NCBI GenBank assembly: GCA_030527795.1
Contig: JAUNAB010000009.1
Location: 1-64,000 of the forward strand
Length of the DNA stretch: 64,000 bases
From: Pasteurellaceae bacterium
GTDB lineage: Bacteria > Pseudomonadota > Gammaproteobacteria > Enterobacterales > Pasteurellaceae
Reading direction: 5' to 3'
The notes below the pieces were generated by a model. That model was not told the DNA's origin and did no database searches. It saw nothing but the letters and a program-made list of their open reading frames with translations. Positions 1 to 64,000 of the stretch are shown here, piece after piece. Positions within the stretch are counted from its first letter, which is position 1, and every line of letters starts with the position of its first letter. Position numbers and translations under genes: made by a program.

Positions 1-41
1 TAAATCAGGGAGACATTAAAGCAGAAATCAATGATAACAAT

Positions 42-87
42 AAAAACCGCGGTCAAAATTTTTAGGATTTTTTTGACCGCGTTTTTT
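42..87. terminator. Inverted uptake-sequence pair, terminator
   Basis: One repeat copy (AACCGCGGTCAAAA) faces a second, slightly shorter copy (TTTTGACCGCG) and a T run follows, giving a bidirectional intrinsic terminator. It would end whatever gene lies left of the window and insulate arcB. Confidence 0.8.
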
Positions 88-197
88 AGGAATTGATCTT
101 TTATTTCAAGCGATAGATGAGAATAAATAACGACTTTGATTGCTATTTTCTTTGGGTAGATTACAATGCATTTATTCATTTCTTTGTGGTTTTCTCT

Positions 198-2009
198 ATG
201 AAAAACTTACGCTATTTTGCACAACGTTATATTGATTGGTTAATCAAGTTAGGGCGACTTCGCTTTTCGTTGATGGGTTTCTTTATTCTTGCTGTATTGG
301 CACTTTGTACGCACATTGTTTTGAGCTATGCAATTACGGGAGAAATTCATTGGGAAAGCCTATTATATTCTATTATTTTTGGATTAATTTCTGCCCCTTT
401 TGTGATCTATTTCTTTACGTTATTAGTCGAGCAGCTTGAGTTATCGCGTCAGCATTTAGCGAAATCGGTAGTGGATTTGAAGCAAGAAATTGATGAACGT
501 ATTTTAGCTGAACAACGGCTAGCTCAGGCGGATCAAAATAAGATGCGATTGATGACAACGATTAGCCACGAGCTGCGTACGCCGTTGAATGGAATTGTGG
601 GATTAAGCCAAATTTTGCTTGATAGCCAGTTGGATGAACAGCAGCGGAATTATCTTAATACTATTCATATGAGTGTGATGTCATTGGGCTATATTTTTAA
701 TGATATTATTGATTTAGAAAAGATTGATGGGAAGAAGATTGCCCTTTATCAACGCGAAAGTGATTTCATCAGTTTGCTTGATGATATTCAAAATATTGGT
801 TGCTTAATGGCAGAGCAGAAAGGGTTAGGATTTAGTTTAAACCGCGGACAAAATTTGCCACATTTTTTACATTTGGATGGGACAAGATTAAGTCAAATTC
901 TGTGGAATTTGGTCAATAATGCGGTGAAGTTTACGCATCGTGGCAAGATAACGGTATCGGTGAATCGTTTATCAGAACAAGAATATGAGTTTGTGGTGCG
1001 AGATACAGGACAGGGCATTCCCACGGCAGATTTAGATAATATTTTTATGATGTATTATCAGGTTGCCGATAATCAGCATAAGCCCGCAGGCAGTGGGATT
1101 GGTTTGGCTATTTCAAGAAATATCGCTCAGTTAATGGGGGGGGATTTAACAGTACAAAGTGAATTGGGTCAAGGTTCTGCTTTTCGTTTGACGATTCGTG
1201 CGCAGGAAAGTGAGAAAAATACGTTACCACAAAATACTGTGCAGTCACTTGGGTTACATATTTTATTAGTAGAAGATATTGAGTTGAATGTTGTGGTTGC
1301 CAGATCATTATTAGAGAAATTGGGTTGCGAAGTTGATGTTGCGATGACAGGTAAGCAAGCATTTGAATTATTTGAGAAAAATACTTATGATTTGCTCTTA
1401 TTGGATATTCAATTACCCGATATGACGGGGTTTGATATTGCACGTCAGCTACGCCAAGATTATGAACAAGATAACTATGATTACTTGCCATTATTGGTGG
1501 CATTGACGGCAAATGTAATGCAAGATAAGGCTCAATATCAGGCTCAGGGTATGGATGATGTATTGCGAAAACCCTTGTCATTAGATGCGTTATCAGAATG
1601 TTTACAGCGTTATTTTTCCGTAGAAATTGGGACGACATTACAGCAGGAGAAGGAACAATCTGAGGTTTTAAATCTTAGCTTATTAAATGAGTTAGGCTCT
1701 ATGCTTGGCACGACATTTATTCAGCAAAATCTCGCGTTATTTGAGCAAACGATGCCCAGTTATATGGATGAGTTGCATCAGGCATTTCGCCAATTTAAGC
1801 AAGATGCGATTTATCGTCAACAAGTGGCAGACATTGCACATAAAATTAAAGGGGCAGCAGCGGCATTAGGGTTAAGCCAAATTCAACGGGTCGCCGAATT
1901 TGCTCAACACGAACAACAAGAAAATTGGGATAAGCATATTGCTGATTGGGTAACTCAGTTGTCGGATTGGCAAAGCAATGTGATTGCATTGAAACAGTGG
2001 CTAGATTAA
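198..2009 (+). CDS. arcB: Aerobic respiration control hybrid sensor kinase ArcB
   Basis: Membrane sensor kinase that phosphorylates ArcA under low oxygen. With the ATG at 198 it is 603 aa; an in-frame ATG at 117 would add 27 residues that look unlike ArcB, so 198 is preferred although neither has a clear Shine-Dalgarno. Two membrane segments (about residues 20-45 and 55-80) are followed by a short coiled coil, a HisKA domain (SHELRTPLNG, phospho-His near 124), an ATPase domain (NNAVKF, DTGQGIP, GSGIGLAI), a receiver domain (LLLLDIQLPD, Asp near 403) and an HPt domain (AHKIKGAAAALG, His near 548). There is no PAS domain; E. coli ArcB is about 778 aa and has one, whereas Haemophilus ArcB is similarly short. 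A repeat copy lies inside at 841. Confidence 0.96.
   Translation: MKNLRYFAQRYIDWLIKLGRLRFSLMGFFILAVLALCTHIVLSYAITGEIHWESLLYSIIFGLISAPFVIYFFTLLVEQLELSRQHLAKSVVDLKQEIDERILAEQRLAQADQNKMRLMTTISHELRTPLNGIVGLSQILLDSQLDEQQRNYLNTIHMSVMSLGYIFNDIIDLEKIDGKKIALYQRESDFISLLDDIQNIGCLMAEQKGLGFSLNRGQNLPHFLHLDGTRLSQILWNLVNNAVKFTHRGKITVSVNRLSEQEYEFVVRDTGQGIPTADLDNIFMMYYQVADNQHKPAGSGIGLAISRNIAQLMGGDLTVQSELGQGSAFRLTIRAQESEKNTLPQNTVQSLGLHILLVEDIELNVVVARSLLEKLGCEVDVAMTGKQAFELFEKNTYDLLLLDIQLPDMTGFDIARQLRQDYEQDNYDYLPLLVALTANVMQDKAQYQAQGMDDVLRKPLSLDALSECLQRYFSVEIGTTLQQEKEQSEVLNLSLLNELGSMLGTTFIQQNLALFEQTMPSYMDELHQAFRQFKQDAIYRQQVADIAHKIKGAAAALGLSQIQRVAEFAQHEQQENWDKHIADWVTQLSDWQSNVIALKQWLD
841..856 (+). repeat. Uptake-sequence-like repeat inside arcB
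   Basis: AACCGCGGACAAAATT, one base from the commonest form; the coding sequence absorbs it between the HisKA and ATPase domains. Confidence 0.6.
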
Positions 2010-2010
2010 C

Positions 2011-2054
2011 AAAACCGCGGTCAAAAATTCTCTCGTTTTTTTGACCGCGGTTTA
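2011..2054. terminator. Convergent terminator between arcB and fur (inverted repeat copies)
   Basis: Two full copies of AACCGCGGTCAAAA face each other around a short loop, with A and T runs on the outside. It can terminate arcB on the plus strand and fur on the minus strand. Confidence 0.9.
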
Positions 2055-2086
2055 GGATAGAATCTCGGCGAGTACCGAGTAGAACG

Positions 2087-2524
2087 TTAATTATTTTCGC
2101 ATTTATCAATATCGCTACATTTGCCGTAGAGATATAAATTATGAGTTTCTAACTTGATACCATGTTGTTTGCTGATTTCTTGTTGACGACGCTCAATCAC
2201 TTCATCATTAAATTCAAACACTTTGCCACAATCCACACAAATAATGTGATCGTGATGTTCTGTTGGGGCAAGCTCAAATACTGATTTCGTCCCTTCAAAG
2301 TTATGACGAGTCAAAATATTGGCTTCATCAAATTGATTGAGTACGCGGTAAACCGTGGCTAACCCAATTTCTTCGCCTTTTTCAAGCAGTAATTTATAAA
2401 CATCTTCGGCTGAAAAGTGTTGCATTTTGTCTTTATTTTCTTGCATTAATGCGAGAATGGTAAGACGTGGCTCAGTAATTTTCAAGCCTGCTTTTTTAAG
2501 CAATTTGATGTTTTCTTCTGACAT
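2087..2524 (-). CDS. fur: Ferric uptake regulator Fur
   Basis: Iron-dependent repressor, 145 aa, a typical length. The N-terminal winged helix (about 1-80) is followed by the metal-binding HHDHIICVDCG segment (His 90, His 91, His 93, Cys 96, Cys 99) and a C-terminal CSDIDKC second zinc motif. The start has GGAGAG upstream. It is the last gene of ybfE-fldA-fur on the minus strand, 21 bp downstream of fldA, the same order as in E. coli, so it is probably co-transcribed with flavodoxin. Confidence 0.98.
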   Translation of the reverse strand: MSEENIKLLKKAGLKITEPRLTILALMQENKDKMQHFSAEDVYKLLLEKGEEIGLATVYRVLNQFDEANILTRHNFEGTKSVFELAPTEHHDHIICVDCGKVFEFNDEVIERRQQEISKQHGIKLETHNLYLYGKCSDIDKCENN

Positions 2525-2545
2525 TTTTCTCTCCTTGCGCTTTGC

Positions 2546-3070
2546 TTATGCGAGTTCAGCTAGGCACATTTCTTCGTAAACTTGTTCAACCCAAGTTTTC
2601 ACACGTTCTGCGGTGAGTTCAGGTTGGCGATCTTCATCAATACACAAGCCTACAAAGGTGTTTTCATCAATAAGGGCTTGTGATGAGTCAAAGTTATAGC
2701 CTTCCGTTGGCCAGTTGCCCACAATAATTGCCCCGTGCGGTTCAATAATGTTACGCACGGTTCCCATTGCATCGCAAAAATATTCTGCGTAATCTTCTTG
2801 ATCTCCGCAACCAAATATCGCAACCAGTTTGTCGGTAAAGTCAATTTCTTCTAAGATTGGGAAGAAATCATCCCAATCGCATTGGGCTTCGCCATAATAC
2901 CAAGTTGGAATTCCAAATAATAAGAAATCGTAGCTTTCGATATCTTCTTTTGTGCTTTTCGCGATATCGCGAATATCAACTAATTCATTGCCTAGTTGTT
3001 TTTGGATCATTTTAGCAATATTTTCTGTATTGCCTGTATCGCTACCGTAAAATACACCAACAATCGCCAT
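2546..3070 (-). CDS. fldA: Flavodoxin FldA
   Basis: Long-chain flavodoxin, 174 aa, a cytoplasmic FMN electron carrier that replaces ferredoxin when iron is scarce. The N-terminal phosphate loop GSDTGNTENIAK (residues 9-20) and the isoalloxazine-binding segments PTWYYGEAQ and GCGDQEDYAEYF are intact. It sits between ybfE and fur, 17 bp after ybfE and 21 bp before fur. The clustering with fur suggests iron-linked expression, and a possible Fur site lies upstream of ybfE. Confidence 0.98.
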   Translation of the reverse strand: MAIVGVFYGSDTGNTENIAKMIQKQLGNELVDIRDIAKSTKEDIESYDFLLFGIPTWYYGEAQCDWDDFFPILEEIDFTDKLVAIFGCGDQEDYAEYFCDAMGTVRNIIEPHGAIIVGNWPTEGYNFDSSQALIDENTFVGLCIDEDRQPELTAERVKTWVEQVYEEMCLAELA

Positions 3071-3087
3071 GTAAAGTACCTGTGTTC

Positions 3088-3360
3088 TTAAAGAGTAAAA
3101 TAATTTTGTAAAATGTGTTCAATCAATTCCGATCGACTAACGTTGCGCGTTGCCGCTAACTCTTCGAGTTGCAAAATCAAATCCTGATGTAACTTTAGTT
3201 CTACTCGGCGGAGTCCGCAAGATTTATCTCGCCGTAGTTGGTTGCGTTTATTGATTCGGATTTGTTGCTCTCTTGTCAGTGGATTTGTTTTTGGGCGCCC
3301 AATTTTAGGTACGTTAGCGAACAGATCTAAGGTTATGCAATCTGCATCTTGCTTTGCCAT
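3088..3360 (-). CDS. ybfE: YbfE family small DNA-binding-like protein
   Basis: Small basic protein of 90 aa from the ATG at 3360; an in-frame ATG at 3414 would add 18 unlikely residues. The C-terminal half (RRVELKLHQDLILQLEELA...SRSELIEHILQNY) looks like a ribbon-helix-helix fold, preceded by a basic KRNQLRRDK stretch. The E. coli orthologue is described as LexA-regulated and of unknown role; no LexA box was seen here. The start codon is preceded not by a purine-rich site but by a copy of the CCGCGGT repeat six bases away. Confidence 0.85.
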   Translation of the reverse strand: MAKQDADCITLDLFANVPKIGRPKTNPLTREQQIRINKRNQLRRDKSCGLRRVELKLHQDLILQLEELAATRNVSRSELIEHILQNYFTL

Positions 3361-3422
3361 TTTTTTACCGCGGTGCCGTTGGAAAATCACTGAAAAAATA
3401 AAAAGTGAATTCACATTTATTT

Positions 3423-3442
3423 GATAAATAAGAATGAGAATC
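3423..3442 (-). promoter_or_regulatory. Possible Fur box upstream of ybfE-fldA-fur
   Basis: GATAAATAAGAATGAGAATC resembles the Fur operator, chiefly in AATGAGAAT (8 of 9 against AATGATAAT). An extended -10 (TGGTATAGT) reads toward ybfE with its -10 hexamer at 3463-3468, placing the box just downstream of the start point. Imperfect, so tentative. Confidence 0.4.
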
Positions 3443-3530
3443 TACTTTAGGAAATCCTGCTAACTATACCATAAAATTTATCGTAATTAAACAATCAGGC
3501 TTTATTTTATTGATAGGTACAGGTTGATCG

Positions 3531-4316
3531 TTATTTTGTTAAGAATCGTTCGATGGCTCGAATGACTAAATCGGGTTTCTCGGCATGTACCCAATGTCCT
3601 GCACCATTAATCGTAAACGCACGTGCTTGCGGAAATTGTTGAATAATAGTTTGCTGATCTTTTGCTTGGATATAATCGGACAATCCCCCCTTAATAAATA
3701 AGGTAGGTTGGTTATATTGAATGGGTTGCCACGCCATTAGGTTGGGATAGTTTTGCCAAAGTGCACTAAGGTGAAAGCGAAAACGTTCGGACGAATTTGC
3801 ATCAAAGGATTTTAACATAAATTGTTGTACAGACTCTGAGTGAATATGTTCAGCGAGCAAAGGTTTTGCTTGTTGGCGTGTGGTTACGCTCGCATTTTTT
3901 ACTGCAAATAGCCCAGCAAACACATCATTATGTCCATTGCTTGGGTAGGTGATGGGTGCCATATCAATCACAATCAAACGTTTTATTCTATTAGGTTGCA
4001 ATGCCGCCAGTTGCATTGCTACTTTTCCGCCCATTGAATGCCCAACGACGATAATTTGTTCAAGTTGTAATGCATCAAGTAGGCGTAGTACATCTTGTGC
4101 CATTAATGGATAATCCATTATTTCGGATTGAAAACTTTGCCCGTGGTTGCGTAAATCAAGGCGTAAAATTGGGTAGTTTTCTACAAATGCCCGTGCGATA
4201 ACGCCAAGATTATTTAAATCACCAAATAAACCGTGGATAAACACGATTGTTGGTAAGTCATTAGGGGATGAAGATGGGGTAAATTGATAATGTAATAATT
4301 GATTTGGATTGTTCAT
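3531..4316 (-). CDS. ybfF: Alpha/beta-hydrolase esterase YbfF
   Basis: Cytoplasmic esterase, 261 aa, in the YbfF group acting on acyl thioesters and small esters in vitro. It shows the oxyanion strand VFIHGLFGD (about 25-33), the nucleophile elbow GHSMGG (Ser 94) and the catalytic His in GAGHWVHAEKPD (His 241). It lies directly upstream of ybfE on the same strand and is divergent from seqA, as in E. coli. The 170-bp gap to ybfE has its own promoter-like sequence, so the two may be separate transcripts. Physiological substrate unknown. Confidence 0.93.
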   Translation of the reverse strand: MNNPNQLLHYQFTPSSSPNDLPTIVFIHGLFGDLNNLGVIARAFVENYPILRLDLRNHGQSFQSEIMDYPLMAQDVLRLLDALQLEQIIVVGHSMGGKVAMQLAALQPNRIKRLIVIDMAPITYPSNGHNDVFAGLFAVKNASVTTRQQAKPLLAEHIHSESVQQFMLKSFDANSSERFRFHLSALWQNYPNLMAWQPIQYNQPTLFIKGGLSDYIQAKDQQTIIQQFPQARAFTINGAGHWVHAEKPDLVIRAIERFLTK

Positions 4317-4345
4317 TTTCCGTGGAGAATTTACTTGAAAGTCGT

Positions 4346-4351
4346 TATAAT
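4346..4351 (+). promoter_or_regulatory. -10 element for seqA
   Basis: A consensus TATAAT lies 48 bp before the seqA ATG within the near-palindrome GTCGTTATAATGAC in the seqA/ybfF divergent gap. No convincing -35 was found 17 bp upstream. Confidence 0.45.
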
Positions 4352-4398
4352 GACGAAATTTCCGTGATGGATCAAGTGATTTAACAAGAGAGTTGCCT

Positions 4399-5052
4399 AT
4401 GAAGATTATTGAAGTTGATGAAGAACTGTATCAATATATTGCTTGTCAAACGCAGTCAATTGGCGAGAGTGCGTCGGATATTTTACGCCGTTTATTGAAT
4501 TTACCTTCCATGGCGTTAGCTTTTCAGTCCCTTGAGTCGGTGAAACAGTCTGAAACCGCGGACAAAAAATCCAATGGATTTTCTGAGCAACAATCATCAT
4601 CGGCAAGCAAAAATACGACCGTGGTAAAATCGGTCGTAGAGCAGGAGACAAAAGAAACAAAACCTGAGCCTGTAAAAGTTGAGCAAAATGTGTCGCAAAT
4701 TAGCCAACAATTACATAATTTGCTCAATTCAACTCAATTTAACAATGAAAGTAAAACAGTTGTCCGTTTCCTAGCTATTTTAAGTGTGCTTTATCAAGCG
4801 AATACTCAGGCATTTGCTAAAGCGATTGAACAAGATGAAGTGCAAGGTCGTACACGAACCTATTTTGCACGTGATGAACAGACTTTACTTGCGACGGGCA
4901 ATCATACCAAACCGAAACCGATACCAAATAGCCCTTATTGGGTCATTACGAATAATAATTCAGGGCGTAAAATGTTAATGCTTGAACGCACAATGCAAGC
5001 AATGGCATTACCGAATGAATTGATTAGCCAAATCCGACCTTATATTAAATAA
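4399..5052 (+). CDS. seqA: Negative modulator of replication initiation SeqA
   Basis: SeqA binds hemimethylated GATC sites, sequesters oriC and organises new DNA behind the fork. It is 217 aa from the ATG at 4399, chosen over a TTG at 4393 because GAGAG is well spaced for the ATG. The N-terminal multimerisation helix (MKIIEVDEELYQYIA...SASDILRRLL, 1-35) and the C-terminal DNA-binding domain (QGRTRTYFARDEQTLLATG, SGRKMLMLERTM) are clear. The low-complexity linker between them (about 50-100) is longer than in E. coli SeqA (181 aa) and carries a repeat copy. menE follows after 1 bp. Confidence 0.96.
   Translation: MKIIEVDEELYQYIACQTQSIGESASDILRRLLNLPSMALAFQSLESVKQSETADKKSNGFSEQQSSSASKNTTVVKSVVEQETKETKPEPVKVEQNVSQISQQLHNLLNSTQFNNESKTVVRFLAILSVLYQANTQAFAKAIEQDEVQGRTRTYFARDEQTLLATGNHTKPKPIPNSPYWVITNNNSGRKMLMLERTMQAMALPNELISQIRPYIK
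4554..4570 (+). repeat. Uptake-sequence-like repeat in the seqA linker
   Basis: AACCGCGGACAAAAAAT encodes the TADKK peptide in the flexible linker between the two SeqA domains. Confidence 0.65.
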
Positions 5053-5053
5053 T

Positions 5054-6394
5054 ATGCTTTGGCAAACTCACGCTCAATGTCGTCCCTTAACTCAAACCGC
5101 CTTGCGAACTTCGCAGGGCGTGCTTTTTACTTGGGTTGAGCTGTGCGAGCAGATTGATAATGTCGCAAAGATCTTAGCGAATGAGTCTATTGGACAAGAC
5201 TATGCGTTGGCACTCTACGGCAAAAATAGCGAAACGTTACTATTTTATTATCTTGCAGCATTACAACTGGGTGCGAGAGTGCTATGCTTAAACCCTACTT
5301 TAGGTATTGAACGAGCGAAAGCTCTCTGTTTACAACATCAAATTTCTTATTTGATTGATCTTAATGAGAAAGAATGTTGCTATCATTTTGAGCAACCTGC
5401 TTTGCCACAATCTCAAGGAATGACGATGACATTAACATCGGGATCCAGTGGTACACCTAAAGCTGTTTTACATCATATTGATGCACATCTTGCCAATGCG
5501 AAAGGGGTTTGCCAATTAATGACGGTAAATCAGCACAGCAAGTGGCTATTGTCGTTGCCTTTATATCACGTGTCAGGGCAAGGCATTGTTTGGCGTTGGT
5601 TATTGTCGGGTTGCCAATTGCAGTTAAGTAGCGATGATTTTTATGCTGATTTATGTCAAGTTACCCACGCATCGCTTGTGTCAACACAGTTGCAACGCTT
5701 TTATCGTTATTTAGAAACGACAAAAAAATTTTATCAAATTAAACATATTCTCCTTGGCGGTAGCTATATTAGTCGTAAATTAACGCAACCTCTATCATCT
5801 TTGGGTATTCAAGGCTATGTTGGCTATGGAATGACCGAAATGGCATCAACTATTTTTGCGAAAAAATGTGATGAACATTCAAGTGTAGGGCGAGCTTTAC
5901 TTGGGCGAGAGTGTTGTATTCACAATGGCGAAATTTGGTTGCGTGGAGCTGGTATAGGTTTAGGGTATTGGAGAGATAAACAGATTCATTCTCTAGTCAA
6001 TCAAGATGGTTGGCTTGCAACCAAGGATCGGGGGCAGTTGATTGATGGTGAATTATTTATCTATGGGCGTGCCGATAATATGTTTATTTCGGGCGGTGAA
6101 AATATTCAACCAGAAGAAATTGAGTCACTATTGTTGCAATCTGATTTGCTTGAACAAGCCTTTGTTTTACCGATTGATGATGCCGAATTTGGGCAACGCC
6201 CCGTGGCACTGGTGAAATTTAAAGAACATTTTACGCAAACCACGGTCAAAAATTTACGTGTTTTTTTATTAGATAAAATTGAACGCTTTAAACAACCTAT
6301 TGCCTATTATCCTTTGCATATTGAAATGCAAGGGAATATTAAAATTTCACGCAATCAGGTGAAAGCTCAATTAGCACAAATATTAAAGGAGTAA
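5054..6394 (+). CDS. menE: 2-succinylbenzoate-CoA ligase MenE
   Basis: Activates o-succinylbenzoate to its CoA thioester in menaquinone synthesis. At 446 aa it is a compact ANL-superfamily enzyme. Motifs in order: the P-loop TLTSGSSGTPKAV (from about 127), the substrate region LPLYHVSGQGIVWRW, GYGMTEMAS (adenine binding), KDRGQLIDGELFIYGRADNMFISGGENI (hinge) and a C-terminal Lys-bearing NIKISRNQVK. It starts 1 bp after seqA and is followed 3 bp later by mscK, so seqA-menE-mscK look like one transcript. A one-base variant of the repeat (ACCACGGTCAAAAATT) is at 6240. Confidence 0.94.
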   Translation: MLWQTHAQCRPLTQTALRTSQGVLFTWVELCEQIDNVAKILANESIGQDYALALYGKNSETLLFYYLAALQLGARVLCLNPTLGIERAKALCLQHQISYLIDLNEKECCYHFEQPALPQSQGMTMTLTSGSSGTPKAVLHHIDAHLANAKGVCQLMTVNQHSKWLLSLPLYHVSGQGIVWRWLLSGCQLQLSSDDFYADLCQVTHASLVSTQLQRFYRYLETTKKFYQIKHILLGGSYISRKLTQPLSSLGIQGYVGYGMTEMASTIFAKKCDEHSSVGRALLGRECCIHNGEIWLRGAGIGLGYWRDKQIHSLVNQDGWLATKDRGQLIDGELFIYGRADNMFISGGENIQPEEIESLLLQSDLLEQAFVLPIDDAEFGQRPVALVKFKEHFTQTTVKNLRVFLLDKIERFKQPIAYYPLHIEMQGNIKISRNQVKAQLAQILKE

Positions 6395-6397
6395 TGG

Positions 6398-9300
6398 ATG
6401 AATAAATTATTGAGATTGATACTTTTATTGGGGGTAGTTTTAACTAGCCACCTTTCTTTAGCTGTAGATTTGCCCAATGAAAAGGATATTCAAGCACAAT
6501 TAGCTGCTGAGAAAAATGTCAAAACAGAGGATACCAAACAACAAGAAAAAGTGGCGAATTTGGAAGCTACTCTTGGTCTATTACAAGATATTGATAAGCA
6601 ACAAAAAGTGAATCAAGATCTGAAAGACACGATTGATAAATCAACACAGCAATTGGCACAGAGTAAAGCGAATATTGAGAAACTAAAAGCCCAAGCGAAT
6701 GCTCAAAAAACCGATTGGTCAAAACTTTCAGCTACGGAATTACAAGAACGTTTGGTGGATGTACAACAGCAGTTACAGCAGTTGCAAACTACATTGACCC
6801 CATTGAACGCCAAGCTCTCAGCACAAAAAAGTGCACCTGAACGTGCGCAAGCGGGTTTAACTGAAACTTTAAAACGTACGCAAGAAATTAATAATCAATT
6901 AACTGCGGAAGGTATTGATTCTGTATTAAAAACCAAATTAGAAACAGAACAGAATTTATTAACATTAAAAGATAGTTATAATCAGTTATTATTAAGTGGG
7001 AATGATGAGTTAACCGCACTTTATTCTAGTCAAGTTGATGAAAATACCTTAGAGCAACAACAATTACAAACTGAACAAAATGAATTGCAAGATGCGATTA
7101 ATCAACTGAATTTAGAAGAAACTAAGAAGCAAGTTGTACAAGCAACACAATCACAACAACAAAATAGTGCTGAAAATACTAATCCTATTATTGTGAGTGA
7201 ATTAGAATTTAATACCAAATTAACGGAAACATTATTACAACAAACAACTCAATTAAATACCTTATCAAATGATAATCTACGCATCAAAAGTATTTTAGAT
7301 AATTTACAACAAACGCAGCAGAATATTAATGAGCAAATTAGCTCATTACAAGGCACATTAGTTCTTTCACGAATTATTAATAAACAAAAACAAGCCTTGC
7401 CACAAGATAAGTTAATTAAAGGGCTATCCAAGCAAATTACGGATCTACGCGTTAAGTTATTTGATTTATCAGAACTGCGAGATAACTTATCGGATACCGC
7501 GGCGTATATTGCGAATTTAGAGAAAGATAATACGACGCAATTTACTGTTAATGAAAAAAATAAGCTCACCACAATTTCACAAGAACGTCAAAAAGTATTA
7601 AATGATTTAATTAAGCAATTAAATAGTCAACTCACGTTATCCATTAATATTGAATTAAATCAACAACAAGTTCAAACTATTAGTGATAATTTGCAAGCCA
7701 AATTACAACAACAGAGCTTTTGGGTAAGAAGCAATAATGTGATTGATTTAGAATGGGTGAAAAGCTTTCCCCAAGCAGCAATGCTACAAATTAGAGAATT
7801 AACTAAACGATTTAATTTTTCTAATTGGAAAGATAATGCCGTATGGGCAGGATTAATTGTTGCTTTTTTATTAAGTATAACCATTTTTATTCTTCGTCAG
7901 AAAGAAGCTATTAAAAATAAATTAACCGAGATAAATAATAAAATTAAAACGGTTAAAACAGATAGTTTATGGAATACGCCAATTGCTATTCTATTAACCA
8001 TTATTTTATGTTTACCGAGTACGTTAGTTTTTTTATCCGTCATTATTCTTATTACTTATATTTGCTTGCAAGATCCCACTGCAGTTTGGGCGTGGGGAGC
8101 GAAAATGGCAAGTTATTGGCTCTATTTCGCAATGATGTTGGCATTGCTTCGTCCTAATGGATTGGCGATTTGTCATTTTAAACTACCGCAAAAAAGTGCT
8201 GAAAATTTTAGACATACGCTAAAACATTCCGCTTGGATGATTGCATTGTTGCTCAATACGGATGTTTTATCTAACTTAGATATGGGCGTATCTTACGATG
8301 TCGTGGGCGAAGTGTTAACGATAGTGGTGCTGATCCTGATGTTGTTTGTGATTGGTCCTGAGTTTCGGCAGGCGATTTCTTTGCACCAAAATGCGACAGC
8401 AAAAGAACAAGGGCAGTCTTATTTATTAACGTTGGTGCGTATTGTTCTCGCACTGGCACCGATAGTACTTATTGTGCTGATCGTAATGGGTTACTATTAC
8501 ACATCATTGGTGCTCATCGATCATTTGGTCAATTCTTATTTTGCATTTACTACTTGGCTCATTGTGCGTCATTTTGTTTATCGTGAAATTGATGTATATG
8601 CACGCCGTTTAGCTGCACGTCGTTTGCAAGAAAAAAGAGCCGCGGTAGTGCAACAAAATGCCGAAACCGCGGATCAAAATTCGTCTATTTTTAGTGCGCA
8701 AGATGAAACGTTAGCCGTTGGCGAAGTGAAAAAACAAATTTCTCGTATTGCAGACTTTTTGTTGTGGATTGGTTTTTTTGCCTTATTTTATTTTGTGTGG
8801 TCAGATTTAATAACCGTAGCTTATTATTTAGATGGCGTTACGCTGTGGCAACAGACCATTACCACGGATAAAGGCACAGTGTTAGAGTCAGTCACTTTAC
8901 TTAATTTATTGATTGCATTCATTATTCTTGCTGTTTCTTATATTTTGGTTCGCAATATTGGTGCTTTATTAGAAGTGTTAATTTTCTCGCGAGTGAAACT
9001 ATCACAAGGCACGCCTTATACCTTAACCACGTTATTGAGTTATATCATTATTGCAATAGGATTAGCCAGTGCTTTTGCAACGCTTGGTGTATCTTGGGCG
9101 AAATTGCAATGGCTATTGACCGCATTATCCGTGGGGCTAGGTTTTGGTATGCAAGAAATCTTTGCAAATTTTGTGTCAGGTATTATTATCTTGTTTGAAC
9201 GCCCTGTGCGGATCGGTGATATGGTAACGATCAGTTCTTATACGGGAACCGTATCAAAAATTCGTATTCGCACCACAACCTTAGTTGATGCGGATAAAAA

Positions 9301-9715
9301 AGAAGTGATTGTGCCGAATAAAGCCTTCGTCACTGAACGTTTGGTTAACTGGGCATTAACAGATTCGGTGACACGAATTGTCATCCAAATTGGCGTGGCT
9401 TATGGTTCGGATATTGAATTAGTGCGTAAATTATTGTTACAAGCTGCACAGGATTGTCCGAAAGTGTTAAAAGAACCTGCATCAGTGGCATATTTTTTAA
9501 GTTTTGGGGCGAGTACGCTCGATCATGAATTGAGAGCTTATGTTGGCAATTTGAGCGATCGTAATCCGACGATTGACTTTTTAAATCGCCGAATTAATGA
9601 ATTATTTGCGCAACATAATATTGATATTGCATTTAATCAGTTAGATATTTTTATTAAAAATCAACTCACTAATGAAGAAGTGAGAATTGGCGATACAATC
9701 GCATTGACAAAATAG
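6398..9715 (+). CDS. mscK: MscK/KefA-type mechanosensitive channel
   Basis: Very large inner-membrane channel (1105 aa) expected to open under hypo-osmotic tension. A signal peptide (cleavage near residue 22) precedes about 460 residues of Gln-rich periplasmic coiled coil, then many membrane segments (about 480-960), then a C-terminal MscS domain: pore helix and beta region [30 protein letters not shown] and [14 protein letters not shown]. coli MscK is of similar length (about 1120 aa). A cytoplasmic loop near residue 756 carries a repeat copy encoding TADQN. GGAGTAATGG places the ribosome site 3 bp after menE. Some MscK channels need external potassium; that cannot be read here. Confidence 0.92.
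8664..8682 (+). repeat. Uptake-sequence-like repeat inside mscK
   Basis: AAACCGCGGATCAAAATTC, the variant with one extra A before the TCAAAA tail. It reads TADQN in an apparent cytoplasmic loop. Confidence 0.65.
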
Positions 9716-9752
9716 TTATTGGGCAGAAAAGAAAATTAAGAAGGAAAGCAGT

Positions 9753-10832
9753 ATGGCAGGTAATAGCATTGGGCAACTTTTCCGCGTTACTACATTCGGT
9801 GAATCCCACGGCGTTGCATTAGGTTGCATTGTTGATGGCATGCCACCAAATATGAATTTATCAGAAGCGGATATTCAACCAGATTTAGATCGTCGTAAAC
9901 CTGGCACTTCGCGTTATACCACGCCACGACGTGAAGATGATGAAGTGCAGATTTTGTCAGGTGTCTTTGAAGGTAAAACAACGGGAACGAGTGTTGGATT
10001 GCTGATTAAAAATAGCGATCAGCGTTCGCAAGATTATGGCGATATTATGGATAAATATCGCCCAGGTCACGCAGATTATACCTATCAACAAAAATATGGT
10101 ATTCGTGATTATCGTGGTGGTGGTCGTTCATCGGCTCGTGAAACCGCAATGCGTGTTGCCGCGGGGGCAATTGCCAAAAAATATTTACGCGAGCAATTTG
10201 GCATTGAAGTCCGCGGTTTTTTAAGCCAAATCGGGCATATTAGCATTACACCACAGCCTATTGAGCAGATTGATTGGCAACAAGTCAATAGCAATCCATT
10301 TTTCTGTCCCGATCCTGTTGCGGTAGAACAATTTGATCAGCTCATTCGTGATTTGAAAAAAGAAGGCGATTCTATCGGGGCGAAGTTAACCGTTATTGCA
10401 GAAGGGGTTCCCGTGGGATTAGGCGAGCCTGTATTTGATCGCCTTGATGCAGATCTTGCTCACGCGTTGATGAGCATTAATGCTGTAAAAGGTGTTGAAA
10501 TTGGCGATGGATTCGCGGTTGTAGCGCAACGTGGTAGCCAGCACCGTGATGAAATGACACCTGATGGTTTTTTGTCTAATCATTCTGGAGGAATTTTAGG
10601 CGGAATTAGTTCGGGGCAACCGATTATTGCTACTATTGCATTGAAACCCACATCAAGTATTACGATACCAGGCAATTCGGTTAATATTCGCAATGAACCT
10701 GTGGAAGTCGTAACGAAAGGTCGTCATGATCCTTGTGTTGGGATTCGTGCAGTGCCGATTGCAGAAGCAATGATGGCAATTGTATTGCTCGATCATTTAT
10801 TACGCCACCGTGCGCAAAATGGGGCAAAATAA
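9753..10832 (+). CDS. aroC: Chorismate synthase AroC
   Basis: Converts EPSP to chorismate using reduced FMN, the last step of the shikimate pathway; chorismate also feeds menaquinone, whose menE lies upstream. At 359 aa it is full length, with GESHG near the N terminus, the Arg-rich [18 protein letters not shown] segment, [20 protein letters not shown] and [17 protein letters not shown] lies upstream of the ATG. It is the first gene of an aroC-mepA-yfcA-lpxM run, an order known from Haemophilus and partly shared with E. coli. Confidence 0.98.
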
Positions 10833-10897
10833 GGTATAATTTGATAGAGTTTGCAGTTTTATCAAAGCAAGAAGAAATTTAAGTTAAGGTGTATTAA

Positions 10898-11752
10898 ATG
10901 ACAAAAAAATTAAAATTAACCCTATTTTTGACCGCGGTTTTGGCGGCAATGACCGCACAAGCGACGCCACAGCAATGGCAAGCGGTGAAAAAGCCGATTC
11001 CAGGAGCGCCACAACCTATAGGCACTTATTCCAACGGCTGTATTATTGGTGCACAGCCAATGCCGTTTAAAGGCGAAGGCTTTCAGGTTATTCGCATTAA
11101 TAAAAATCGCTATTATGGGCATCCCGATATGATTAATTACCTTGAACGTTTAGGTAAACGCGTAAAAGCAGCGGGTATGCCAACAATGTTAATTGGCGAT
11201 ATTGCAATGCCAGGTGGTGGGCGTTTTCTGACGGGACACGCGAGTCACCAAATGGGGCTAGATGCGGATATTTGGTTGCGAATGGGCGAAATGTCGGAAA
11301 GTGATGCGATTAATGCAGATGGTAAAGCCTTGCTAGTGGTGGATCGCCAAGCACAACGTGTTGATGATAATGTATGGAATAATAATCACTTAAATCTCAT
11401 TCGTTTAGCAGCGGAAGATAACCAAGTTGCGCGTATTTTTGTTAATCCTGCGATTAAGGTAAAACTTTGTCAAACAGCAACGGGCGATCGTAGTTGGTTG
11501 CATAAAATTCGCCCTTGGTTTGGGCACGATTCGCATTTTCATGTGCGTTTAGTTTGTCCGCAAGGGGCAAGTTATTGTGAAAATCAAGCACCTGTTCCAG
11601 CGGGCGAAGGTTGTGATGATGAATTGTATTCTTGGTTTGAACCACGCCATTCATCTGGCACGCCAACGGTCAAAAAAACAACGCTACCAGAGCCGTTTTT
11701 ATGTCAACAAGCGTTAAATTCACCTGATCGTTCACAATGGTTATCAGAATAA
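10898..11752 (+). CDS. mepA: Penicillin-insensitive murein endopeptidase MepA
   Basis: Periplasmic LAS-type metallopeptidase that cuts peptide cross-links in murein. A signal peptide (about 1-22, ending AQA) precedes a catalytic domain with zinc motifs GHASHQMGLDADIW and WFGHDSHFHVRL. At 284 aa it matches the family. AAGGTG lies before the ATG. A repeat copy in reverse orientation encodes LTAV within the signal peptide. It lies between aroC and yfcA. Confidence 0.96.
   Translation: MTKKLKLTLFLTAVLAAMTAQATPQQWQAVKKPIPGAPQPIGTYSNGCIIGAQPMPFKGEGFQVIRINKNRYYGHPDMINYLERLGKRVKAAGMPTMLIGDIAMPGGGRFLTGHASHQMGLDADIWLRMGEMSESDAINADGKALLVVDRQAQRVDDNVWNNNHLNLIRLAAEDNQVARIFVNPAIKVKLCQTATGDRSWLHKIRPWFGHDSHFHVRLVCPQGASYCENQAPVPAGEGCDDELYSWFEPRHSSGTPTVKKTTLPEPFLCQQALNSPDRSQWLSE
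10925..10942 (-). repeat. Uptake-sequence-like repeat in the mepA signal peptide
   Basis: Reverse-oriented copy (TTTTTGACCGCGGTTTTG on the plus strand) reading LTAV within the hydrophobic core, where such residues are tolerated. Confidence 0.6.
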
Positions 11753-11780
11753 CCGCGGTCAAAAAATGCGATGTTTTTTA
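11752..11780 (+). terminator. Single repeat copy with T run after mepA
   Basis: One AACCGCGGTCAAAAAAT copy overlaps the end of mepA and a T run follows at 11774, but there is no facing copy and pairing is weak. At best it attenuates transcription into yfcA. Confidence 0.35.
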
Positions 11781-11810
11781 ATCTTATTATTTTATTAAGA
11801 AAAGGGTAAA

Positions 11811-12575
11811 ATGGAACTGAGTATCACGATCCTGGTTTCACTTTTTGCCTTAGCGATGGTTGCAGGATTTATTGATGCCATTGCTGGTGGCGGTGGCTTA
11901 ATTACCATTCCCGCATTGTTAATGACGGGAATGCCACCTGCTTTAGCGTTGGGAACGAATAAACTGCAATCAACGGGCGGATCGTTTGCGGCAAGTTTTT
12001 ATTTTCTCCGTAATAAATCCCTGGCATTACGTCAAGTTTGGATGTTTATTTTATGGACATTTATTGGGGCAACAATTGGTGCGATAGCCATCCAGCTGAT
12101 CGATGCAACATTGATTAAAAAGGCCATTCCCTTCTTAGTGTTGGCAATAGGATTGTATTTTTTATTTACTCCGAGTTTAGGTCAGGAAAGTAGAGCTGCT
12201 AAAATCAGTACTACACTTTTTGGGCTATGTGCTTGTTTTCCAATCGGGTTTTATGATGGTTTTTTTGGCCCCGGTACTGGATCGTTATTTAGTTTAGCCT
12301 TTGTGGTACTGCTGGGTTTTGAGCTACCAAAGGCGACAGCACACGCGAAAGTAATGAATTTTACTTCAAATCTTGCTTCGCTGATTTTCTTTTGTATCGG
12401 TGGAAAAGTGTTATGGACGGTAGGCTTAGTGATGTTAATTGGGCAAATGATTGGTGCGAGTTTAGGGGCCAAAATGGTTATGACAAAAGGAAAGAAAATT
12501 ATTCGTCCAATGGTTGTTGTGATGTCATTGATAATGACAGCAAAAATGGCTTATAAGCAAGGTTGGTTTGGTTAA
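11811..12575 (+). CDS. yfcA: TSUP family membrane permease YfcA
   Basis: Inner-membrane protein of 254 aa in the TauE/SafE (sulfite exporter) family, which carries organic sulfonates, sulfite or related anions. It has about seven to eight hydrophobic segments and the conserved glycine-rich GFIDAIAGGGGLITIP near the N terminus, repeated in weaker form as GFYDGFFGPGTGS at mid-protein, as expected for an internal duplication. AAGGGTAAA precedes the ATG. Its stop overlaps the lpxM start (TAATG), so the two are translationally coupled. Substrate unknown. Confidence 0.9.
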   Translation: MELSITILVSLFALAMVAGFIDAIAGGGGLITIPALLMTGMPPALALGTNKLQSTGGSFAASFYFLRNKSLALRQVWMFILWTFIGATIGAIAIQLIDATLIKKAIPFLVLAIGLYFLFTPSLGQESRAAKISTTLFGLCACFPIGFYDGFFGPGTGSLFSLAFVVLLGFELPKATAHAKVMNFTSNLASLIFFCIGGKVLWTVGLVMLIGQMIGASLGAKMVMTKGKKIIRPMVVVMSLIMTAKMAYKQGWFG

Positions 12576-13525
12576 TGAGTGAAGATGTTCGTGTAACAGG
12601 GCGTGCGGGTTATCAACCTGCGTGGTCGTGGTCGTTTCTTGCACCGAAATATTGGGGTGTTTGGCTCGGTATTTTTGTGCTACTCATTTTAGCTTTTATT
12701 CCCTATCGTTTACGCGATAGATTGGCTATGTGGATCGGCAAGCGTATTGGGCATTTTGCCAAAAAACAAGTGAACCGTGTTTACGTTAATTTATCTTATT
12801 GTTTTCCACAATGGTCTGATGAAAAGCGTAAGCAAGTTGCTGAGCAAATGTTTATTACTCTTGCTCAAGTGATGCTAGGCATTGGGGAAATCGCAGTGCG
12901 TTCTAAAAAACATTTGCAAAAACGCAGTGAATTTATTGGCATTGAACATATTCGGCAAGCTCATCAGGCAGGGCAAAATATTATTTTAATGGTGCCACAT
13001 ACTTGGGCGATTGATGCCTCAGGCATTATTTTGCATACGTACGGTATGCCGATGACGTCAATGTTTAATCCCCACCGTAATCCGTTAGTAGATTGGCTCT
13101 GGACAGCGACACGCCAACGTTTTGGTGGCAAAATGCACGCACGCCAAAATGGGATAAAACCTTTTTTAAATGCGGTGAGAAATGGCGAGATTGGATATTT
13201 TCTTCCCGATGAAGACTATGGGGAAGAACTGAGTGTGTATGCTGACTTTTTTGCCACTTACAAAGCCACATTACCGGGGTTAAATAAAATGGCAAAATTA
13301 GCGAAGGCGGTCGTGATTCCAATGTTTCCACGTTATAATGCGGAACGTGGGAAATACGAAATGGAAATTCATCCGCCAATGCAATTAAGTGATTCTCCTA
13401 TTCAATCTGCCCGAGCGATGAATGCGGAAATTGAGCAGTTTGTCACGCCAACGCCAGAACAATACGTATGGATTTTACGCTTGTTACGTACGCGTAAAGA
13501 TGGTGCAGATTTGTATGATGAGTAG
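12575..13525 (+). CDS. lpxM: Lipid A late acyltransferase LpxM (MsbB)
   Basis: Adds a secondary acyl chain (myristoyl in H. influenzae) to Kdo2-lipid A at the inner membrane. From the ATG at 12575 it is 316 aa; the longer in-frame start at 12563 lies inside yfcA and is unlikely. One N-terminal membrane anchor (about 25-45) precedes the catalytic HX4D motif in PHTWAIDASG and the PDEDYG segment of the family. The position after mepA-yfcA matches the msbB locus of H. influenzae, which favours LpxM over LpxL. Confidence 0.92.
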   Translation: MSEDVRVTGRAGYQPAWSWSFLAPKYWGVWLGIFVLLILAFIPYRLRDRLAMWIGKRIGHFAKKQVNRVYVNLSYCFPQWSDEKRKQVAEQMFITLAQVMLGIGEIAVRSKKHLQKRSEFIGIEHIRQAHQAGQNIILMVPHTWAIDASGIILHTYGMPMTSMFNPHRNPLVDWLWTATRQRFGGKMHARQNGIKPFLNAVRNGEIGYFLPDEDYGEELSVYADFFATYKATLPGLNKMAKLAKAVVIPMFPRYNAERGKYEMEIHPPMQLSDSPIQSARAMNAEIEQFVTPTPEQYVWILRLLRTRKDGADLYDE

Positions 13526-13621
13526 ATGAACAAATAATCGGATTATTTTTGCGTTTAAATGCAATAATGATCTACGAAAATTGAAATTTGTGGTAATATC
13601 CATAACAAGAAATTAAATCTG

Positions 13622-13645
13622 AGGTAACGCAAAGTTACCTTTTTT
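13622..13645 (+). terminator. Intrinsic terminator between lpxM and apt
   Basis: A 7-bp perfect stem (AGGTAAC/GTTACCT) with a 5-nt loop and six T residues. A TG-extended -10 (TAATAT at 13594-13599) lies just upstream, so the hairpin could instead sit in the apt leader and attenuate it. Confidence 0.75.
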
Positions 13646-13702
13646 ATGGGTCAACATAGGTGAAAAAACGCCTTATTTTTAGACCGCGGTTTTAGGACAA
13701 TT

Positions 13703-14260
13703 ATGAACGAACAAACGAAAAACGAACAATTACATTTAATTAAGTCTTCTATTAAATCAATCCCTGATTATCCGAAAGCTGGGATTATCTTTCGTGATAT
13801 TACCAGCTTAACTGAAGTACCTGCGGCATTTAAAGCCACGATTGATTTAATGGTAGAAAAATATAAAAATCAACATATTACTAAAATTATTGGTACAGAG
13901 TCGCGTGGCTTTATTTTTGGTGCTCCTGTTGCGATTGCATTAGGGCTACCCTTTATTTTAGTCCGTAAGCCTGGCAAATTACCCCGTGAAGTGATTGCAC
14001 AATCTTATCAATTGGAATATGGCGAAGATACGTTAGAGATTCACGCAGATGCGATTCAGGCAAATGATAATGTCTTGATTATTGATGATTTATTGGCAAC
14101 GGGTGGCACGGTTGAAGCTACGGTTAAATTAGTTGAGCGTTTAGGTGGTCAAGTGAAGCACGCGGCATTTGTGATTAATTTACCTGACTTAGGTGGCGAG
14201 CAACGTTTAAGCAAATTAGGCGTTGAATCTTATTGTTTGGTTGATTTTGCTGGCCATTAA
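13703..14260 (+). CDS. apt: Adenine phosphoribosyltransferase Apt
   Basis: Salvages adenine to AMP with PRPP. At 185 aa it is standard. The N-terminal [18 protein letters not shown], the [12 protein letters not shown] region and the PRPP loop [13 protein letters not shown] are all present. AGGAC lies 6 bp before the ATG. A reverse repeat copy (TAGACCGCGGTTTT) sits at 13680, just upstream of the ribosome site. dnaX follows after 19 bp, the apt-dnaX linkage seen in many gammaproteobacteria. Confidence 0.97.
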
Positions 14261-14279
14261 TGATTGATAAGGAATAAGC

Positions 14280-16328
14280 GTGAGTTACCAAGTTTTAGCA
14301 AGAAAATGGCGTCCTAAAACCTTTTCGGAGGTAGTGGGGCAAGAGCATATCTTGACGGCATTGGAAAATGGTTTAACTGAGAATCGGTTACATCACGCTT
14401 ATCTCTTTTCGGGTACCAGAGGTGTAGGCAAAACCTCAATCGCACGCTTATTCGCTAAAGGGCTAAATTGTGAAAAAGGCATTACTGCTGATCCTTGTGG
14501 ACAATGTGCACATTGCAAAGCGATTGAAGCAGGGAATTTTATTGATTTAATTGAAATTGATGCTGCTTCACGCACCAAGGTTGAAGATACTAGAGAATTA
14601 CTTGATAATGTGCAATACAAACCTGTTCAAGGCCGTTTTAAGGTATATTTGATTGATGAAGTACATATGCTATCGCGTCATTCATTTAATGCGTTATTAA
14701 AGACTTTAGAAGAACCGCCAGAATATGTGAAATTCTTGCTTGCAACCACGGATCCGCAAAAACTACCTGTTACGATTTTATCTCGTTGTTTGCAATTTCA
14801 CCTTAAAGCACTCGAACCGAGTCAAATTAGCCATCATTTAGCCAAGATTTTGACCGCGGAGAAGATTCCTTTTCAAGATGCTGCGTTAGATAAGATCGCT
14901 CAAGCGGCACAAGGCAGTATTCGGGATAGTTTAAGTTTAACAGATCAAGCTATTGCCTTATCTAATGGAAATGTTAATTTAGACATTGTGCGTACAATGT
15001 TAGGTCTATTAGATGATCAGCAACCCATTGATATTTTATATGCGTTACAACAAGGCGATGGCGAAAAATTAATGAACGTGGCGCAGGCTGTGGCTGATCG
15101 TGGTGCAGATTGGGATGAATTATTACGCGAAGTGGGCGAGAAGTTGCATCAAATTGCGATGTATCAGTTGCTGCCAGCAAAAAATGAAGAAAGCCCATTA
15201 ACCTTACTTGCACGTTATTTAAGCCCTGAAGATGTGCAATTGTTTTATCAAATTATTGTGATGGGGCGTAAGGAACTGGCTTTTGCACCGAACCCCCGTA
15301 TTGGTGCGGAAATGACCTTATTGCGTGCCTTAGCATTTTGTCCTAAACGAGTGGAACATTCAGATCATATTGGTGCTAAACCTATTTCTCAAGCGGAAAA
15401 AACCGCGGATCAAAAATCAAATGAAATAGTATCGGTATCATCAGAGTCAGTTGCATTGCCTTCTGTTGAACAGGTTTCTGTACAGCCTATTCCTGTCGTT
15501 ACGATGTCGGCATTAAATACCGAAGCGGATAATTCAGAGAGTTCACACGGTTTACGAGCCTTGGAACAAATGAAAAAATTGCGTGCGCAAACCGCGAATT
15601 TGCAAGCTGAAAAAAAAAAGTTAACTAGTGTTACTAATGAGAAAATTCAAACCATTCCCGTTGTATCTAGTCATAGTTCTACATCAAGCACGAATGAACC
15701 GACTCAATTCAAATCACAGTTGAATAGATTGGCATCTTCACTATCTGAGAATAGTGCATTATCGGATGACAATAAGGAAGATGACAGCGAAGAAAATAAA
15801 TCTGCGACAGACTATCGTTGGGAATGGTCAAATCCTGAATTAGATGAGCAAGAAACGGGGATTAGACCGTCTGAAATTAAGCAAGCCCTAGAAAAGCAGA
15901 CCCCAGAGCTATTAAATAAAATGGCAATGATTGCAAAACAACGAGATCCGTGGTCGCAATTAATTGGTGAAATGCAGTTAGATGATATTAAACTGGCTAA
16001 ACAAATTGCGTTAAATTCGTTGTTATTACGACAAGATGAGAGTTATGCTCAACTTGGATTGCGTTCGAGTCAAGCTCATTTATTGCGTGAAAATACGCTA
16101 AATTTGTTGCGTGAACGCTTTGCTGATTTCTTCCAACAGCCTGATTTTAGGATAGACATTGAGCTTAATGATGATAAAAATCACTTAACACCGAGGGAAA
16201 ATTTAGCCGAGATTTATCAAGAGCTTAGCCAACAAGCGAGTATTGATTTGCAACAAGATGAACAGCTAAAATTACTGCAAACGACCTTCAATGCAAAACT
16301 GAATTTAAAAAGCATTCGCCCCATTTAA
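14280..16328 (+). CDS. dnaX: DNA polymerase III subunits tau and gamma (DnaX)
   Basis: Clamp-loader ATPase; tau also bridges polymerase cores and DnaB. The 682-aa tau form starts at a GTG with AAGGAA upstream. Motifs: Walker A GTRGVGKTS (about 43-51), a zinc module (CEKG...CGQCAHC), Walker B LIDEVHMLS, the LLKTLEEPPE sensor and SRCLQFH. A long polar linker (about 360-520) leads to the C-terminal tau domain. An A10-G tract in the linker fits programmed -1 frameshifting (separate entry) that would end after residue 449, close in relative position to E. coli gamma (431 aa). A repeat copy lies in the linker. Confidence 0.97.
   Translation: MSYQVLARKWRPKTFSEVVGQEHILTALENGLTENRLHHAYLFSGTRGVGKTSIARLFAKGLNCEKGITADPCGQCAHCKAIEAGNFIDLIEIDAASRTKVEDTRELLDNVQYKPVQGRFKVYLIDEVHMLSRHSFNALLKTLEEPPEYVKFLLATTDPQKLPVTILSRCLQFHLKALEPSQISHHLAKILTAEKIPFQDAALDKIAQAAQGSIRDSLSLTDQAIALSNGNVNLDIVRTMLGLLDDQQPIDILYALQQGDGEKLMNVAQAVADRGADWDELLREVGEKLHQIAMYQLLPAKNEESPLTLLARYLSPEDVQLFYQIIVMGRKELAFAPNPRIGAEMTLLRALAFCPKRVEHSDHIGAKPISQAEKTADQKSNEIVSVSSESVALPSVEQVSVQPIPVVTMSALNTEADNSESSHGLRALEQMKKLRAQTANLQAEKKKLTSVTNEKIQTIPVVSSHSSTSSTNEPTQFKSQLNRLASSLSENSALSDDNKEDDSEENKSATDYRWEWSNPELDEQETGIRPSEIKQALEKQTPELLNKMAMIAKQRDPWSQLIGEMQLDDIKLAKQIALNSLLLRQDESYAQLGLRSSQAHLLRENTLNLLRERFADFFQQPDFRIDIELNDDKNHLTPRENLAEIYQELSQQASIDLQQDEQLKLLQTTFNAKLNLKSIRPI
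15401..15417 (+). repeat. Uptake-sequence-like repeat in the dnaX linker
   Basis: AACCGCGGATCAAAAAT encodes TADQK at the start of the polar linker, before the frameshift tract. Confidence 0.65.
15614..15620 (+). other. Programmed -1 frameshift site in dnaX
   Basis: The heptamer A AAA AAG is exactly in the zero frame, at the end of a run of ten A residues. After a -1 slip the ribosome reads GTT AAC and then TAG at 15626-15628, giving a protein of about 449 aa corresponding to gamma. No strong upstream Shine-Dalgarno-like stimulator or downstream stem was seen; with ten A residues RNA polymerase slippage could also contribute. The heptamer is the E. coli dnaX signal; use here is inferred. Confidence 0.75.
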
Positions 16329-16329
16329 T

Positions 16330-17100
16330 TTAAAGCGTGGCTAATACAATTTGCTCAGGATCAATATGCAAGCAAACTTGATCTTGTAATGCAATGTGTT
16401 GATGATGAGAAGCCGTAACGCAAAACTCTGCCCCTTCAGCTAATTGTAAAATAATTTCTTTGGTTTCGTCTTTGTCTAAAATTGAACGCACTTGTGCAGC
16501 AAAATAATTTTGCCCCACCGACATCTTTTCTATGATTTTTACCCAAGGGGCTTTGATCATTACCATCACTTCTTTGCCGAAGCCCAGTTGTAAGCGAATG
16601 GCACTTTTTTTCGTAATTAACGCATATAAGGGTTGAGAAAAGGTTGAGATCTCAATTTCAACTAAACAATTAATTTGTTTATCAATAAGTTGACGAACTT
16701 TGCCAAAAAACTGATTACGTGCGCTACTTTGCAATGAGAAACGTGCGGTGGCGGATAATAAACTATTAAGTGGAACATTTTCATCATTTAAGATATTAAA
16801 TGCTTTTTCTTGGGTTTGTTCTAATAAATCATAGAGTTGTAATAACCTTAGGGCATAGGTTGTTAAGGTTGTGCCGCCACCATTTTTCCCACCAGTATTA
16901 CGATCTAATAAAGGTTTAGGGCTTATTTCATCCATTGCTTGCAAATGATCCCACGCACTTTTATAGCTTACCTTTGCCATTTTGGCTGCTTGGTTAATTG
17001 AACCACATTGCTGGATTGCTTTTAGCAAACGAATCCGTTTGGAATCAACAAACAGTTGTTGTTGTAATTTTATGGTAAGTAAAATTTCAGTATCCAACAT
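16330..17100 (-). CDS. modE: Molybdate-responsive transcription regulator ModE
   Basis: Represses molybdate transport genes when bound to molybdate. At 256 aa it has the N-terminal winged helix-turn-helix (IQQCGSINQAAKMAKVSYKS, about 31-50), the signature LDRNTGGKNGGGTTLT and two C-terminal Mop/TOBE domains (about 125-190 and 195-255). It is convergent with dnaX, whose stop is 1 bp away, and divergent from modA with a ModE-type operator between them, so it may also regulate itself. Confidence 0.96.
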   Translation of the reverse strand: MLDTEILLTIKLQQQLFVDSKRIRLLKAIQQCGSINQAAKMAKVSYKSAWDHLQAMDEISPKPLLDRNTGGKNGGGTTLTTYALRLLQLYDLLEQTQEKAFNILNDENVPLNSLLSATARFSLQSSARNQFFGKVRQLIDKQINCLVEIEISTFSQPLYALITKKSAIRLQLGFGKEVMVMIKAPWVKIIEKMSVGQNYFAAQVRSILDKDETKEIILQLAEGAEFCVTASHHQHIALQDQVCLHIDPEQIVLATL

Positions 17101-17178
17101 AATTTCTCTTTTGGGTGATAAGCAATGTAACTATTCTAAAATAAATTGCTGATTTTATGTAGCTTTTCTTTTTAAAAG

Positions 17179-17202
17179 CATTATATAATTCATTTTATAA
17201 AG
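17179..17202. promoter_or_regulatory. ModE box between modE and modA
   Basis: CATTATATA, six bases, TTTATAAAG: the left half is identical to that of the mop operator at 47591 and the right half matches TATATAATG at 7 of 9. Half-site and 6-bp spacing follow the known ModE operator pattern. Confidence 0.7.
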
Positions 17203-17228
17203 TTAATTCATTACATTAAGGAGAAAAA

Positions 17229-17993
17229 ATGAAAACTTTTATTAAGCAACTTAGTTTAATTATTGGCGCAACCCTAGCTGTTTCTCAACTTGCACAAGCA
17301 AAGGTAACGGTTTTTGCTGCCGCATCAATGACCAATGCCTTGGAGCAGATTAAAACTGAGTATCAAAAAGCGAATCCAAAAGAAGAGATTGCATTTTCTT
17401 TTGCTTCATCATCGGTTTTAGCAAAACAAATTGAGCAAGGTGCACCCGCAGATCTGTTTGTATCCGCGGATCAAAAATGGATGGATTATTTAGCGGATAA
17501 GCAACTTATCGTAGCGAATACGCGAGCGGTATTGGTGGGCAACAGCTTGGTGATGATTGCACCAAAAGACAGCAAAATCAGCACAGTGGATTTTAGTAAC
17601 AACAAATGGGAAGCAGCATTAAATGGCTCATTCTTAGCCGTGGGCGATCCAGAGCATGTACCAGCAGGAATTTATGCTAAAACTGCCTTGACTAATTTAG
17701 GACAATGGTCGGATGTGGAAAATAAATTAGCACGTGCAGATAGTGTGCGTAAAGCATTAGCGTTGGTTGAAGTAGGCGAATCGCCATTGGGGATTGTGTA
17801 TGGTACTGATGCAGCGATTAGCCAAAAAGTGAAAATTGTAGGCGTCTTTCCTGACAGTTCTCATCCACCCGTTGAATATCCTGTGGCGATTGTGAAAGAT
17901 CATGATAATGCAGAAAGCCAAGCATTTTTACGTTATTTAGAATCAGATATAGCCAAAAATGTGTTTAAACAATACGGTTTTTTGGTTAAATAG
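17229..17993 (+). CDS. modA: Molybdate-binding periplasmic protein ModA
   Basis: Periplasmic receptor of the ModABC molybdate importer, 254 aa. A signal peptide (1-24, ending AQA) precedes VTVFAAASMTNAL and FASSSVLAKQIEQGAPADLFVSAD, the ligand-binding Ser segments of the family. AAGGAG is well spaced before the ATG. It is alone here: modB and modC lie about 20 kb away at 38.2 kb, unlike the usual modABC order. A repeat copy encodes SADQK at 17464. Confidence 0.97.
   Translation: MKTFIKQLSLIIGATLAVSQLAQAKVTVFAAASMTNALEQIKTEYQKANPKEEIAFSFASSSVLAKQIEQGAPADLFVSADQKWMDYLADKQLIVANTRAVLVGNSLVMIAPKDSKISTVDFSNNKWEAALNGSFLAVGDPEHVPAGIYAKTALTNLGQWSDVENKLARADSVRKALALVEVGESPLGIVYGTDAAISQKVKIVGVFPDSSHPPVEYPVAIVKDHDNAESQAFLRYLESDIAKNVFKQYGFLVK
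17464..17478 (+). repeat. Uptake-sequence-like repeat in modA
   Basis: TCCGCGGATCAAAAA, the extra-A variant, reads SADQK in the ModA fold where SADxxWM is conserved in the family. The repeat may have formed here because the protein sequence allowed it. Confidence 0.5.
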
Positions 17994-18023
17994 TTCAAAT
18001 TTAAAGCAAAAAATAACTTTTTA

Positions 18024-18039
18024 TGTGTGTTGTGTCACA
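18024..18039 (+). promoter_or_regulatory. CRP-type site upstream of the candidate sRNA
   Basis: TGTGTGTTGTGTCACA matches TGTGA-N6-TCACA at 9 of 10 half-site positions. Its centre is about 60 bp before the predicted start at 18092, the class I activation distance. Confidence 0.6.
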
Positions 18040-18056
18040 AAATGGAAAATTGATAT

Positions 18057-18085
18057 TTGATTGAATTGGTTTTGTTGAGTATTCT
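18057..18085 (+). promoter_or_regulatory. Sigma-70-type promoter for the candidate sRNA
   Basis: TTGATT (18057-18062), 17 bp, TATTCT (18080-18085). There is no open reading frame of note downstream before a terminator. Confidence 0.55.
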
Positions 18086-18091
18086 ACGCCC

Positions 18092-18200
18092 ATAAAAAAT
18101 AAGTGCTATGGTGTTATTGAAGTGTAAAAAGGAGTGACATCAAAAATAGCCGACATATTTTGCTTTCCGAGTAGTGCCTTTCTGTGAGGCACTTTTTTTT
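18092..18200 (+). ncRNA. Candidate CRP-activated small RNA
   Basis: A promoter with 17-bp spacing and a CRP-type site lead into about 109 bases that end in a strong intrinsic terminator (AGTGCCT/AGGCACT, eight T). No convincing coding sequence lies between: the ATG at 18108 gives nine codons and a GTG at 18134 is too close to its GGAG. I do not recognise the RNA as a named family. It could alternatively be a modA-distal leader or an orphan terminator. Confidence 0.5.
18173..18200 (+). terminator. Intrinsic terminator of the candidate sRNA
   Basis: Stem AGTGCCT/AGGCACT with a 7-nt loop and eight T residues. Confidence 0.85.
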
Positions 18201-18267
18201 GCCTAAATTTTTCCTTCTTTAGATTTCTAAATATTTGATGCTATATTGTGTTTGATTCGCCATTCAC

Positions 18268-18309
18268 AAACCGCGGTTAAAAAACGTGTGAATTTTCGAC
18301 CGCGGTTTA
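18268..18309. terminator. Convergent inverted repeat pair before sanA
   Basis: AACCGCGGTTAAAA faces TTTTCGACCGCGGTTT. The right arm overlaps the end of sanA, so it mainly serves as the sanA terminator on the minus strand. Confidence 0.8.
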
Positions 18310-18993
18310 GGGAGAATTAACGCGTGGCAAGGGTTCGGGTTCGCCAAGAAAACGTGGCGATTTTTCAATGATGACTTCCCATAGCATTAATAGCCGAGCA
18401 AAACTTTCACGAATACGTGTGAAATATGCAGTTGGCGGTTGGTCGGCGGCAAAGCAAATCGCATCAATTTGGTGAAATTTCGCAATAAATAAAGCACGTT
18501 CGCAATGAAAACGTTGGCTAATAATTGTCATCGGTTCAGCTTGGAAAACATATTTGGCTCGAATAATGCTATCTAAGGTTCGAAAACCTGCGTAATCAGG
18601 AAACAGGAATTGTTCACTGATCCCCATTCGTCGCAAATCACGTTTCATTGTGCGAGGCTCATTGTATTGCAAGGTGCTGTTGTCGCCACTTAATAAAAGA
18701 TAAGTGATCTTTTGTGCATCAAATAAGGCTTTTGCCGCTTCTAAACGATAATCATAAAATAGATTTGGGCTGTTTTTCGCCACATATTTTGCCGTGCCAA
18801 GTAAGACGGCATAAGGACGGGGCGGAATGGTATTGATATCCGTATAGATTTTATCGCGAACAGAATAGCTAATAGCACGATCAATAACGATAAGGAGAAT
18901 AAGCGACAAACAGCTCAGATAAATTGCACAGCGAATTAGGCGTCGTAGTGAAATGGCGCGAAAGAAGTGGTGCATAGGGATCCTGTTTTCCAT
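18307..18993 (-). CDS. sanA: SanA/YdcF family membrane protein (DUF218)
   Basis: Inner-membrane protein of 228 aa resembling E. coli SanA, linked to envelope barrier function and vancomycin tolerance. One N-terminal membrane segment (about 20-42) precedes a DUF218 domain with VLLGTAKY, YLLLSGDNSTLQYNEP, DYAGFRTLDSIIRAK and SQRFHCERALFIA. Two starts are possible: the ATG at 18993 (AAGGA five bases before) and the ATG at 18975 (AGGA six bases before). Biochemical activity is unknown. Confidence 0.9.
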   Translation of the reverse strand: MENRIPMHHFFRAISLRRLIRCAIYLSCLSLILLIVIDRAISYSVRDKIYTDINTIPPRPYAVLLGTAKYVAKNSPNLFYDYRLEAAKALFDAQKITYLLLSGDNSTLQYNEPRTMKRDLRRMGISEQFLFPDYAGFRTLDSIIRAKYVFQAEPMTIISQRFHCERALFIAKFHQIDAICFAADQPPTAYFTRIRESFARLLMLWEVIIEKSPRFLGEPEPLPRVNSP

Positions 18994-19059
18994 TGTTTCC
19001 TTAAAATAGGCTAAGCGCTTACCATAATGAAAAAGGTCAACGAGTGCAAGCGTATTTTT

Positions 19060-19075
19060 AGCCGTTTAGACGTCT
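19060..19075 (+). promoter_or_regulatory. MetJ operator (two met boxes) before metX
   Basis: Two adjacent 8-bp met boxes, AGCCGTTT (6 of 8) and AGACGTCT (8 of 8, the exact consensus), lie just upstream of the -35 hexamer. MetJ with S-adenosylmethionine is expected to repress metX here. Confidence 0.85.
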
Positions 19076-19083
19076 AAAATTGA

Positions 19084-19112
19084 TTGACAAGCTTAGCAGA
19101 TAGCGGTAGTTT
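19084..19112 (+). promoter_or_regulatory. metX promoter
   Basis: A perfect -35 TTGACA (19084-19089), 17 bp, TAGTTT (19107-19112). The start point near 19119 gives a leader of about 23 bases. Confidence 0.7.
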
Positions 19113-19141
19113 AATGAATATTCGTAGTTTGTTGACTGATA

Positions 19142-20227
19142 ATGGACGCATCAATGGCATTACAATATGTAACTCTTTTTTCACAGCAACCGCTAAGCCT
19201 AGTGCTTGGTGGGCAATTATCGTCAATAAATGTGGCTTATCAAACTTATGGGCAACTCAATGCCGAGAAAAGCAATGCGGTGTTGATTTGCCACGCTCTG
19301 ACAGGCGATGCGGAACCTTTTTGTGATGAAAAAGATCAAACGGGCTGGTGGCAAAATTTTATGGGGAAAGGCTTGGCACTTGATACGGAGAAATATTTCT
19401 TTATTTGTTCAAATGTATTGGGTGGTTGTAAAGGCACAACAGGGCCTGCGAGCCTTAATCCTGTAACTCAACGTCCTTACGGTAGTCAATTTCCGCACGT
19501 TATCATTCAGGATATGGTAAATGTACAAAAAGCTTTGTTAGATTATTTAGGTATTACACATTTGCACGCAGTTATTGGGGGATCTTTTGGCGGAATGCAA
19601 GCGACACAATGGGCGATAAGCTATCCCGATGATATGGATAATGTCGTTAATTTGTGTTCTTCTTTAACCTTTAGTGCCGAAGCGATTGGCTTTAACCACG
19701 TAATGCGTCAGGCGATTGTCAATGATCCGAATTTTAAGCAAGGTGACTATTATGATAGTGAGCCGCCAAGCCAAGGACTCGCAATTGCTCGTATGCTTGG
19801 AATGTTGACTTATCGGACGGACATTCAATTAGCCAAAGCTTTTGGTCGTGCAACAAAAAATGAAGGGCAATATTGGGGCGAGTTATTTCAAGTTGAAAGT
19901 TATTTAACTTATCAAGGTCAAAAATTTTTAGAACGTTTTGATGCGAATAGTTATTTGCATTTATTGCGTGCATTGGATTTATATGATCCCTCCCTAGGTT
20001 ATGAAAATATGAAAAGTGCCTTATCACGCATTAAAGCGCGTTATACATTAGTGGCTGTGAGTAATGATCAACTGTTTAAATTAACGGATTTGCAAAAAAG
20101 TCAGGCATTATTAGCACAAAGTGGAGTGAATTTGCATTATTACGAATTTGCTTCTGATTATGGACACGACGCATTTTTGGTAGATTATGCGATGTTTGAA
20201 CAGAAAATTATTGACGGATTAGCCTAG
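19142..20227 (+). CDS. metX: Homoserine O-acetyltransferase MetX
   Basis: Acetylates homoserine with acetyl-CoA at the entry to methionine synthesis. It is an alpha/beta hydrolase of 361 aa with [23 protein letters not shown], the nucleophile elbow IGGSFGGMQ (Ser about 149) and a late YGHDAFL bearing the catalytic His. The ATG at 19142 lacks a clear ribosome site; an ATG four codons later (19154) is an alternative. The MetJ operator and promoter immediately upstream identify it as a methionine-repressed single gene. Enteric bacteria use MetA instead. Confidence 0.95.
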
Positions 20228-20311
20228 TTCACAATGCAACTTGTGGTTAATTTATTTGTCTGAATACAATCTTATCTCTTTCGCCTATTTCTAAATCAGC
20301 GACAAAAACGA

Positions 20312-21301
20312 ATGAAACAGATCAATCTTATTCTTTTGCTAGCCTTCTTAATTGTGGCAATTATTGGGCTTTTCCCTTGGTTATTTCAGCTTGTTGCACT
20401 ATGGCAACGCGAATTTAATCAAATGCTTTCAGCACATTTGCACCAAATTAAAACTGCCCCTTTTTATGCGGGGGGCGGGTTAATTCTTATCAGTTTTATC
20501 TATGGCATTTTTCACGCACTAGGGCCTGGGCATGGGAAATTTGTGATTACCAGTTATCTCACGACCCATCAAACTCAGCTCAAAAGCAGTATGCTTTTGA
20601 CATTTCTAGCATCTTTAATGCAAGGGATCGTAGCGATTACCGCGACCTCTATCGTGGTAGTGGTGCTTAACCTTTCGTCTGCGTATTTTAAAATGAGCCA
20701 ATTGTGGTTAGAGCGAGGAGCTTACGTTCTTATTTTATTACTTGGTATTCAATGGCTATACCAAAGCATAAAACAGCTTAAAGGCTTACGGCATAAACCC
20801 ACGTTACAAATTAAACATATTCAATTTGATAAAACTGCACTACAAAATTCGCGTGTTTTAATGCCATTACAACGGATTTCACCGCATAATGAACATTGTG
20901 ATTGTGGGCATCAACATTTGCCGAGTGAAGCACAATTACAACAAGCACAAAGTGTTAAAGATCAATTACTGATTATTATTAGTATTGGTATGCGTCCTTG
21001 CACGGGGGCTATTTTTGTGCTGTTTCTAGCCTATATGCTCGATCTTTATTTATGGGGCATTGCAGCGACTTTAGCGATGGCAATCGGCACAAGCATAACG
21101 CTCACAGGTTTTGCAATGCTGGTACAATATGCACGGCAGACAGCACAAAAACTGGGGAAATGGTATTTTTCTGCACATTTAAAACGGCAGATGAATCCGT
21201 TGATTAAATTGCTATTTGGTGGATTACTTATCCTATTTGCGATTGGGCTCATTTATGGCACAACCTTATCAAGCGGTGGTGCGACATTATTTGGGCGTTA
21301 A
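20312..21301 (+). CDS. Nickel/cobalt transporter, NicO/RcnA-like
   Basis: Inner-membrane protein of 329 aa with about seven hydrophobic segments. The motif HALGPGHGKFVI (about 70-81) and SIGMRPCTGAIFVLFLAY (about 225-242) are typical of the NicO/RcnA nickel and cobalt family. A His/Cys-rich cytoplasmic loop, HNEHCDCGHQH, may bind metal. Family members include efflux (RcnA) and uptake types; direction cannot be settled from sequence. It stands alone between metX and the convergent prmB. Confidence 0.87.
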   Translation: MKQINLILLLAFLIVAIIGLFPWLFQLVALWQREFNQMLSAHLHQIKTAPFYAGGGLILISFIYGIFHALGPGHGKFVITSYLTTHQTQLKSSMLLTFLASLMQGIVAITATSIVVVVLNLSSAYFKMSQLWLERGAYVLILLLGIQWLYQSIKQLKGLRHKPTLQIKHIQFDKTALQNSRVLMPLQRISPHNEHCDCGHQHLPSEAQLQQAQSVKDQLLIIISIGMRPCTGAIFVLFLAYMLDLYLWGIAATLAMAIGTSITLTGFAMLVQYARQTAQKLGKWYFSAHLKRQMNPLIKLLFGGLLILFAIGLIYGTTLSSGGATLFGR

Positions 21302-21320
21302 ATCGTCAATAAAAAAGAGA

Positions 21321-21366
21321 AAAATCGCGGTCAAAAAAATGAATGAAATTTTGACCGCGGTTTTTG
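21321..21366. terminator. Convergent terminator, inverted repeat copies
   Basis: ATCGCGGTCAAAAAAAT (one mismatch) faces a perfect TTTTGACCGCGGTTTTT. It serves the Ni/Co transporter and prmB. Confidence 0.85.
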
Positions 21367-21373
21367 TATGCCG

Positions 21374-22330
21374 TTAGCTAAATAAATGGCGATATTGTTG
21401 CAGTTGTGCCTTATTGAGTGCAAAGACACCATCAACACCTTGCTCAAAGGTGATCCAATGAAATGGTACGTTCGGGTATTGGGCGATTAAATGCACCATT
21501 GAATTGCCGACTTCACAAATTAACCAACCTTGTTCGTTTAAGTAATCAGCAGCTTGTGCCAAAATACGTTTTACTAATACTAAGCCGTCTTCGCCCGCTT
21601 CTAATGCAAGCATCGGTTCGTGGTGAAATTCTGCAGGCATATCATCAATGTCTTCAGCATCAACATAAGGCGGATTAGTTACGATAAGATCGTATTTATC
21701 TTGTTCAAATTGTGGCTGGGGAATATTGTCAAATAAATCCGATTGCAACGGGAAAACGCGATCGGTCATTCCTTGTTGTTCAATATTGTATTCCGCGACA
21801 TTTAACGCATCAATACTCAAATCAACCGCATCAACTTCCGCATCAAGAAAACAATCGGCACAAGCAATGGCAATACAACCACTGCCCGTGCACATATCTA
21901 AAATGCGTTTAGGTTCATCTTGAATAAAATCCGCAAAGCCTTGTTTAATTAATTGCCCGATTGGCGAGCGTGGAATTAGCACGCGTTCGTCAACGTAAAA
22001 TTGCAAACCACAAAACCATGCACGGTTAAGTAAATATGCCGTTGGCGTGCGTGTGGCTAAACGTTCGATAAGTAATTGAATAATTGCATCTTTTTCGCTT
22101 GGTAATAAGCGAGTATCATACAGCTCCGTTGGGATATCTAAAGGCAATTCAAGACTTGAAAGCACCAACAGTACCGATTCATCCCATGCATTATCTAGCC
22201 CGTGTCCATAAAAAATATCGGAACGATTGAACAGAGAATAAGCTAAACGCAGGTAATCTTTGATGGTGTGGCAATGTTGTTGCACGTTATCTTGCTTGAT
22301 AACGGCAATTAATTCGGGATTAAAACTCAT
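21374..22330 (-). CDS. prmB: Ribosomal protein L3 glutamine methyltransferase PrmB
   Basis: Methylates the glutamine side chain of L3 during 50S assembly. At 318 aa it has an N-terminal helical domain and a Rossmann methyltransferase domain with [14 protein letters not shown] (SAM binding), the catalytic [10 protein letters not shown] and the downstream EAGEDGL. The N-terminal region and the YVDA sequence favour PrmB over the release-factor enzyme PrmC. It is divergent from smrB, as in E. coli. Confidence 0.95.
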
Positions 22331-22397
22331 ATTAATTCAATTTCTTTGCTAAAATTGGCGTTAGTATATAGAAATTTAAGCGAACAAGGAATGAATA

Positions 22398-22904
22398 ATG
22401 TTAGATGACGATGAGATTGCCCTCTTTCGTGAGCAAACCAAGGGGGCAAAAAAATTGGTGCAAAATACCGCGGTAATGCCGTCACATTCACATTTAAAGC
22501 GAAAGGCAGAAATTCGTGATATTCGTGAAAAAGAAGATACGCTATTTTATTTTTCCGATGAATATGAACCCTTATTAGATGAAGATAACGCGGTAAAATA
22601 TTTGCGTGCGGGCGAAGATAGTTATTTGCTGAAGCAATTACGCCGTGGTGATTTTTCCCCTGAATTATTTTTAGATTTGCATGGCTTGACCCGTGAGCAA
22701 GCGAAAATTGAATTAGCCAGTTTAATTCAAGCCTGTGAAAACGAACATATTTACTGTGCTAGCGTAATGACGGGCTATGGCACATTCACCTTAAAACGCC
22801 AGATTCCACGTTGGTTGGTACAACATCCGCGTGTTCGAGCGTTGCACCAAGCACCAAAAGAGTGGGGTGGCGATGCGGCAATTTTAATTCTACTTGATGT
22901 GTAA
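22398..22904 (+). CDS. smrB: Ribosome-collision endonuclease SmrB
   Basis: SMR-domain protein of 168 aa. In E. coli SmrB cleaves mRNA between collided ribosomes and feeds tmRNA rescue. The SMR domain has LDLHGLTREQAKIEL (about 92-106), the MTGYG loop and the C-terminal HQAPKEWGGDAAILILLD. AAGGAATG lies near the ATG. It is followed within 100 bp by ssrA, the rescue RNA itself. Confidence 0.93.
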   Translation: MLDDDEIALFREQTKGAKKLVQNTAVMPSHSHLKRKAEIRDIREKEDTLFYFSDEYEPLLDEDNAVKYLRAGEDSYLLKQLRRGDFSPELFLDLHGLTREQAKIELASLIQACENEHIYCASVMTGYGTFTLKRQIPRWLVQHPRVRALHQAPKEWGGDAAILILLDV

Positions 22905-22960
22905 TGCTTTTGCGTTAAACCCGGAGAAAAATTGGGTAGGTCGATTAAAATAAAAATCCA

Positions 22961-22988
22961 TTGCTTTTTGGCTGATTTTTGTTAGACT
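22961..22988 (+). promoter_or_regulatory. ssrA promoter
   Basis: TTGCTT, 16 bp, TAGACT precedes the mature tmRNA end by about 12 bases, fitting a short 5' precursor trimmed by RNase P. Confidence 0.5.
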
Positions 22989-23000
22989 TACGCATAATTT

Positions 23001-23364
23001 GGGGCTGATTCTGGATTCGACGGGATTGGCAAAGCCCAAAGCGCACGTCAAGGTGCGGTAGGCCTTGTAAATAAACCGCAAAACAATAGTCGCAAACGAC
23101 GAACAATACGCACTAGCAGCTTAATAACCTGCGTAGAGCCTTATCGCCTCAGCTTTCGCTCGTAAGACGAGGATCACGATAAGTCATCCAAAACGAGATC
23201 GTGTGGACGCCGCCGTTTGAGGATCGAAGCATTAAATTGAACCAAACTAGCTTAATTATCGTGTGTCTTTCCACAGGGTTAAGTGAAATTAAAGAAAGAC
23301 TAAACGTGTAGTGCTGAAGGTAGAGTAATTTCGGACGCGGGTTCAACTCCCGCCAGCTCCACCA
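23001..23364 (+). ncRNA. ssrA: tmRNA (SsrA)
   Basis: Transfer-messenger RNA of about 364 bases. It begins GGGGCTGATTCTGGATTCGA and ends with the tRNA-like GGTTCAACTCCCGCCAGCTCC plus a genomically encoded ACCA; the two ends pair as an acceptor stem. The tag reading frame at 23092-23124 encodes ANDEQYALAA and stops with TAA, ending in the LAA degron. It rescues stalled ribosomes with SmpB (not in this window). Confidence 0.98.
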
Positions 23365-23390
23365 AAATAAAATTTATGAAGTGAAATAAA

Positions 23391-23420
23391 AGCCTTGATT
23401 ATATTTCAAGGCTTTTTTAT
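23391..23420 (+). terminator. ssrA terminator
   Basis: AGCCTTGA/TCAAGGCT stem with a 7-nt loop and six T residues, 27 bases after the tmRNA end. Confidence 0.9.
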
Positions 23421-23440
23421 TAAAAAAGACACGGAATCTA

Positions 23441-23486
23441 TTTTACCGCGGTCAAAAATTCAAGCGTTTTTTTGACCGCGGTTTTT
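23441..23486. terminator. Second terminator, inverted repeat copies
   Basis: Two complete facing copies of ACCGCGGTCAAAAA directly downstream of the ssrA terminator, separating it from sucA. Confidence 0.8.
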
Positions 23487-23576
23487 GACAGATTTTTATC
23501 ATTATAAGCTGATTAATTTGTGGATTTTTTGTTTTAAATCCGTGTAAAAATTCCTTATTTATTCTCAATTCCTATG

Positions 23577-23582
23577 TATAAT
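23577..23582 (+). promoter_or_regulatory. -10 element for sucA
   Basis: Consensus TATAAT 49 bp before the sucA ATG. No good -35 hexamer is present, suggesting activator dependence. Confidence 0.4.
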
Positions 23583-23630
23583 ATGACTTTACGATTTCGC
23601 ACGTGAAACTTATCTTAATTAGGTATATTT

Positions 23631-26432
23631 ATGCAACAACATAGCCCATTCCAACAATGGTTAGCGCAAAGTGTGTTAGGTGGCGCGAACCAATCCTATA
23701 TTGAACAACTCTATGAAGAATATTTAGCTGATCCTGATAGTGTAGATAAAAGTTGGCGGCAGACATTTGACCAATTGCCGAAGGGCAATGCCGCTGAGCA
23801 AGCACATTCACAGGTACGTGATTATTTTAAACGATTAGCTCGTGATCAATCGCCAAATGGGGCGAAGGTTGTTGATCCAAATGTGAGTAAACGTTTGGTG
23901 AAAGTGATTCAGTGGGTGAATGCGCATCGCTACCGTGGGCATTTGGATGCGGATTTGGATCCTTTAAATTTGTGGCAACGAATGGAGTCGCCTACGCTGA
24001 ACTACCAATTTTATGGTTTTACAGAGCAAGATTTAGATGAAGAATTTGATTTAGGCGGTTATGTTATCAGTAAAGAACGTGTCACTTTGCGTGAATTGAA
24101 GGAGACGTTAAAGCAAACTTATCGTGGCACGATTGGGCTTGAGTTTATGCACGTCAATGATTTGGACGCACGAAATTGGTTGCAGAGAAAGTTAGAAAAT
24201 ACCTTAAATAAGCCATTATTTAGCTCAGAACAAAAAATCACGTTTTTAAAAGAATTAACCGCGGCAGATGGGTTAGAACGTTATTTAGGGGCGAAATTTC
24301 CTGGTGCGAAACGCTTTTCGTTAGAAGGAAGCGATGCTTTTATTCCTTTAATGAAAGAGATTATTCGCCACGGTGCGAAATGTGGCGTGAAAGATATTGT
24401 GATGGGGATGGCACATCGTGGGCGTTTAAATGTGCTAGTTAATGTGTTAGGGAAAAAGCCTGCTGAATTATTTGATGAATTTGCGGGTAAGCATAATGGC
24501 GAGAGTAGTGGTGATGTGAAGTATCATCAAGGCTTTTCATCGGAATTTATGACCGATAATGGTGTGGTGCATTTGGCATTGGCATTTAACCCTTCTCATT
24601 TGGAAATTGTCAGCCCTGTGGTGCAAGGTTCTGTTCGTGCGCGTCAGCAACGCTTAGGCGAAAATGCCAAAGAAAGTGTGATGCCTATTACCATTCATGG
24701 CGATTCAGCAGTCGCAGGGCAAGGAGTGGTACAAGAAACCTTAAATATGTCGGTAACCCGTGGCTATCACGTTGGCGGAACGATTCGTATTGTAATTAAT
24801 AACCAAATTGGGTTTACTACGTCAAATACGCGGGATACCCGTTCAACGGAATATTGTACTGATATTGCCAAAATGATCGAAGCCCCTGTCATTCACGTTA
24901 ATGGTGATGATCCTGAAGCGGTAGCTTATGCAGCACAAATGGCGGTGGAATACCGCAATTTGTTTAAACGTGATATTTTTATTGATTTGGTTTCTTACCG
25001 CCGTCACGGGCATAATGAAGCAGATGAGCCTTTAGCTACGCAGCCGATTATGTATAAATTAATTCGTCAACATCCTACGCCAAGAAAAGTTTATGCACTG
25101 CGTTTGATTGATGAAGGGGTGATTAATTCAAATGATGAAATTGAATTAATTAATGATTATCGTGATGCACTCGATCGGGGCGAATGCGTGTTACCCGAAT
25201 GGCGTCCGCTAGATTTATCTTCGCTTGATTGGCGCCAATATTTAAGTAAAGAATGGGGTGATTACGAGAGTTATTTTGATGAACAACGGTTTAAAGATTT
25301 GGCACAGAAAGTCTGTGAAGTACCAGCCAATCATCCAATTCATAGCCGTGTACAGAAAGTCTATGCCGATCGGAAATTAATGGCACAAGGCGAAAAATTA
25401 TTTGACTGGGGAATGGCGGAAACGATGGCATACGCCACGCTGTTAGATAATCATTTTAATGTGCGAATTTCGGGCGAAGATGCAGGGCGGGGAACGTTCT
25501 TTCATCGGCACGCAGTATTACATAATATGAATGAACGTAAAGAATATCGTCCGTTAGCCCATTTACATAAGCACCAAGGGCATTTTGAAGTGTGGGACTC
25601 GGTATTATCTGAAGAAGCAGTATTAGCATTTGAATATGGTTATGCCACAGCTACGCCAAAAACCTTAACGATTTGGGAAGCCCAATTTGGCGATTTTGCC
25701 AATGGTGCCCAAATGGTTATTGATCAATTTATTAGTTCTGGCGAACAAAAATGGGGCAGAATGTGCGGATTGGTGATGTTGTTGCCACACGGTTATGAAG
25801 GGCAAGGGCCAGAACATTCCAGTGCACGTTTAGAACGTTATTTGCAACTGTGTGCTGAACAAAATATGCAAGTTTGTATTCCTTCAACGCCGGCTCAGAT
25901 TTATCATTTGTTACGTCGACAAATGTTGCGTAGTGTACGCCGTCCATTAATTGTGATTTCACCAAAATCTTTATTGCGTCATCCTTTAGCTGTATCTAGT
26001 ATGGAAGAATTAATTCAAGGGAAATTCCAAAATGTGATTGATGAAATCGATCCAATTGAACCACAACAGGTAAAACGCGTGATAATGTGTGCTGGAAAAG
26101 TATATTATGATCTGTTGGAACAACGCCGTAAAAATAGGCAAACTGATGTGGCAATTATTCGGATTGAACAACTTTATCCTTATCCACACGATGAAATTAA
26201 ACCGATTTTAGCAAAATATCGTCATGTCGATGATTATGTCTGGTGTCAAGAAGAACCGTTAAATCAAGGGGCTTGGTATAGTAGTCAACATAATTTTGTG
26301 GCAAATTTGCCTACAAGTGCAACACTTCGCTACGTTGGTCGTCCAGCATCAGCATCGCCTGCCGCAGGTTATATGGCATTACATAATAAACAACAACAAG
26401 CGCTTGTGGATCAAGCGTTACTGATTGAATAA
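23631..26432 (+). CDS. sucA: 2-oxoglutarate dehydrogenase E1 SucA
   Basis: Thiamine-diphosphate decarboxylase of the 2-oxoglutarate dehydrogenase complex. At 933 aa it is full length. The N-terminal E2-docking segment (SYIEQLYEEYLADPDSVDKSW), GMAHRGRLNVL, the ThDP/Mg site HGDSAVAGQGVVQE...IVINNQIGF and YRRHGHNEADEP are present. It is the first gene of sucABCD; sucB follows 13 bp later. Confidence 0.98.
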   Translation: MQQHSPFQQWLAQSVLGGANQSYIEQLYEEYLADPDSVDKSWRQTFDQLPKGNAAEQAHSQVRDYFKRLARDQSPNGAKVVDPNVSKRLVKVIQWVNAHRYRGHLDADLDPLNLWQRMESPTLNYQFYGFTEQDLDEEFDLGGYVISKERVTLRELKETLKQTYRGTIGLEFMHVNDLDARNWLQRKLENTLNKPLFSSEQKITFLKELTAADGLERYLGAKFPGAKRFSLEGSDAFIPLMKEIIRHGAKCGVKDIVMGMAHRGRLNVLVNVLGKKPAELFDEFAGKHNGESSGDVKYHQGFSSEFMTDNGVVHLALAFNPSHLEIVSPVVQGSVRARQQRLGENAKESVMPITIHGDSAVAGQGVVQETLNMSVTRGYHVGGTIRIVINNQIGFTTSNTRDTRSTEYCTDIAKMIEAPVIHVNGDDPEAVAYAAQMAVEYRNLFKRDIFIDLVSYRRHGHNEADEPLATQPIMYKLIRQHPTPRKVYALRLIDEGVINSNDEIELINDYRDALDRGECVLPEWRPLDLSSLDWRQYLSKEWGDYESYFDEQRFKDLAQKVCEVPANHPIHSRVQKVYADRKLMAQGEKLFDWGMAETMAYATLLDNHFNVRISGEDAGRGTFFHRHAVLHNMNERKEYRPLAHLHKHQGHFEVWDSVLSEEAVLAFEYGYATATPKTLTIWEAQFGDFANGAQMVIDQFISSGEQKWGRMCGLVMLLPHGYEGQGPEHSSARLERYLQLCAEQNMQVCIPSTPAQIYHLLRRQMLRSVRRPLIVISPKSLLRHPLAVSSMEELIQGKFQNVIDEIDPIEPQQVKRVIMCAGKVYYDLLEQRRKNRQTDVAIIRIEQLYPYPHDEIKPILAKYRHVDDYVWCQEEPLNQGAWYSSQHNFVANLPTSATLRYVGRPASASPAAGYMALHNKQQQALVDQALLIE

Positions 26433-26445
26433 TTAGGAGAAAATA

Positions 26446-27654
26446 ATGAGCAATGTTGAAATTCTAACCCCAACGTTACCTGAATCAGTCGCTGATGCGA
26501 CAGTTGTCAAATGGCATAAACAAGTGGGAGAGACGGTTAAACGAGATGATATCCTAGTTGAAATTGAAACGGATAAAGTGGTGCTAGAAGTTCCTGCGGT
26601 AAATGATGGGATCATTGAAAGTATTATTGAGCCAGAAGGGGCAACGGTAGTCAGTAATCAGTTATTGGGGCGTTTGTCATTTGGTACGATGGAACTAACA
26701 GAACACACGCCAGCACCAGCCGAAGGACATCACGCCAGTTTGAATAATGAGCATAATGATAATTTGAGCCCTGCTATTCGTCGTTTGATCGCCGAATATG
26801 ATTTGAATGTGAATGAATTACAGGGAACGGGCGTTGGTGGACGAATCACACGTGAAGACGTGGAGCATTTGATTGCAGAGAAACGCAATGTGAATGAAGC
26901 GAATTCACCCGAAACCGCGGTCAAAAATCCGATCGTTTTTGCGAATGTAGCTGATCGTGATGAGAAACGTGTGCCGATGACACGTTTGCGTAAACGAATT
27001 GCAGAACGTTTGTTAGAAGCTAAAAATAGCACTGCAATGCTGACGACATTCAATGAAGTAGATATGCAACCAATTATGACATTGCGTAAGCAATATGGTG
27101 AGAAATTTGAAAAACAACACGACGTTCGCTTAGGTTTTATGTCATTTTATATTAAGGCAGTGGTTGAAGCATTAAAACGTTATCCCGAAGTGAATGCGGC
27201 TTTAGATGGCGATGATATTATTTATCATAATTATTTTGATATCAGTATTGCTGTTTCTACTCCACGAGGTTTAGTCACACCAGTGTTGCGTGATTGCGAT
27301 AAGTTAAGTATGGCGGACATAGAAAAAGAAATTAAACGCTTGGCAGAGAAAGGACGTGATGGTAAATTGACAGTGGAAGATTTGACGGGGGGTAATTTTA
27401 CGATTACCAATGGTGGTGTGTTTGGTTCACTGATGTCAACACCGATTATCAATCCGCCCCAAAGTGCGATTTTAGGTATGCACGCGATTAAAGATCGCCC
27501 CGTTGCTTTAAATGGCGAAGTGGTTATTCGCCCAATGATGTATTTAGCACTTTCCTATGATCACCGTTTAATTGACGGTCGCGAAAGTGTTGGGTTCTTA
27601 GTAACAATTAAAGAATTGCTTGAAGACCCAACGCGTTTATTGTTGGAAATTTAA
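26446..27654 (+). CDS. sucB: Dihydrolipoyl succinyltransferase E2 SucB
   Basis: E2 core of the 2-oxoglutarate dehydrogenase complex, 402 aa. One lipoyl domain ([12 protein letters not shown], lipoyl Lys about 45), an E1/E3-binding domain ([14 protein letters not shown]...GRITREDV) and a catalytic domain ending [13 protein letters not shown] repeat copy encodes TAVKN in the linker before the catalytic domain. TAGGAGA lies upstream of the ATG. Confidence 0.98.
26912..26929 (+). repeat. Full uptake-sequence-like repeat in a sucB linker
   Basis: AAACCGCGGTCAAAAATC, the canonical local form, reads TAVKN between the peripheral-subunit-binding and catalytic domains. Confidence 0.75.
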
Positions 27655-27656
27655 TA

Positions 27657-27693
27657 AAATAGGCTATTACATTATGTGTGATAGCCTATTTTT
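27657..27693 (+). terminator. Hairpin between sucB and sucC
   Basis: AATAGGCTAT/ATAGCCTATT stem with a 13-nt loop followed by TTTC. It looks like an intrinsic, perhaps partial, terminator that would lower sucCD relative to sucAB. Confidence 0.7.
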
Positions 27694-27715
27694 CTTGTGT
27701 GATTTAGGAGGTTGA

Positions 27716-28882
27716 ATGAATTTACATGAGTACCAAGCAAAACAGATTTTTGAACAATATGGGCTTCCTGTAAGTAAAGGGATTGTTTGTTCGAGTATTG
27801 AACAAGGTTTGGACGCAGTAAAACAGCTAGGTGCAGCACCTTGGGTTGCGAAATGTCAAGTGCATGCAGGAGGGCGTGGTAAAGCGGGCGGTGTGAAGTT
27901 ATTGCAGTCAGAGCAAGAGTTACGTGATTTTTTTGCGTTGTTTTTAGGTAAACGCCTAGTCACATTTCAGACGGATTGCAACGGACAAGTCGTTCAGCAA
28001 ATTTATTTGGAAACTGTTTCACAGATTAAGCAAGAATTGTATTTGAGTGCGGTCGTTGATCGCTCGGCACAATGTATCACTGTGATTGCTTCGGCGTCGG
28101 GTGGGGTTGATATTGAAGAAGTAGCAGAAAAAACGCCGCATTTAGTGCATAAAATATGGCTTGATCCTTTATTAGGGGCTCAGGCATTTCAAGGTCGGGA
28201 ATTGGCATTTAAATTAGGGTTAACAGGTAAACAAGTTCACCAATTTGCCGATATTTTTTGCCGTTTAGTGAAAATGTTTATTGAAAAGGATCTTGCCCTT
28301 GTTGAAGTCAATCCATTAGTTGTGCTTGATAATGATGATCTACATTGCTTAGATGCTAAGATTGTGGTGGATAGCAATGCGCTATATCGCCAACCTGAAT
28401 TAAAAGCAATGCGTGATTTGAGCCAAGAAGATATCCGCGAAGCACAAGCGGAACAATGGAATTTAAACTATGTCGCACTTGATGGAAATATTGGTTGTTT
28501 AGTGAATGGTGCAGGGCTTGCTATGGGAACAATGGATATGGTGAAATTGCACGGCGGTAAACCTGCTAACTTTTTGGATGTTGGCGGCGGTGCCACCAAA
28601 GAACGTGTGGCGGAAGCTTTTAAAATTATTTTAACCGATCAATCGGTTAAAGCAATTCTAGTCAATATTTTTGGCGGTATTGTGCGTTGTGATTTAATTG
28701 CGGAAGGTGTCGTTGCTGCGGTAAATGATGTGGGCGTAACAGTGCCAGTTATTATTCGTTTAGAAGGTAATAATGCAGAGCTTGGACGTGAAATTTTGGT
28801 ACGAAGTGGATTAAATATTCAACCTGCGACAACCTTAACCAGTGCCGCAACATTAGCAGTTCAAGCAGCGGGAGCAAAATAA
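27716..28882 (+). CDS. sucC: Succinyl-CoA synthetase beta subunit SucC
   Basis: ATP-grasp subunit, 388 aa, that with SucD interconverts succinyl-CoA and succinate with nucleotide phosphorylation. It shows [18 protein letters not shown], the ATP-grasp [21 protein letters not shown] and [18 protein letters not shown] is optimally placed before the ATG. Its last base is shared with the sucD start (TAATG). Confidence 0.98.
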
Positions 28883-29763
28883 TGGCAATTTTAATTGATA
28901 AAGACACGAAAGTAATTTGTCAGGGATTCACAGGAAGCCAAGGGACATTTCATAGCGAACAAGCCCTTGCTTATGGCACAAAATTAGTTGGCGGCGTTTC
29001 CCCAAATAAAGGTGGCACAATGCATTTAGGTTTGCCTGTGTTTAATACTGTGCGTGAAGCCGTCGAGCAAACAGGAGCGAGTGCATCAATTATTTATGTT
29101 CCAGCCCCTTTTTGCAAAGATGCGATTTTGGAAGCGATTGATGCGGGTATTCAATTTATTGTTTGTATCACCGAAGGTATTCCTACATTGGATATGATGG
29201 TCGTTAAACAAAAATTAAACCAAAGCAGTGTGATGATGATTGGCCCAAATTGTCCTGGGGTGATCACGCCCAATGAATGTAAAATGGGTATTATGCCTGC
29301 TAATATTCACCGTAAAGGCAGAGTGGGGATTGTTTCTCGCTCTGGTACGTTAACCTATGAAGCAGTCAAACAAACAACCGATCTAGGTTTGGGGCAATCT
29401 ACCTGTGTGGGTATTGGTGGCGATCCGATTCCTGGTACAAACTTTATTGATATTCTAGCCCTATTTGAACAAGATGCTCAAACCGATGCAATCGTGATGA
29501 TTGGTGAGATTGGTGGTAGTGCAGAAGAGGAAGCTGCCGGCTTTATTAAAAATCACATTACAAAGCCCGTGGTCAGTTATATTGCAGGGATGACGGCGCC
29601 AAAAGGAAAACGAATGGGGCATGCAGGTGCGATCATTAATGGTGGCAAAGGCAGTGCAGAAGGCAAACTCGCGGCTTTAGAAGCGGCAGGCGTTATTTGT
29701 GTTAATAGCTTGGCGGAGATAGGAAATAAAGTAAAAGAAGTTTTATTGTTATCAGATTGTTAG
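28882..29763 (+). CDS. sucD: Succinyl-CoA synthetase alpha subunit SucD
   Basis: Alpha subunit, 293 aa, with a CoA-binding Rossmann domain ([19 protein letters not shown]), [10 protein letters not shown] and the phospho-His loop GHAGAI (about residue 250). It overlaps sucC by one base, so translation is coupled. A strong terminator follows. Confidence 0.98.
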
Positions 29764-29766
29764 AAT

Positions 29767-29797
29767 AAAAAACCACCTTTCCTAAGGCGGTTTTTTA
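29767..29797. terminator. Terminator between sucD and the acyltransferase gene
   Basis: AAAACCACCTT/AAGGCGGTTTT stem (one mismatch) with A and T runs on both sides, so it can serve both convergent genes. Confidence 0.85.
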
Positions 29798-29807
29798 TAG
29801 ATTAGTT

Positions 29808-30848
29808 TTATTTTTCTAATGTCAAACTCAAATGAGAACTTAATTTAGGTATTTTAACTAATGATAATTTTTCCTTTAGTTTAATTAATAAATAGGAAGT
29901 TATATAAGAAACTACTAATAAATTAAGCAGAATTAAAATAGTATAACGTGGAAAATAAATCAGATCTTTAGCAAAATGGTAGCAATAGAATGAATGTGTT
30001 AGCCACATAAAGATGCAATTTTTTCCGATATTCTCAATGCCTTTTCTAATAAATGGATGGCTAATGTCTGAAAGAAATCTGATAGCTAAAGCTAGCAAAG
30101 GGACTAAATAAAGCATACTCATATAAGACCAATGGAACATACACCAAGATGTAATTGAAGTAAAAATAACAATCAATACGATTTTATTTATTAATCTTAT
30201 TATATTGTTTTCTGATTCAATCTTATTAATATATTTTACTATTGTTGTGTTATATGTTCCAAATGCGAAGCCAATGATATAAGCCAATAACCAGTTTAAT
30301 ACAGCGTTAATCTCATTAACATTCGTTATAATATCCTTAGCTAAGAATGCAATAACAACAACGGATAAAATAGATTGTCTCGTTTTTTGCAGCAATGGTG
30401 TGATTGCAATGCAACAAAGATATAGAAAAATAAACCACCATTCTCCATTGTAAGAGCTAGAGTAACCAATAAAGTTTTGGAAGAAAGCTCTCATATCTAT
30501 ATTAATATTAGGTAAATGGAAAATAAAATAATCAATAGGAATAAAGATCGCAAATACAAGCCAATAATTTTTATAGAAGTTAACAATTTTCTTGAAATAA
30601 TATTGCCCATCTGCCTGATTTTGTATGGAAAATCCATAACCACTTATGAATAGGCAAAGTGGAACGCAATATTTACCAAAAATACCTATAAGTTGTTCTA
30701 ATGGTAAGGAATCCATAATAGGAATGATGGTATATTTTTGAGACATTCTATCAGGGAATGCAAATAAATGATGGATAAACATTAAAATAATAGCGATGCC
30801 TTGGATATAGTGGCTATTATCTCTTGTGAATACACCTTGTTTTTTCAT
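29808..30848 (-). CDS. Acyltransferase family 3 membrane protein
   Basis: Integral membrane protein of 346 aa with about ten hydrophobic segments and the family 3 hallmark near the N terminus: IQGIAIILMFIHHLFAF (His-His at about 26-27). Such proteins O-acetylate or succinylate surface polysaccharides, LPS or other carbohydrates. It is more AT-rich than its neighbours, contains no repeat copy and has no functionally related neighbour, which suggests later acquisition. Substrate unknown. Confidence 0.85.
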   Translation of the reverse strand: MKKQGVFTRDNSHYIQGIAIILMFIHHLFAFPDRMSQKYTIIPIMDSLPLEQLIGIFGKYCVPLCLFISGYGFSIQNQADGQYYFKKIVNFYKNYWLVFAIFIPIDYFIFHLPNINIDMRAFFQNFIGYSSSYNGEWWFIFLYLCCIAITPLLQKTRQSILSVVVIAFLAKDIITNVNEINAVLNWLLAYIIGFAFGTYNTTIVKYINKIESENNIIRLINKIVLIVIFTSITSWCMFHWSYMSMLYLVPLLALAIRFLSDISHPFIRKGIENIGKNCIFMWLTHSFYCYHFAKDLIYFPRYTILILLNLLVVSYITSYLLIKLKEKLSLVKIPKLSSHLSLTLEK

Positions 30849-31077
30849 TACTCATACCTTTATATAAAATGACTGAAAGTTCTCTTATTTTTAGTGAATA
30901 AGTGAAAGGAAATTCTGTGATATAAAAGTGTGTCGAGTAAATTGAACGAGATGGAAATTATCTTGCTATTAAAGTAAATCGCTAATTATAGTGTCGTAAT
31001 TTATTAACTCAACTCTTATTAATGAGTATTAGGAAATAAATGCTATTATAGGGTTTTATTAAGAATTCATACTTGAA
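30849..31077. other. AT-rich gap between the acyltransferase gene and ulaD terminator
   Basis: No open frame or RNA was recognised. It should hold the acyltransferase promoter on the minus strand, but no strong hexamer pair was identified. Confidence 0.5.
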
Positions 31078-31111
31078 TAAAAACCGCGGTCAATAATGAC
31101 CGCGTTTTTTT
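31078..31111 (-). terminator. ulaD terminator (compact inverted repeat)
   Basis: AACCGCGGTCA and TGACCGCGTTT face each other across only a few bases, giving a tight hairpin at the end of the minus-strand ulaABCD operon. Confidence 0.85.
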
Positions 31112-31140
31112 GGAAATGGAAAAAGAGTGGAGTTTGGCAA

Positions 31141-31815
31141 TTATTTCCAGTATTTATCAATTTCTGCACGAATTGCTTCGGCTGTTTGTTTGCCTTTTTC
31201 GCCAACTAACGCACGACCAGCAATAAAGGCTTTCGCGTTGCGAATGTCTTTGAATAAATGAATCTCTTCAGGGACAATTCCGCCGGTAATAGATAACTCA
31301 AGCCCAAGATCAGATAATTTTTTCATTAATTCCACATCTTCAGCTGTCCAACCTTTTCCTGCTAGCTCTGCATCGCGTGAACGGTGATAAATGGCTTGTT
31401 TAACACCCAAATCAACCCAAGATTTTGCATCGTCTAGTGTCCAGTTGCCATAGATTTCAATTTGGATTTCTTTCGGTGTTTTAGGATTAAATTCAGCGTT
31501 AAAATCGTCCGCGACTTTTTTACACGCTGCTTTGGTTGCGGGATGAGCTGCCGCAGAAACGGTCAGCCAATCTGCACCAGCTTCAAATGCCATTTTCGCT
31601 AAAATCGCCCCACCATCGGTTGTTTTCAAGTCACAAACAAGATAATGATTTGGGTGTAATGCACGTAAGGTTTTGACGGCTTTCATTCCTTCTGCACAAG
31701 CTAAAATGGTGCCAACTTCAATGATATCAACAAGATTTTCTGCATTTTTTGCATCGGCAACAGCTTTTTCAAGGCTTAATGAATCGAGTGCAATTTGGAG
31801 AAGTGGTTTTGACAT
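31141..31815 (-). CDS. ulaD: 3-keto-L-gulonate-6-phosphate decarboxylase UlaD
   Basis: Decarboxylates 3-keto-L-gulonate-6-phosphate to L-xylulose-5-phosphate in ascorbate use. It is a 224-aa barrel of the OMP decarboxylase superfamily with LQIALDSLSLEKA, the metal/catalytic CDLKTTDGG (about 69-77) and a C-terminal phosphate site FIAGRALVGEKG. It is the last gene of ulaA-B fusion, ulaC, ulaD on the minus strand. Confidence 0.96.
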   Translation of the reverse strand: MSKPLLQIALDSLSLEKAVADAKNAENLVDIIEVGTILACAEGMKAVKTLRALHPNHYLVCDLKTTDGGAILAKMAFEAGADWLTVSAAAHPATKAACKKVADDFNAEFNPKTPKEIQIEIYGNWTLDDAKSWVDLGVKQAIYHRSRDAELAGKGWTAEDVELMKKLSDLGLELSITGGIVPEEIHLFKDIRNAKAFIAGRALVGEKGKQTAEAIRAEIDKYWK

Positions 31816-31846
31816 AATATTTTCCTTTTAAATAAGAGTAATCTTT

Positions 31847-32317
31847 TTAAGCTAATGCTGCATCAATAACTGCAAGCACGTCGTCTTTGGTTTGGCATTT
31901 TAAGAATTTATTTAAATCTACTCCTGTTTCACTTTCAGGATCAGCATCTTCAAAAACTTGCGTAATTTCCATAATGCCTTCCATATGGGTATCTGAATCA
32001 CTTCCTGCTAGCGTAACTAAAACGTGAATTGGGCTGTCTTCACCATCAAAATACACAGGTTCGGATAGAGTAACTAAAGCAAATGCTGTTTTAATCACCC
32101 CTTCTTCTGGGCGAGCGTGTGGCATTGCCAAGCCTGGTGCAAGAATAATATAAGGCCCCATTTCGCTAACTTTAGCGATGATATTGTCATAGTAACAAGT
32201 CTCAATTGCCCCAGATGCAACAAGCATATCCGTACCGATTTTTATGGCATCTTGCCAGTTGCTTGCTTGTTGATTAAGTTTGATTGAATTGTTTTCAATT
32301 AATGACTCTTTTAACAT
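31847..32317 (-). CDS. ulaC: Ascorbate PTS IIA component UlaC
   Basis: PTS IIA protein of 156 aa of the mannitol/fructose type. The phosphorylated His is in LAPGLAMPHARPEEGV (about 72). It receives phosphate from HPr and passes it to the IIB domain of the neighbouring fused permease. AAGGATG precedes the ATG. A long stem-loop lies in the spacer from ulaA. Confidence 0.95.
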   Translation of the reverse strand: MLKESLIENNSIKLNQQASNWQDAIKIGTDMLVASGAIETCYYDNIIAKVSEMGPYIILAPGLAMPHARPEEGVIKTAFALVTLSEPVYFDGEDSPIHVLVTLAGSDSDTHMEGIMEITQVFEDADPESETGVDLNKFLKCQTKDDVLAVIDAALA

Positions 32318-32347
32318 AAGAACATCCTTAAATTTATTGAAGTAGTC

Positions 32348-32378
32348 CTGCTACTACAACCTTAAAATGTAGTAGCAG
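32348..32378 (-). other. Stem-loop between ulaAB and ulaC
   Basis: CTGCTACTACA/TGTAGTAGCAG, an 11-bp perfect stem with a 9-nt loop and no T run. It is probably an intercistronic mRNA processing or stabilising hairpin rather than a terminator. Confidence 0.75.
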
Positions 32379-32388
32379 AATGATTAGA

Positions 32389-34200
32389 TTATTGATTGAT
32401 ATGTTTTTCAATTAAGGCAATGAGTTCATCACCGAATGAATTTGGGTTTAGCATATTTTTAACGCCAAGTACGGATTTGCCTTCACCGACTTCAATTTCG
32501 CCAGATAAATGTTGGCTTGAGACGATGATATCAATATCGTTGAGTTTGCCTTTGTAATCCGTTACAGCACAAGAATCCATTACATTCGGAATGCTACGTT
32601 TATCGAGATAAGCTTTAATTTTCATTTTCATCATCATTGATGAACCTTGACCTGAACCACAGACTGCAAGGATACGAATTGCTCGTGCAGCACCTTCACC
32701 TTCAGATTGGGTTTGTGTTGCAGGGGCAACTTGTTCTGCCGCTTGTTGTTGAATAGACTCTTCAACATCATCAAGGTTATAGCCATCCATTTGCTCTAAG
32801 GTTTTACCAGCAGCTGCTGCAGCTGCTTCATCTGCACGTAATTTTTTAGATGCAAAGAACATATACACCATTGCGAGAAGGATAAGGATAAAGAAGAATC
32901 CTGGAATGCTAACGATACCTTGTAATACTGGTGGGAAGAATAATGCCCAGTCTGCCATACCCATCCAACCATTGAAGGTTGTGCCTTGGCTTGCAAGTAA
33001 ATGAATTACCCAAGCTGAGCCAAAGACTTCAATTAATCCCATAACAAAACAGATCTTCATTACGGCTTTCCAACCACCGAATTGGTTCGCAAAAACCCCA
33101 ACGGTTGCATTAGAGAAAAACATTGGAATAAAGCCAGGGATAATTAAAATTGGTGCGTTGAATGCAAGCATTAATCCTACTGCCACAAACTGACCAATTG
33201 CACCCCACATAAAACCGAATACCATTGCATTTGGAGAGAAGGCATAAATAGCTGCACAGTCAATGGCTAATACTGAGTTTGGAATGACACGTTCTGAAAT
33301 CCCTTTAAATGCTTCGGAAAGTTCAGCGACAAACATACGAACACCAGTTACGATGATTTGAATGGCTACAGCGAATTTTAAACCTGTTTCAAGGATATAC
33401 ATAGACCAATGGGTTTTTCCTGCCATAGTTTGTAAATTATCTAAACCAAAAGAAAGTAAGATAATACCAAAGAACACGGTCATCACGAGTGCGGTTGCTG
33501 AAATGCTATCGTGGAAAATATGTAACCAACCCGGTAGTTTCATATTATCAACAGAATCATTTTTATCACCAAGTTTTGGTGCTAATTTTGTGGCAACCCA
33601 AGAGGCGATTTGTTGTTGGTGTCCAATAGAAAAACCTGCACCGCCAGTAACCGCTTGAGTTGGTTTATACATAATATTGGATGAAATTCCCCAATAAAGT
33701 GCCATTAAGACCGCGGTATAGATAATGGTTTCCCACATAGATGCACCGATAATCATATAAAATACGGCAACTAAGCCAACTTGTTGGAACATAATATGCC
33801 CTGTTAGCATAATTGTGCGAATACCAGTAAAGCGTCTAAACACCACTAATAAGACATTCAAGAGCAAGGCGAGTAACACGGCATAACCAACCCAACCATA
33901 ATTATCGCCCATTGCCTCAATGGTTGATTGCATACTGGTATAAGGATCAATCACCGCCCCTGTAAGATGATGAAATTCAGATAGTTTTGAAATAATCGGT
34001 TTAAAACTACTAGTCAATGTGCCAGAACCAATTTGAACCATCATAAAACCTACGATAGTTTTAATTGTTCCTTTAATAACGGTCGTCGTATCTTTTTTTA
34101 GTAGAATATAACCGAGACAAGCCACAATACCTAATAAGAAAGGTGCTTTTGAGAGTACCTGCTCATTAAATCCTAAAAATAGATTATAAAGTGTTTCCAT
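32389..34200 (-). CDS. ulaA: Fused ascorbate PTS permease IIC-IIB (UlaA-UlaB)
   Basis: A 603-aa protein combining the L-ascorbate membrane channel (IIC, about 1-460, ten or more hydrophobic segments) with the cytoplasmic phosphotransfer domain (IIB, about 510-603). In E. coli these are separate UlaA (about 465 aa) and UlaB (about 101 aa). The join is an Ala/Gln-rich linker ([12 protein letters not shown] to [10 protein letters not shown]). The IIB active Cys lies in [14 protein letters not shown]. It imports ascorbate as ascorbate-6-phosphate. First gene of the minus-strand operon, divergent from ulaG with CRP-type sites between. Confidence 0.94.
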
Positions 34201-34319
34201 TGAATACCTCGATGAGATTTAGAATTAAATTGAAAACTGATGATCATTTTTGTGAGTAAAAATGATTTGTTAGCATAATAGCAGTATTAAAATAGGAAAA
34301 AAGATTATTCTTGACGTTT

Positions 34320-34335
34320 TGTGAAGTGGATCACA
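34320..34335. promoter_or_regulatory. CRP site in the ula divergon
   Basis: TGTGAAGTGGATCACA: both half-sites are perfect (TGTGA-N6-TCACA). Confidence 0.85.
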
Positions 34336-34470
34336 AAAAATTTATCAAAATATTCAAGAGAATTTATTGGGAATTAAAATTTATATTCGCTTATTTTTAG
34401 ATGTTTCATTACTTAAATATAAGTATTAATCCAATTTAATGGGGCTTCTGAAATAAAAATAAATTAAAAA

Positions 34471-34486
34471 TGAGATCTGTGTCACA
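34471..34486. promoter_or_regulatory. Second CRP-type site nearer ulaG
   Basis: TGAGATCTGTGTCACA: 9 of 10 half-site positions, 91 bp before ulaG. Confidence 0.65.
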
Positions 34487-34576
34487 AAAAATAGAAAAAG
34501 TATTTTACAATTATTTGTGATTGCTTATGATTAAAAAAGATTAAATTATCGTTAAGTAAACACAGGAGTTTAAAAA

Positions 34577-35668
34577 ATGAGTAAAGTATCAGAAATCACT
34601 CGTGAAAGTTGGATTTTATCTACTTTTCCAGAATGGGGTACATGGTTAAATGAAGAAATTGAACAAGAAGTTGTACCTGAAGGCAATTTCGCTATGTGGT
34701 GGCTGGGTTGTGTAGGCGTATGGATTAAGACCCCAGCAGGTGCAAATATTTGTATGGATCTATGGTGTGGTCGCGGTAAAAACACGAAAAAAGTAAAAGA
34801 TATGGTGCGTGGGCATCAAATGGCAAATATGGCGGGTGTGCGTAAATTGCAACCTAACTTACGTGCACAGCCAATGGTGCTCGATCCTTTTGCAATTAAT
34901 GAAGTTGACTTTATTCTTGCATCACATTATCACAGCGATCATATTGATGTAAATGTTGCCGCTGCAATTGTGAATAACCCAAAATTAGATCATGTTAAAT
35001 TCGTTGGGCCTTGGCATTGTGCGGAATTATGGAAAAAATGGGGTGTGTCTGAAGAACGTATTATTATCGTAAAACCAGGTGATGTAGTGAAATTAAAAGA
35101 CGTTGAAATTCACGCATTAGATTCATTTGATCGTACATGTTTAGTGACTTTACCTGTTGAAGGTGCTGAAAATAATGGTGGTGAATTAGCAGGCCTTTGC
35201 CCATCAGATGAAGAAATGGGACGTAAAGCAGTGAATTATGTGTTTAAAACACCAGGTGGCACCATTTATCACGGTGCAGATAGCCATTATTCTATTCAGT
35301 TTGCAAAACACGGTAAACAATTTGATATTGACGTAGCATTAAATAACTATGGTGAAAACCCTGTAGGTATCGCGGATAAAATGACCTCTGTTGATTTACT
35401 TCGTATGGCTGAATGTTTGCGTACAAACGTGATTATTCCTGTTCACTACGATATTTGGACAAACTTTATGGCAAGCACGCAAGAAATCATTGATTTATGG
35501 CGTATGCGTAAAGATCGCTTGCAATATAAATTCCATCCATTTATTTGGGAAGTGGGCGGTAAATATGTGTATCCGCGTGATAAAGATTTAATTGAATATC
35601 ATCATCCACGTGGTTTTGATGATTGTTTTGAACAAGAACCAAATATTCAATTTAAATCAATGCTATAA
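34577..35668 (+). CDS. ulaG: L-ascorbate-6-phosphate lactonase UlaG
   Basis: Opens the lactone of ascorbate-6-phosphate to 3-keto-L-gulonate-6-phosphate. At 363 aa it matches E. coli UlaG (354 aa). It is a metallo-beta-lactamase fold with [13 protein letters not shown] (about 114-126), HGADSHYS and the late VHYDIW. AGGAG is well placed before the ATG. It begins the plus-strand ula half-operon and is followed by its own hairpin terminator. Confidence 0.97.
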
Positions 35669-35676
35669 GTTGAATA

Positions 35677-35704
35677 AAACCACTCTGATTATTCAGAGTG
35701 GTTT
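35677..35704 (+). terminator. Hairpin after ulaG
   Basis: A perfect 12-bp stem AAACCACTCTGA/TCAGAGTGGTTT with a TTAT loop; the T run is interrupted, so read-through to ulaR is possible. Confidence 0.75.
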
Positions 35705-35759
35705 ATTGTTCATTATGGCTTTCAGGATAGAAAAGCATTGAAGGATAAATTAAAAAATA

Positions 35760-36506
35760 ATGAACGAAAATTATCGACATAGAAAATTGTTAGATTTATT
35801 AGAACAACGTCAGGTACTTTCTACAACAGAAATTATTGAATTACTTAATATTTCACCCGCGACAGCTCGGCGAGATATTAATAAATTGCATGAACAAGGT
35901 AGATTAAAAAAAGTAAGGAATGGCGCTGAAGCACTTTCAAATTCGCAAGATAAGACCGAACCTTACCACATTCATCATTTTGATGAAAAACAACGTATTG
36001 CTAGAGCCGCATTAAAATTATGCAATGATGGCGATAGTGTTGTATTAACTTGTGGTTCAACTATGCATATTTTAGGCAGTTTATTAGTTGGAAGAAAAAT
36101 TCAAGTCATTACGCATTATTTGCCTTTGGCAAATTATTTAATTGAAAATCAACATGAAGATATTGTGATTATTGGTGGGCAATATAACAAAACAAAGAAA
36201 ATTATGTTGTCGTTAAATAATCAGAATGAATGTATGTATGCGTCAAATATTATGTTTACTAGTGGGAAAGGTTTTACGACCGAAGGATTATTTAAAACCG
36301 ATATGATCATTGCCCATTCTGAACAACAGATGTCTGCCAAAGCAGGTAAATATGTTGTGCTATTAGATAGTTCAAAATTAGGCAAAGAAGTAGGGATGTT
36401 GTTTAATGAATTGCATCATATTGATGTATTAATTACAGGACAGGAGTCCGATCCTGTAATTATTGAACAATTACGACAAAAAGGGCTAGAAATTATTCTG
36501 GCATAA
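35760..36506 (+). CDS. ulaR: DeoR-family regulator UlaR
   Basis: Likely repressor of the ula genes, with ascorbate-6-phosphate as the known effector in E. coli. At 248 aa it has an N-terminal DeoR winged helix (TTEIIELLNISPATARRDINKLHEQG, about 22-47) and a sugar-phosphate-sensing domain (GDSVVLTCGSTMHILG). It is placed inside the ula locus between ulaG and ulaE rather than at its edge. The ribosome site is weak. Confidence 0.92.
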   Translation: MNENYRHRKLLDLLEQRQVLSTTEIIELLNISPATARRDINKLHEQGRLKKVRNGAEALSNSQDKTEPYHIHHFDEKQRIARAALKLCNDGDSVVLTCGSTMHILGSLLVGRKIQVITHYLPLANYLIENQHEDIVIIGGQYNKTKKIMLSLNNQNECMYASNIMFTSGKGFTTEGLFKTDMIIAHSEQQMSAKAGKYVVLLDSSKLGKEVGMLFNELHHIDVLITGQESDPVIIEQLRQKGLEIILA

Positions 36507-36514
36507 GGATAAAT

Positions 36515-37375
36515 ATGAGAAAGCATAAATTAGGAATCTATGAAAAAGCCTTACCAAAAAATATTAGCTGGCAAGATCGCCTTTCTATTGCAAAAGCCTG
36601 TGGCTTTGATTTTGTAGAAATGTCAATTGATGAAACGGATGAACGTTTAGCACGATTAGATTGGTCTAAAAAAGAACGCATTAAGTTAGTAAAATCTATT
36701 ATTAACACGGGCGTTACCATTCCATCAATTTGTCTTTCAGGACATCGCCGTTTTCCATTTGGTAGCCGAGATCAAGCTACACGCCAAAAAGCCTATGAAA
36801 TTATGGAAAAAGCCATTCAGTTGGCGGTAGATTTAGGCGTTCGTACTATTCAGCTTGCTGGGTATGATGTTTATTATGAAGAGCAAGATGAAGGCACCAT
36901 TCAACGCTTTGAAGAAGGATTAAAATGGGCGGTGGAATTGGCCGCAAGTAACCAAGTTACTTTAGCGGTAGAGATTATGGACACACAATTTATGAGCTCA
37001 ATTAGCCGTTGGAAAAAATGGGATGACATTATTAAATCGCCTTGGTTTACCGTTTATCCCGATATTGGCAACTTGACCGCGTGGAATGATAATGTGGCGG
37101 ACGAATTAAAATTAGGCATTGACAAAATCTCAGCCGTGCATCTTAAAGACACCTATAAAGTCACTGAAACCTGCAAAGGACAATTCCGTGATGTGCCATT
37201 TGGTGAGGGTTGTGTGGATTTTGTCGCATTTTTTAAAACCTTGGCAGAATTAAATTACCGCGGTGCATTTTTAATTGAAATGTGGACGGAAAAAGCCGAT
37301 GAACCGATTGCGGAGATTATCAATGCACGCCGTTGGATTGAACAAAAAATGAAAGAAGGAGGTTTCCAATGTTAG
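36515..37375 (+). CDS. ulaE: L-xylulose-5-phosphate 3-epimerase UlaE
   Basis: Converts L-xylulose-5-phosphate to L-ribulose-5-phosphate. It is a xylose-isomerase-like barrel of 286 aa with [23 protein letters not shown] near the N terminus, the metal ligand in [21 protein letters not shown] and HLKDTYKV...EGCVDF. It starts 8 bp after ulaR and overlaps ulaF by 7 bp. Confidence 0.96.
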
Positions 37376-38061
37376 AAGCATTACGTAAAAAAGTATTACA
37401 AGCCAATTTAGCACTCCCTAAACATAAATTAGTGACATTCACTTGGGGAAACGTGAGTGAACTTGATCGTGAAACAGGTTTGGTTGCCATCAAGCCATCA
37501 GGGGTAGATTACGATGTGATGACTGCGGATGATATCGTGATTGTTGATTTACAAGGCAATCGTGTTTGGGGCAATAAGAAACCATCTTCTGATACACCAA
37601 CGCATTTAGAGTTGTATCGCCAATTTCCTGAAATTGGTGGCATTGTGCATACTCATTCTCGTCACGCAACCATTTGGTCGCAAGCGGGCGAAGATATTAT
37701 TGCTGCAGGAACAACGCACGCTGACTATTTTTATGGTTCAATTCCTTGTACTCGCAAAATGACACGTGAAGAAATTCAAGGCGAATATGAATTAGAAACG
37801 GGGAAAGTGATCGTGGAAACATTCCGTCAACGTGGTATCGAACCTAAAGACGTGCCTGCGGTGCTCGTGCATTCGCACGGACCATTTGCTTGGGGAACGG
37901 ATGCCGATAACGCCGTGCATAATGCCGTTGTATTGGAAGAAGTTGCGTATATGAATTTGTTTAGTCGCCAATTACGCCCAAATCTCGCTTCAATGCAACA
38001 AGAATTGCTAGATAAGCATTATTTACGTAAACACGGCAAAAATGCGTATTATGGACAATAA
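37369..38061 (+). CDS. ulaF: L-ribulose-5-phosphate 4-epimerase UlaF
   Basis: Produces D-xylulose-5-phosphate, linking ascorbate use to the pentose phosphate pathway. It is a class II aldolase-type zinc enzyme of 230 aa with [22 protein letters not shown], the zinc site HTHSRHAT (about 95-102) and [15 protein letters not shown] lies at the ideal distance before its ATG. AraD is a close paralogue; context decides for UlaF. Confidence 0.95.
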
Positions 38062-38079
38062 TACTGTGTAATTTAGCAT

Positions 38080-38126
38080 AAAACCGCGGTCAAAAATTCG
38101 TTCGTTTTTTTGACCGCGGTTTTTTA
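38080..38126 (+). terminator. ulaF terminator (inverted repeat copies)
   Basis: Two complete facing copies with A and T runs after ulaF. Confidence 0.9.
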
Positions 38127-38179
38127 TTTAGGCAGATTTTCTGCATTGATTGCATTTTGCTAAGTCAGTGATTTTCGAT

Positions 38180-38203
38180 TATTATATTAAAAATTATATA
38201 ACG
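38180..38203. promoter_or_regulatory. ModE box upstream of modB
   Basis: TATTATATT, six bases, TATATAACG. The right half is the textbook ModE half-site; the left half matches CATTATATA at 7 of 9. It lies 14 bp before modB. Confidence 0.7.
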
Positions 38204-38216
38204 AAAATGTTATTTT

Positions 38217-38945
38217 ATGCTGAATGAACTGATTGCTTATTTTACGTTTACGCCACAAGAGCAAAGTGCAATTTTGCTAAGTATTAAGGTGGCGTTAGTG
38301 GCGATGATTTTTAGCTTGCCCTTTGCTATTTTTGTTGCTTGGTTATTAGCACGCAAAACATTTTGGGGCAAAGCATTGCTCAATGGTATCGTGCATTTGC
38401 CGTTAGTGTTACCGCCCGTTGTGATTGGATATTTGTTATTAATTGCAATGGGGCGAAATGGTTTTATCGGTAAACGTTTAACTGAATGGTTTGGGTTTTC
38501 ATTTAGTTTCAGCTGGCACGGGGCTGCATTAGCTTCTGCGGTGGTGGCATTTCCACTTTTAGTTCGTGCAATTCGTCTTGCTCTTGATAATATTGATCGA
38601 AAATTGGAACAAGCTGCCAGTACTCTTGGTGCATCGCCTTGCCGTGTGTTTTTCACCATTACCTTACCCTTAGCCTTACCTGGCGTGTTGTCAGGGATGA
38701 TCTTAGGCTTTGCTCGTTCGCTCGGTGAATTTGGAGCAACCATTACCTTTGTGTCAAATATCCAAGATGTTACACGCACGATTCCGCTTGCAATGTACTC
38801 TTTTATTGAAACGCCAAATGCGGAAAGTGCCGCTGCACGCTTGTGTGTTATCGCCATTATTATTTCGTTGATTTCTTTAATTATTTCTGAATGGCTTGCT
38901 AAGCGAATGCAACAAAAACTGGGGCAAAATAATGTTGAAAGTTAA
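38217..38945 (+). CDS. modB: Molybdate ABC transporter permease ModB
   Basis: Membrane channel of the molybdate importer, 242 aa, with about five to six hydrophobic segments and the coupling loop [26 protein letters not shown] (about 126-151). It overlaps modC by 14 bp. No modA is adjacent; modA is at 17.2 kb. Confidence 0.96.
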
Positions 38946-39618
38946 TCTAACCAAACAATTAGGGCAACTGCAATTACAGGCTAATCTTACTTTACCGAGT
39001 CAAGGCATTACAGTTTTATTCGGTTTGTCTGGTTCAGGGAAGTCTTCATTCATTAATTTAATTAGCGGTTTATTGACACCCGATCAAGGATCAATTCAGT
39101 TAAATGAACGGCTGTTAGTGGATACCGAAAAGCAGATCAATTTACCTATTCATCAACGCCGAATCGGCTATGTCTTTCAAGATGCTCGTTTGTTTCCCCA
39201 TTATCGCGTAAAAGGCAATTTGAATTACGGGGTGCGAGATGCTGACCCTGCTCAATTTTCTCGTATTGTTGAATTGCTTGGCATCGAGCATTTATTAAAA
39301 CGATACCCCATAACCCTTTCGGGCGGAGAGAAACAACGGGTAGCGATTGGGCGAGCATTGCTAAGTAAACCTGATATGTTATTAATGGATGAGCCTTTGT
39401 CAGCACTGGATTTACCACGCAAAAATGAGTTATTAACCTATCTAGAACACCTTGTACAAGAAATTTCAATTCCTATTTTGTATGTTACGCATAGTATTGA
39501 TGAGATGTTGAGATTAGCGGATCGCGTCCTATTATTCAAACAGGGCGAATTAACATTATTTAATCAGGTTGAACTATTGACTGACGCGCCCAATTTTGCC
39601 CCTTGGCGAGCGATTTAA
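38932..39618 (+). CDS. modC: Molybdate ABC transporter ATPase ModC, short form
   Basis: Energises molybdate import. From the ATG at 38932 inside modB it is 228 aa. It has Walker [11 protein letters not shown], the Q-loop [10 protein letters not shown], the signature [18 protein letters not shown] and Walker [12 protein letters not shown]. The usual C-terminal TOBE/Mop domain is absent (E. coli ModC is 352 aa). The stop is followed 18 bp later by a clean terminator, so this looks like a natural short form rather than a frameshift. A free-standing Mop protein occurs at 47.1 kb. Confidence 0.95.
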
Positions 39619-39635
39619 TGTTATTTGGATAGCGA

Positions 39636-39679
39636 GAACCGCGGTCAAAATTTCATTCATCTTTGACCGCGGTTTTTTT
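39636..39679 (+). terminator. modC terminator (inverted repeat copies)
   Basis: AACCGCGGTCAAAATTT faces TTTGACCGCGGTTTTTTT. Confidence 0.9.
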
Positions 39680-39916
39680 ATTACATTAAATTGTGACAGG
39701 GCAATCTACCCCTTATTCTGTTTTTTTTGAGAACAGATAAATTCACTATAAACCCATTCCCCACCTATAATGACACATTTTTTATGCTATTTTTGTTTAA
39801 AAAATGCTTTACATTTTTATTAAATTCGTTATTTTGAAATTGACCCTTTTATTTACTATTAAAAATTTTTAAAACAACAATATGCAAACATAACATTCAT
39901 CATCACAGGAGGCACT
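39680..39916. other. AT-rich leader of the SLC13-type carrier gene
   Basis: No gene seen. A TTGTGACAGG half-site at 39690 has no partner, so it is not called a CRP site. AGGAGG at 39908 is a strong ribosome binding site for the next gene. Confidence 0.5.
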
Positions 39917-41302
39917 ATGTCTAGTACCACTAAAAATCCAAAACGCGGGGCAATCATTCTCGTTTTTGATTTAATTTTGTTTTTTATCTTATTAAAAACC
40001 CTTCCCTTTCAAAGCCAAGAAAACCGCGGATTAGCCTTACTTATTTTTGTCGGTATCCTTTGGCTTACTGAAGCCTTTAACATTACCGTTACGGCATTAA
40101 TGGTGCCATTATTTGCGATTGGATTAGGTGTATTACCGACAAAAGCTGCCTTTGCCCCTTTTTCTGAACCCATTATTTTTATGTTTTTCGGCGGATTTGT
40201 GATCGCCGCAGTGTTGAATATTCAGAAAATTGATCTTTGGATTGCGAGCCACGTGATACGTTTAGCGAAAGGTAATTTGAAATTAACGATCATTTATTTG
40301 TTCATTGTGACAATGGGACTATCGTTATTTATCAATAATACCGCAGTGGCTGCAATGATGTTGCCCCTAGCCTTAGGCGTATTGGGTAACCTTGATGTAA
40401 AAACGCATAGTCCAATTTATGTATTTGTATTACTTGGTATTGCTTTCAGTTCTAGTATTGGTGGAATGGGAACGATCGTGGGATCGGCACCCAACGCCCT
40501 GTTGGCAACGCAAATCAAAATTAGCTTTTCGGAATGGCTGGCTTACGGTATTCCCGTAACGATCTTATTAATGATTGCCATGGTGATTTCATTGTTGGTT
40601 ATTTTACGCCCCAATTTTAATGTGCCGTTTAGTACAGATGTTGAAACTATTCCCCTTACTCGTCCACGTTTGCTGACGTTGATTATTTTCTGCGTAGGGG
40701 CGTTGTTATTGATTTTTAGTAGCCAAATAGAGCCTTGGTTGCGTGGATTGCTTGAATTGCCACAAAAAATTACCAGTTTTGATGCGGTGATCGGTTTGTT
40801 TATTGTTATTGCACTCTGCGTATGTAATACAGCAAATTGGTCGCAAATTCAACAGCGTACTGAATGGGGCGTGTTAATGTTATTCGGTGGTGGCTTGGTT
40901 TTGAGTATTGTGCTAAAAAATACGGGGGCGAGTAAAATTCTAGCCGATACCATTGCTGAACATATTAGAAATGAACATTTATTGATCATCACTTGTGTTC
41001 TTGCCGCATTTATTGTGTTCTTAACTGAGTTTACTTCTAACACCGCAAGTGCAGCGTTAATGCTACCTATTTATATTTCCATTGCAAATTCATTAAACCT
41101 ACCACCATTGGCGTTAGCGTCTATTATAGCCTGCGGTGCAAGTTGTGCTTTTATGTTGCCAATTGCCACACCGCCAAATGCGATTGTCTTTTCAACAGGG
41201 CATATTAAACAAATTGAGATGGTTAAAGTCGGATTTTTACTTAATCTTGCCAGTATTGCTATACTTGGTGGCTTGTCCTACTTTTTCTGGTCAAATTGGT
41301 AG
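39917..41302 (+). CDS. SLC13/DASS family anion:sodium symporter
   Basis: Inner-membrane carrier of 461 aa with about eleven hydrophobic segments. It shows the two substrate/sodium motifs of the DASS family, NNTAVAAMMLP (about 144-154) and SNTASAALMLPI (about 376-387), plus GGMGTIVGSAPNA and ATPPNAIVFSTG. Members carry succinate, malate, fumarate, citrate or sulfate; the relatives in Haemophilus are annotated as dicarboxylate carriers. Direction and substrate cannot be fixed by reading. AGGAGG precedes the ATG. Confidence 0.9.
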   Translation: MSSTTKNPKRGAIILVFDLILFFILLKTLPFQSQENRGLALLIFVGILWLTEAFNITVTALMVPLFAIGLGVLPTKAAFAPFSEPIIFMFFGGFVIAAVLNIQKIDLWIASHVIRLAKGNLKLTIIYLFIVTMGLSLFINNTAVAAMMLPLALGVLGNLDVKTHSPIYVFVLLGIAFSSSIGGMGTIVGSAPNALLATQIKISFSEWLAYGIPVTILLMIAMVISLLVILRPNFNVPFSTDVETIPLTRPRLLTLIIFCVGALLLIFSSQIEPWLRGLLELPQKITSFDAVIGLFIVIALCVCNTANWSQIQQRTEWGVLMLFGGGLVLSIVLKNTGASKILADTIAEHIRNEHLLIITCVLAAFIVFLTEFTSNTASAALMLPIYISIANSLNLPPLALASIIACGASCAFMLPIATPPNAIVFSTGHIKQIEMVKVGFLLNLASIAILGGLSYFFWSNW

Positions 41303-41413
41303 TCATTTATCTGGCAGCGAGAAATCGCTGCCTTTTCTTTTATTTCGCTTTTTTCTTGAATTTCTCATAATTCAGCGTATCTTATAAGCCATTTTGGTAA
41401 ATTGGGAGTAGAA

Positions 41414-44107
41414 ATGGCGACCACAGTTTTAGCCTTGACAGGATTATCTTGCAAACATTGCATTAATAGAGTACAGCAAGCGTTGCAAGACGCTGGAATT
41501 GAGCAGGCTCAAATCACATTGCATTACGCAAAAATAGACGGAAATTTGTCCGCGGTTTCTTTAATTGAAACGATTTGTTATTTAGGCTATGGTGCAACAT
41601 TGGCACAACCTACAATAAGTTTAAGATTATCGGGATTATCTTGTGGGCGTTGTGTTAAGTCTGTTGAGCAAGCATTAGTTGAATTTCATCAAATTGAATT
41701 ATATTCTGTCACTAAAACTCAAGCCGATATTTATGGCGATATTGATCCTGCACAAGTGATCGCTAAAATTAACGAATTGGGTTATCAGGCAGAACTGATT
41801 TCCGCAGAGCAGGAAAATCACTTAAATCCACAGTTAGTTTCAAATTCTGACCTTAATACCGCGGTCAAAAAATCGGAAATAATCGCTTCAGAAGATTATT
41901 CACAAATCAGCTTATTTTTAACGGGACTAAGCTGTGCGGCTTGTGTATTGAAAGTAGAGAACGCCTTGCTAGCCGTGCCAAATGTCATCAATGCTCAGGT
42001 TAATTTTGCCGAACATACCGCTTTTATTCAAGGGAATGTTGATGTGCAAAGGTTGGTTCAAGCGGTAGGAAAAGCGGGTTATGGGGCTGAAGTGATAGAA
42101 AATGAAACGACCCGTCAAGTGAAACAACTGCAACAAGCACAACGAGAAATCAAACAACGTCAATGGCAATCAGCACTCGCATTAGTTTTTGGATTCGGGT
42201 TGATGTTATGGGGGCTAGTGAGTGGTTCAATGGCAGTTACCGAACAAAATCAAGCTATTTGGATCATTGTTGGCGTGATAACTTTATGGATGCTTTGGCT
42301 AACGGGATCACATTTTTATTCTCGTGCGTGGAAAAATCTTAAATTAAAAACCGCGACAATGGACACTTTAGTGGCATTAGGTACGGGGACGGCGTGGTTA
42401 TATTCAATGCTTGTCGCTACTTTTCCGCATTTTTTTCCTGAACAGACTCGTCATTTGTATTTTGAAAGTAGCCTGATGATTATCGGCTTAATTAATGTAG
42501 GCAAAATACTAGAAGTGAAAGCAAAACAGCGTACTTCTAATGCGTTATCCCAGTTAGTTTCACTTACGCCGAAAAACGCTTGGGTGGTTGATGAAAAAGG
42601 CGAGCGAGAAATCCCTTTAGCTGAAGTCAAAAAAGGGATGATGTTACGCTTAAAAACGGGTGATCGCATTGCGGTTGATGGCATTGTATGCCAAGGTTCT
42701 GCGTGGGTTGATGAATCAATGCTGACGGGTGAACCTTTGCCCGTGCAAAAAAACGAGCAAGATCAGGTTAAAGCGGGCACTTTTGTTGTGGATGGATCAT
42801 TGCGATTTAAGGCACAACAAGTTGGCGAGAAAACCCAGTTAGCCAATATCATCAAGTTAGTGCGACAAGCACAAAATAGTAAGCCTAAAATTGCACAAAC
42901 CGCGGATAAAATTTCAAGCGTTTTTGTGCCAGTGGTAATGACGATTGCATTATTGGCAGGGTTAATTTGGTATCTTTACACACATCAAATCGCCTATGCG
43001 TTTGTGGTTTTTACAAGTGTCTTAATCATTGCTTGTCCTTGTGCATTAGGGCTTGCTACACCAATGTCAATTATTTCGGGCGTTGGGCGAGCAGCGGAAT
43101 TCGGCATTTTAGTGCGAGATGCCGATGTTCTGCAAAAAGCGAGTGAGATTGATTGTATCGTATTAGATAAAACAGGCACTTTAACAGCAGGGCTACCGAC
43201 TGTGAGTGCCATTTATCCCTTTAATCAATACAACTCTCAGCAAGCGTTGCAGTATGCCGCGAGTTTAGAGCAGGGCAGTCAACACCCGTTAGCGAAAGCA
43301 ATCATCGCTGAAGCGAAACAACAGGCATTAACTTTGTTAAATCCTACGGAGTTTTGTACGCACAACGGCTTAGGTGTGAGTGGGATGATTAATGAATACA
43401 AAGTTGTCTTGGGGAATCTTGCTTTTTTACAACAGCAGGGCGTAGATTGTCAGCAAGCGGAACAAATGGTGCATAATAAACGTGAACAAGGTGCAACAAG
43501 AGTTTATTTGGCTATGGATAATGCGTTAAGTGCGATTTTTGCTATTCAAGATCAATTACGCAATGATAGTATTGGTGCCTTATCACGCTTAAAGCTAAAT
43601 TATGAATTGATTATGTTGACGGGAGATCATATTACTACAGCTCAAGCAATGGCAAAACAAGCGGGCATTGAGCAAGTTATTGCAGGCGTGTTACCAGAGC
43701 AGAAAGCTCAAGCGATCAATGCATTACAGCAACAAGGTAAACGAGTCGCAATGGTGGGTGATGGCATTAACGATGCACCTGCACTGGCTCAGGCGAATGT
43801 CAGTATGGCGATGGGCAGTGGTAGCGATATTACAATTGAAACCGCCGATTTAACCTTATTACGTCATAGTTTACATACAGTAGCAGATAGCTTACAACTG
43901 GCGAAAGCAACTTGGCGAAATATGCAACAAAACTTATTTTTTGCCTTTATTTACAACATTATTGGTATTCCAATTGCCACAGGGATTTTGTATCCGTGGA
44001 CGGGCGTATTGCTTAACCCAATGATCGCGGGGGCAGCGATGGCGTGTTCTTCCATTACAGTTGTGCTCAATGCAAATCGCTTACTTTCATTTCGTGTCAA
44101 GAACTAA
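41414..44107 (+). CDS. copA: Copper-exporting P-type ATPase CopA
   Basis: Exports Cu(I) across the inner membrane. From the ATG at 41414 (GGGAGT upstream; TTG at 41402 less likely) it is 897 aa. Three N-terminal metal-binding domains with CxxC (GLSCKHC, GLSCGRC, GLSCAAC; about 11, 77, 177) are followed by eight membrane segments, TGE, the CPC metal site (ACPCALGLA), DKTGT (Asp 585), the HP motif in SQHPLAKAI and GDGINDAPAL. Three metal domains are more than the two of E. coli CopA. Two repeat copies lie in it. No adjacent CueR or chaperone gene. Confidence 0.96.
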   Translation: MATTVLALTGLSCKHCINRVQQALQDAGIEQAQITLHYAKIDGNLSAVSLIETICYLGYGATLAQPTISLRLSGLSCGRCVKSVEQALVEFHQIELYSVTKTQADIYGDIDPAQVIAKINELGYQAELISAEQENHLNPQLVSNSDLNTAVKKSEIIASEDYSQISLFLTGLSCAACVLKVENALLAVPNVINAQVNFAEHTAFIQGNVDVQRLVQAVGKAGYGAEVIENETTRQVKQLQQAQREIKQRQWQSALALVFGFGLMLWGLVSGSMAVTEQNQAIWIIVGVITLWMLWLTGSHFYSRAWKNLKLKTATMDTLVALGTGTAWLYSMLVATFPHFFPEQTRHLYFESSLMIIGLINVGKILEVKAKQRTSNALSQLVSLTPKNAWVVDEKGEREIPLAEVKKGMMLRLKTGDRIAVDGIVCQGSAWVDESMLTGEPLPVQKNEQDQVKAGTFVVDGSLRFKAQQVGEKTQLANIIKLVRQAQNSKPKIAQTADKISSVFVPVVMTIALLAGLIWYLYTHQIAYAFVVFTSVLIIACPCALGLATPMSIISGVGRAAEFGILVRDADVLQKASEIDCIVLDKTGTLTAGLPTVSAIYPFNQYNSQQALQYAASLEQGSQHPLAKAIIAEAKQQALTLLNPTEFCTHNGLGVSGMINEYKVVLGNLAFLQQQGVDCQQAEQMVHNKREQGATRVYLAMDNALSAIFAIQDQLRNDSIGALSRLKLNYELIMLTGDHITTAQAMAKQAGIEQVIAGVLPEQKAQAINALQQQGKRVAMVGDGINDAPALAQANVSMAMGSGSDITIETADLTLLRHSLHTVADSLQLAKATWRNMQQNLFFAFIYNIIGIPIATGILYPWTGVLLNPMIAGAAMACSSITVVLNANRLLSFRVKN
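41857..41873 (+). repeat. Uptake-sequence-like repeat between copA metal domains
   Basis: TACCGCGGTCAAAAAAT reads TAVKK in the linker between metal-binding domains 2 and 3. Confidence 0.7.
42896..42914 (+). repeat. Second uptake-sequence-like repeat in copA
   Basis: CAAACCGCGGATAAAATTT, a variant lacking the C of the tail, reads QTADK in a conserved part of the protein where many P-type ATPases also have TADK. Confidence 0.45.
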
Positions 44108-44160
44108 ACCTAAAAACCGCGGTCTGAATTGACGTTGTTTTTTTATTAAGGAAAGTAAAT

Positions 44161-44289
44161 ATGCGGTTTTTGGCAAAAATGATAGCGTTAATGCTAGTCA
44201 GTTTAATGTTAAGTGGCTGTATTGTCGGCACGGTTGTGGGTGGTGCGGTGTCAGTGGTTGATGCAATAACGCCTGATATTATTGATTAA
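44161..44289 (+). CDS. Small predicted lipoprotein (42 aa)
   Basis: A short gene with AAGGA eight bases before its ATG. It encodes a basic N terminus, a hydrophobic stretch and the lipobox LMLSGC (Cys about 20), then a short Gly/Val-rich tail IVGTVVGGAVSVVDAITPDIID. Signal peptidase II processing would leave about 23 residues on a lipid anchor. Similar tiny lipoproteins are known in gammaproteobacteria; function unknown. It lies between copA and a good terminator. Confidence 0.8.
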   Translation: MRFLAKMIALMLVSLMLSGCIVGTVVGGAVSVVDAITPDIID

Positions 44290-44292
44290 ATA

Positions 44293-44325
44293 AAAAGAAT
44301 GCAGGTTTAACCTGCATTCTTTTTA
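44293..44325. terminator. Bidirectional terminator
   Basis: AAAGAATGCAGG/CCTGCATTCTTT stem with a TTTAA loop and A/T runs on both sides. It serves the small lipoprotein and the convergent DUF5672 gene. Confidence 0.92.
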
Positions 44326-44331
44326 TTTATT

Positions 44332-45216
44332 TTATTTATAAGAAATCTGATATCCTAGTTGAGTAAAAAGCTCACTCCAGCGAAAACCTGTAGGATATTG
44401 TGCCTCCATATTGGTTTGTTCTTGTTCTGTGAGATTAAACTGAACATGATTAGTCCCAATAATTTGTCCTTGAGTGCCTAAATGACATCCTAGACTATTT
44501 GTTATAGGAATCTGTCTTACTGCACTAACCCATAAACTTTCAGTTCCAAATAGCGTTGCATTTAAATGGTCTGCATATTTAAACCTATTATTTTCCAACA
44601 TATTACGATATATTCCTGATAATAGGATATATTCGCTATGCATAGAACGATCAAATTCCCAGCCCATCTTAAATGGTTCATTATTATTCCTATGATTGGG
44701 TGGCATCACTCTCATTTCAATTCCATAGTCTCTTGCTGCAGAAAGCATTCGTTTAGAGCGTAATGAAAATCCGCCATTTTGGAATTCTTTTAATATCGGG
44801 TTGGGATTTTGTTCGTTTTGATACCAAATATCTGCTCTATGTACAGTAACTTGGTTGCCATTATGCTCGTATAAGAATGGAAATGGAGAGCCAATATAAT
44901 CGTATTGCCAAAACTCGTCTCGCCAGTTTTTTCCATTTAGAACCCAACCATCATGTTGTACTATTAAACAGTAGTCAGTATGAATAAATTCTTTTAAAGA
45001 ATATAATGTAAAAACACTATATTCTATACTGCCGAACGGTTTGCAATATTCATGGTGAATATTATTGGGTAAATTCTCTGGGCGATCAGGGCTAATCAAC
45101 AGCCCCTTTGCTCCTGGTAACTCCATACAACTACGTTGAATGGCGTACATTGAACCTAATGTATAATCGGAATGCCCCGTGATACTGACAATAGTTAAAT
45201 TTTCAAAGTTATTCAT
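44332..45216 (-). CDS. DUF5672 family glycosyltransferase-like protein
   Basis: Cytoplasmic protein of 294 aa with no signal peptide or membrane segment. The block LIVQHDGWVLNGKNW (about 84-98), DEFWQYDYIGSPFPF and FQNGGFSLRSKRML resembles DUF5672 proteins, thought to be glycosyltransferase-like and often found in LPS or capsule loci. It is AT-rich, lacks any repeat copy and has no sugar-gene neighbour, so it may be acquired. Donor and acceptor unknown. Confidence 0.82.
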   Translation of the reverse strand: MNNFENLTIVSITGHSDYTLGSMYAIQRSCMELPGAKGLLISPDRPENLPNNIHHEYCKPFGSIEYSVFTLYSLKEFIHTDYCLIVQHDGWVLNGKNWRDEFWQYDYIGSPFPFLYEHNGNQVTVHRADIWYQNEQNPNPILKEFQNGGFSLRSKRMLSAARDYGIEMRVMPPNHRNNNEPFKMGWEFDRSMHSEYILLSGIYRNMLENNRFKYADHLNATLFGTESLWVSAVRQIPITNSLGCHLGTQGQIIGTNHVQFNLTEQEQTNMEAQYPTGFRWSELFTQLGYQISYK

Positions 45217-45270
45217 AATGTTTCTCGATAAAAAATAAAGGTAATATACAATTACCTTTATTTTAATATA

Positions 45271-46941
45271 TTATTTCGCAATCCGTTTATACTTGATTCG
45301 ATGGGGTTGAGTGGCTTCTGAACCAAAGGTTTTCTTTTTCCATTCTTCATAGTCAGAGAAGTTGCCTTCGTAGAAGGTCACTTTACCTTCATCGCCATAA
45401 TCTAAAATATGGGTGGCAATACGGTCTAAGAACCAACGGTCGTGGGAGATCACCATTGCACAACCAGGGAATTCTAAAATTGCGTTTTCTAATGCACGCA
45501 GAGTTTCAACGTCTAAATCGTTGGTTGGTTCATCTAACAGTAAGACGTTACCGCCAGCTTGCAATAATTTCGCTAAATGTAAACGCCCACGTTCTCCACC
45601 TGATAATTCGCCAACGCGTTTTTGTTGATCTACACCTTTAAAGTTAAAACGCCCAACATAAGCACGGCTTGGGATCTCAAAATTGCCAATGGTCAAAATA
45701 TCTTGCCCATTTGACACTTCTTCCCATACGGTTTTTTTATCATCCATTGCATCACGGAATTGATCCACCGAAGCAAGCACAACGGTTTCCCCTAAGGTAA
45801 TTGAGCCAGAATCCGCTTGTTCTTTTCCTGATAGCATACGGAATAGGGTTGATTTACCTGCTCCATTGGCACCGATAATCCCCACGATAGCCCCTTTAGG
45901 AATGCTAAAGGAGAGGTCATCAATTAGGGTGCGTTCGCCATAAGATTTACTTAAGTTTTTCACTTCAATGACTTTATCACCTAAACGTGGACCAGGTGGA
46001 ATAAATAACTCATTGGTTTCATTACGTTTTTGGTATTCGCCGTTATTTAATTCTTCAAAACGAGCCATTCGAGCTTTGCTTTTCGCTTGGCGACCTTTCG
46101 GGTTTTGACGCACCCATTCTAGTTCTTTAGCAATCGATTTCTGACGAGCAGATTCTGCGGCTTGTTCTTGTTCTAAGCGTTTTTCTTTTTGTTCCAACCA
46201 AGAAGAATAGTTGCCTTCCCAAGGAATACCTTCGCCACGGTCAAGCTCTAAAATCCAACCTGCAACATTATCTAAGAAATAGCGGTCGTGGGTGATTGCA
46301 ACCACAGTACCTTCGTAATCGTGTAAGAAGCGTTCAAGCCACGCCACAGATTCCGCATCCAAGTGGTTGGTCGGTTCGTCAAGTAACAGCATATCGGGCT
46401 TTTCAAGTAGCAAACGGCAAAGAGCTACACGGCGGCGTTCGCCCCCTGATAAGTGTTCAATTTTCGCGTCCCAGTCGGGTAAACGTAATGCATCGGCAGC
46501 ACGTTCTAATTGGTTATCTAAATTATGTCCATCGTGTGCTTGAATAATGGCTTCAAGTTGGGCTTGTTCAGAAGCGAGCTTATCAAAATCTGCATCAGGA
46601 TCAGCATATAACGTGTAAACTTCATCTAAACGTGTTAAGGCATTTTTTACTTCACTGACCGCTTCTTCAATCGCTTCACGCACGGTTTGCTGTGGATCAA
46701 GTTTTGGTTCTTGGGGAAGGTAACCAATTTTGATTCCTGGTTGTGGGCGTGCTTCTCCTTCAATTTCTTTATCAATCCCCGCCATAATACGTAACAACGT
46801 GGATTTCCCTGCACCATTTAAACCGAGAACCCCGATTTTAGCCCCAGGGAAAAAACTTAGTGAAATATCTTTTAAAATGTGGCGTTTTGGCGGCACAACT
46901 TTGCCGACACGATGCATAGTATAAACAAATTGAGTTGACAT
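45271..46941 (-). CDS. ettA: Energy-dependent translational throttle protein EttA
   Basis: ABC-F ATPase of 556 aa (E. coli 555) that binds the ribosomal E site and gates the first translation steps by energy state. Two nucleotide-binding domains: GLNGAGKST...LSGGERRRVAL...LLLDEPTNHLD and GANGAGKST...LSGGERGRLHL...LLLDEPTNDLD, joined by the charged P-site tRNA interaction linker (about 240-310). No membrane segments. It is transcribed alone. Confidence 0.97.
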   Translation of the reverse strand: MSTQFVYTMHRVGKVVPPKRHILKDISLSFFPGAKIGVLGLNGAGKSTLLRIMAGIDKEIEGEARPQPGIKIGYLPQEPKLDPQQTVREAIEEAVSEVKNALTRLDEVYTLYADPDADFDKLASEQAQLEAIIQAHDGHNLDNQLERAADALRLPDWDAKIEHLSGGERRRVALCRLLLEKPDMLLLDEPTNHLDAESVAWLERFLHDYEGTVVAITHDRYFLDNVAGWILELDRGEGIPWEGNYSSWLEQKEKRLEQEQAAESARQKSIAKELEWVRQNPKGRQAKSKARMARFEELNNGEYQKRNETNELFIPPGPRLGDKVIEVKNLSKSYGERTLIDDLSFSIPKGAIVGIIGANGAGKSTLFRMLSGKEQADSGSITLGETVVLASVDQFRDAMDDKKTVWEEVSNGQDILTIGNFEIPSRAYVGRFNFKGVDQQKRVGELSGGERGRLHLAKLLQAGGNVLLLDEPTNDLDVETLRALENAILEFPGCAMVISHDRWFLDRIATHILDYGDEGKVTFYEGNFSDYEEWKKKTFGSEATQPHRIKYKRIAK

Positions 46942-47031
46942 AAAAAATCCTATCTAAAATACATTTGGGGTATTTTACTTGAAATTAGGCGATAAAAACA
47001 GGATAACAAAGAAAAATGTTTGTCTTGACTG

Positions 47032-47075
47032 AAAAACCGCGGTCAAAAATTTAACCGTTTTTTAGACCGCGGTTT
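47032..47075 (-). terminator. mop terminator (inverted repeat copies)
   Basis: AAACCGCGGTCAAAAATTT faces TTTTTTAGACCGCGGTTT, ten bases from the mop stop on the minus strand. Confidence 0.85.
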
Positions 47076-47084
47076 GAGTTATTT

Positions 47085-47510
47085 TTAGGCTTTCACGGCT
47101 AAAATGACGCTTGATGCTTTAATTAATGCGGTGACATCAGTCCCGATTTGTAATGCCATATTATTTGCACTGGTTTCGGTAATAATTGCGGTAAACCTTG
47201 TGCCTAAATACGTTTTAATGATAATTTCTGCATTGACTGCACCGTGGGTAATCTGTTCCACTTTGCCTTTAAATTGATTGCGTGATGAAAAAATCAGTGA
47301 ATTATCCGTGGATAAAATCACACTAGGGGCTTTAAAAATGGCAAGTACTTCAGTATTGATGTCTAAGCCTAAATTAGCCGTGCTTTCAGCGGTAATGACC
47401 GCGGTCAATTTTTCGCCCGTTTTTAATTCCATTTCAATCACATCATTGGTTGCACCTGTGCGAATGGCTGAAATGTGAGCGACGAGTTGGTTTCTTGCAC
47501 TTATTGTCAT
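47085..47510 (-). CDS. Tandem Mop-domain molybdate-binding protein
   Basis: Small cytoplasmic protein of 141 aa from the ATG at 47510, which has AAGGAC upstream; the ATG at 47555 would add 15 unlikely residues. It is two Mop/TOBE domains in tandem: SARNQLVAHISAIRTGATNDVIEMEL and SSRNQFKGKVEQITHGAVNAEIII start the two halves, both with the ligand-loop SRNQ/ARNQ. Such proteins bind molybdate or tungstate and buffer or store it. A ModE box lies about 80 bp upstream. ModC here lacks its own Mop domain. Confidence 0.93.
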   Translation of the reverse strand: MTISARNQLVAHISAIRTGATNDVIEMELKTGEKLTAVITAESTANLGLDINTEVLAIFKAPSVILSTDNSLIFSSRNQFKGKVEQITHGAVNAEIIIKTYLGTRFTAIITETSANNMALQIGTDVTALIKASSVILAVKA

Positions 47511-47590
47511 AATAGTCCTTTTGGTCTTTGTTTTTCTAGATGAATAATATACCAATTAAAATTTAGCTTGGCGAATTAAAAAATGCTTGA

Positions 47591-47616
47591 TCATTATATA
47601 AAATAATATATAATGA
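47591..47616. promoter_or_regulatory. Perfect-palindrome ModE box upstream of mop
   Basis: TCATTATATA, AAATAA, TATATAATGA: a perfect 10-bp inverted repeat with the 6-bp spacing of ModE operators. It overlaps -10-like TATAAT on both strands, so bound ModE would block both directions. Confidence 0.8.
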
Positions 47617-47620
47617 AATC

Positions 47621-47686
47621 GTTTTTTAAAGTAGTAAATTCAAAATGGCTAACCGATTTCCCCCACTGGTTAGCCATTTTCTTTTT
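47621..47686 (+). ncRNA. Possible short ModE-controlled transcript or orphan terminator
   Basis: A plus-strand promoter TTGATC (47587), 16 bp, TATAAT (47609) overlaps the ModE box and would start RNA near 47621. The only thing before the next gene is a 13-bp perfect hairpin (47642-47680) with a T-rich tail. There is no upstream plus-strand gene for this terminator to end. It may be a very short sRNA, a leader attenuator of the Nif3-like gene, or a relic. Confidence 0.35.
47642..47686 (+). terminator. Strong hairpin before the Nif3-like gene
   Basis: Perfect stem AAAATGGCTAACC/GGTTAGCCATTTT, 13-nt loop, then CTTTTT. Confidence 0.8.
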
Positions 47687-47748
47687 ATCCTCTTCCTTCT
47701 GTTTGGTAAATCAATTAAGATGATCTCCCTTTTTATTAGTGAGAATAT

Positions 47749-48507
47749 ATGATGAATCATCTTGAACTTGAACACATTATTAATCAAAAACTCAATAGTC
47801 AGGCAATTAGCGATTACGCCCCCAATGGCTTGCAAGTGGAAGGAAAACAAGAGGTACAAAAAATCATTACAGGCGTTACTGCAAGTTTGCCACTAATTGA
47901 ATATGCGATTGCTCAGCAAGCGGATGCGATCCTTGTGCATCACGGGTATTTTTGGAAAAATGAAAATCCTTGCATCCGTGGTATGAAAGCAAAGCGAATT
48001 AAAGCATTGGTAGAAAATGGTATTAATTTGTATGCTTATCATCTTCCTTTAGATATCCATTCAGAATTAGGCAATAATGCACAACTTGCGAAACGGTTAG
48101 GTATTGAAAATTTGCAACCTTTAGAGAAAGGGGCTTACAGTATTCCAATGAAAGGCACATTGAATCAAGCGATAACGGGTGAGGTATTAGCTCAGCGTAT
48201 TGAACAGGTTTTGGGGCGTAAGCCGTTGTGTTGTAGTGATAATGCCCCAAGTCTTATTCATACGGTTGGTATTTGTACGGGCGGCGGACAAGGTTATATT
48301 GATCTTGCAGCAGAACAAGGTTGTGATGCTTATATTACAGGGGAAGTGTCTGAACAAACCATCCATTCTGCACGTGAACAAGGAATACATTTTTTTGCCT
48401 CCGGTCATCACGCAACCGAGCGTTATGGCATCGAAGCTTTAGGTAAATGGATTGCACAGCATTATGATCTCAATGTTGTTTTTAAGGATATTGATAATCC
48501 AGCTTAA
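47749..48507 (+). CDS. ybgI: Nif3-like dinuclear metal centre protein (YbgI type)
   Basis: Protein of 252 aa in the Nif3/YbgI family, which form toroidal hexamers with a two-metal site and are often annotated as GTP cyclohydrolase I type 2-like. ILVHHGYFWKNE (about 64-75) and the late FASGHHATERYGIEALG carry the metal ligands, with YHLPLDIHSELGNNAQLA between. ATG codons at 47749 and 47752 are both possible. Cellular role is not established. Confidence 0.92.
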   Translation: MMNHLELEHIINQKLNSQAISDYAPNGLQVEGKQEVQKIITGVTASLPLIEYAIAQQADAILVHHGYFWKNENPCIRGMKAKRIKALVENGINLYAYHLPLDIHSELGNNAQLAKRLGIENLQPLEKGAYSIPMKGTLNQAITGEVLAQRIEQVLGRKPLCCSDNAPSLIHTVGICTGGGQGYIDLAAEQGCDAYITGEVSEQTIHSAREQGIHFFASGHHATERYGIEALGKWIAQHYDLNVVFKDIDNPA

Positions 48508-48624
48508 CGTTAAAATAGTATTCTAATTATTTATTAATTATTTCTAATGTAAAGATTATTGTAAATTTAATATTTTCTAACATTTTTAGATTTACTTTTG
48601 TTCAAATAATCTTTACTATTGACT

Positions 48625-48666
48625 ACTGTTAAAAACAGTTTCATTGTTGGGACTATTCTTATAGTC
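48625..48666. repeat. Two inverted repeats upstream of the OmpA-type lipoprotein gene
   Basis: ACTGTT-AAA-AACAGT (48625-48639) and GACTAT-TCTT-ATAGTC (48651-48666), both perfect 6-bp stems, lie 86-127 bp before the gene. No T run follows, so they look like regulator sites or leader structure. Confidence 0.5.
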
Positions 48667-48751
48667 TTAACAAGAAAAAATGGCAATAATAACGTTAGCT
48701 ATGGTTTTTCAAATTAGTTTGATACTATAAACAAATAACAAGGTAAAACGA

Positions 48752-49603
48752 ATGAAATTATCACATTTCTTACTCACAGCTGTAGCAGCTACAACTTTAG
48801 CCGCTTGCGGTAACTTAAGCAAAATTACTGATCAAGGTACGCCTGAAGGAGATACTCCAGAACAAGCGGTACAAAATTTAGTATGGCCTAAAATTGATGA
48901 ATCTCGTTTCAATCACGATGGTAGTCAATTCGGTTCTTGGCCGAATTGGGATAACGTTCGTATGGTTGAACGTGGTATGAATAAAGACCAACTTTATAAT
49001 TTGTTAGGTCGTCCACACTTTGCTGAAGGCTTATATGGTGTGCGTGAATGGGACTATGCATTCAACTATCGTGAAAACGGCGTACACAAAATTTGTCAAT
49101 ACAAAATCTTATTTGACAAAAATATGAATGCACAAAGCTTCTTCTGGTATCCAAATGGTTGTAACGGTAATTCATCATTTACATTAAGTGGTGACTTCTT
49201 ATTTGACTTTGACAAAGATACATTGACAGCAAAAGGTAAAGAAGTTGTTGATAATGTTGCGGCACAATTAAAATCTTCAGGTGCGAAAGATGTGACAATT
49301 AAAGGTTATACCGACCGTTTAGGTTCTGTTGCTTATAACTTAGATTTATCACAACGTCGTGCAAATCGTGTTAAAGCACGTTTAATTGAAGACGGAGTAA
49401 ATGCACAATTTACTGCAACTGGTCTTGGTAAAGCAAATCAAGTTAAACCTTGTGATGAATTCCCAATGGGACAAGCATTAAAAGACTGTTTACGTCCAAA
49501 CCGTCGTGTTGAGATTTCTGCATCAGGTACTGTATTAAAAGGAAGTATCAGCGGAACACAACAAGGTGGTACTCAAGGTCCAGCACCATTATATCAAAAA
49601 TAA
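48752..49603 (+). CDS. Lipoprotein with BamE-like and OmpA domains
   Basis: Predicted outer-membrane lipoprotein of 283 aa. The signal peptide ends in lipobox LAAC (Cys 19). Residues about 65-130 (MVERGMNKDQLYNLLGRPHF...WDYAFNYR) resemble the SmpA/BamE fold. The C-terminal part (about 147-255) is an OmpA-like peptidoglycan-binding domain: FDFDKDTLTAKGKEVVDNVA, GYTDRLGSVAYNLDLSQRRA, NRRVEI. The tail is Gly/Gln-rich. It probably tethers the outer membrane to murein. AAGGTAAAACG precedes the ATG and codon use looks biased, suggesting high expression. Confidence 0.88.
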   Translation: MKLSHFLLTAVAATTLAACGNLSKITDQGTPEGDTPEQAVQNLVWPKIDESRFNHDGSQFGSWPNWDNVRMVERGMNKDQLYNLLGRPHFAEGLYGVREWDYAFNYRENGVHKICQYKILFDKNMNAQSFFWYPNGCNGNSSFTLSGDFLFDFDKDTLTAKGKEVVDNVAAQLKSSGAKDVTIKGYTDRLGSVAYNLDLSQRRANRVKARLIEDGVNAQFTATGLGKANQVKPCDEFPMGQALKDCLRPNRRVEISASGTVLKGSISGTQQGGTQGPAPLYQK

Positions 49604-49617
49604 TTTTTGAATAAGAG

Positions 49618-49648
49618 AAAGGGTTAAACTAATGTTTAGCCCTTTTTT
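49618..49648 (+). terminator. Terminator after the OmpA-type lipoprotein gene
   Basis: AAAGGGTTAAAC/GTTTAGCCCTTT stem with a short loop and six T residues. Confidence 0.9.
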
Positions 49649-49756
49649 ATTGGCTAAAACCACGGACAAAAATCACCGTGTTTTTTTATCGCAGAAAGTA
49701 TGACTTTTTGCTAGAATCTTCACGAAATTTTGGTCTTTTATTACTGGGAATTCACT

Positions 49757-51064
49757 ATGCAACAATCTTTCTTTCAACGATTTTTTCAATTAAAGCAGAA
49801 TAATACAACTGCAAAAACCGAGGTGATTGCGGGAATTACAACATTTTTCACAATGGTTTACATTGTATTTGTCAACCCTTCTATTTTGGGCGATGCGGGT
49901 ATGGATAAACAAGTTGTTTTTGTCACTACTTGCTTGATAGCAGCCTTTGGTACAATGGCAATGGGGCTATTTAGCAATTTGCCCATCGCACTTGCACCTG
50001 CAATGGGGCTTAATGCGTTCTTTGCCTATGTGGTTGTGAGTAAACTTGGTTACGGTTGGCAAGTCGGAATGGGGGCGATCTTTTGGGGTTCTATCGGCTT
50101 GTTTTTATTAACTATTTTTCAGATCCGTTATTGGTTAATGTCATCAATTCCATTAGGGTTACGTGTAGGCATTGGTGCGGGGATCGGATTCTTTATTTCT
50201 TTGATTGGCTTTAAAAATATGGGTTTAGTGGTCGCCAATCCTGCAACTTTAGTTGCGTTAGGAGAATTGCATGATCCGAAAGTGCTAATGGGGATTTTAG
50301 GCTTTTTCATCATTGTGGTCTTAGCGGCTCGGAATATTTTCTCTGGCGTGTTAGTTTCCATTGTGGTGATTACGGCATTAGCCTTATATTTTGATCCAAA
50401 TGTTGTATTTAATGGCGTTGTCTCAATGCCGCCAGCATTAAGTAATGTGGTTGGGCAAGTGGATATTGCTGGTGCATTGGATACCGCATTGCTTGGGATT
50501 ATTTTTTCATTTTTATTAATTAATTTGTTCGACTCATCAGGTACAATGCTTGGGGTCACTGAAAAAGCGGGATTGACTGATGAAAAAGGGCGTTTCCCGA
50601 AAATGAAACAAGCTTTGTATGTAGATAGTGTCAGTGCTGTGGCTGGCTCCTGGTTAGGCACATCAGCGATCAGTACTTATGTTGAAAGTGGTGCGGGCGT
50701 TTCTGTTGGCGGTCGCACAGGATTAACGACAGTGGTAGTCGGCTTGTTATTTTTATTAACCATTTTCTTCTCGCCACTTGCAGGGCTTGTTCCTGCTTAT
50801 GCTACTGCGGGAGCATTGGTTTACGTTGGTATTTTAATGGCATCGAGTTTAATTAAAGTGCAATGGGATGATTTAACTGAGGCTGCTCCTGCATTTATTA
50901 CCGCAGCAATGATGCCTTTCACTTATTCCATTACTGAAGGTATTTCCTTCGGCTTTATTAGCTATTGTGTAATGAAAGTGTGTACTGGACGTTGGAAAGA
51001 AGTCAATGCACCAGTCTGGGTTGTATCAATTTTATTTTTAATCAAATTTATTTGGGTGGGCTAA
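49757..51064 (+). CDS. NCS2 family purine permease
   Basis: Inner-membrane nucleobase:proton symporter. From the ATG at 49757 (GGAA upstream) it is 435 aa; the longer start at 49730 adds nine unlikely residues. About 12-14 hydrophobic segments, with EVIAGITTFFTMVYIVFVNP, LPIALAPAMGLNAFFAYVV and LFDSSGTMLGVTEKAGL typical of the AzgA-like adenine/hypoxanthine/guanine subgroup. Substrate not resolved further. The DsrE-family gene follows after 4 bp. Confidence 0.92.
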   Translation: MQQSFFQRFFQLKQNNTTAKTEVIAGITTFFTMVYIVFVNPSILGDAGMDKQVVFVTTCLIAAFGTMAMGLFSNLPIALAPAMGLNAFFAYVVVSKLGYGWQVGMGAIFWGSIGLFLLTIFQIRYWLMSSIPLGLRVGIGAGIGFFISLIGFKNMGLVVANPATLVALGELHDPKVLMGILGFFIIVVLAARNIFSGVLVSIVVITALALYFDPNVVFNGVVSMPPALSNVVGQVDIAGALDTALLGIIFSFLLINLFDSSGTMLGVTEKAGLTDEKGRFPKMKQALYVDSVSAVAGSWLGTSAISTYVESGAGVSVGGRTGLTTVVVGLLFLLTIFFSPLAGLVPAYATAGALVYVGILMASSLIKVQWDDLTEAAPAFITAAMMPFTYSITEGISFGFISYCVMKVCTGRWKEVNAPVWVVSILFLIKFIWVG

Positions 51065-51068
51065 TCCT

Positions 51069-51425
51069 ATGCAAAAAATTCTTTTTATTTTAAACGAATC
51101 GCCTTATGGAACGGAAAAAACATTTAACGGTTTGCGTTATGCGATTAACTTGCAAGAAGAATATGGCAAGCAAATTGAATTAAAGCTCTTTTTCTTTTCT
51201 GATGCCGTTTTAGCTGGATTGGCTGGGCAAGCACCGAATGACGGACCTAATGTGCAACAAGCGTTAGAAATTCTTACTGCACAAGGGGCGGAAGTGAAAC
51301 TTTGTACCAGTTGCACCAAGGCTCGTGGCATTACTCATCTGCCATTGGTGCAAGGGGTAAGTGTTGGCACGCTAGACGATGTATCGGCTTGGACAATTTG
51401 GGCGGATAAAATTATTAATTTCTAA
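51069..51425 (+). CDS. DsrE/YchN-like family protein
   Basis: Small cytoplasmic protein of 118 aa. It has the DsrE-fold start KILFILNESPYGTEKTFNGLRYA, KLFFFSDAVLAGLAGQ and a late Cys pair (KLCTSCTKARG, about 77-87) as in YchN. DsrE-fold proteins often carry sulfur; the role of this subgroup is not established. The 4-bp gap makes it part of the permease operon. Confidence 0.87.
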   Translation: MQKILFILNESPYGTEKTFNGLRYAINLQEEYGKQIELKLFFFSDAVLAGLAGQAPNDGPNVQQALEILTAQGAEVKLCTSCTKARGITHLPLVQGVSVGTLDDVSAWTIWADKIINF

Positions 51426-51441
51426 TTCCAATCATTCACTC

Positions 51442-51487
51442 AAAACCGCGGTCAAAAAACGCTTGAATTTTTGACCGCGGTTTTTCT
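51442..51487 (+). terminator. Terminator, inverted repeat copies
   Basis: Two complete facing copies separate the permease operon from recB. Confidence 0.9.
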
Positions 51488-51552
51488 TTTGTGCTTTTTC
51501 TGATTTTTTTCAATGTTATAATGTGCTATCTCGCATTTATTTGGATCTTACT

Positions 51553-54500
51553 ATGCCACATTCTTTTTCTAATCTTAATGCCGCGACAATGCCTTTAACA
51601 GGTTCAACGCTTATTGAGGCGTCTGCGGGAACGGGCAAGACGTTCACAATGTCATCACTTTATTTACGTTTATTATTACAAGCGGGCGAACAGGCTTTTC
51701 CACGACCATTGTCCGTTGAAAACATTTTATTAGTGACCTTTACCAAAGCTGCAACACAGGAATTAAAAGAGCGAATTATTAATAATATCCATTGGGCGCG
51801 TAAGCAACTTATTGATTATCAACAGAATTCAGATATTAAGGTATTCTTCAAGGAAAACAATGGCAATAACGCGATTTTAGCAGAGTTAGTATCTAATATT
51901 GATTTAGATACCGCCATTCAACGTTTAACTTGGGCAGAACAGAATATGGATTTAGCCGCAATTTATACTATTCATAGCTTCTGTCTACGAGCATTGCAAA
52001 AATATGCGTTCAATTCTGGGCTACCTTTTGAATTGACACTAGAAAGCGATCCGACGGAATTATATCAACGATTTGCACGCGAATATTGGCGTGAAACCTT
52101 TTATCCACAATCCTTTGACGTAGTACAGTTTGTACATCAGCATTTGACTGATCCTGATAAGGTTGTTAATAAAATATCGAGTTACTTGAAGGGAGATCCA
52201 TTAAAAATCAAGCAACCTTCGGCGTTGTTTACTTGTTCAAGTGATACTTTTTTGCAACAGCATCTTATTCCCCATCTTCAGCAAAAACGCCAGAAAATTC
52301 AACAATTAAAACAGCAATGGCGAGATAATGAAGATGAGATTCGTCAGTTATTTCACAATGAATTGACTAAGAAATATAAGAAAGGCGAAGCAAAGAGTCT
52401 AAATAGGAATTCATTTAAATCCAACCATGTACAAAATTGGTTGAATTTGTGTTCTGAATGGGCAAAAGATGAAAATGATCTCAATTTGCTAAAGATATTG
52501 GTTGCGCGTTTTTCGCAGCAACGTTTGCAAGATGAGCATTGTGAAGATAATGGTATTGCCTTGGAGCATCCCTTATTTAAACAAATTGATCTTGTTCATG
52601 CATTTTTGCTAAACAATGAAGACAGTATTTATATCAAGGCACTGCATTTTCATTATATTCAAGGTATTCGTGCCAAATTAGATGCTTATAAAGCCAATCA
52701 TACTCAACGTTATTTTGATGATTTTCTTATCGCATTATATCAAGTGTTGCAGGGAGAAAAAGGCGAAGCGTTAGCAGAGTTAATTCGTACACAATATCCT
52801 TTTGCAATGATTGATGAGTTTCAGGATACAGATAATCTTCAATATCAAATTTTTGCAAAAATTTATGCCCCAAATAATGCAAAAAATAGCGAGAAAATAG
52901 ACCGCGGTTTTGTGATGATTGGCGATCCAAAACAGGCGATTTATAAATTTCGTGGTGCAGATATTTTTACCTATCTCAACGCTTCACGAAATGTGGATCA
53001 CCGTTTTACGTTGCCAACTAATTACCGCTCGCAACCTGATTTAATTCAAGCAGTCAATGGGCTATTTCATTTTGAAAATGCCCCTTTTTTATATCAGGAT
53101 ATTCAATTTCGCCCAGTGCTAGCACCACAAGATAAAAAATCTTCTGAATTTTGGGTAAATAATCAAAAGCAAGCAGCCTTATTGGTTTATCAAGGAGATT
53201 TAGTAGATAAGCGACAATATGCACAAGTCTGTGCAAACAGTATTCAGCAATGGCTTGCTTATGCACAGCAATCTAAAGCGGGATTTATGAAAACTGAGCA
53301 AGAAATTGAGCCACTTAAACCCCAAAATATTGCTGTGCTAGTTCGTAGTTTTCGCGAAGCCAATCTGATCAAAGATGTGTTGCATGAGCGGGGAATCTCA
53401 TCGGTATATTTATCTGATAGTAGCAATGTGTTTGATTGTGCCGATGCACAAGATCTATTACGTATTTTACGGGCGTGTTTAAATCCCTTTAATGAACGTC
53501 ATATTTTAAATGCCTTGGCAAGTTCGCTCTTTGCATTGACTGCGGATCAAATTTTGCAAATTAAACAAGATGAGAAATTGTTAGATAGTTGGGTTAACCG
53601 TTTTGAATATTTGCAATCTGTTTGGCAGCAGCGTGGTGTGTTAGCTATGTTGTATGAATTGTTGTTGGGCTTAAATGTTCAATCGGAAAATGCTATTCAA
53701 AAACGTATTTTACCAGTACAAATTTTATCCATGCCGAATGGCGAACGGCGGTTTACTGATATTTTGCACCTTGCGGAATTATTGCAACAGGCAGAGCGTT
53801 TAAATGAAAGCGACGCTGCATTGGTGGCGTGGTTTGAACGCCAATTACAAGGTAGTAATGATGAACAAAGTCGTGTAGATGAACAGCAAATCCGCTTGGA
53901 AAGTGAACAAGACTTGGTGAAAATTGTCACCATTCATAAATCTAAAGGGTTGGAATATGATGTGGTGTGGTTACCCTTTATTGCTGAAACAGCGAAATTA
54001 CGTGAACAGAGCATTGCAACTTATTATGATGAGGAAGAGCAGGGCATTTATTGGGATATTGATAATCAGCATACTGAGCAAAGTGCACGCGAGAGTCTGG
54101 CGGAAGAAATGCGCTTATTGTATGTGGCATTAACGAGAGCCAAATATCAAGTGGCGATGTTACTCCCAACAGAGTTTAAAGGGGAATGGAATGCTCTTTA
54201 TTATGCGTTAACACAGGGTGAAATTGGGCAAAAAAAACAAAAGTTATCGTTGGATACACAAGACCTATTAGTAGCGTTGGCAGGGCGTATTGGCAATGAA
54301 AATATTCAGATTGAGATGGTTGAGGAAATTCCTTGTCACAAATTGCTTGAACAACATTGTGCTATTGAAACCAAAGTATTGGACTTTACGGGCAAAATTG
54401 AACGAGATTGGCAGTTAACTAGTTTTACCAGTTTAGTCAATAAACATCATTTTTTGACGGAGTTGTTGTCAGGTGCAGAAAATAGCCATACCGCGGATCA

Positions 54501-55302
54501 AAATCAAGGTATTTTTTCCGTAGGGCAAGATGTCGCCTTTGATTATGATAATGCGTCAAATGTGAGCCAACCGCCGATTGAACAAGAGATAGCACCTTCA
54601 TTTTCCGCAAATTTTCCGCGAGGTATTGAAACGGGGATTGTTTTGCATAGTTGGTTTGAAAAGAATCTGTTTATTCAGCCGATAGAGCAACGGAGTGTAG
54701 AAAAACTATGTCAGCAACTAGGGTTAGATGAAACCGCAATAGAACCCACAGGGCAATGGTTAAATCGCATTTTGCATACACCACTATTAGCCAATTCTGA
54801 TTGCTGTTTAGCTCAGTTAAGTAAACAAGATTGTTTGCTTGAAATGCCGTTTTATTTGAATATTAAAGCTAATTTCAGTGAACGCCAGTTTAATCAGTTA
54901 TTACAACAATATCATCCATTAGCACGTGAGAAATTTCATATTGGTGAAATTAAAGGAATGGTCCGTGGTTTCATTGATTTAATTTTCCGTGTTGATGGGA
55001 AATACTATCTATTGGATTATAAAAGCAATTTTTTAGGTACAAGTGAACAGGATTATCAATCCGAATCGTTGAAAAACGCTATGCAACATTCGCATTATGA
55101 TTTGCAATATTTGCTTTACACGCTTGCATTACACCGTTATTTGACCGTACGAGATCCTCATTATGATTATCAATGTGATTTTGGCGGCGTGATTTATGCT
55201 TTTTTACGCGGTATGAACGGAGAAAATGATCAGCAAGGGATCTTTTTTGATAAACCAGATTGGCGTTTAATTGAGGGATTGGGAGAACTTTTCTATGCTT
55301 AA
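51553..55302 (+). CDS. recB: RecBCD helicase-nuclease subunit RecB
   Basis: 3'-5' helicase and the only nuclease of RecBCD. From the ATG at 51553 it is 1249 aa (E. coli 1180). UvrD-type motifs: Walker A EASAGTGKTFTMSS (about 22), LVTFTKAATQELKERI, IDEFQDTDNLQY, GDPKQAIYKFRGAD, TIHKSKGLEYDVVW and YVALTRAKYQ. The C-terminal nuclease has LDYKSN (Asp 1155, Lys 1157), the RecB catalytic motif. It overlaps recD by 8 bp. Two repeat copies lie within it. recC is not in the window, as in H. influenzae where it is elsewhere. Confidence 0.97.
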   Translation: MPHSFSNLNAATMPLTGSTLIEASAGTGKTFTMSSLYLRLLLQAGEQAFPRPLSVENILLVTFTKAATQELKERIINNIHWARKQLIDYQQNSDIKVFFKENNGNNAILAELVSNIDLDTAIQRLTWAEQNMDLAAIYTIHSFCLRALQKYAFNSGLPFELTLESDPTELYQRFAREYWRETFYPQSFDVVQFVHQHLTDPDKVVNKISSYLKGDPLKIKQPSALFTCSSDTFLQQHLIPHLQQKRQKIQQLKQQWRDNEDEIRQLFHNELTKKYKKGEAKSLNRNSFKSNHVQNWLNLCSEWAKDENDLNLLKILVARFSQQRLQDEHCEDNGIALEHPLFKQIDLVHAFLLNNEDSIYIKALHFHYIQGIRAKLDAYKANHTQRYFDDFLIALYQVLQGEKGEALAELIRTQYPFAMIDEFQDTDNLQYQIFAKIYAPNNAKNSEKIDRGFVMIGDPKQAIYKFRGADIFTYLNASRNVDHRFTLPTNYRSQPDLIQAVNGLFHFENAPFLYQDIQFRPVLAPQDKKSSEFWVNNQKQAALLVYQGDLVDKRQYAQVCANSIQQWLAYAQQSKAGFMKTEQEIEPLKPQNIAVLVRSFREANLIKDVLHERGISSVYLSDSSNVFDCADAQDLLRILRACLNPFNERHILNALASSLFALTADQILQIKQDEKLLDSWVNRFEYLQSVWQQRGVLAMLYELLLGLNVQSENAIQKRILPVQILSMPNGERRFTDILHLAELLQQAERLNESDAALVAWFERQLQGSNDEQSRVDEQQIRLESEQDLVKIVTIHKSKGLEYDVVWLPFIAETAKLREQSIATYYDEEEQGIYWDIDNQHTEQSARESLAEEMRLLYVALTRAKYQVAMLLPTEFKGEWNALYYALTQGEIGQKKQKLSLDTQDLLVALAGRIGNENIQIEMVEEIPCHKLLEQHCAIETKVLDFTGKIERDWQLTSFTSLVNKHHFLTELLSGAENSHTADQNQGIFSVGQDVAFDYDNASNVSQPPIEQEIAPSFSANFPRGIETGIVLHSWFEKNLFIQPIEQRSVEKLCQQLGLDETAIEPTGQWLNRILHTPLLANSDCCLAQLSKQDCLLEMPFYLNIKANFSERQFNQLLQQYHPLAREKFHIGEIKGMVRGFIDLIFRVDGKYYLLDYKSNFLGTSEQDYQSESLKNAMQHSHYDLQYLLYTLALHRYLTVRDPHYDYQCDFGGVIYAFLRGMNGENDQQGIFFDKPDWRLIEGLGELFYA
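52898..52912 (-). repeat. Uptake-sequence-like repeat in recB, reverse
   Basis: TAGACCGCGGTTTTG on the plus strand reads DRGF between helicase motifs. Confidence 0.5.
54489..54505 (+). repeat. Uptake-sequence-like repeat in the recB linker
   Basis: TACCGCGGATCAAAATC encodes TADQN in the flexible segment between helicase and nuclease domains. Confidence 0.65.
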
Positions 55303-57256
55303 TGTATTATTGCAGCTAAAACAACAGAATGTAATCAGTAATGCCGATTATTATTTTGCAAAACTTATCGCAGATAAACAAACGCCGTTTAATTATGCTA
55401 AACCCGTGCAAGATTTAGCCGTTTTATTGGCTGCATTGTGCAATCACGCATTGCAACAGGGCAATAGCTGTTTATTTCTTTCTCAGATTGATTATTTTGG
55501 CTTAACTTACCGCACAGAATTTCACACTTATCTTGCTGAAATTAAACAGAAATTGCCTTCAGACGATCCTAACGAGTGGATAGCATTATTACAAAGCCAT
55601 ATTGCGTTTACTTTCAGCCCAACGGAGAAAATTGCCCCCTTAGTTTGGCAAGGACAAGCCCTGTATTTTTACCGCAGTTGGCAAGATGAAAAAGAGGTCG
55701 CCGTGTATTTTCTATCTCATCTTGATAGAGCAAAAACCGCGGTCAAAAATTCGTTTGAATTTTGTGGTGCCGAATTAAAAAAGCAAATTCAGTCTATTTT
55801 GGCACAATTGTTTCATCAAGATCCACAAAGTCAATGGCAAGAAATTGCGGTTGCAACCGCATTAGTTAAGCAATTTTGCTTGATTTCAGGCGGGCCAGGA
55901 ACAGGGAAAACTTTTACGGTAGCACGAATTTTGGTGGCATTACAACAACTTGCATTACAGCAACATCAGCAACCACTGCGAATTGCACTTGCCGCCCCAA
56001 CGGGGAAAGCAGCCGCACGCTTAACCGAAAGTATTGAGCGAGAGTTAACTCATTTAAACTTAGAGCAACCGTTAAAGGCAATAATTCCAACCCAAGCACA
56101 AACGCTTCATCGTTTACTTGGGCGTAAAATGTTTGACGATCGTTGCCGTTTTAATGCAAAAAATCCGTTGCCGATTGATTTATTAATCGTTGATGAAGCT
56201 TCAATGATTGATTTGGCGTTGATGACAAAATTGTTGCAAGCCCTGCATCCAGAAACTCGCGTAATTTTACTTGGCGATAAGGATCAGTTAGCTTCTGTTG
56301 AGTCAGGTTCGATCTTGAATGAATTAGGGCAATTTATTACGCAAGATTATCGCCCTGAATTTACCCAATATTTGAAGGATGTAACGGGGTATGAATTACC
56401 GTCAAATTCTGATGCCGATTTGATCCGCGATAATTTAGTCCACTTACAGCAAAGTCGGCGTTTTGGGCAGAATTCGGGTATCGGGCAGCTTGCTCGATCG
56501 GTAAATGAAATGGCGGTGCAAAAAAGTTGGCAATTATTCACTCAAAAGCAATATGCTGATATCCAACTTATTGAATTTATTGATAATCAAGAAAATGAAC
56601 TTGCTTTTCAAAAGCATTGTCTGCAACAAGTGTTATTGCAAGCGGTTGCAGGCTATACAGACTATTTAAATCAGATCAAATGCGTATTAAATGATAAAAA
56701 ATTGTTAGATGACGATGTGGTCGGTGAAATTTTCCAACGGTTTAATCAAGTACAGGTTTTAGCCTGTATTCGTTCGGGTTATTTGGGGGTTGAGCATTTA
56801 AATCAAGCGATAGCAGATTGTTTACGCGAAAAAGGCTTAGTGGATTTCAAACAAAGCCGTGATTGGTATATCGGTAAGCCCATTATGATTACACAAAATG
56901 ATAGTAATGTTGGGTTATTTAATGGCGATATTGGTTTATATTTGGGCGATAATCGTGTGTGGTTTGTCACGGGAAAAGGGTATAAAGCCGTGCCAATTAG
57001 CCGTATTCCGAATTATGAAGTTGCTTTTGCGATGACGGTGCATAAATCGCAAGGTTCTGAATTTGAACATTGTCTTTTTGTGCTGCCAACGCAATTTAGC
57101 CCTGTATTATCAAAAGAATTAATCTATACCGCCTTAACTCGGGCAAAGCTCAAATTAACCGTATTTACTACACAAAGCATTTGGAAAAAAGCGGTTAAAA
57201 CCCCAATTCAACGTCAAAGTGGATTAAAAAACTTATTAACTGATAAAAAAATGTAA
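55295..57256 (+). CDS. recD: RecBCD helicase subunit RecD
   Basis: 5'-3' helicase of RecBCD, 653 aa from the ATG at 55295 that overlaps the recB stop; a GGGAG ribosome site is 9 bp upstream. It has an N-terminal RecB-contact domain, Walker A SGGPGTGKTFTVARI (about 200), LIVDEASMIDLALM, LLGDKDQLASVESG and the late VAFAMTVHKSQGSEFEH and YTALTRAK. A repeat copy encodes TAVKN just before the helicase core. Confidence 0.97.
   Translation: MLNVLLQLKQQNVISNADYYFAKLIADKQTPFNYAKPVQDLAVLLAALCNHALQQGNSCLFLSQIDYFGLTYRTEFHTYLAEIKQKLPSDDPNEWIALLQSHIAFTFSPTEKIAPLVWQGQALYFYRSWQDEKEVAVYFLSHLDRAKTAVKNSFEFCGAELKKQIQSILAQLFHQDPQSQWQEIAVATALVKQFCLISGGPGTGKTFTVARILVALQQLALQQHQQPLRIALAAPTGKAAARLTESIERELTHLNLEQPLKAIIPTQAQTLHRLLGRKMFDDRCRFNAKNPLPIDLLIVDEASMIDLALMTKLLQALHPETRVILLGDKDQLASVESGSILNELGQFITQDYRPEFTQYLKDVTGYELPSNSDADLIRDNLVHLQQSRRFGQNSGIGQLARSVNEMAVQKSWQLFTQKQYADIQLIEFIDNQENELAFQKHCLQQVLLQAVAGYTDYLNQIKCVLNDKKLLDDDVVGEIFQRFNQVQVLACIRSGYLGVEHLNQAIADCLREKGLVDFKQSRDWYIGKPIMITQNDSNVGLFNGDIGLYLGDNRVWFVTGKGYKAVPISRIPNYEVAFAMTVHKSQGSEFEHCLFVLPTQFSPVLSKELIYTALTRAKLKLTVFTTQSIWKKAVKTPIQRQSGLKNLLTDKKM
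55732..55753 (+). repeat. Full uptake-sequence-like repeat in recD
   Basis: AAAACCGCGGTCAAAAATTCG, the best form of the repeat, reads KTAVKNS in the segment between the N-terminal and helicase domains. Confidence 0.8.
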
Positions 57257-57340
57257 AAGATATTGCAAAATATTGAGCTAGCTCAAAAAGCGAAAATAAA
57301 TTTGCTCTACAATAGCCCGTTGATTATTGAGGAGAGCATA

Positions 57341-58066
57341 ATGAGTAGCTTTTTTGTAACAGGAACGGACACGAATGTGGGGAAAACGGTTTGTAGCCGA
57401 GCGATTATTCAAGCACTGCAAGGTGCAGGTGTACAAGTCGTGGGGTATAAACCCATCGCTTGTACCAAAGAAGAACCAATTTATACGACCTTAATTGAAC
57501 AAAATAGTGATTATGGCAATTTAGATAATGATGATGTCGCTGTCTTGCTTAATTCAACTCAGCAGAATCTGAGTTATCAAGATATTAATAGTTATACCTT
57601 TAATCATAATTTACCAATGATTAGCCCTGATTATCAACGGATTGATGTGGATAAAATTAATGCGGATTTAGCACGTTTGACACAGCAATATCAAGCGGTA
57701 GTGGTGGAAGGATCATTAGGGTGGATGACGCCATTGACTAAAACAGCTTTATTTTGTGATTGGGTTAAAGCACAGAATATGCCCGTAGTGTTGGTGGTGG
57801 GGATTAAAGAAGGCTGTATTAATCACGCCCTTTTGACTGCAAGATCGGTGCAACAAATGGGGATTCCTTTATTAGGTTGGATTGCAAATCGGATCAACCC
57901 TTGTTTAGCCCATTATTCACAAATTATTGATTTTCTTATTGAACATATTGATGCACCGTTACTTGGGCAAATTCCTTATATTCACAAACCAGAAGAACAA
58001 GATGTGGGGCGTTTTATTACCGAACTTGATCGTTTAACGATGATGAAAACGGAATTAGTCAAATAA
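57341..58066 (+). CDS. bioD: Dethiobiotin synthetase BioD
   Basis: Closes the ureido ring of dethiobiotin from diaminopelargonate, CO2 and ATP. From the ATG at 57341, which has GAGGAG upstream, it is 241 aa; the longer frame starting at 57263 is rejected. P-loop FVTGTDTNVGKTVCSRA (about 5-21), GYKPIAC, VVEGSLGWMTPL and the late GWIANRI. No other biotin gene is adjacent; some Pasteurellaceae carry two bioD copies. Confidence 0.93.
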   Translation: MSSFFVTGTDTNVGKTVCSRAIIQALQGAGVQVVGYKPIACTKEEPIYTTLIEQNSDYGNLDNDDVAVLLNSTQQNLSYQDINSYTFNHNLPMISPDYQRIDVDKINADLARLTQQYQAVVVEGSLGWMTPLTKTALFCDWVKAQNMPVVLVVGIKEGCINHALLTARSVQQMGIPLLGWIANRINPCLAHYSQIIDFLIEHIDAPLLGQIPYIHKPEEQDVGRFITELDRLTMMKTELVK

Positions 58067-58082
58067 GTTTGCCTATATCAAT

Positions 58083-58116
58083 AAAAACCGCGGTCAAATT
58101 TTTCCGCGGTTTTTTG
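58083..58116. terminator. Convergent bioD/sdaA terminator (compact inverted repeat)
   Basis: AAAAACCGCGGTCAAA faces TTTCCGCGGTTTTTT across a short loop. Confidence 0.88.
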
Positions 58117-58129
58117 ATTACAGCCTAAA

Positions 58130-59497
58130 CTAAGTACAAACAATTTTTATCGCTAGTCCGCCTTGCGAGGTTTCACGGTATTTCGCATTCATATCCTTGC
58201 CTGTTTCATACATTGTTTCAATCACTTTGTCTAAACTAACGTGTGGGTTGGTGGTTCGTCGCAATGCCATTCGGCTCGCATTAATCGCTTTAACGGAGGC
58301 AATCGCATTGCGTTCAATACAAGGCACTTGCACTTGTCCGCCCACAGGATCACAAGTTAAGCCTAAATTGTGTTCCATTGCAATTTCTGCCGCAATACAT
58401 ACTTGTAAAGGGCTACCACCGAGAATTTCGGTTAGCCCAGCTGCTGCCATTGAACAAGCAACACCGACTTCGCCTTGGCAACCCACTTCCGCACCTGAAA
58501 TAGATGCGTTCATTTTATATAGCGAACCTACAGCACTACACACTAACAAATAGCGTTCAATCACTTCTTGGCTTAATTCACCGATAAATTTTTTGTAATA
58601 AGATAAGACTGCTGGCACGATACCACAAGCGCCATTCGTTGGTGCGGTTACGACACGTCCCCCTGCGGCATTTTCTTCATTTACCGCAAGGGCATACATA
58701 TTAACCCAATCAACGACACGCATTGGATCATCGTGATAAAGGTTTTCATTGGCTTTTAACATCCGATATAGCCCAGATGCACGGCGTACCACTTTTAATG
58801 GTCCAGGTAATAAGCCTTCAGTATGAAGCCCGTGTTCAATGCAGGCTTCCATTGTACGCCATACATCAGCTAAATGTTGTTCAGTCGCCTGTTTCCCGTG
58901 CAATGCAATTTCATTGGCAAAGATCATAGACGAAATGGGTAATCCATTCTCTTTGCATTGTTGTAGAATATCTTCCGCACTGTTATATGGATAAGGAACT
59001 TGCACTTGTTGCGGTTGCTCAACACCAAAATGGGCATCATCAACAATAAAGCCACCACCAATGGAGTAATAGGTTTGGCGGTAGAGAACCTGTTCATCAT
59101 GATAGGCGGTAATCACCATTCCATTTTCGTGCTTAGGTAAAAAGGTTTGGTGGAAAGTCATATTGATATCGTAATCAAAGGGAATAACCACCTTTCCTTC
59201 TGCAATAGGTAGTTGTTTACTTTGTTTTACGTTTGCAATAAAGATCGGGATGAGATCAATATCAACATTATGTGGGAGATAACCAGCTAATCCCATAATG
59301 ATTGCAATATCGGTATTATGTCCGTGGCCTGTCATAGACAATGAACCATAAACATCAACTTGAATTTTATTGACTTGATTGAGCATTTTTTGCTCAATCA
59401 GGTCGTCAATAAATTGTTTACCCGCTTTCATCGGGCCCACAGTATGCGAGCTTGACGGACCTACGCCAATCTTGAACATATCAAATACACTAATCAT
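58130..59497 (-). CDS. sdaA: L-serine dehydratase SdaA
   Basis: Iron-sulfur enzyme deaminating L-serine to pyruvate. From the ATG at 59497 (AGAGAAG upstream) it is 455 aa (E. coli 454); an upstream in-frame ATG at 59539 would add 14 residues. [24 protein letters not shown] opens the beta domain, and [35 protein letters not shown] and [18 protein letters not shown] carry the cluster cysteines. sdaC lies directly upstream on the same strand. Confidence 0.97.
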
Positions 59498-59579
59498 AAA
59501 CTTCTCTAAAGAATAAAAACCTTTGGCAAAGATTGCCAAAGGAAAATGGATAACGTGCTATTATACCTAAACTTTGGCA

Positions 59580-60830
59580 TTAAAATAAACGATAAATGAC
59601 CGCGGTAATAGCGATTAATCCCATAACGATAACAAATAAATTGCTGAGTTTTTCATTGCTATAACGTTGCATTGCAGGGACTTTATAAATGGCGTACATT
59701 GGCATAATAAATAAAATCATAGCAATGATCGGACCGCCAAGGGATTCAATTAAGCCTAAAATGCTTGGATTGAGAATGGCGACGCCCCAAAGAGTGAATA
59801 AGAAAAAGACCGCGGATCCATAATTCAATTTTTTGCGATTAATCGGTTTATCCGAGCCATAAAGTTTAGTAAATAACCCTTCTAATCCTTCCCGTGCACC
59901 CAAATAATGTCCGAAAAATGAACTAGCAATAGCGAGAAAGGCAACTAAAGGTCCAAGATAGGCGATAAATGGAGTATCAAATTTGTTTGCAAGGAAAGAC
60001 AAGATACTAATATTTTGTGCTTTGGCTTCAGCAAGTTCTGCTGGAGTAAGAGTTAGCACACAGCTAAATACAAACAACATCACAAAAATAAGCAAAATCG
60101 TTGCTGTGCCTTTTAGCGTATGGCTTGCGTGTTTTTCGGTGGTGGCAATATCTGCATATTGGCGTTGTTGTGATAGCGAAAATGCCGAAATTGCTGGGGA
60201 ATGGTTGAATGAAAAGACTAAGACAGGAATGGTAAGCCATAAGGTTTGAACCCAGTCACTTGCACTTGGGGTTTGTGAAAACATTGCCCCATTCCATTGC
60301 GGAATTAAATACAGTGATAAAGCAAATAAAATGAAAACCAATGGATACACTAACCATTCGGTAATTTTCAACATCACTTTTTCATTCATTAGCATAATGG
60401 AAATGAAGGTAGCAATTAAGATAAATGAAAGAAGGGCGCGATTTGGCGAAGGTAAATGTAATTGGTTCACAATAAATGAATCAACGGTATTGGTAATGCC
60501 ATTGCCATAAATTAATAAAATCGGAAAAATAGCAAAAAAATAGAGCAGAGTAATTAATTTCCCTGCGGTTTTGCCAAAATGTTCTTCTACCACTTGGGTA
60601 ATATCGCTACCAGGTTTTGACGAAGACAACACAAAACGGGATAAACCACGATGGGCGAGATAGGTCATTGGTCCGACCAAAATAGCCATAACAATTAGTG
60701 GATAAATGCCACCCATACCCGCATTGATGGGTAAGAATAACACGCCTGCACCAACGGCGGTGCCAAATAAATTAATTACCCAAGTAATATCAAATTTATT
60801 CCATTTGGGTGTTGGATTTTCAATAGACAT
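59580..60830 (-). CDS. sdaC: Serine/proton symporter SdaC
   Basis: Inner-membrane amino acid permease of the HAAAP (STP) family, 416 aa with about eleven hydrophobic segments. [22 protein letters not shown] is the conserved first helix; [16 protein letters not shown] and [17 protein letters not shown] are family blocks. It is 82 bp upstream of sdaA on the same strand, so uptake and deamination are paired. A CRP/FNR-like site lies upstream. Confidence 0.95.
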
Positions 60831-60955
60831 AAATGTTCCTTTTTCTAAAAATTTAGATGTGATGTGTGGTTTATTTCAGCATAACAAGTATGAAATGCTA
60901 GATAATACGCATAATATAGTGATTACATTTTTTTGCAAAAGCGAATAAAAGAAAT

Positions 60956-60971
60956 TGTGATAATTATCAAA
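60956..60971. promoter_or_regulatory. CRP- or FNR-like site upstream of sdaC
   Basis: TGTGATAATTATCAAA fits CRP (TGTGA-N6-TCAAA, 9 of 10) and, read as GTGAT-AATT-ATCAA, also FNR (9 of 10). It is 126 bp before the sdaC start. Confidence 0.5.
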
Positions 60972-61071
60972 TAATTTGTGATTAATTGGCGAGTAAACTA
61001 GCGATGGGTTTGATTCTGATGAAAGAGAAAAACCGCGGTCAAAAATTCATTTGTTTTTTTATAGGGAAATC

Positions 61072-61431
61072 TTATTGGATAAAATTAAGATAAGAATGCA
61101 GAAAATGCTCAAAATCCTCTAATCCGCAAAAGGCAATACTTTCTTGCTCGTAGAAATAAAAATCTGTTTCTAATAATTCATCTTCATTATTTAAAGTTAA
61201 ATTATTAGCTCGGATCATAATTTCATCAATATGGATAAACAGACTATATTCATGCCCGATAAATTGTTGTTCTGTATTGGGTTTTGCTTTGACTTGTTCA
61301 ATTAACTGTAAAAGTTGTAATGCTAATTGGGGTAAGTTTTGTTCACTATTAAACCAATTGGCAACGGCTTGATGCTCCATTGAGCAACTTAAATACACAT
61401 TGCCAAGAAATTGGGTAAATTGGTAATCCAT
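61072..61431 (-). CDS. yacL: YacL family protein (UPF0231)
   Basis: Acidic cytoplasmic protein of 119 aa resembling E. coli YacL (120 aa): MDYQFTQFL, SMEHQAVANWFN, GHEYSLFIHIDEIMIRAN and the C-terminal SIAFCGLEDFEHFLHSYLNFI align with it. No function is known. It lies 14 bp after erpA on the same strand and may be co-transcribed. A single repeat copy (61030) follows it. Confidence 0.9.
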   Translation of the reverse strand: MDYQFTQFLGNVYLSCSMEHQAVANWFNSEQNLPQLALQLLQLIEQVKAKPNTEQQFIGHEYSLFIHIDEIMIRANNLTLNNEDELLETDFYFYEQESIAFCGLEDFEHFLHSYLNFIQ

Positions 61432-61445
61432 TAAATAAAAGGCGA

Positions 61446-61787
61446 TTAGATACTAAAAGATGAACCGCAGCCACAGGTTGTGGACGCATTAGGATTGTTG
61501 ACGATGAAGCGTGAACCTTCTAGCCCTTCGGTGTAATCAACCGTGCCACCGATAAGATATTGCAAACTCATAGGATCGATCACAAGTTGAACGCCTGAGT
61601 TTTCAATGGTTAAATCGCCATCATTGACTTTTTCATCAAAGGTAAATCCATATTGGAAGCCGCTACAACCGCCCCCAGTAATATAAACCCGCAATTTTAA
61701 TTCTGGATTTTCTTCATCGCTAATTAATGCTTTGACTTTATTTGCCGCCGCATCGGTAAAGGTAAGCGGAATTGCCATCTCTGTCAT
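61446..61787 (-). CDS. erpA: Iron-sulfur cluster insertion protein ErpA
   Basis: A-type carrier that delivers iron-sulfur clusters to respiratory and isoprenoid enzymes. At 113 aa, with the three conserved cysteines in [11 protein letters not shown] (about 39) and [11 protein letters not shown] (about 104 and 106). GGGGAA is upstream of the ATG. Divergent from map. Confidence 0.95.
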
Positions 61788-61802
61788 TATTATTCCCCAC
61801 TT

Positions 61803-61831
61803 GCTATACTTTCAAAGCGGTTATTATCTAA
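61803..61831 (-). promoter_or_regulatory. erpA promoter
   Basis: On the minus strand TTAGAT, 17 bp, TATAGC leads into erpA. Confidence 0.45.
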
Positions 61832-61858
61832 TAAGCGTAAGATGTGTTCAAGGATATT

Positions 61859-61874
61859 TTCACATAAGTGTGAA
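61859..61874. repeat. Inverted repeat in the erpA/map gap
   Basis: TTCACA-TAAG-TGTGAA, a perfect 6-bp inverted repeat between the divergent starts. It does not match an IscR, Fur or FNR site that I recognise. Confidence 0.5.
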
Positions 61875-61924
61875 TTAGTGTTATCATAATGCCTAAATTC
61901 AAGTCTACATTAAAGGGGAACATG

Positions 61925-62728
61925 ATGGCAATTCCATTAAGAACCGAACAAGAAATTGAGAAATTACGCGAAGCCTGTAAGCTTGCGTCTGATGTATTAG
62001 TGATGATTGAACCTTATGTGAAAGCAGGGGTGAGTACAGGCGAGCTTGACCGCATTTGTCATCATTATATGGTGAATGAACAAAAGGTTATTCCCGCCTG
62101 TTTGAATTATCACGGTTTTCCTAAATCGGTTTGCATTTCGCTAAACGAAGTGGTCTGCCACGGAATTCCAAGTGATGATAAGATATTGAAAGATGGCGAT
62201 ATTTTGAATATTGATGTAACCGTGGTCAAAGACGGTTATTATGGCGACAATTCTAAAATGTATATTGTCGGGGAAACCAATATTCGCAGTAAAAAACTTT
62301 GCCAAGCGGCACAAGAAGCGTTATATGTCGGGCTACGTAAAGTGAAGCCAGGTATACGACTAAAAGAAATTGGGATAGCGGTGCAAAAATATACTGAAGC
62401 ACAGGGTTTTAGCGTGGTGCGTGAATATTGTGGACATGGGATCGGAACTGAATTTCATTGTGAACCACAGGTGTTGCACTATAATGGCGATGATGGCGGC
62501 GTAGTGCTTAAAGCAGGGATGGTGTTTACGATTGAACCGATGATTAATGCAGGCAAACGCGAAGTGCGTTTAATGGGCGATGGTTGGACAGTTAAAACCA
62601 AAGATCGTAGCCATTCCGCACAATATGAGCATCAAATTGTAGTCACCGAAACAGGTTGTGAAGTGATGACTATTCGTGACGAAGAAATCGCAGAAGGAAG
62701 AATTCAGCGAATAATGGTTAATAATTAA
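61925..62728 (+). CDS. map: Type I methionine aminopeptidase Map
   Basis: Removes the initiator methionine from nascent proteins. From the ATG at 61925 (MAIPLRTEQEIEKLR, AAGGGG well spaced) it is 267 aa (E. coli 264). Metal ligands lie in DGDILNIDVTVVKDGYYGD, GHGIGTEFHCEPQVLHY, FTIEPMI and SAQYEHQI. Followed by a repeat-type terminator. Confidence 0.97.
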   Translation: MAIPLRTEQEIEKLREACKLASDVLVMIEPYVKAGVSTGELDRICHHYMVNEQKVIPACLNYHGFPKSVCISLNEVVCHGIPSDDKILKDGDILNIDVTVVKDGYYGDNSKMYIVGETNIRSKKLCQAAQEALYVGLRKVKPGIRLKEIGIAVQKYTEAQGFSVVREYCGHGIGTEFHCEPQVLHYNGDDGGVVLKAGMVFTIEPMINAGKREVRLMGDGWTVKTKDRSHSAQYEHQIVVTETGCEVMTIRDEEIAEGRIQRIMVNN

Positions 62729-62740
62729 CGCTAAATCACA

Positions 62741-62787
62741 AAAAACGCGGTCAAAAATTTAAACGTATTTTGACCGCGGTTTTTTTA
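62741..62787 (+). terminator. map terminator (inverted repeat copies)
   Basis: AAAACGCGGTCAAAAATTT (one C missing) faces TTTTGACCGCGGTTTTTTT. Confidence 0.88.
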
Positions 62788-62885
62788 TGCTCTCTCCTTA
62801 CACTCGAACAACGCCGTCAAGCAAAAGCACGTTCCAAATTGGCGGACTGGGATTGATTATTTTAGTTTCATTTCATCATAAAAAA

Positions 62886-62903
62886 GACTACAGTAGGACT
62901 ACA
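62886..62903. promoter_or_regulatory. Possible toxin-antitoxin operator
   Basis: GACTACA is repeated 11 bp apart and the first copy forms the palindrome CTACAGTAG. It sits 20 bp before the antitoxin ATG, where RelB/DinJ-type antitoxins bind their own promoter. Confidence 0.45.
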
Positions 62904-62922
62904 AACCAAAAGGGATATTATT

Positions 62923-63189
62923 ATGAGTGAAACCTATATTAGAGCAAGAGTTGATAACCAAATTAAGCAAGATGCAACCTTGGCATTACAGGCAATGGGA
63001 ATGACAATGTCTGAATTTTTGCGTATTGCGATTACGCGTGTTGCAAAAGAAAAAGCCATTCCATTTGATATACGTGTACCAAATGAAACAACCTTACAAG
63101 CTGTTCAAGAAGGGCGAGCGATTTTAGCCAAGGCACAACGCGGTTTTGATAATGCGGAAACGTTGTTTAATGAACTCGACAAAAACTAA
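62923..63189 (+). CDS. dinJ: RelB/DinJ-type antitoxin
   Basis: Antitoxin of 88 aa with an N-terminal ribbon-helix-helix: YIRARVDNQIKQDATLALQAMGMTMSEFLRIAITRVAKE. The C-terminal tail (about 60-88) should wrap and neutralise the toxin. AAAGGGA precedes the ATG. Its end overlaps the toxin start by 20 bp. It should repress its own promoter with the toxin. Confidence 0.9.
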   Translation: MSETYIRARVDNQIKQDATLALQAMGMTMSEFLRIAITRVAKEKAIPFDIRVPNETTLQAVQEGRAILAKAQRGFDNAETLFNELDKN

Positions 63190-63484
63190 ACGTGCAAATT
63201 TACCACGTCAGTCGTGGTTTACCAAAGCCTTTGAAAAAGATTGGCAACGCCTGAATAAATCGGGTCGCTATGATATGCACGCTTTGAAAAAGGTAATGCA
63301 ATTACTCATTGCAAATGATGAACCTTTACCAGCAGAATATGTTGATCACGAATTAAAAGGAAGTCTAGCAGGATCAAGAGAATGTCATATTGGGGGCGAC
63401 TTTTTGCTAATTTATCAACTTGATGAAACGAATAATGGCATTGTGTTTACCCGAACAGGCACACATTTCGAGCTTTTTAAATAA
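63170..63484 (+). CDS. yafQ: YafQ-type RelE-family mRNA interferase toxin
   Basis: Ribosome-dependent mRNA endonuclease of 104 aa from the ATG at 63170; an upstream in-frame ATG at 63146 is deeper in the antitoxin. The family catalytic residues of E. coli YafQ are all present: His in DHELKG (60), His and Asp in CHIGGD (73, 77) and His in RTGTHFELF (99). So it should be active. It sits between map and phage-like sequence. Confidence 0.9.
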   Translation: MNSTKTKRANLPRQSWFTKAFEKDWQRLNKSGRYDMHALKKVMQLLIANDEPLPAEYVDHELKGSLAGSRECHIGGDFLLIYQLDETNNGIVFTRTGTHFELFK

Positions 63485-63489
63485 TAAAT

Positions 63490-63513
63490 AAACCGCCACG
63501 ATGGCGGTTTTTT
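63490..63513 (+). terminator. Toxin-antitoxin terminator
   Basis: AACCGCCA/TGGCGGTT stem with a 3-nt loop and six T residues. Confidence 0.9.
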
Positions 63514-63600
63514 GTTATCCCCCTTTTCACATCGCCATGCACTCGCTATCTTTTTTCTTATTCCACACAATAGTCATACCTTTTCTTTTACCTGATTGCT

Positions 63601-64000
63601 ATGACTGCCGAATTAAACCGTCAAATTGAAAACCTTATCCGCTTTGGCACGATTGCCGAAGTGGATCATCAACAGCGTCGTGCACGTGTGCAATCAGGCA
63701 AGATTTTAACCGATTGGCTACCTTGGGTCGCTTTTCGTGCTGGCACAACTAAAATTTGGTCGCCTGTCAATGTGGGCGAACAGTGTCTAATTTTGGCAGC
63801 CAATGGCGAGCTAACGACCGCGGTCATTTTAAGCGCCATTTTTTCTCTTGCTCACGACACCCCGAGCTATTCCCCTGACGAACACGTCATTGAATTTGCT
63901 GACGGGGCAAAAATTCTCTACAACCAAGCAAGTTCAGCATTGAATGTGACAGGCATTAAAACGGCTCACATTGTGGCAAGCGAGTCAGTGACCGCCGAAA
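63601..64000 (+). CDS. Phage baseplate assembly protein V (P2 gpV-like), partial
   Basis: Open from the ATG at 63601 to the window end (133 codons, no stop). It matches the phage P2 gpV pattern: IENLIRFGTIAEVDHQQRRARVQSG near the N terminus, then TDWLPWVAFRAG, VGEQCLILAANGEL, and the FADGAKILYNQASSALNVTGIKTAHI block resembling P2 gpV FPDGAVIEYEPETSALTV. It forms the baseplate spike in contractile tails. A palindromic CCGCGG repeat copy at 63815 lies inside. Nothing phage-like is complete upstream, so it may be the edge of a prophage, a tail-like particle or a remnant. Confidence 0.88.
   Translation, partial: MTAELNRQIENLIRFGTIAEVDHQQRRARVQSGKILTDWLPWVAFRAGTTKIWSPVNVGEQCLILAANGELTTAVILSAIFSLAHDTPSYSPDEHVIEFADGAKILYNQASSALNVTGIKTAHIVASESVTAE

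What the first reader, a model, noticed from the sequence alone, without database searches (positions are those of the whole stretch)
1..64000. A third uptake-sequence dialect: AACCGCGGTCAAAAATT replaces AAGTGCGGTCAAAAATT
By eye the hexamer CCGCGG occurs about 50 times; in sequence of about 40% G+C about four would be expected by chance. Most copies read AACCGCGGTCAAAAATT or its reverse complement. Known Pasteurellaceae uptake sequences have the cores AAGTGCGGT (Hin type) or ACAAGCGGT (Apl type). No AAGTGCGGT was found; AGTGCGGTC occurs once (28048) and ACAAGCGGT once (48863). The flanking layout, A run before and TCAAAAATT after, is that of the Hin type, with only GT changed to CC. This turns the core into a palindrome, leaving orientation to the flanks. 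The copies sit in terminators and in genes just as uptake sequences do.
Basis: partly seen in the sequence, partly recalled or inferred. Interest (0 to 1): 0.85.

Follow-up and report, generated by a model that had tools for sequence, protein, structure and literature searches.

The report
Third Pasteurellaceae DNA uptake-tag dialect
This relative of Haemophilus carries about 800 copies of a short DNA tag that differs by two letters from the tag its relatives use to recognise their own DNA for uptake; some copies sit at the very gene positions where a relative has the old tag, and they are predicted to be a third dialect of that tag, which would limit DNA exchange with related species.

Summary
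AACCGCGGT occurs 802 times in 1.95 Mb (control 5), while the Hin core AAGTGCGGT (48, control 56) and the Apl core ACAAGCGGT (37, control 36) are at background. Among 140 genomes of the family none comes near: AACCGCGGTCAAA 525 here, at most 4 elsewhere. The motif keeps GCGG and both AT tracts of Hin-type uptake sequences in register, occurs as terminator-like pairs, and is enriched in genes beyond codon use. RecC places the species inside the main Hin clade. At 17 of 53 intragenic sites with an aligned ortholog codon, Hin-type relative G034 carries the Hin core or a form one letter away (control 3 of 2117). G034 also holds the half-way form AACTGCGGT. The com, pil, rec2 and sxy genes found have no internal stops; comF was not located. 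The proposed receptor ComN is the most diverged of 22 in the clade and lacks an Arg kept by all 23 Hin-type ComNs aligned. Best reading: a third USS dialect derived from Hin. Uptake preference and ComN's role are inferred, not tested.

The parts
45..53 (+). CC-type core AACCGCGGT, single, with AT tracts
840..848 (+). variant core AACCGCGGA
2013..2052 (.). inverted pair of cores (2013+, 2044-), predicted terminator hairpin (-25.4 kcal/mol)
4554..4562 (+). variant core AACCGCGGA
8665..8673 (+). variant core AACCGCGGA
10210..10218 (-). variant core AACCGCGGA
10931..10939 (-). core inside the mepA-like gene; the orthologous codons of Hin-type relative G034 read AAGTGCGGT
11751..11759 (+). core AACCGCGGT overlapping the end of the ORF 10898-11752
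13683..13691 (-). core AACCGCGGT, intergenic
15401..15409 (+). variant core AACCGCGGA in the dnaX-like gene; orthologous codons of G034 read AAGTGCGGT
18269..18307 (.). inverted pair (18269+/18270- overlapping palindrome, 18299-)
21354..21362 (-). core AACCGCGGT
23444..23483 (.). inverted pair: TACCGCGGTC (CCGCGG at 23446) and AACCGCGGT at 23475-
26913..26921 (+). core AACCGCGGT
31082..31090 (+). core AACCGCGGT
38082..38121 (.). inverted pair (38082+, 38113-), predicted terminator hairpin (-25.9 kcal/mol)
39637..39674 (.). inverted pair (39637+, 39666-), predicted terminator hairpin (-23.5 kcal/mol)
40022..40030 (+). variant core AACCGCGGA
41549..41557 (-). variant core AACCGCGGA
42898..42906 (+). 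variant core AACCGCGGA
44115..44123 (+). core AACCGCGGT
47035..47074 (.). inverted pair (47035+, 47066-)
51444..51482 (.). inverted pair (51444+, 51474-)
52901..52909 (-). core AACCGCGGT in the recB-like gene
55735..55743 (+). core in the recD-like gene; orthologous codons of G034 read AAGTGCGGT
58086..58111 (.). short-spaced pair: AACCGCGGT 58086+ and AACCGCGGA 58103-
61031..61039 (+). core AACCGCGGT
62773..62781 (-). core AACCGCGGT

Best explanation
This genome carries 802 copies of AACCGCGGT while both known uptake cores are at background, and these copies likely work as its DNA uptake signal sequence, a third dialect that likely arose from the Hin type by GT-to-CC changes at existing sites. 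Extended, the motif reads about aAAAACCGCGGTCAAAAATTnnnnnGTTTTTT: inner core GCGG, then two AT tracts about one and two helical turns downstream (shown). The core ACCGCGGT is a palindrome, so GCGG is present on both strands and the one-sided flank gives the orientation (shown for the sequence; its use by a receptor is inferred). Inferred working: during competence a type IV pilus with a sequence-reading minor pilin, most likely ComN, binds the CC core, the AT tracts help the DNA kink, and the pilus pulls it through the ComE secretin; DNA of Hin-type relatives would be taken up poorly. Inferred history: a Hin-type ancestor, then a tolerant stage with AACT as a second form (a mixture of that kind is seen in the relative G034), then a receptor change and genome-wide replacement, since DNA that carries the preferred form is taken up and recombined more often.
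For: Genome-wide: AACCGCGGT 398+404, reversed control 2+3; AAGTGCGGT 21+27 against control 27+29; ACAAGCGGT 19+18 against 11+25. Uniqueness: AACCGCGGTCAAA 525 here, at most 4 in the other 139 genomes of the family. Architecture: same register of core and both AT tracts as Hin USS in G034, G018 and G014; a flank-only seed recovers the AACC core in 30 of 35 cases. Placement: 29 inverted pairs, all outside called ORFs; singles in genes (43) and between genes (63) keep the tracts; AACCGCGG[TA] in genes 76 against a mean of 7.8 (maximum 16) in 30 synonymous-codon shuffles. Descent: nested in the main Hin clade of the RecC tree by starred branches (100/97, 96/93, 96/92, 97/95), Apl one clade 100/100. 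Site homology: 17 of 53 intragenic CC sites face AAGTGCGGT in G034 orthologs (at least 8 of 9 letters; 14 exact), control 3 of 2117; seen in both separately fetched 400-kb stretches (10 of 36, 7 of 17); in reverse 17 of 80 Hin sites of G034 face a CC core here (9 exact) and 1 of 80 a Hin core. Stepping stone: G034 has 121 AACTGCGGT beside 716 AAGTGCGGT in 800 kb, 43 of the 121 with both tracts (background 2.1%); other Hin loci 3 against 174 and 0 against 127. Machinery: comNOPQ-recC, comA-E (A-C by position), pilABCD, rec2 and sxy without internal stops. One promoter element lies upstream of comA, pilA and comN and nowhere else in 421 kb. ComN: mean identity to the 21 other Hin-clade ComNs 0.376, lowest of 22 (median of the others 0.532, next lowest 0.407); broken invariants 4 of 25, highest of 22; an Arg present in 23 of 23 Hin-type rows is Gln126 here, and 67 of 71 ComN-like database proteins have Arg there.
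Against: No uptake, binding or transformation data exist for this species here. comF was not found beside comE (an MreB gene follows), and comE1, comM and dprA were not searched, so full competence is not shown. Only 43 of 165 sampled copies are in ORFs, fewer than in G034 (232 of 367). Of 53 aligned intragenic sites, 36 do not face a Hin core in G034; 3 of the 17 that do are one-letter forms (AACT twice, AAGC once) that are equally near the CC core, and 4 of 53 in all face a CC-like core there. In G018 only 1 of 14 faced a Hin core while 2 of 14 faced a CC-like core, both in one 94%-identical gene where protein constraint can explain it; G014 gave 0 of 2 and the Apl genome G010 0 of 3. AACT is not a tract-bearing form in G018 (8 to 54 AAGT, none of the 8 with tracts) and is absent from the G014 sample (0 to 53). 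The ComN link is one lineage: RecC of this genome is also the lowest of 22, though barely (0.490, next 0.495, median 0.52); ComO is diverged as well; G023 and G032 break 3 of 24 ComN invariants while keeping the Hin dialect. The loop with Gln126 has modest model confidence (residues 121-130 mean pLDDT 74). The promoter pattern was drawn up after seeing those promoters, and the site upstream of rec2 does not match it.
Confidence: 0.83

Rival explanations
1. The repeat is a terminator or structural repeat family that has nothing to do with DNA uptake: inverted copies end transcripts and spread as such.
For: 29 inverted pairs in the 379-kb sample, all outside called ORFs, with stable predicted hairpins in the three folded; 122 of 165 copies outside ORFs.
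Against: 106 of the 164 profiled copies are unpaired, and these keep the asymmetric AT tracts in genes (43) and between genes (63); about ten-fold excess in coding sequence over synonymous shuffles; coincidence with Hin cores at orthologous codons. Pairs as terminators are usual for known uptake sequences too (PMC12616744 introduction; PMC1852404 and PMC13020248 passages).
Confidence: 0.05
2. Fossil dialect: the motif was an uptake signal, but the species has since lost competence and the copies are relics.
For: No comF beside comE; comM, dprA and comE1 not checked; competence gene defects are reported for three of the eight species compared by Redfield et al. in the abstract (PMC1626085 abstract and section 6).
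Against: The consensus is sharp and almost no half-changed forms remain (AACTGCGGTC 1, AAGCGCGGTC 0 against AACCGCGGTC 138 in the sample), and the com, pil, rec2 and sxy genes looked at are open.
Confidence: 0.08
3. The motif is a third USS dialect, but the receptor is not ComN; the ComN changes are drift or serve pilus assembly. (This shares the first part of the best explanation, so the odds overlap.)
For: ComN as USS receptor is a prediction in the literature (PMC12616744); ComO is diverged as well, and the Hin-type G023 also has diverged ComN and ComO without a dialect change.
Against: Loss of the invariant Arg in the loop that the published models let interact with DNA, in the one lineage whose dialect-specific bases changed.
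Confidence: 0.3
4. CCGCGG is kept as the site of a restriction-modification or nucleoid protein.
For: CCGCGG is the recognition site of a known restriction enzyme (recalled).
Against: Restriction sites are usually depleted, not enriched (recalled), and such a protein would not need asymmetric AT tracts, a 3' TCAAA, or coincidence with Hin uptake cores in a relative.
Confidence: 0.02

Closest known systems
Hin-type uptake signal sequence (AAGTGCGGT; Haemophilus, Pasteurella, Aggregatibacter)
   Same: Inner core GCGG, leading A run, final T, two AT tracts at the same spacing, terminator-like pairs, hundreds of copies, in part the same gene positions
   Different: Core positions 3-4 read CC instead of GT; the core is a palindrome, whereas USS and DUS are described as non-palindromic (PMC3388099 passage); the base after the core is mostly C (TCAAAAAT), against G in G034 and no clear base in G014; AAGTGCGGT itself is at background
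Apl-type uptake signal sequence (ACAAGCGGT; Actinobacillus, Mannheimia)
   Same: Inner core GCGGT and AT tracts
   Different: Outer core CAA against ACC here; the Apl downstream segment TTTTGCAAAT is absent here; ACAAGCGGT at background
Neisseriaceae DUS dialects (Frye et al. 2013, PMC3630211; passages seen; also PMC12616744 introduction)
   Same: Works like it: clade-specific outer letters around a fixed inner core, read by a minor pilin (ComP), forming a barrier between species
   Different: Unrelated motif and family; described as continuous motifs without the AT tracts; eight dialects counted there

Membership tests
Pasteurellaceae uptake signal sequence (USS), any type | 9-mer core in hundreds of copies, far above chance, genome-wide | tested here: met
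   802 copies, control 5
Pasteurellaceae uptake signal sequence (USS), any type | inner core GCGG (crucial for uptake in H. influenzae, PMC7811141 passages) | tested here: met
   AACC-GCGG-T
Pasteurellaceae uptake signal sequence (USS), any type | two AT-rich segments about one and two turns 3' of the core | tested here: met
   profiles in register with G034, G018, G014
Pasteurellaceae uptake signal sequence (USS), any type | copies in genes as well as inverted pairs acting as terminators | tested here: met
   43 in called ORFs, 29 pairs outside ORFs in 379 kb; termination itself predicted only
Pasteurellaceae uptake signal sequence (USS), any type | species has the competence gene set | tested here: inconclusive
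   comN-Q, comA-E, pilA-D, rec2, sxy found; comF not beside comE; comE1, comM, dprA not searched
Pasteurellaceae uptake signal sequence (USS), any type | DNA with the motif is preferentially taken up by the species | not testable with these tools
   needs an uptake assay
Hin-type USS | core AAGTGCGGT enriched | tested here: not met
   48 against control 56
Hin-type USS | species within the Hin clade | tested here: met
   RecC tree, starred branches
Apl-type USS | core ACAAGCGGT enriched | tested here: not met
   37 against control 36

The most novel reading that the evidence does not exclude
A third USS dialect with a palindromic core (GCGG readable on both strands) replaced the Hin dialect in one lineage by site-by-site conversion through a GT to CT to CC path whose half-way stage is still alive in the relative G034, driven by rewriting of the ComN loop (Arg to Gln126, Pro to Trp116); the species is thereby genetically isolated from its Hin-type neighbours, and the pair G000/G034 shows a mating-signal switch at both its middle and its end.
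Probability: 0.45. Interest if true: 0.88.

Novelty: new variant of a known kind. Interest (0 to 1): 0.77.

Why it matters
The literature seen counts two uptake dialects in this family, split between its two major subclades, with uptake specificity taken as ancestral (PMC1626085, PMC12616744). A third one nested inside one subclade, with a mixed dialect in a relative, shows that the recognition signal can change, gives a natural test for the still unproven USS receptor, and makes the evolution of a self/non-self DNA barrier open to experiment.

Tried and rejected
Whether other orphan genomes share the dialect: G011, G024, G098 and G101 have neither Hin nor Apl strongly enriched (G101 has 114 AAGTGCGGT against a control of 50), and no CCGCGG motif is among the top k-mers listed for their 100-kb samples; G011 shows another repeat instead. 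Viral contigs with the CC motif: two pattern scans, 0 hits. Plasmids: one 201-base stretch, no match. Naming the species: the genome-contig scan kept 80 loci and returned named relatives but no record of this species; its output says that own or near records may be left out. ComN close relatives: a single-sequence search gave one cluster, 99% identical. Foldseek of the ComN model against PDB: best hits are minor pilins or pseudopilins (EpsH 1.7e-3, FimU 4.1e-3), none at 0.001 or below. Regex search for competence genes in sampled ORFs gave two hits, one of them ComN, and was replaced by family searches. Downstream sharing of cores between orthologs (14 both, 21 CC only, 22 Hin only, 103 neither) leans the expected way, but the pairs are not independent, so it is not used (its intragenic count of 24 exact of 72 is inflated by many species at one comQ site and was replaced by the reciprocal-best-hit counts). 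The one site missing between the 165 counted and the 164 profiled lay too near the end of a stretch. In one search three non-Arg rows (P0069 gap, P0070 Gln, P0071 Ser) look broken or fused at the loop; that is my reading of the alignment. Rows dropped: the Hin-type G035 and G008, which lie outside the main Hin clade.

Papers: PMC12616744 abstract, sections 3, 4 (part 1 of 3), 8, 16, 17 and passages; PMC1626085 abstract and sections 6, 9, 11; PMC3630211, PMC7811141, PMC3388099, PMC8616859, PMC13020248 and PMC1852404 passages only; others only as search listings. No passage seen names a CCGCGG uptake sequence; searches. One search found 171 papers holding one of the letter strings, 40 listed, 131 not seen; no listed title is on Pasteurellaceae uptake. 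The CCGCGG strings in PMC3388099 and PMC8616859 stand in primer lists. PMC13020248 reports frequent k-mers in terminators of Pasteurellaceae and shows six motifs in a figure that is not held here, so a CC form in its figure or repository is not excluded.
Full report
The window is a stretch of ordinary chromosome (NCBIfam matches include dnaX, mepA, mscK, sucA, recB and recD) of a genome held as G000: 1,945,414 bases, 24 contigs, 99.99% complete, 0.03% contamination. Its nearest named RecC relatives are Pasteurellaceae. CCGCGG occurs 52 times, AACCGCGGT 27 times against 0.33 in shuffles, and AACCGCGGA 9 times against 0.28. AAGTGCGGT occurs once, at chance level, not zero times.

Genome-wide the contrast is complete. 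AACCGCGGT: 398 forward and 404 reverse, reversed-pattern control 2 and 3. AAGTGCGGT: 21 and 27, control 27 and 29. ACAAGCGGT: 19 and 18, control 11 and 25. In the 140 genomes of the family held (43 genera), AACCGCGGTCAAA is found 525 times here and at most 4 times in any other; 11 of the other 139 have any copy. The bare 9-mer AACCGCGGT, counted in 36 other genomes of the family, reaches 80 in G034 (control 0) and at most 47 elsewhere. Six other genomes, in three genera (G011, G024, G098-G101), show neither known core strongly, and no CCGCGG motif tops the k-mer lists of the four of them sampled at 100 kb.

Anatomy. In a 379-kb sample (window plus 16 stretches) the profile of 164 sites is about aAAAACCGCGGTCAAAAATTca.ttGTTTTTT; in Hin-type relatives the profile of AAGTGCGGT sites (G034 366, G018 54, G014 52) has its two AT tracts in the same register. 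Seeding on the flanks alone (CAAAAATT, six bases, TTTTT) recovers AACC before GCGG in 30 of 35 cases, so the flanks and the core belong to one motif. The change keeps GCGG, which published degenerate-USS uptake experiments found crucial (PMC7811141, passages). AACCGCGGA (48 profiled in the sample) has similar flanks, so the last core position is loose; Redfield et al. also describe a weaker final T in H. influenzae and H. somnus (PMC1626085 section 9).

Placement. Of 165 copies, 43 lie in called ORFs and 122 outside; 29 inverted pairs (58 copies), 29-32 bases from start to start, all outside ORFs; the three folded form terminator-like hairpins. Singles in ORFs (43) and between them (63) keep the AT tracts, more weakly in ORFs. 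In coding sequence AACCGCGG[TA] is seen 76 times against a mean of 7.8 and a maximum of 16 in 30 synonymous-codon shuffles. This speaks against a purely terminator role and a codon-usage artefact. ORFs were called by a simple script (at least 80 aa), so the coding share is approximate.

Descent. A maximum-likelihood tree of RecC (43 rows, three outgroup rows) puts G000 inside the main Hin clade (100/97) and, by starred branches, within subclades of seven (96/92) and six (97/95) that also hold G018, G014, G089, G126 and G034 (the seven with G023); Apl genomes form one clade (100/100). It is one gene; the exact sister (G014, 87/70) is not settled, and two Hin-type genomes (G035, G008) fall outside the main Hin clade, beside the Apl clade (94/86, unstarred).

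Site homology, the strongest single test. Reciprocal best-hit orthologs between sampled G000 and 800 kb of G034 (126 pairs) give 53 intragenic CC sites with an aligned codon: 17 face AAGTGCGGT with at least 8 of 9 letters, 14 of them exactly; at neighbouring codons in the same frame 3 of 2117 do. The two 400-kb stretches fetched one after the other agree: 10 of 36 against 2 of 1455 and 7 of 17 against 1 of 662. In reverse, 80 Hin sites of G034 face a CC core here 17 times (9 exact; control 2 of 3125) and a Hin core once. The benchmark between Hin genomes is 14 of 22 (G014 to G034), 5 of 21 (G034 to G018) and 5 of 9 (G018 to G034). Against: the other 36 of 53 do not face a Hin core; 4 of 53 face a CC-like core in G034, none exact, three of them being the one-letter forms counted above; G018 gave 1 of 14, G014 0 of 2 and G010 0 of 3, and two G018 matches are CC-like, in a single 94%-identical gene. 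So about a third of the testable CC copies stand where the Hin core or its one-letter variant stands in G034. Control positions overlap within genes, so the Fisher p of 2.5e-26 is only a guide.

A stepping stone. In G034, 800 kb hold 716 AAGTGCGGT and 121 AACTGCGGT; 43 of the 121 have both AT tracts, against 2.1% of other GCGGT contexts; AAGCGCGGT is seen 11 times (7 with tracts) and AACCGCGGT 19 times (5 with tracts). In 12 named loci taken as Hin-type AACT to AAGT is 3 to 174, and in 22 other Hin loci 0 to 127 (the two sets may share species). In G018 it is 8 to 54 with none of the 8 bearing tracts, and in G014 0 to 53. Three of the 17 coinciding sites are one-step forms (AACT twice, AAGC once). 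In G000 itself half-changed forms are rare (AACT 2, AAGC 1 before GCGGT in the sample). A path GT to CT to CC is therefore plausible; it is inferred.

Machinery. comNOPQ-recC is present in order and open. The ComE secretin (444 aa), Rec2/ComEC (804 aa), PilB (510 aa) and Sxy/TfoX (221 aa) lie in open frames without internal stops. The com locus has reading frames in the comA-comE order with PilP and secretin matches for the last two; the first three frames have no Pfam match and are named by position. The pil locus has pilin, PilB, PilC and prepilin peptidase matches. comF was not found beside comE; comE1, comM and dprA were not searched. One element, TTTTnYGATCnnnATTCCAA, found by eye and then sought with a slightly wider pattern, occurs 3 times in 421 kb: upstream of comA, pilA and comN; the rec2 upstream site is different. 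It resembles the CRP-S sites of H. influenzae, whose letters I recall and did not fetch.

ComN. Helsem et al. 2025 propose ComN (PpdA) as USS receptor, count two USS types, and model the dialect-specific positions above the C-terminal sheet, with the C-terminal loop and an Arg (R131 of H. influenzae Rd, beta5-beta6 loop) interacting with DNA (PMC12616744, sections and passages). A ComN-like ORF was found beside recC in 37 of 39 relatives, not in G098 or the Apl-type G021. In my alignment the Arg of the matching GxR[ND]T motif is present in 23 of 23 Hin-type ComNs and is Gln126 here; the equation with R131 is by motif. Among 71 ComN-like proteins 67 have Arg; besides this species the three exceptions look broken at the loop. 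Pro116 (70 of 71) is Trp here and Trp62 (69 of 71) is Phe. Mean identity of this ComN to the other 21 of the main Hin clade is 0.376 (median of the others 0.532, next lowest 0.407); its RecC is also lowest, but barely (0.490; next 0.495, median 0.52). Against: ComO is diverged too (0.357, median 0.488), G023 has a diverged ComN and ComO with the Hin dialect, and the lead in broken ComN invariants is narrow (4 of 25 against 3 of 24 in G023 and G032). AlphaFold2 gives pLDDT 88.4 overall but 74 for residues 121-130.

Mechanism, steps marked. Shown: the motif, its excess, architecture, placement, coincidence with Hin cores, tree position, genes, ComN changes. Inferred: that cells take up CC-tagged DNA preferentially; that ComN reads it; that the palindromic core can be met from either strand with the AT tracts setting direction; that the switch went through AACT. 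Not known: whether the species is competent today.

Comparison. Redfield et al. 2006 conclude that USS types distinguish only the two major subclades (PMC1626085 abstract), and Helsem et al. 2025 state that all 150 genomes they analysed were enriched for Hin or Apl (section 8). No passage seen names a CCGCGG form (searches; targeted passages); one 2026 terminator survey shows Pasteurellaceae motifs in a figure that I could not see. The finding is thus a new dialect of a known kind of signal. As a member of USS it meets each sequence criterion tested; the competence gene set is only partly checked, and the functional criterion, preferential uptake, could not be tested here.

Noticed in passing
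G011 genome-wide; L026-L030, L244, L248, L251-L255: Hin-clade genome with neither Hin nor Apl core enriched carries ACGCCCCAATTTT 69 times (control 0), singly and in inverted pairs about 27-29 bases apart, often followed by AT-rich sequence; at most 2 copies in 13 other genomes checked. Its ComN is very divergent (39 bits). Possibly a further, unrelated uptake-like repeat.
   Followed up: partly
G034, L204-L223 and L256-L275: Mixed dialect: AACTGCGGT is a second form beside AAGTGCGGT (121 to 716 in 800 kb), and AACCGCGGT occurs 80 times genome-wide against a control of 0.
   Followed up: partly
L010:16210 (-), L164:4851 (+), L242:3720 (+): Shared promoter element TTTTnYGATCnnnATTCCAA upstream of comN, comA and pilA, the only three matches in 421 kb; CRP-S-like with an unusual right half (CRP-S letters recalled).
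   Followed up: partly
L164:7270-9959: An MreB gene follows comE where H. influenzae has comF (recalled); comF was not located.
   Followed up: no
G098-G101 (one genus), G024: Genomes with no strong uptake-sequence signal of either known type. No ComN-like ORF was found beside recC in G098, but none in the Apl-type G021 either. Candidates for loss of uptake specificity.
   Followed up: partly
G018, L224-L233: AAGAGCGGT is a second core form here (19 beside 54 AAGT, 13 of the 19 with both AT tracts), and a minor one in other Hin loci (16 to 174, 15 to 127).
   Followed up: no
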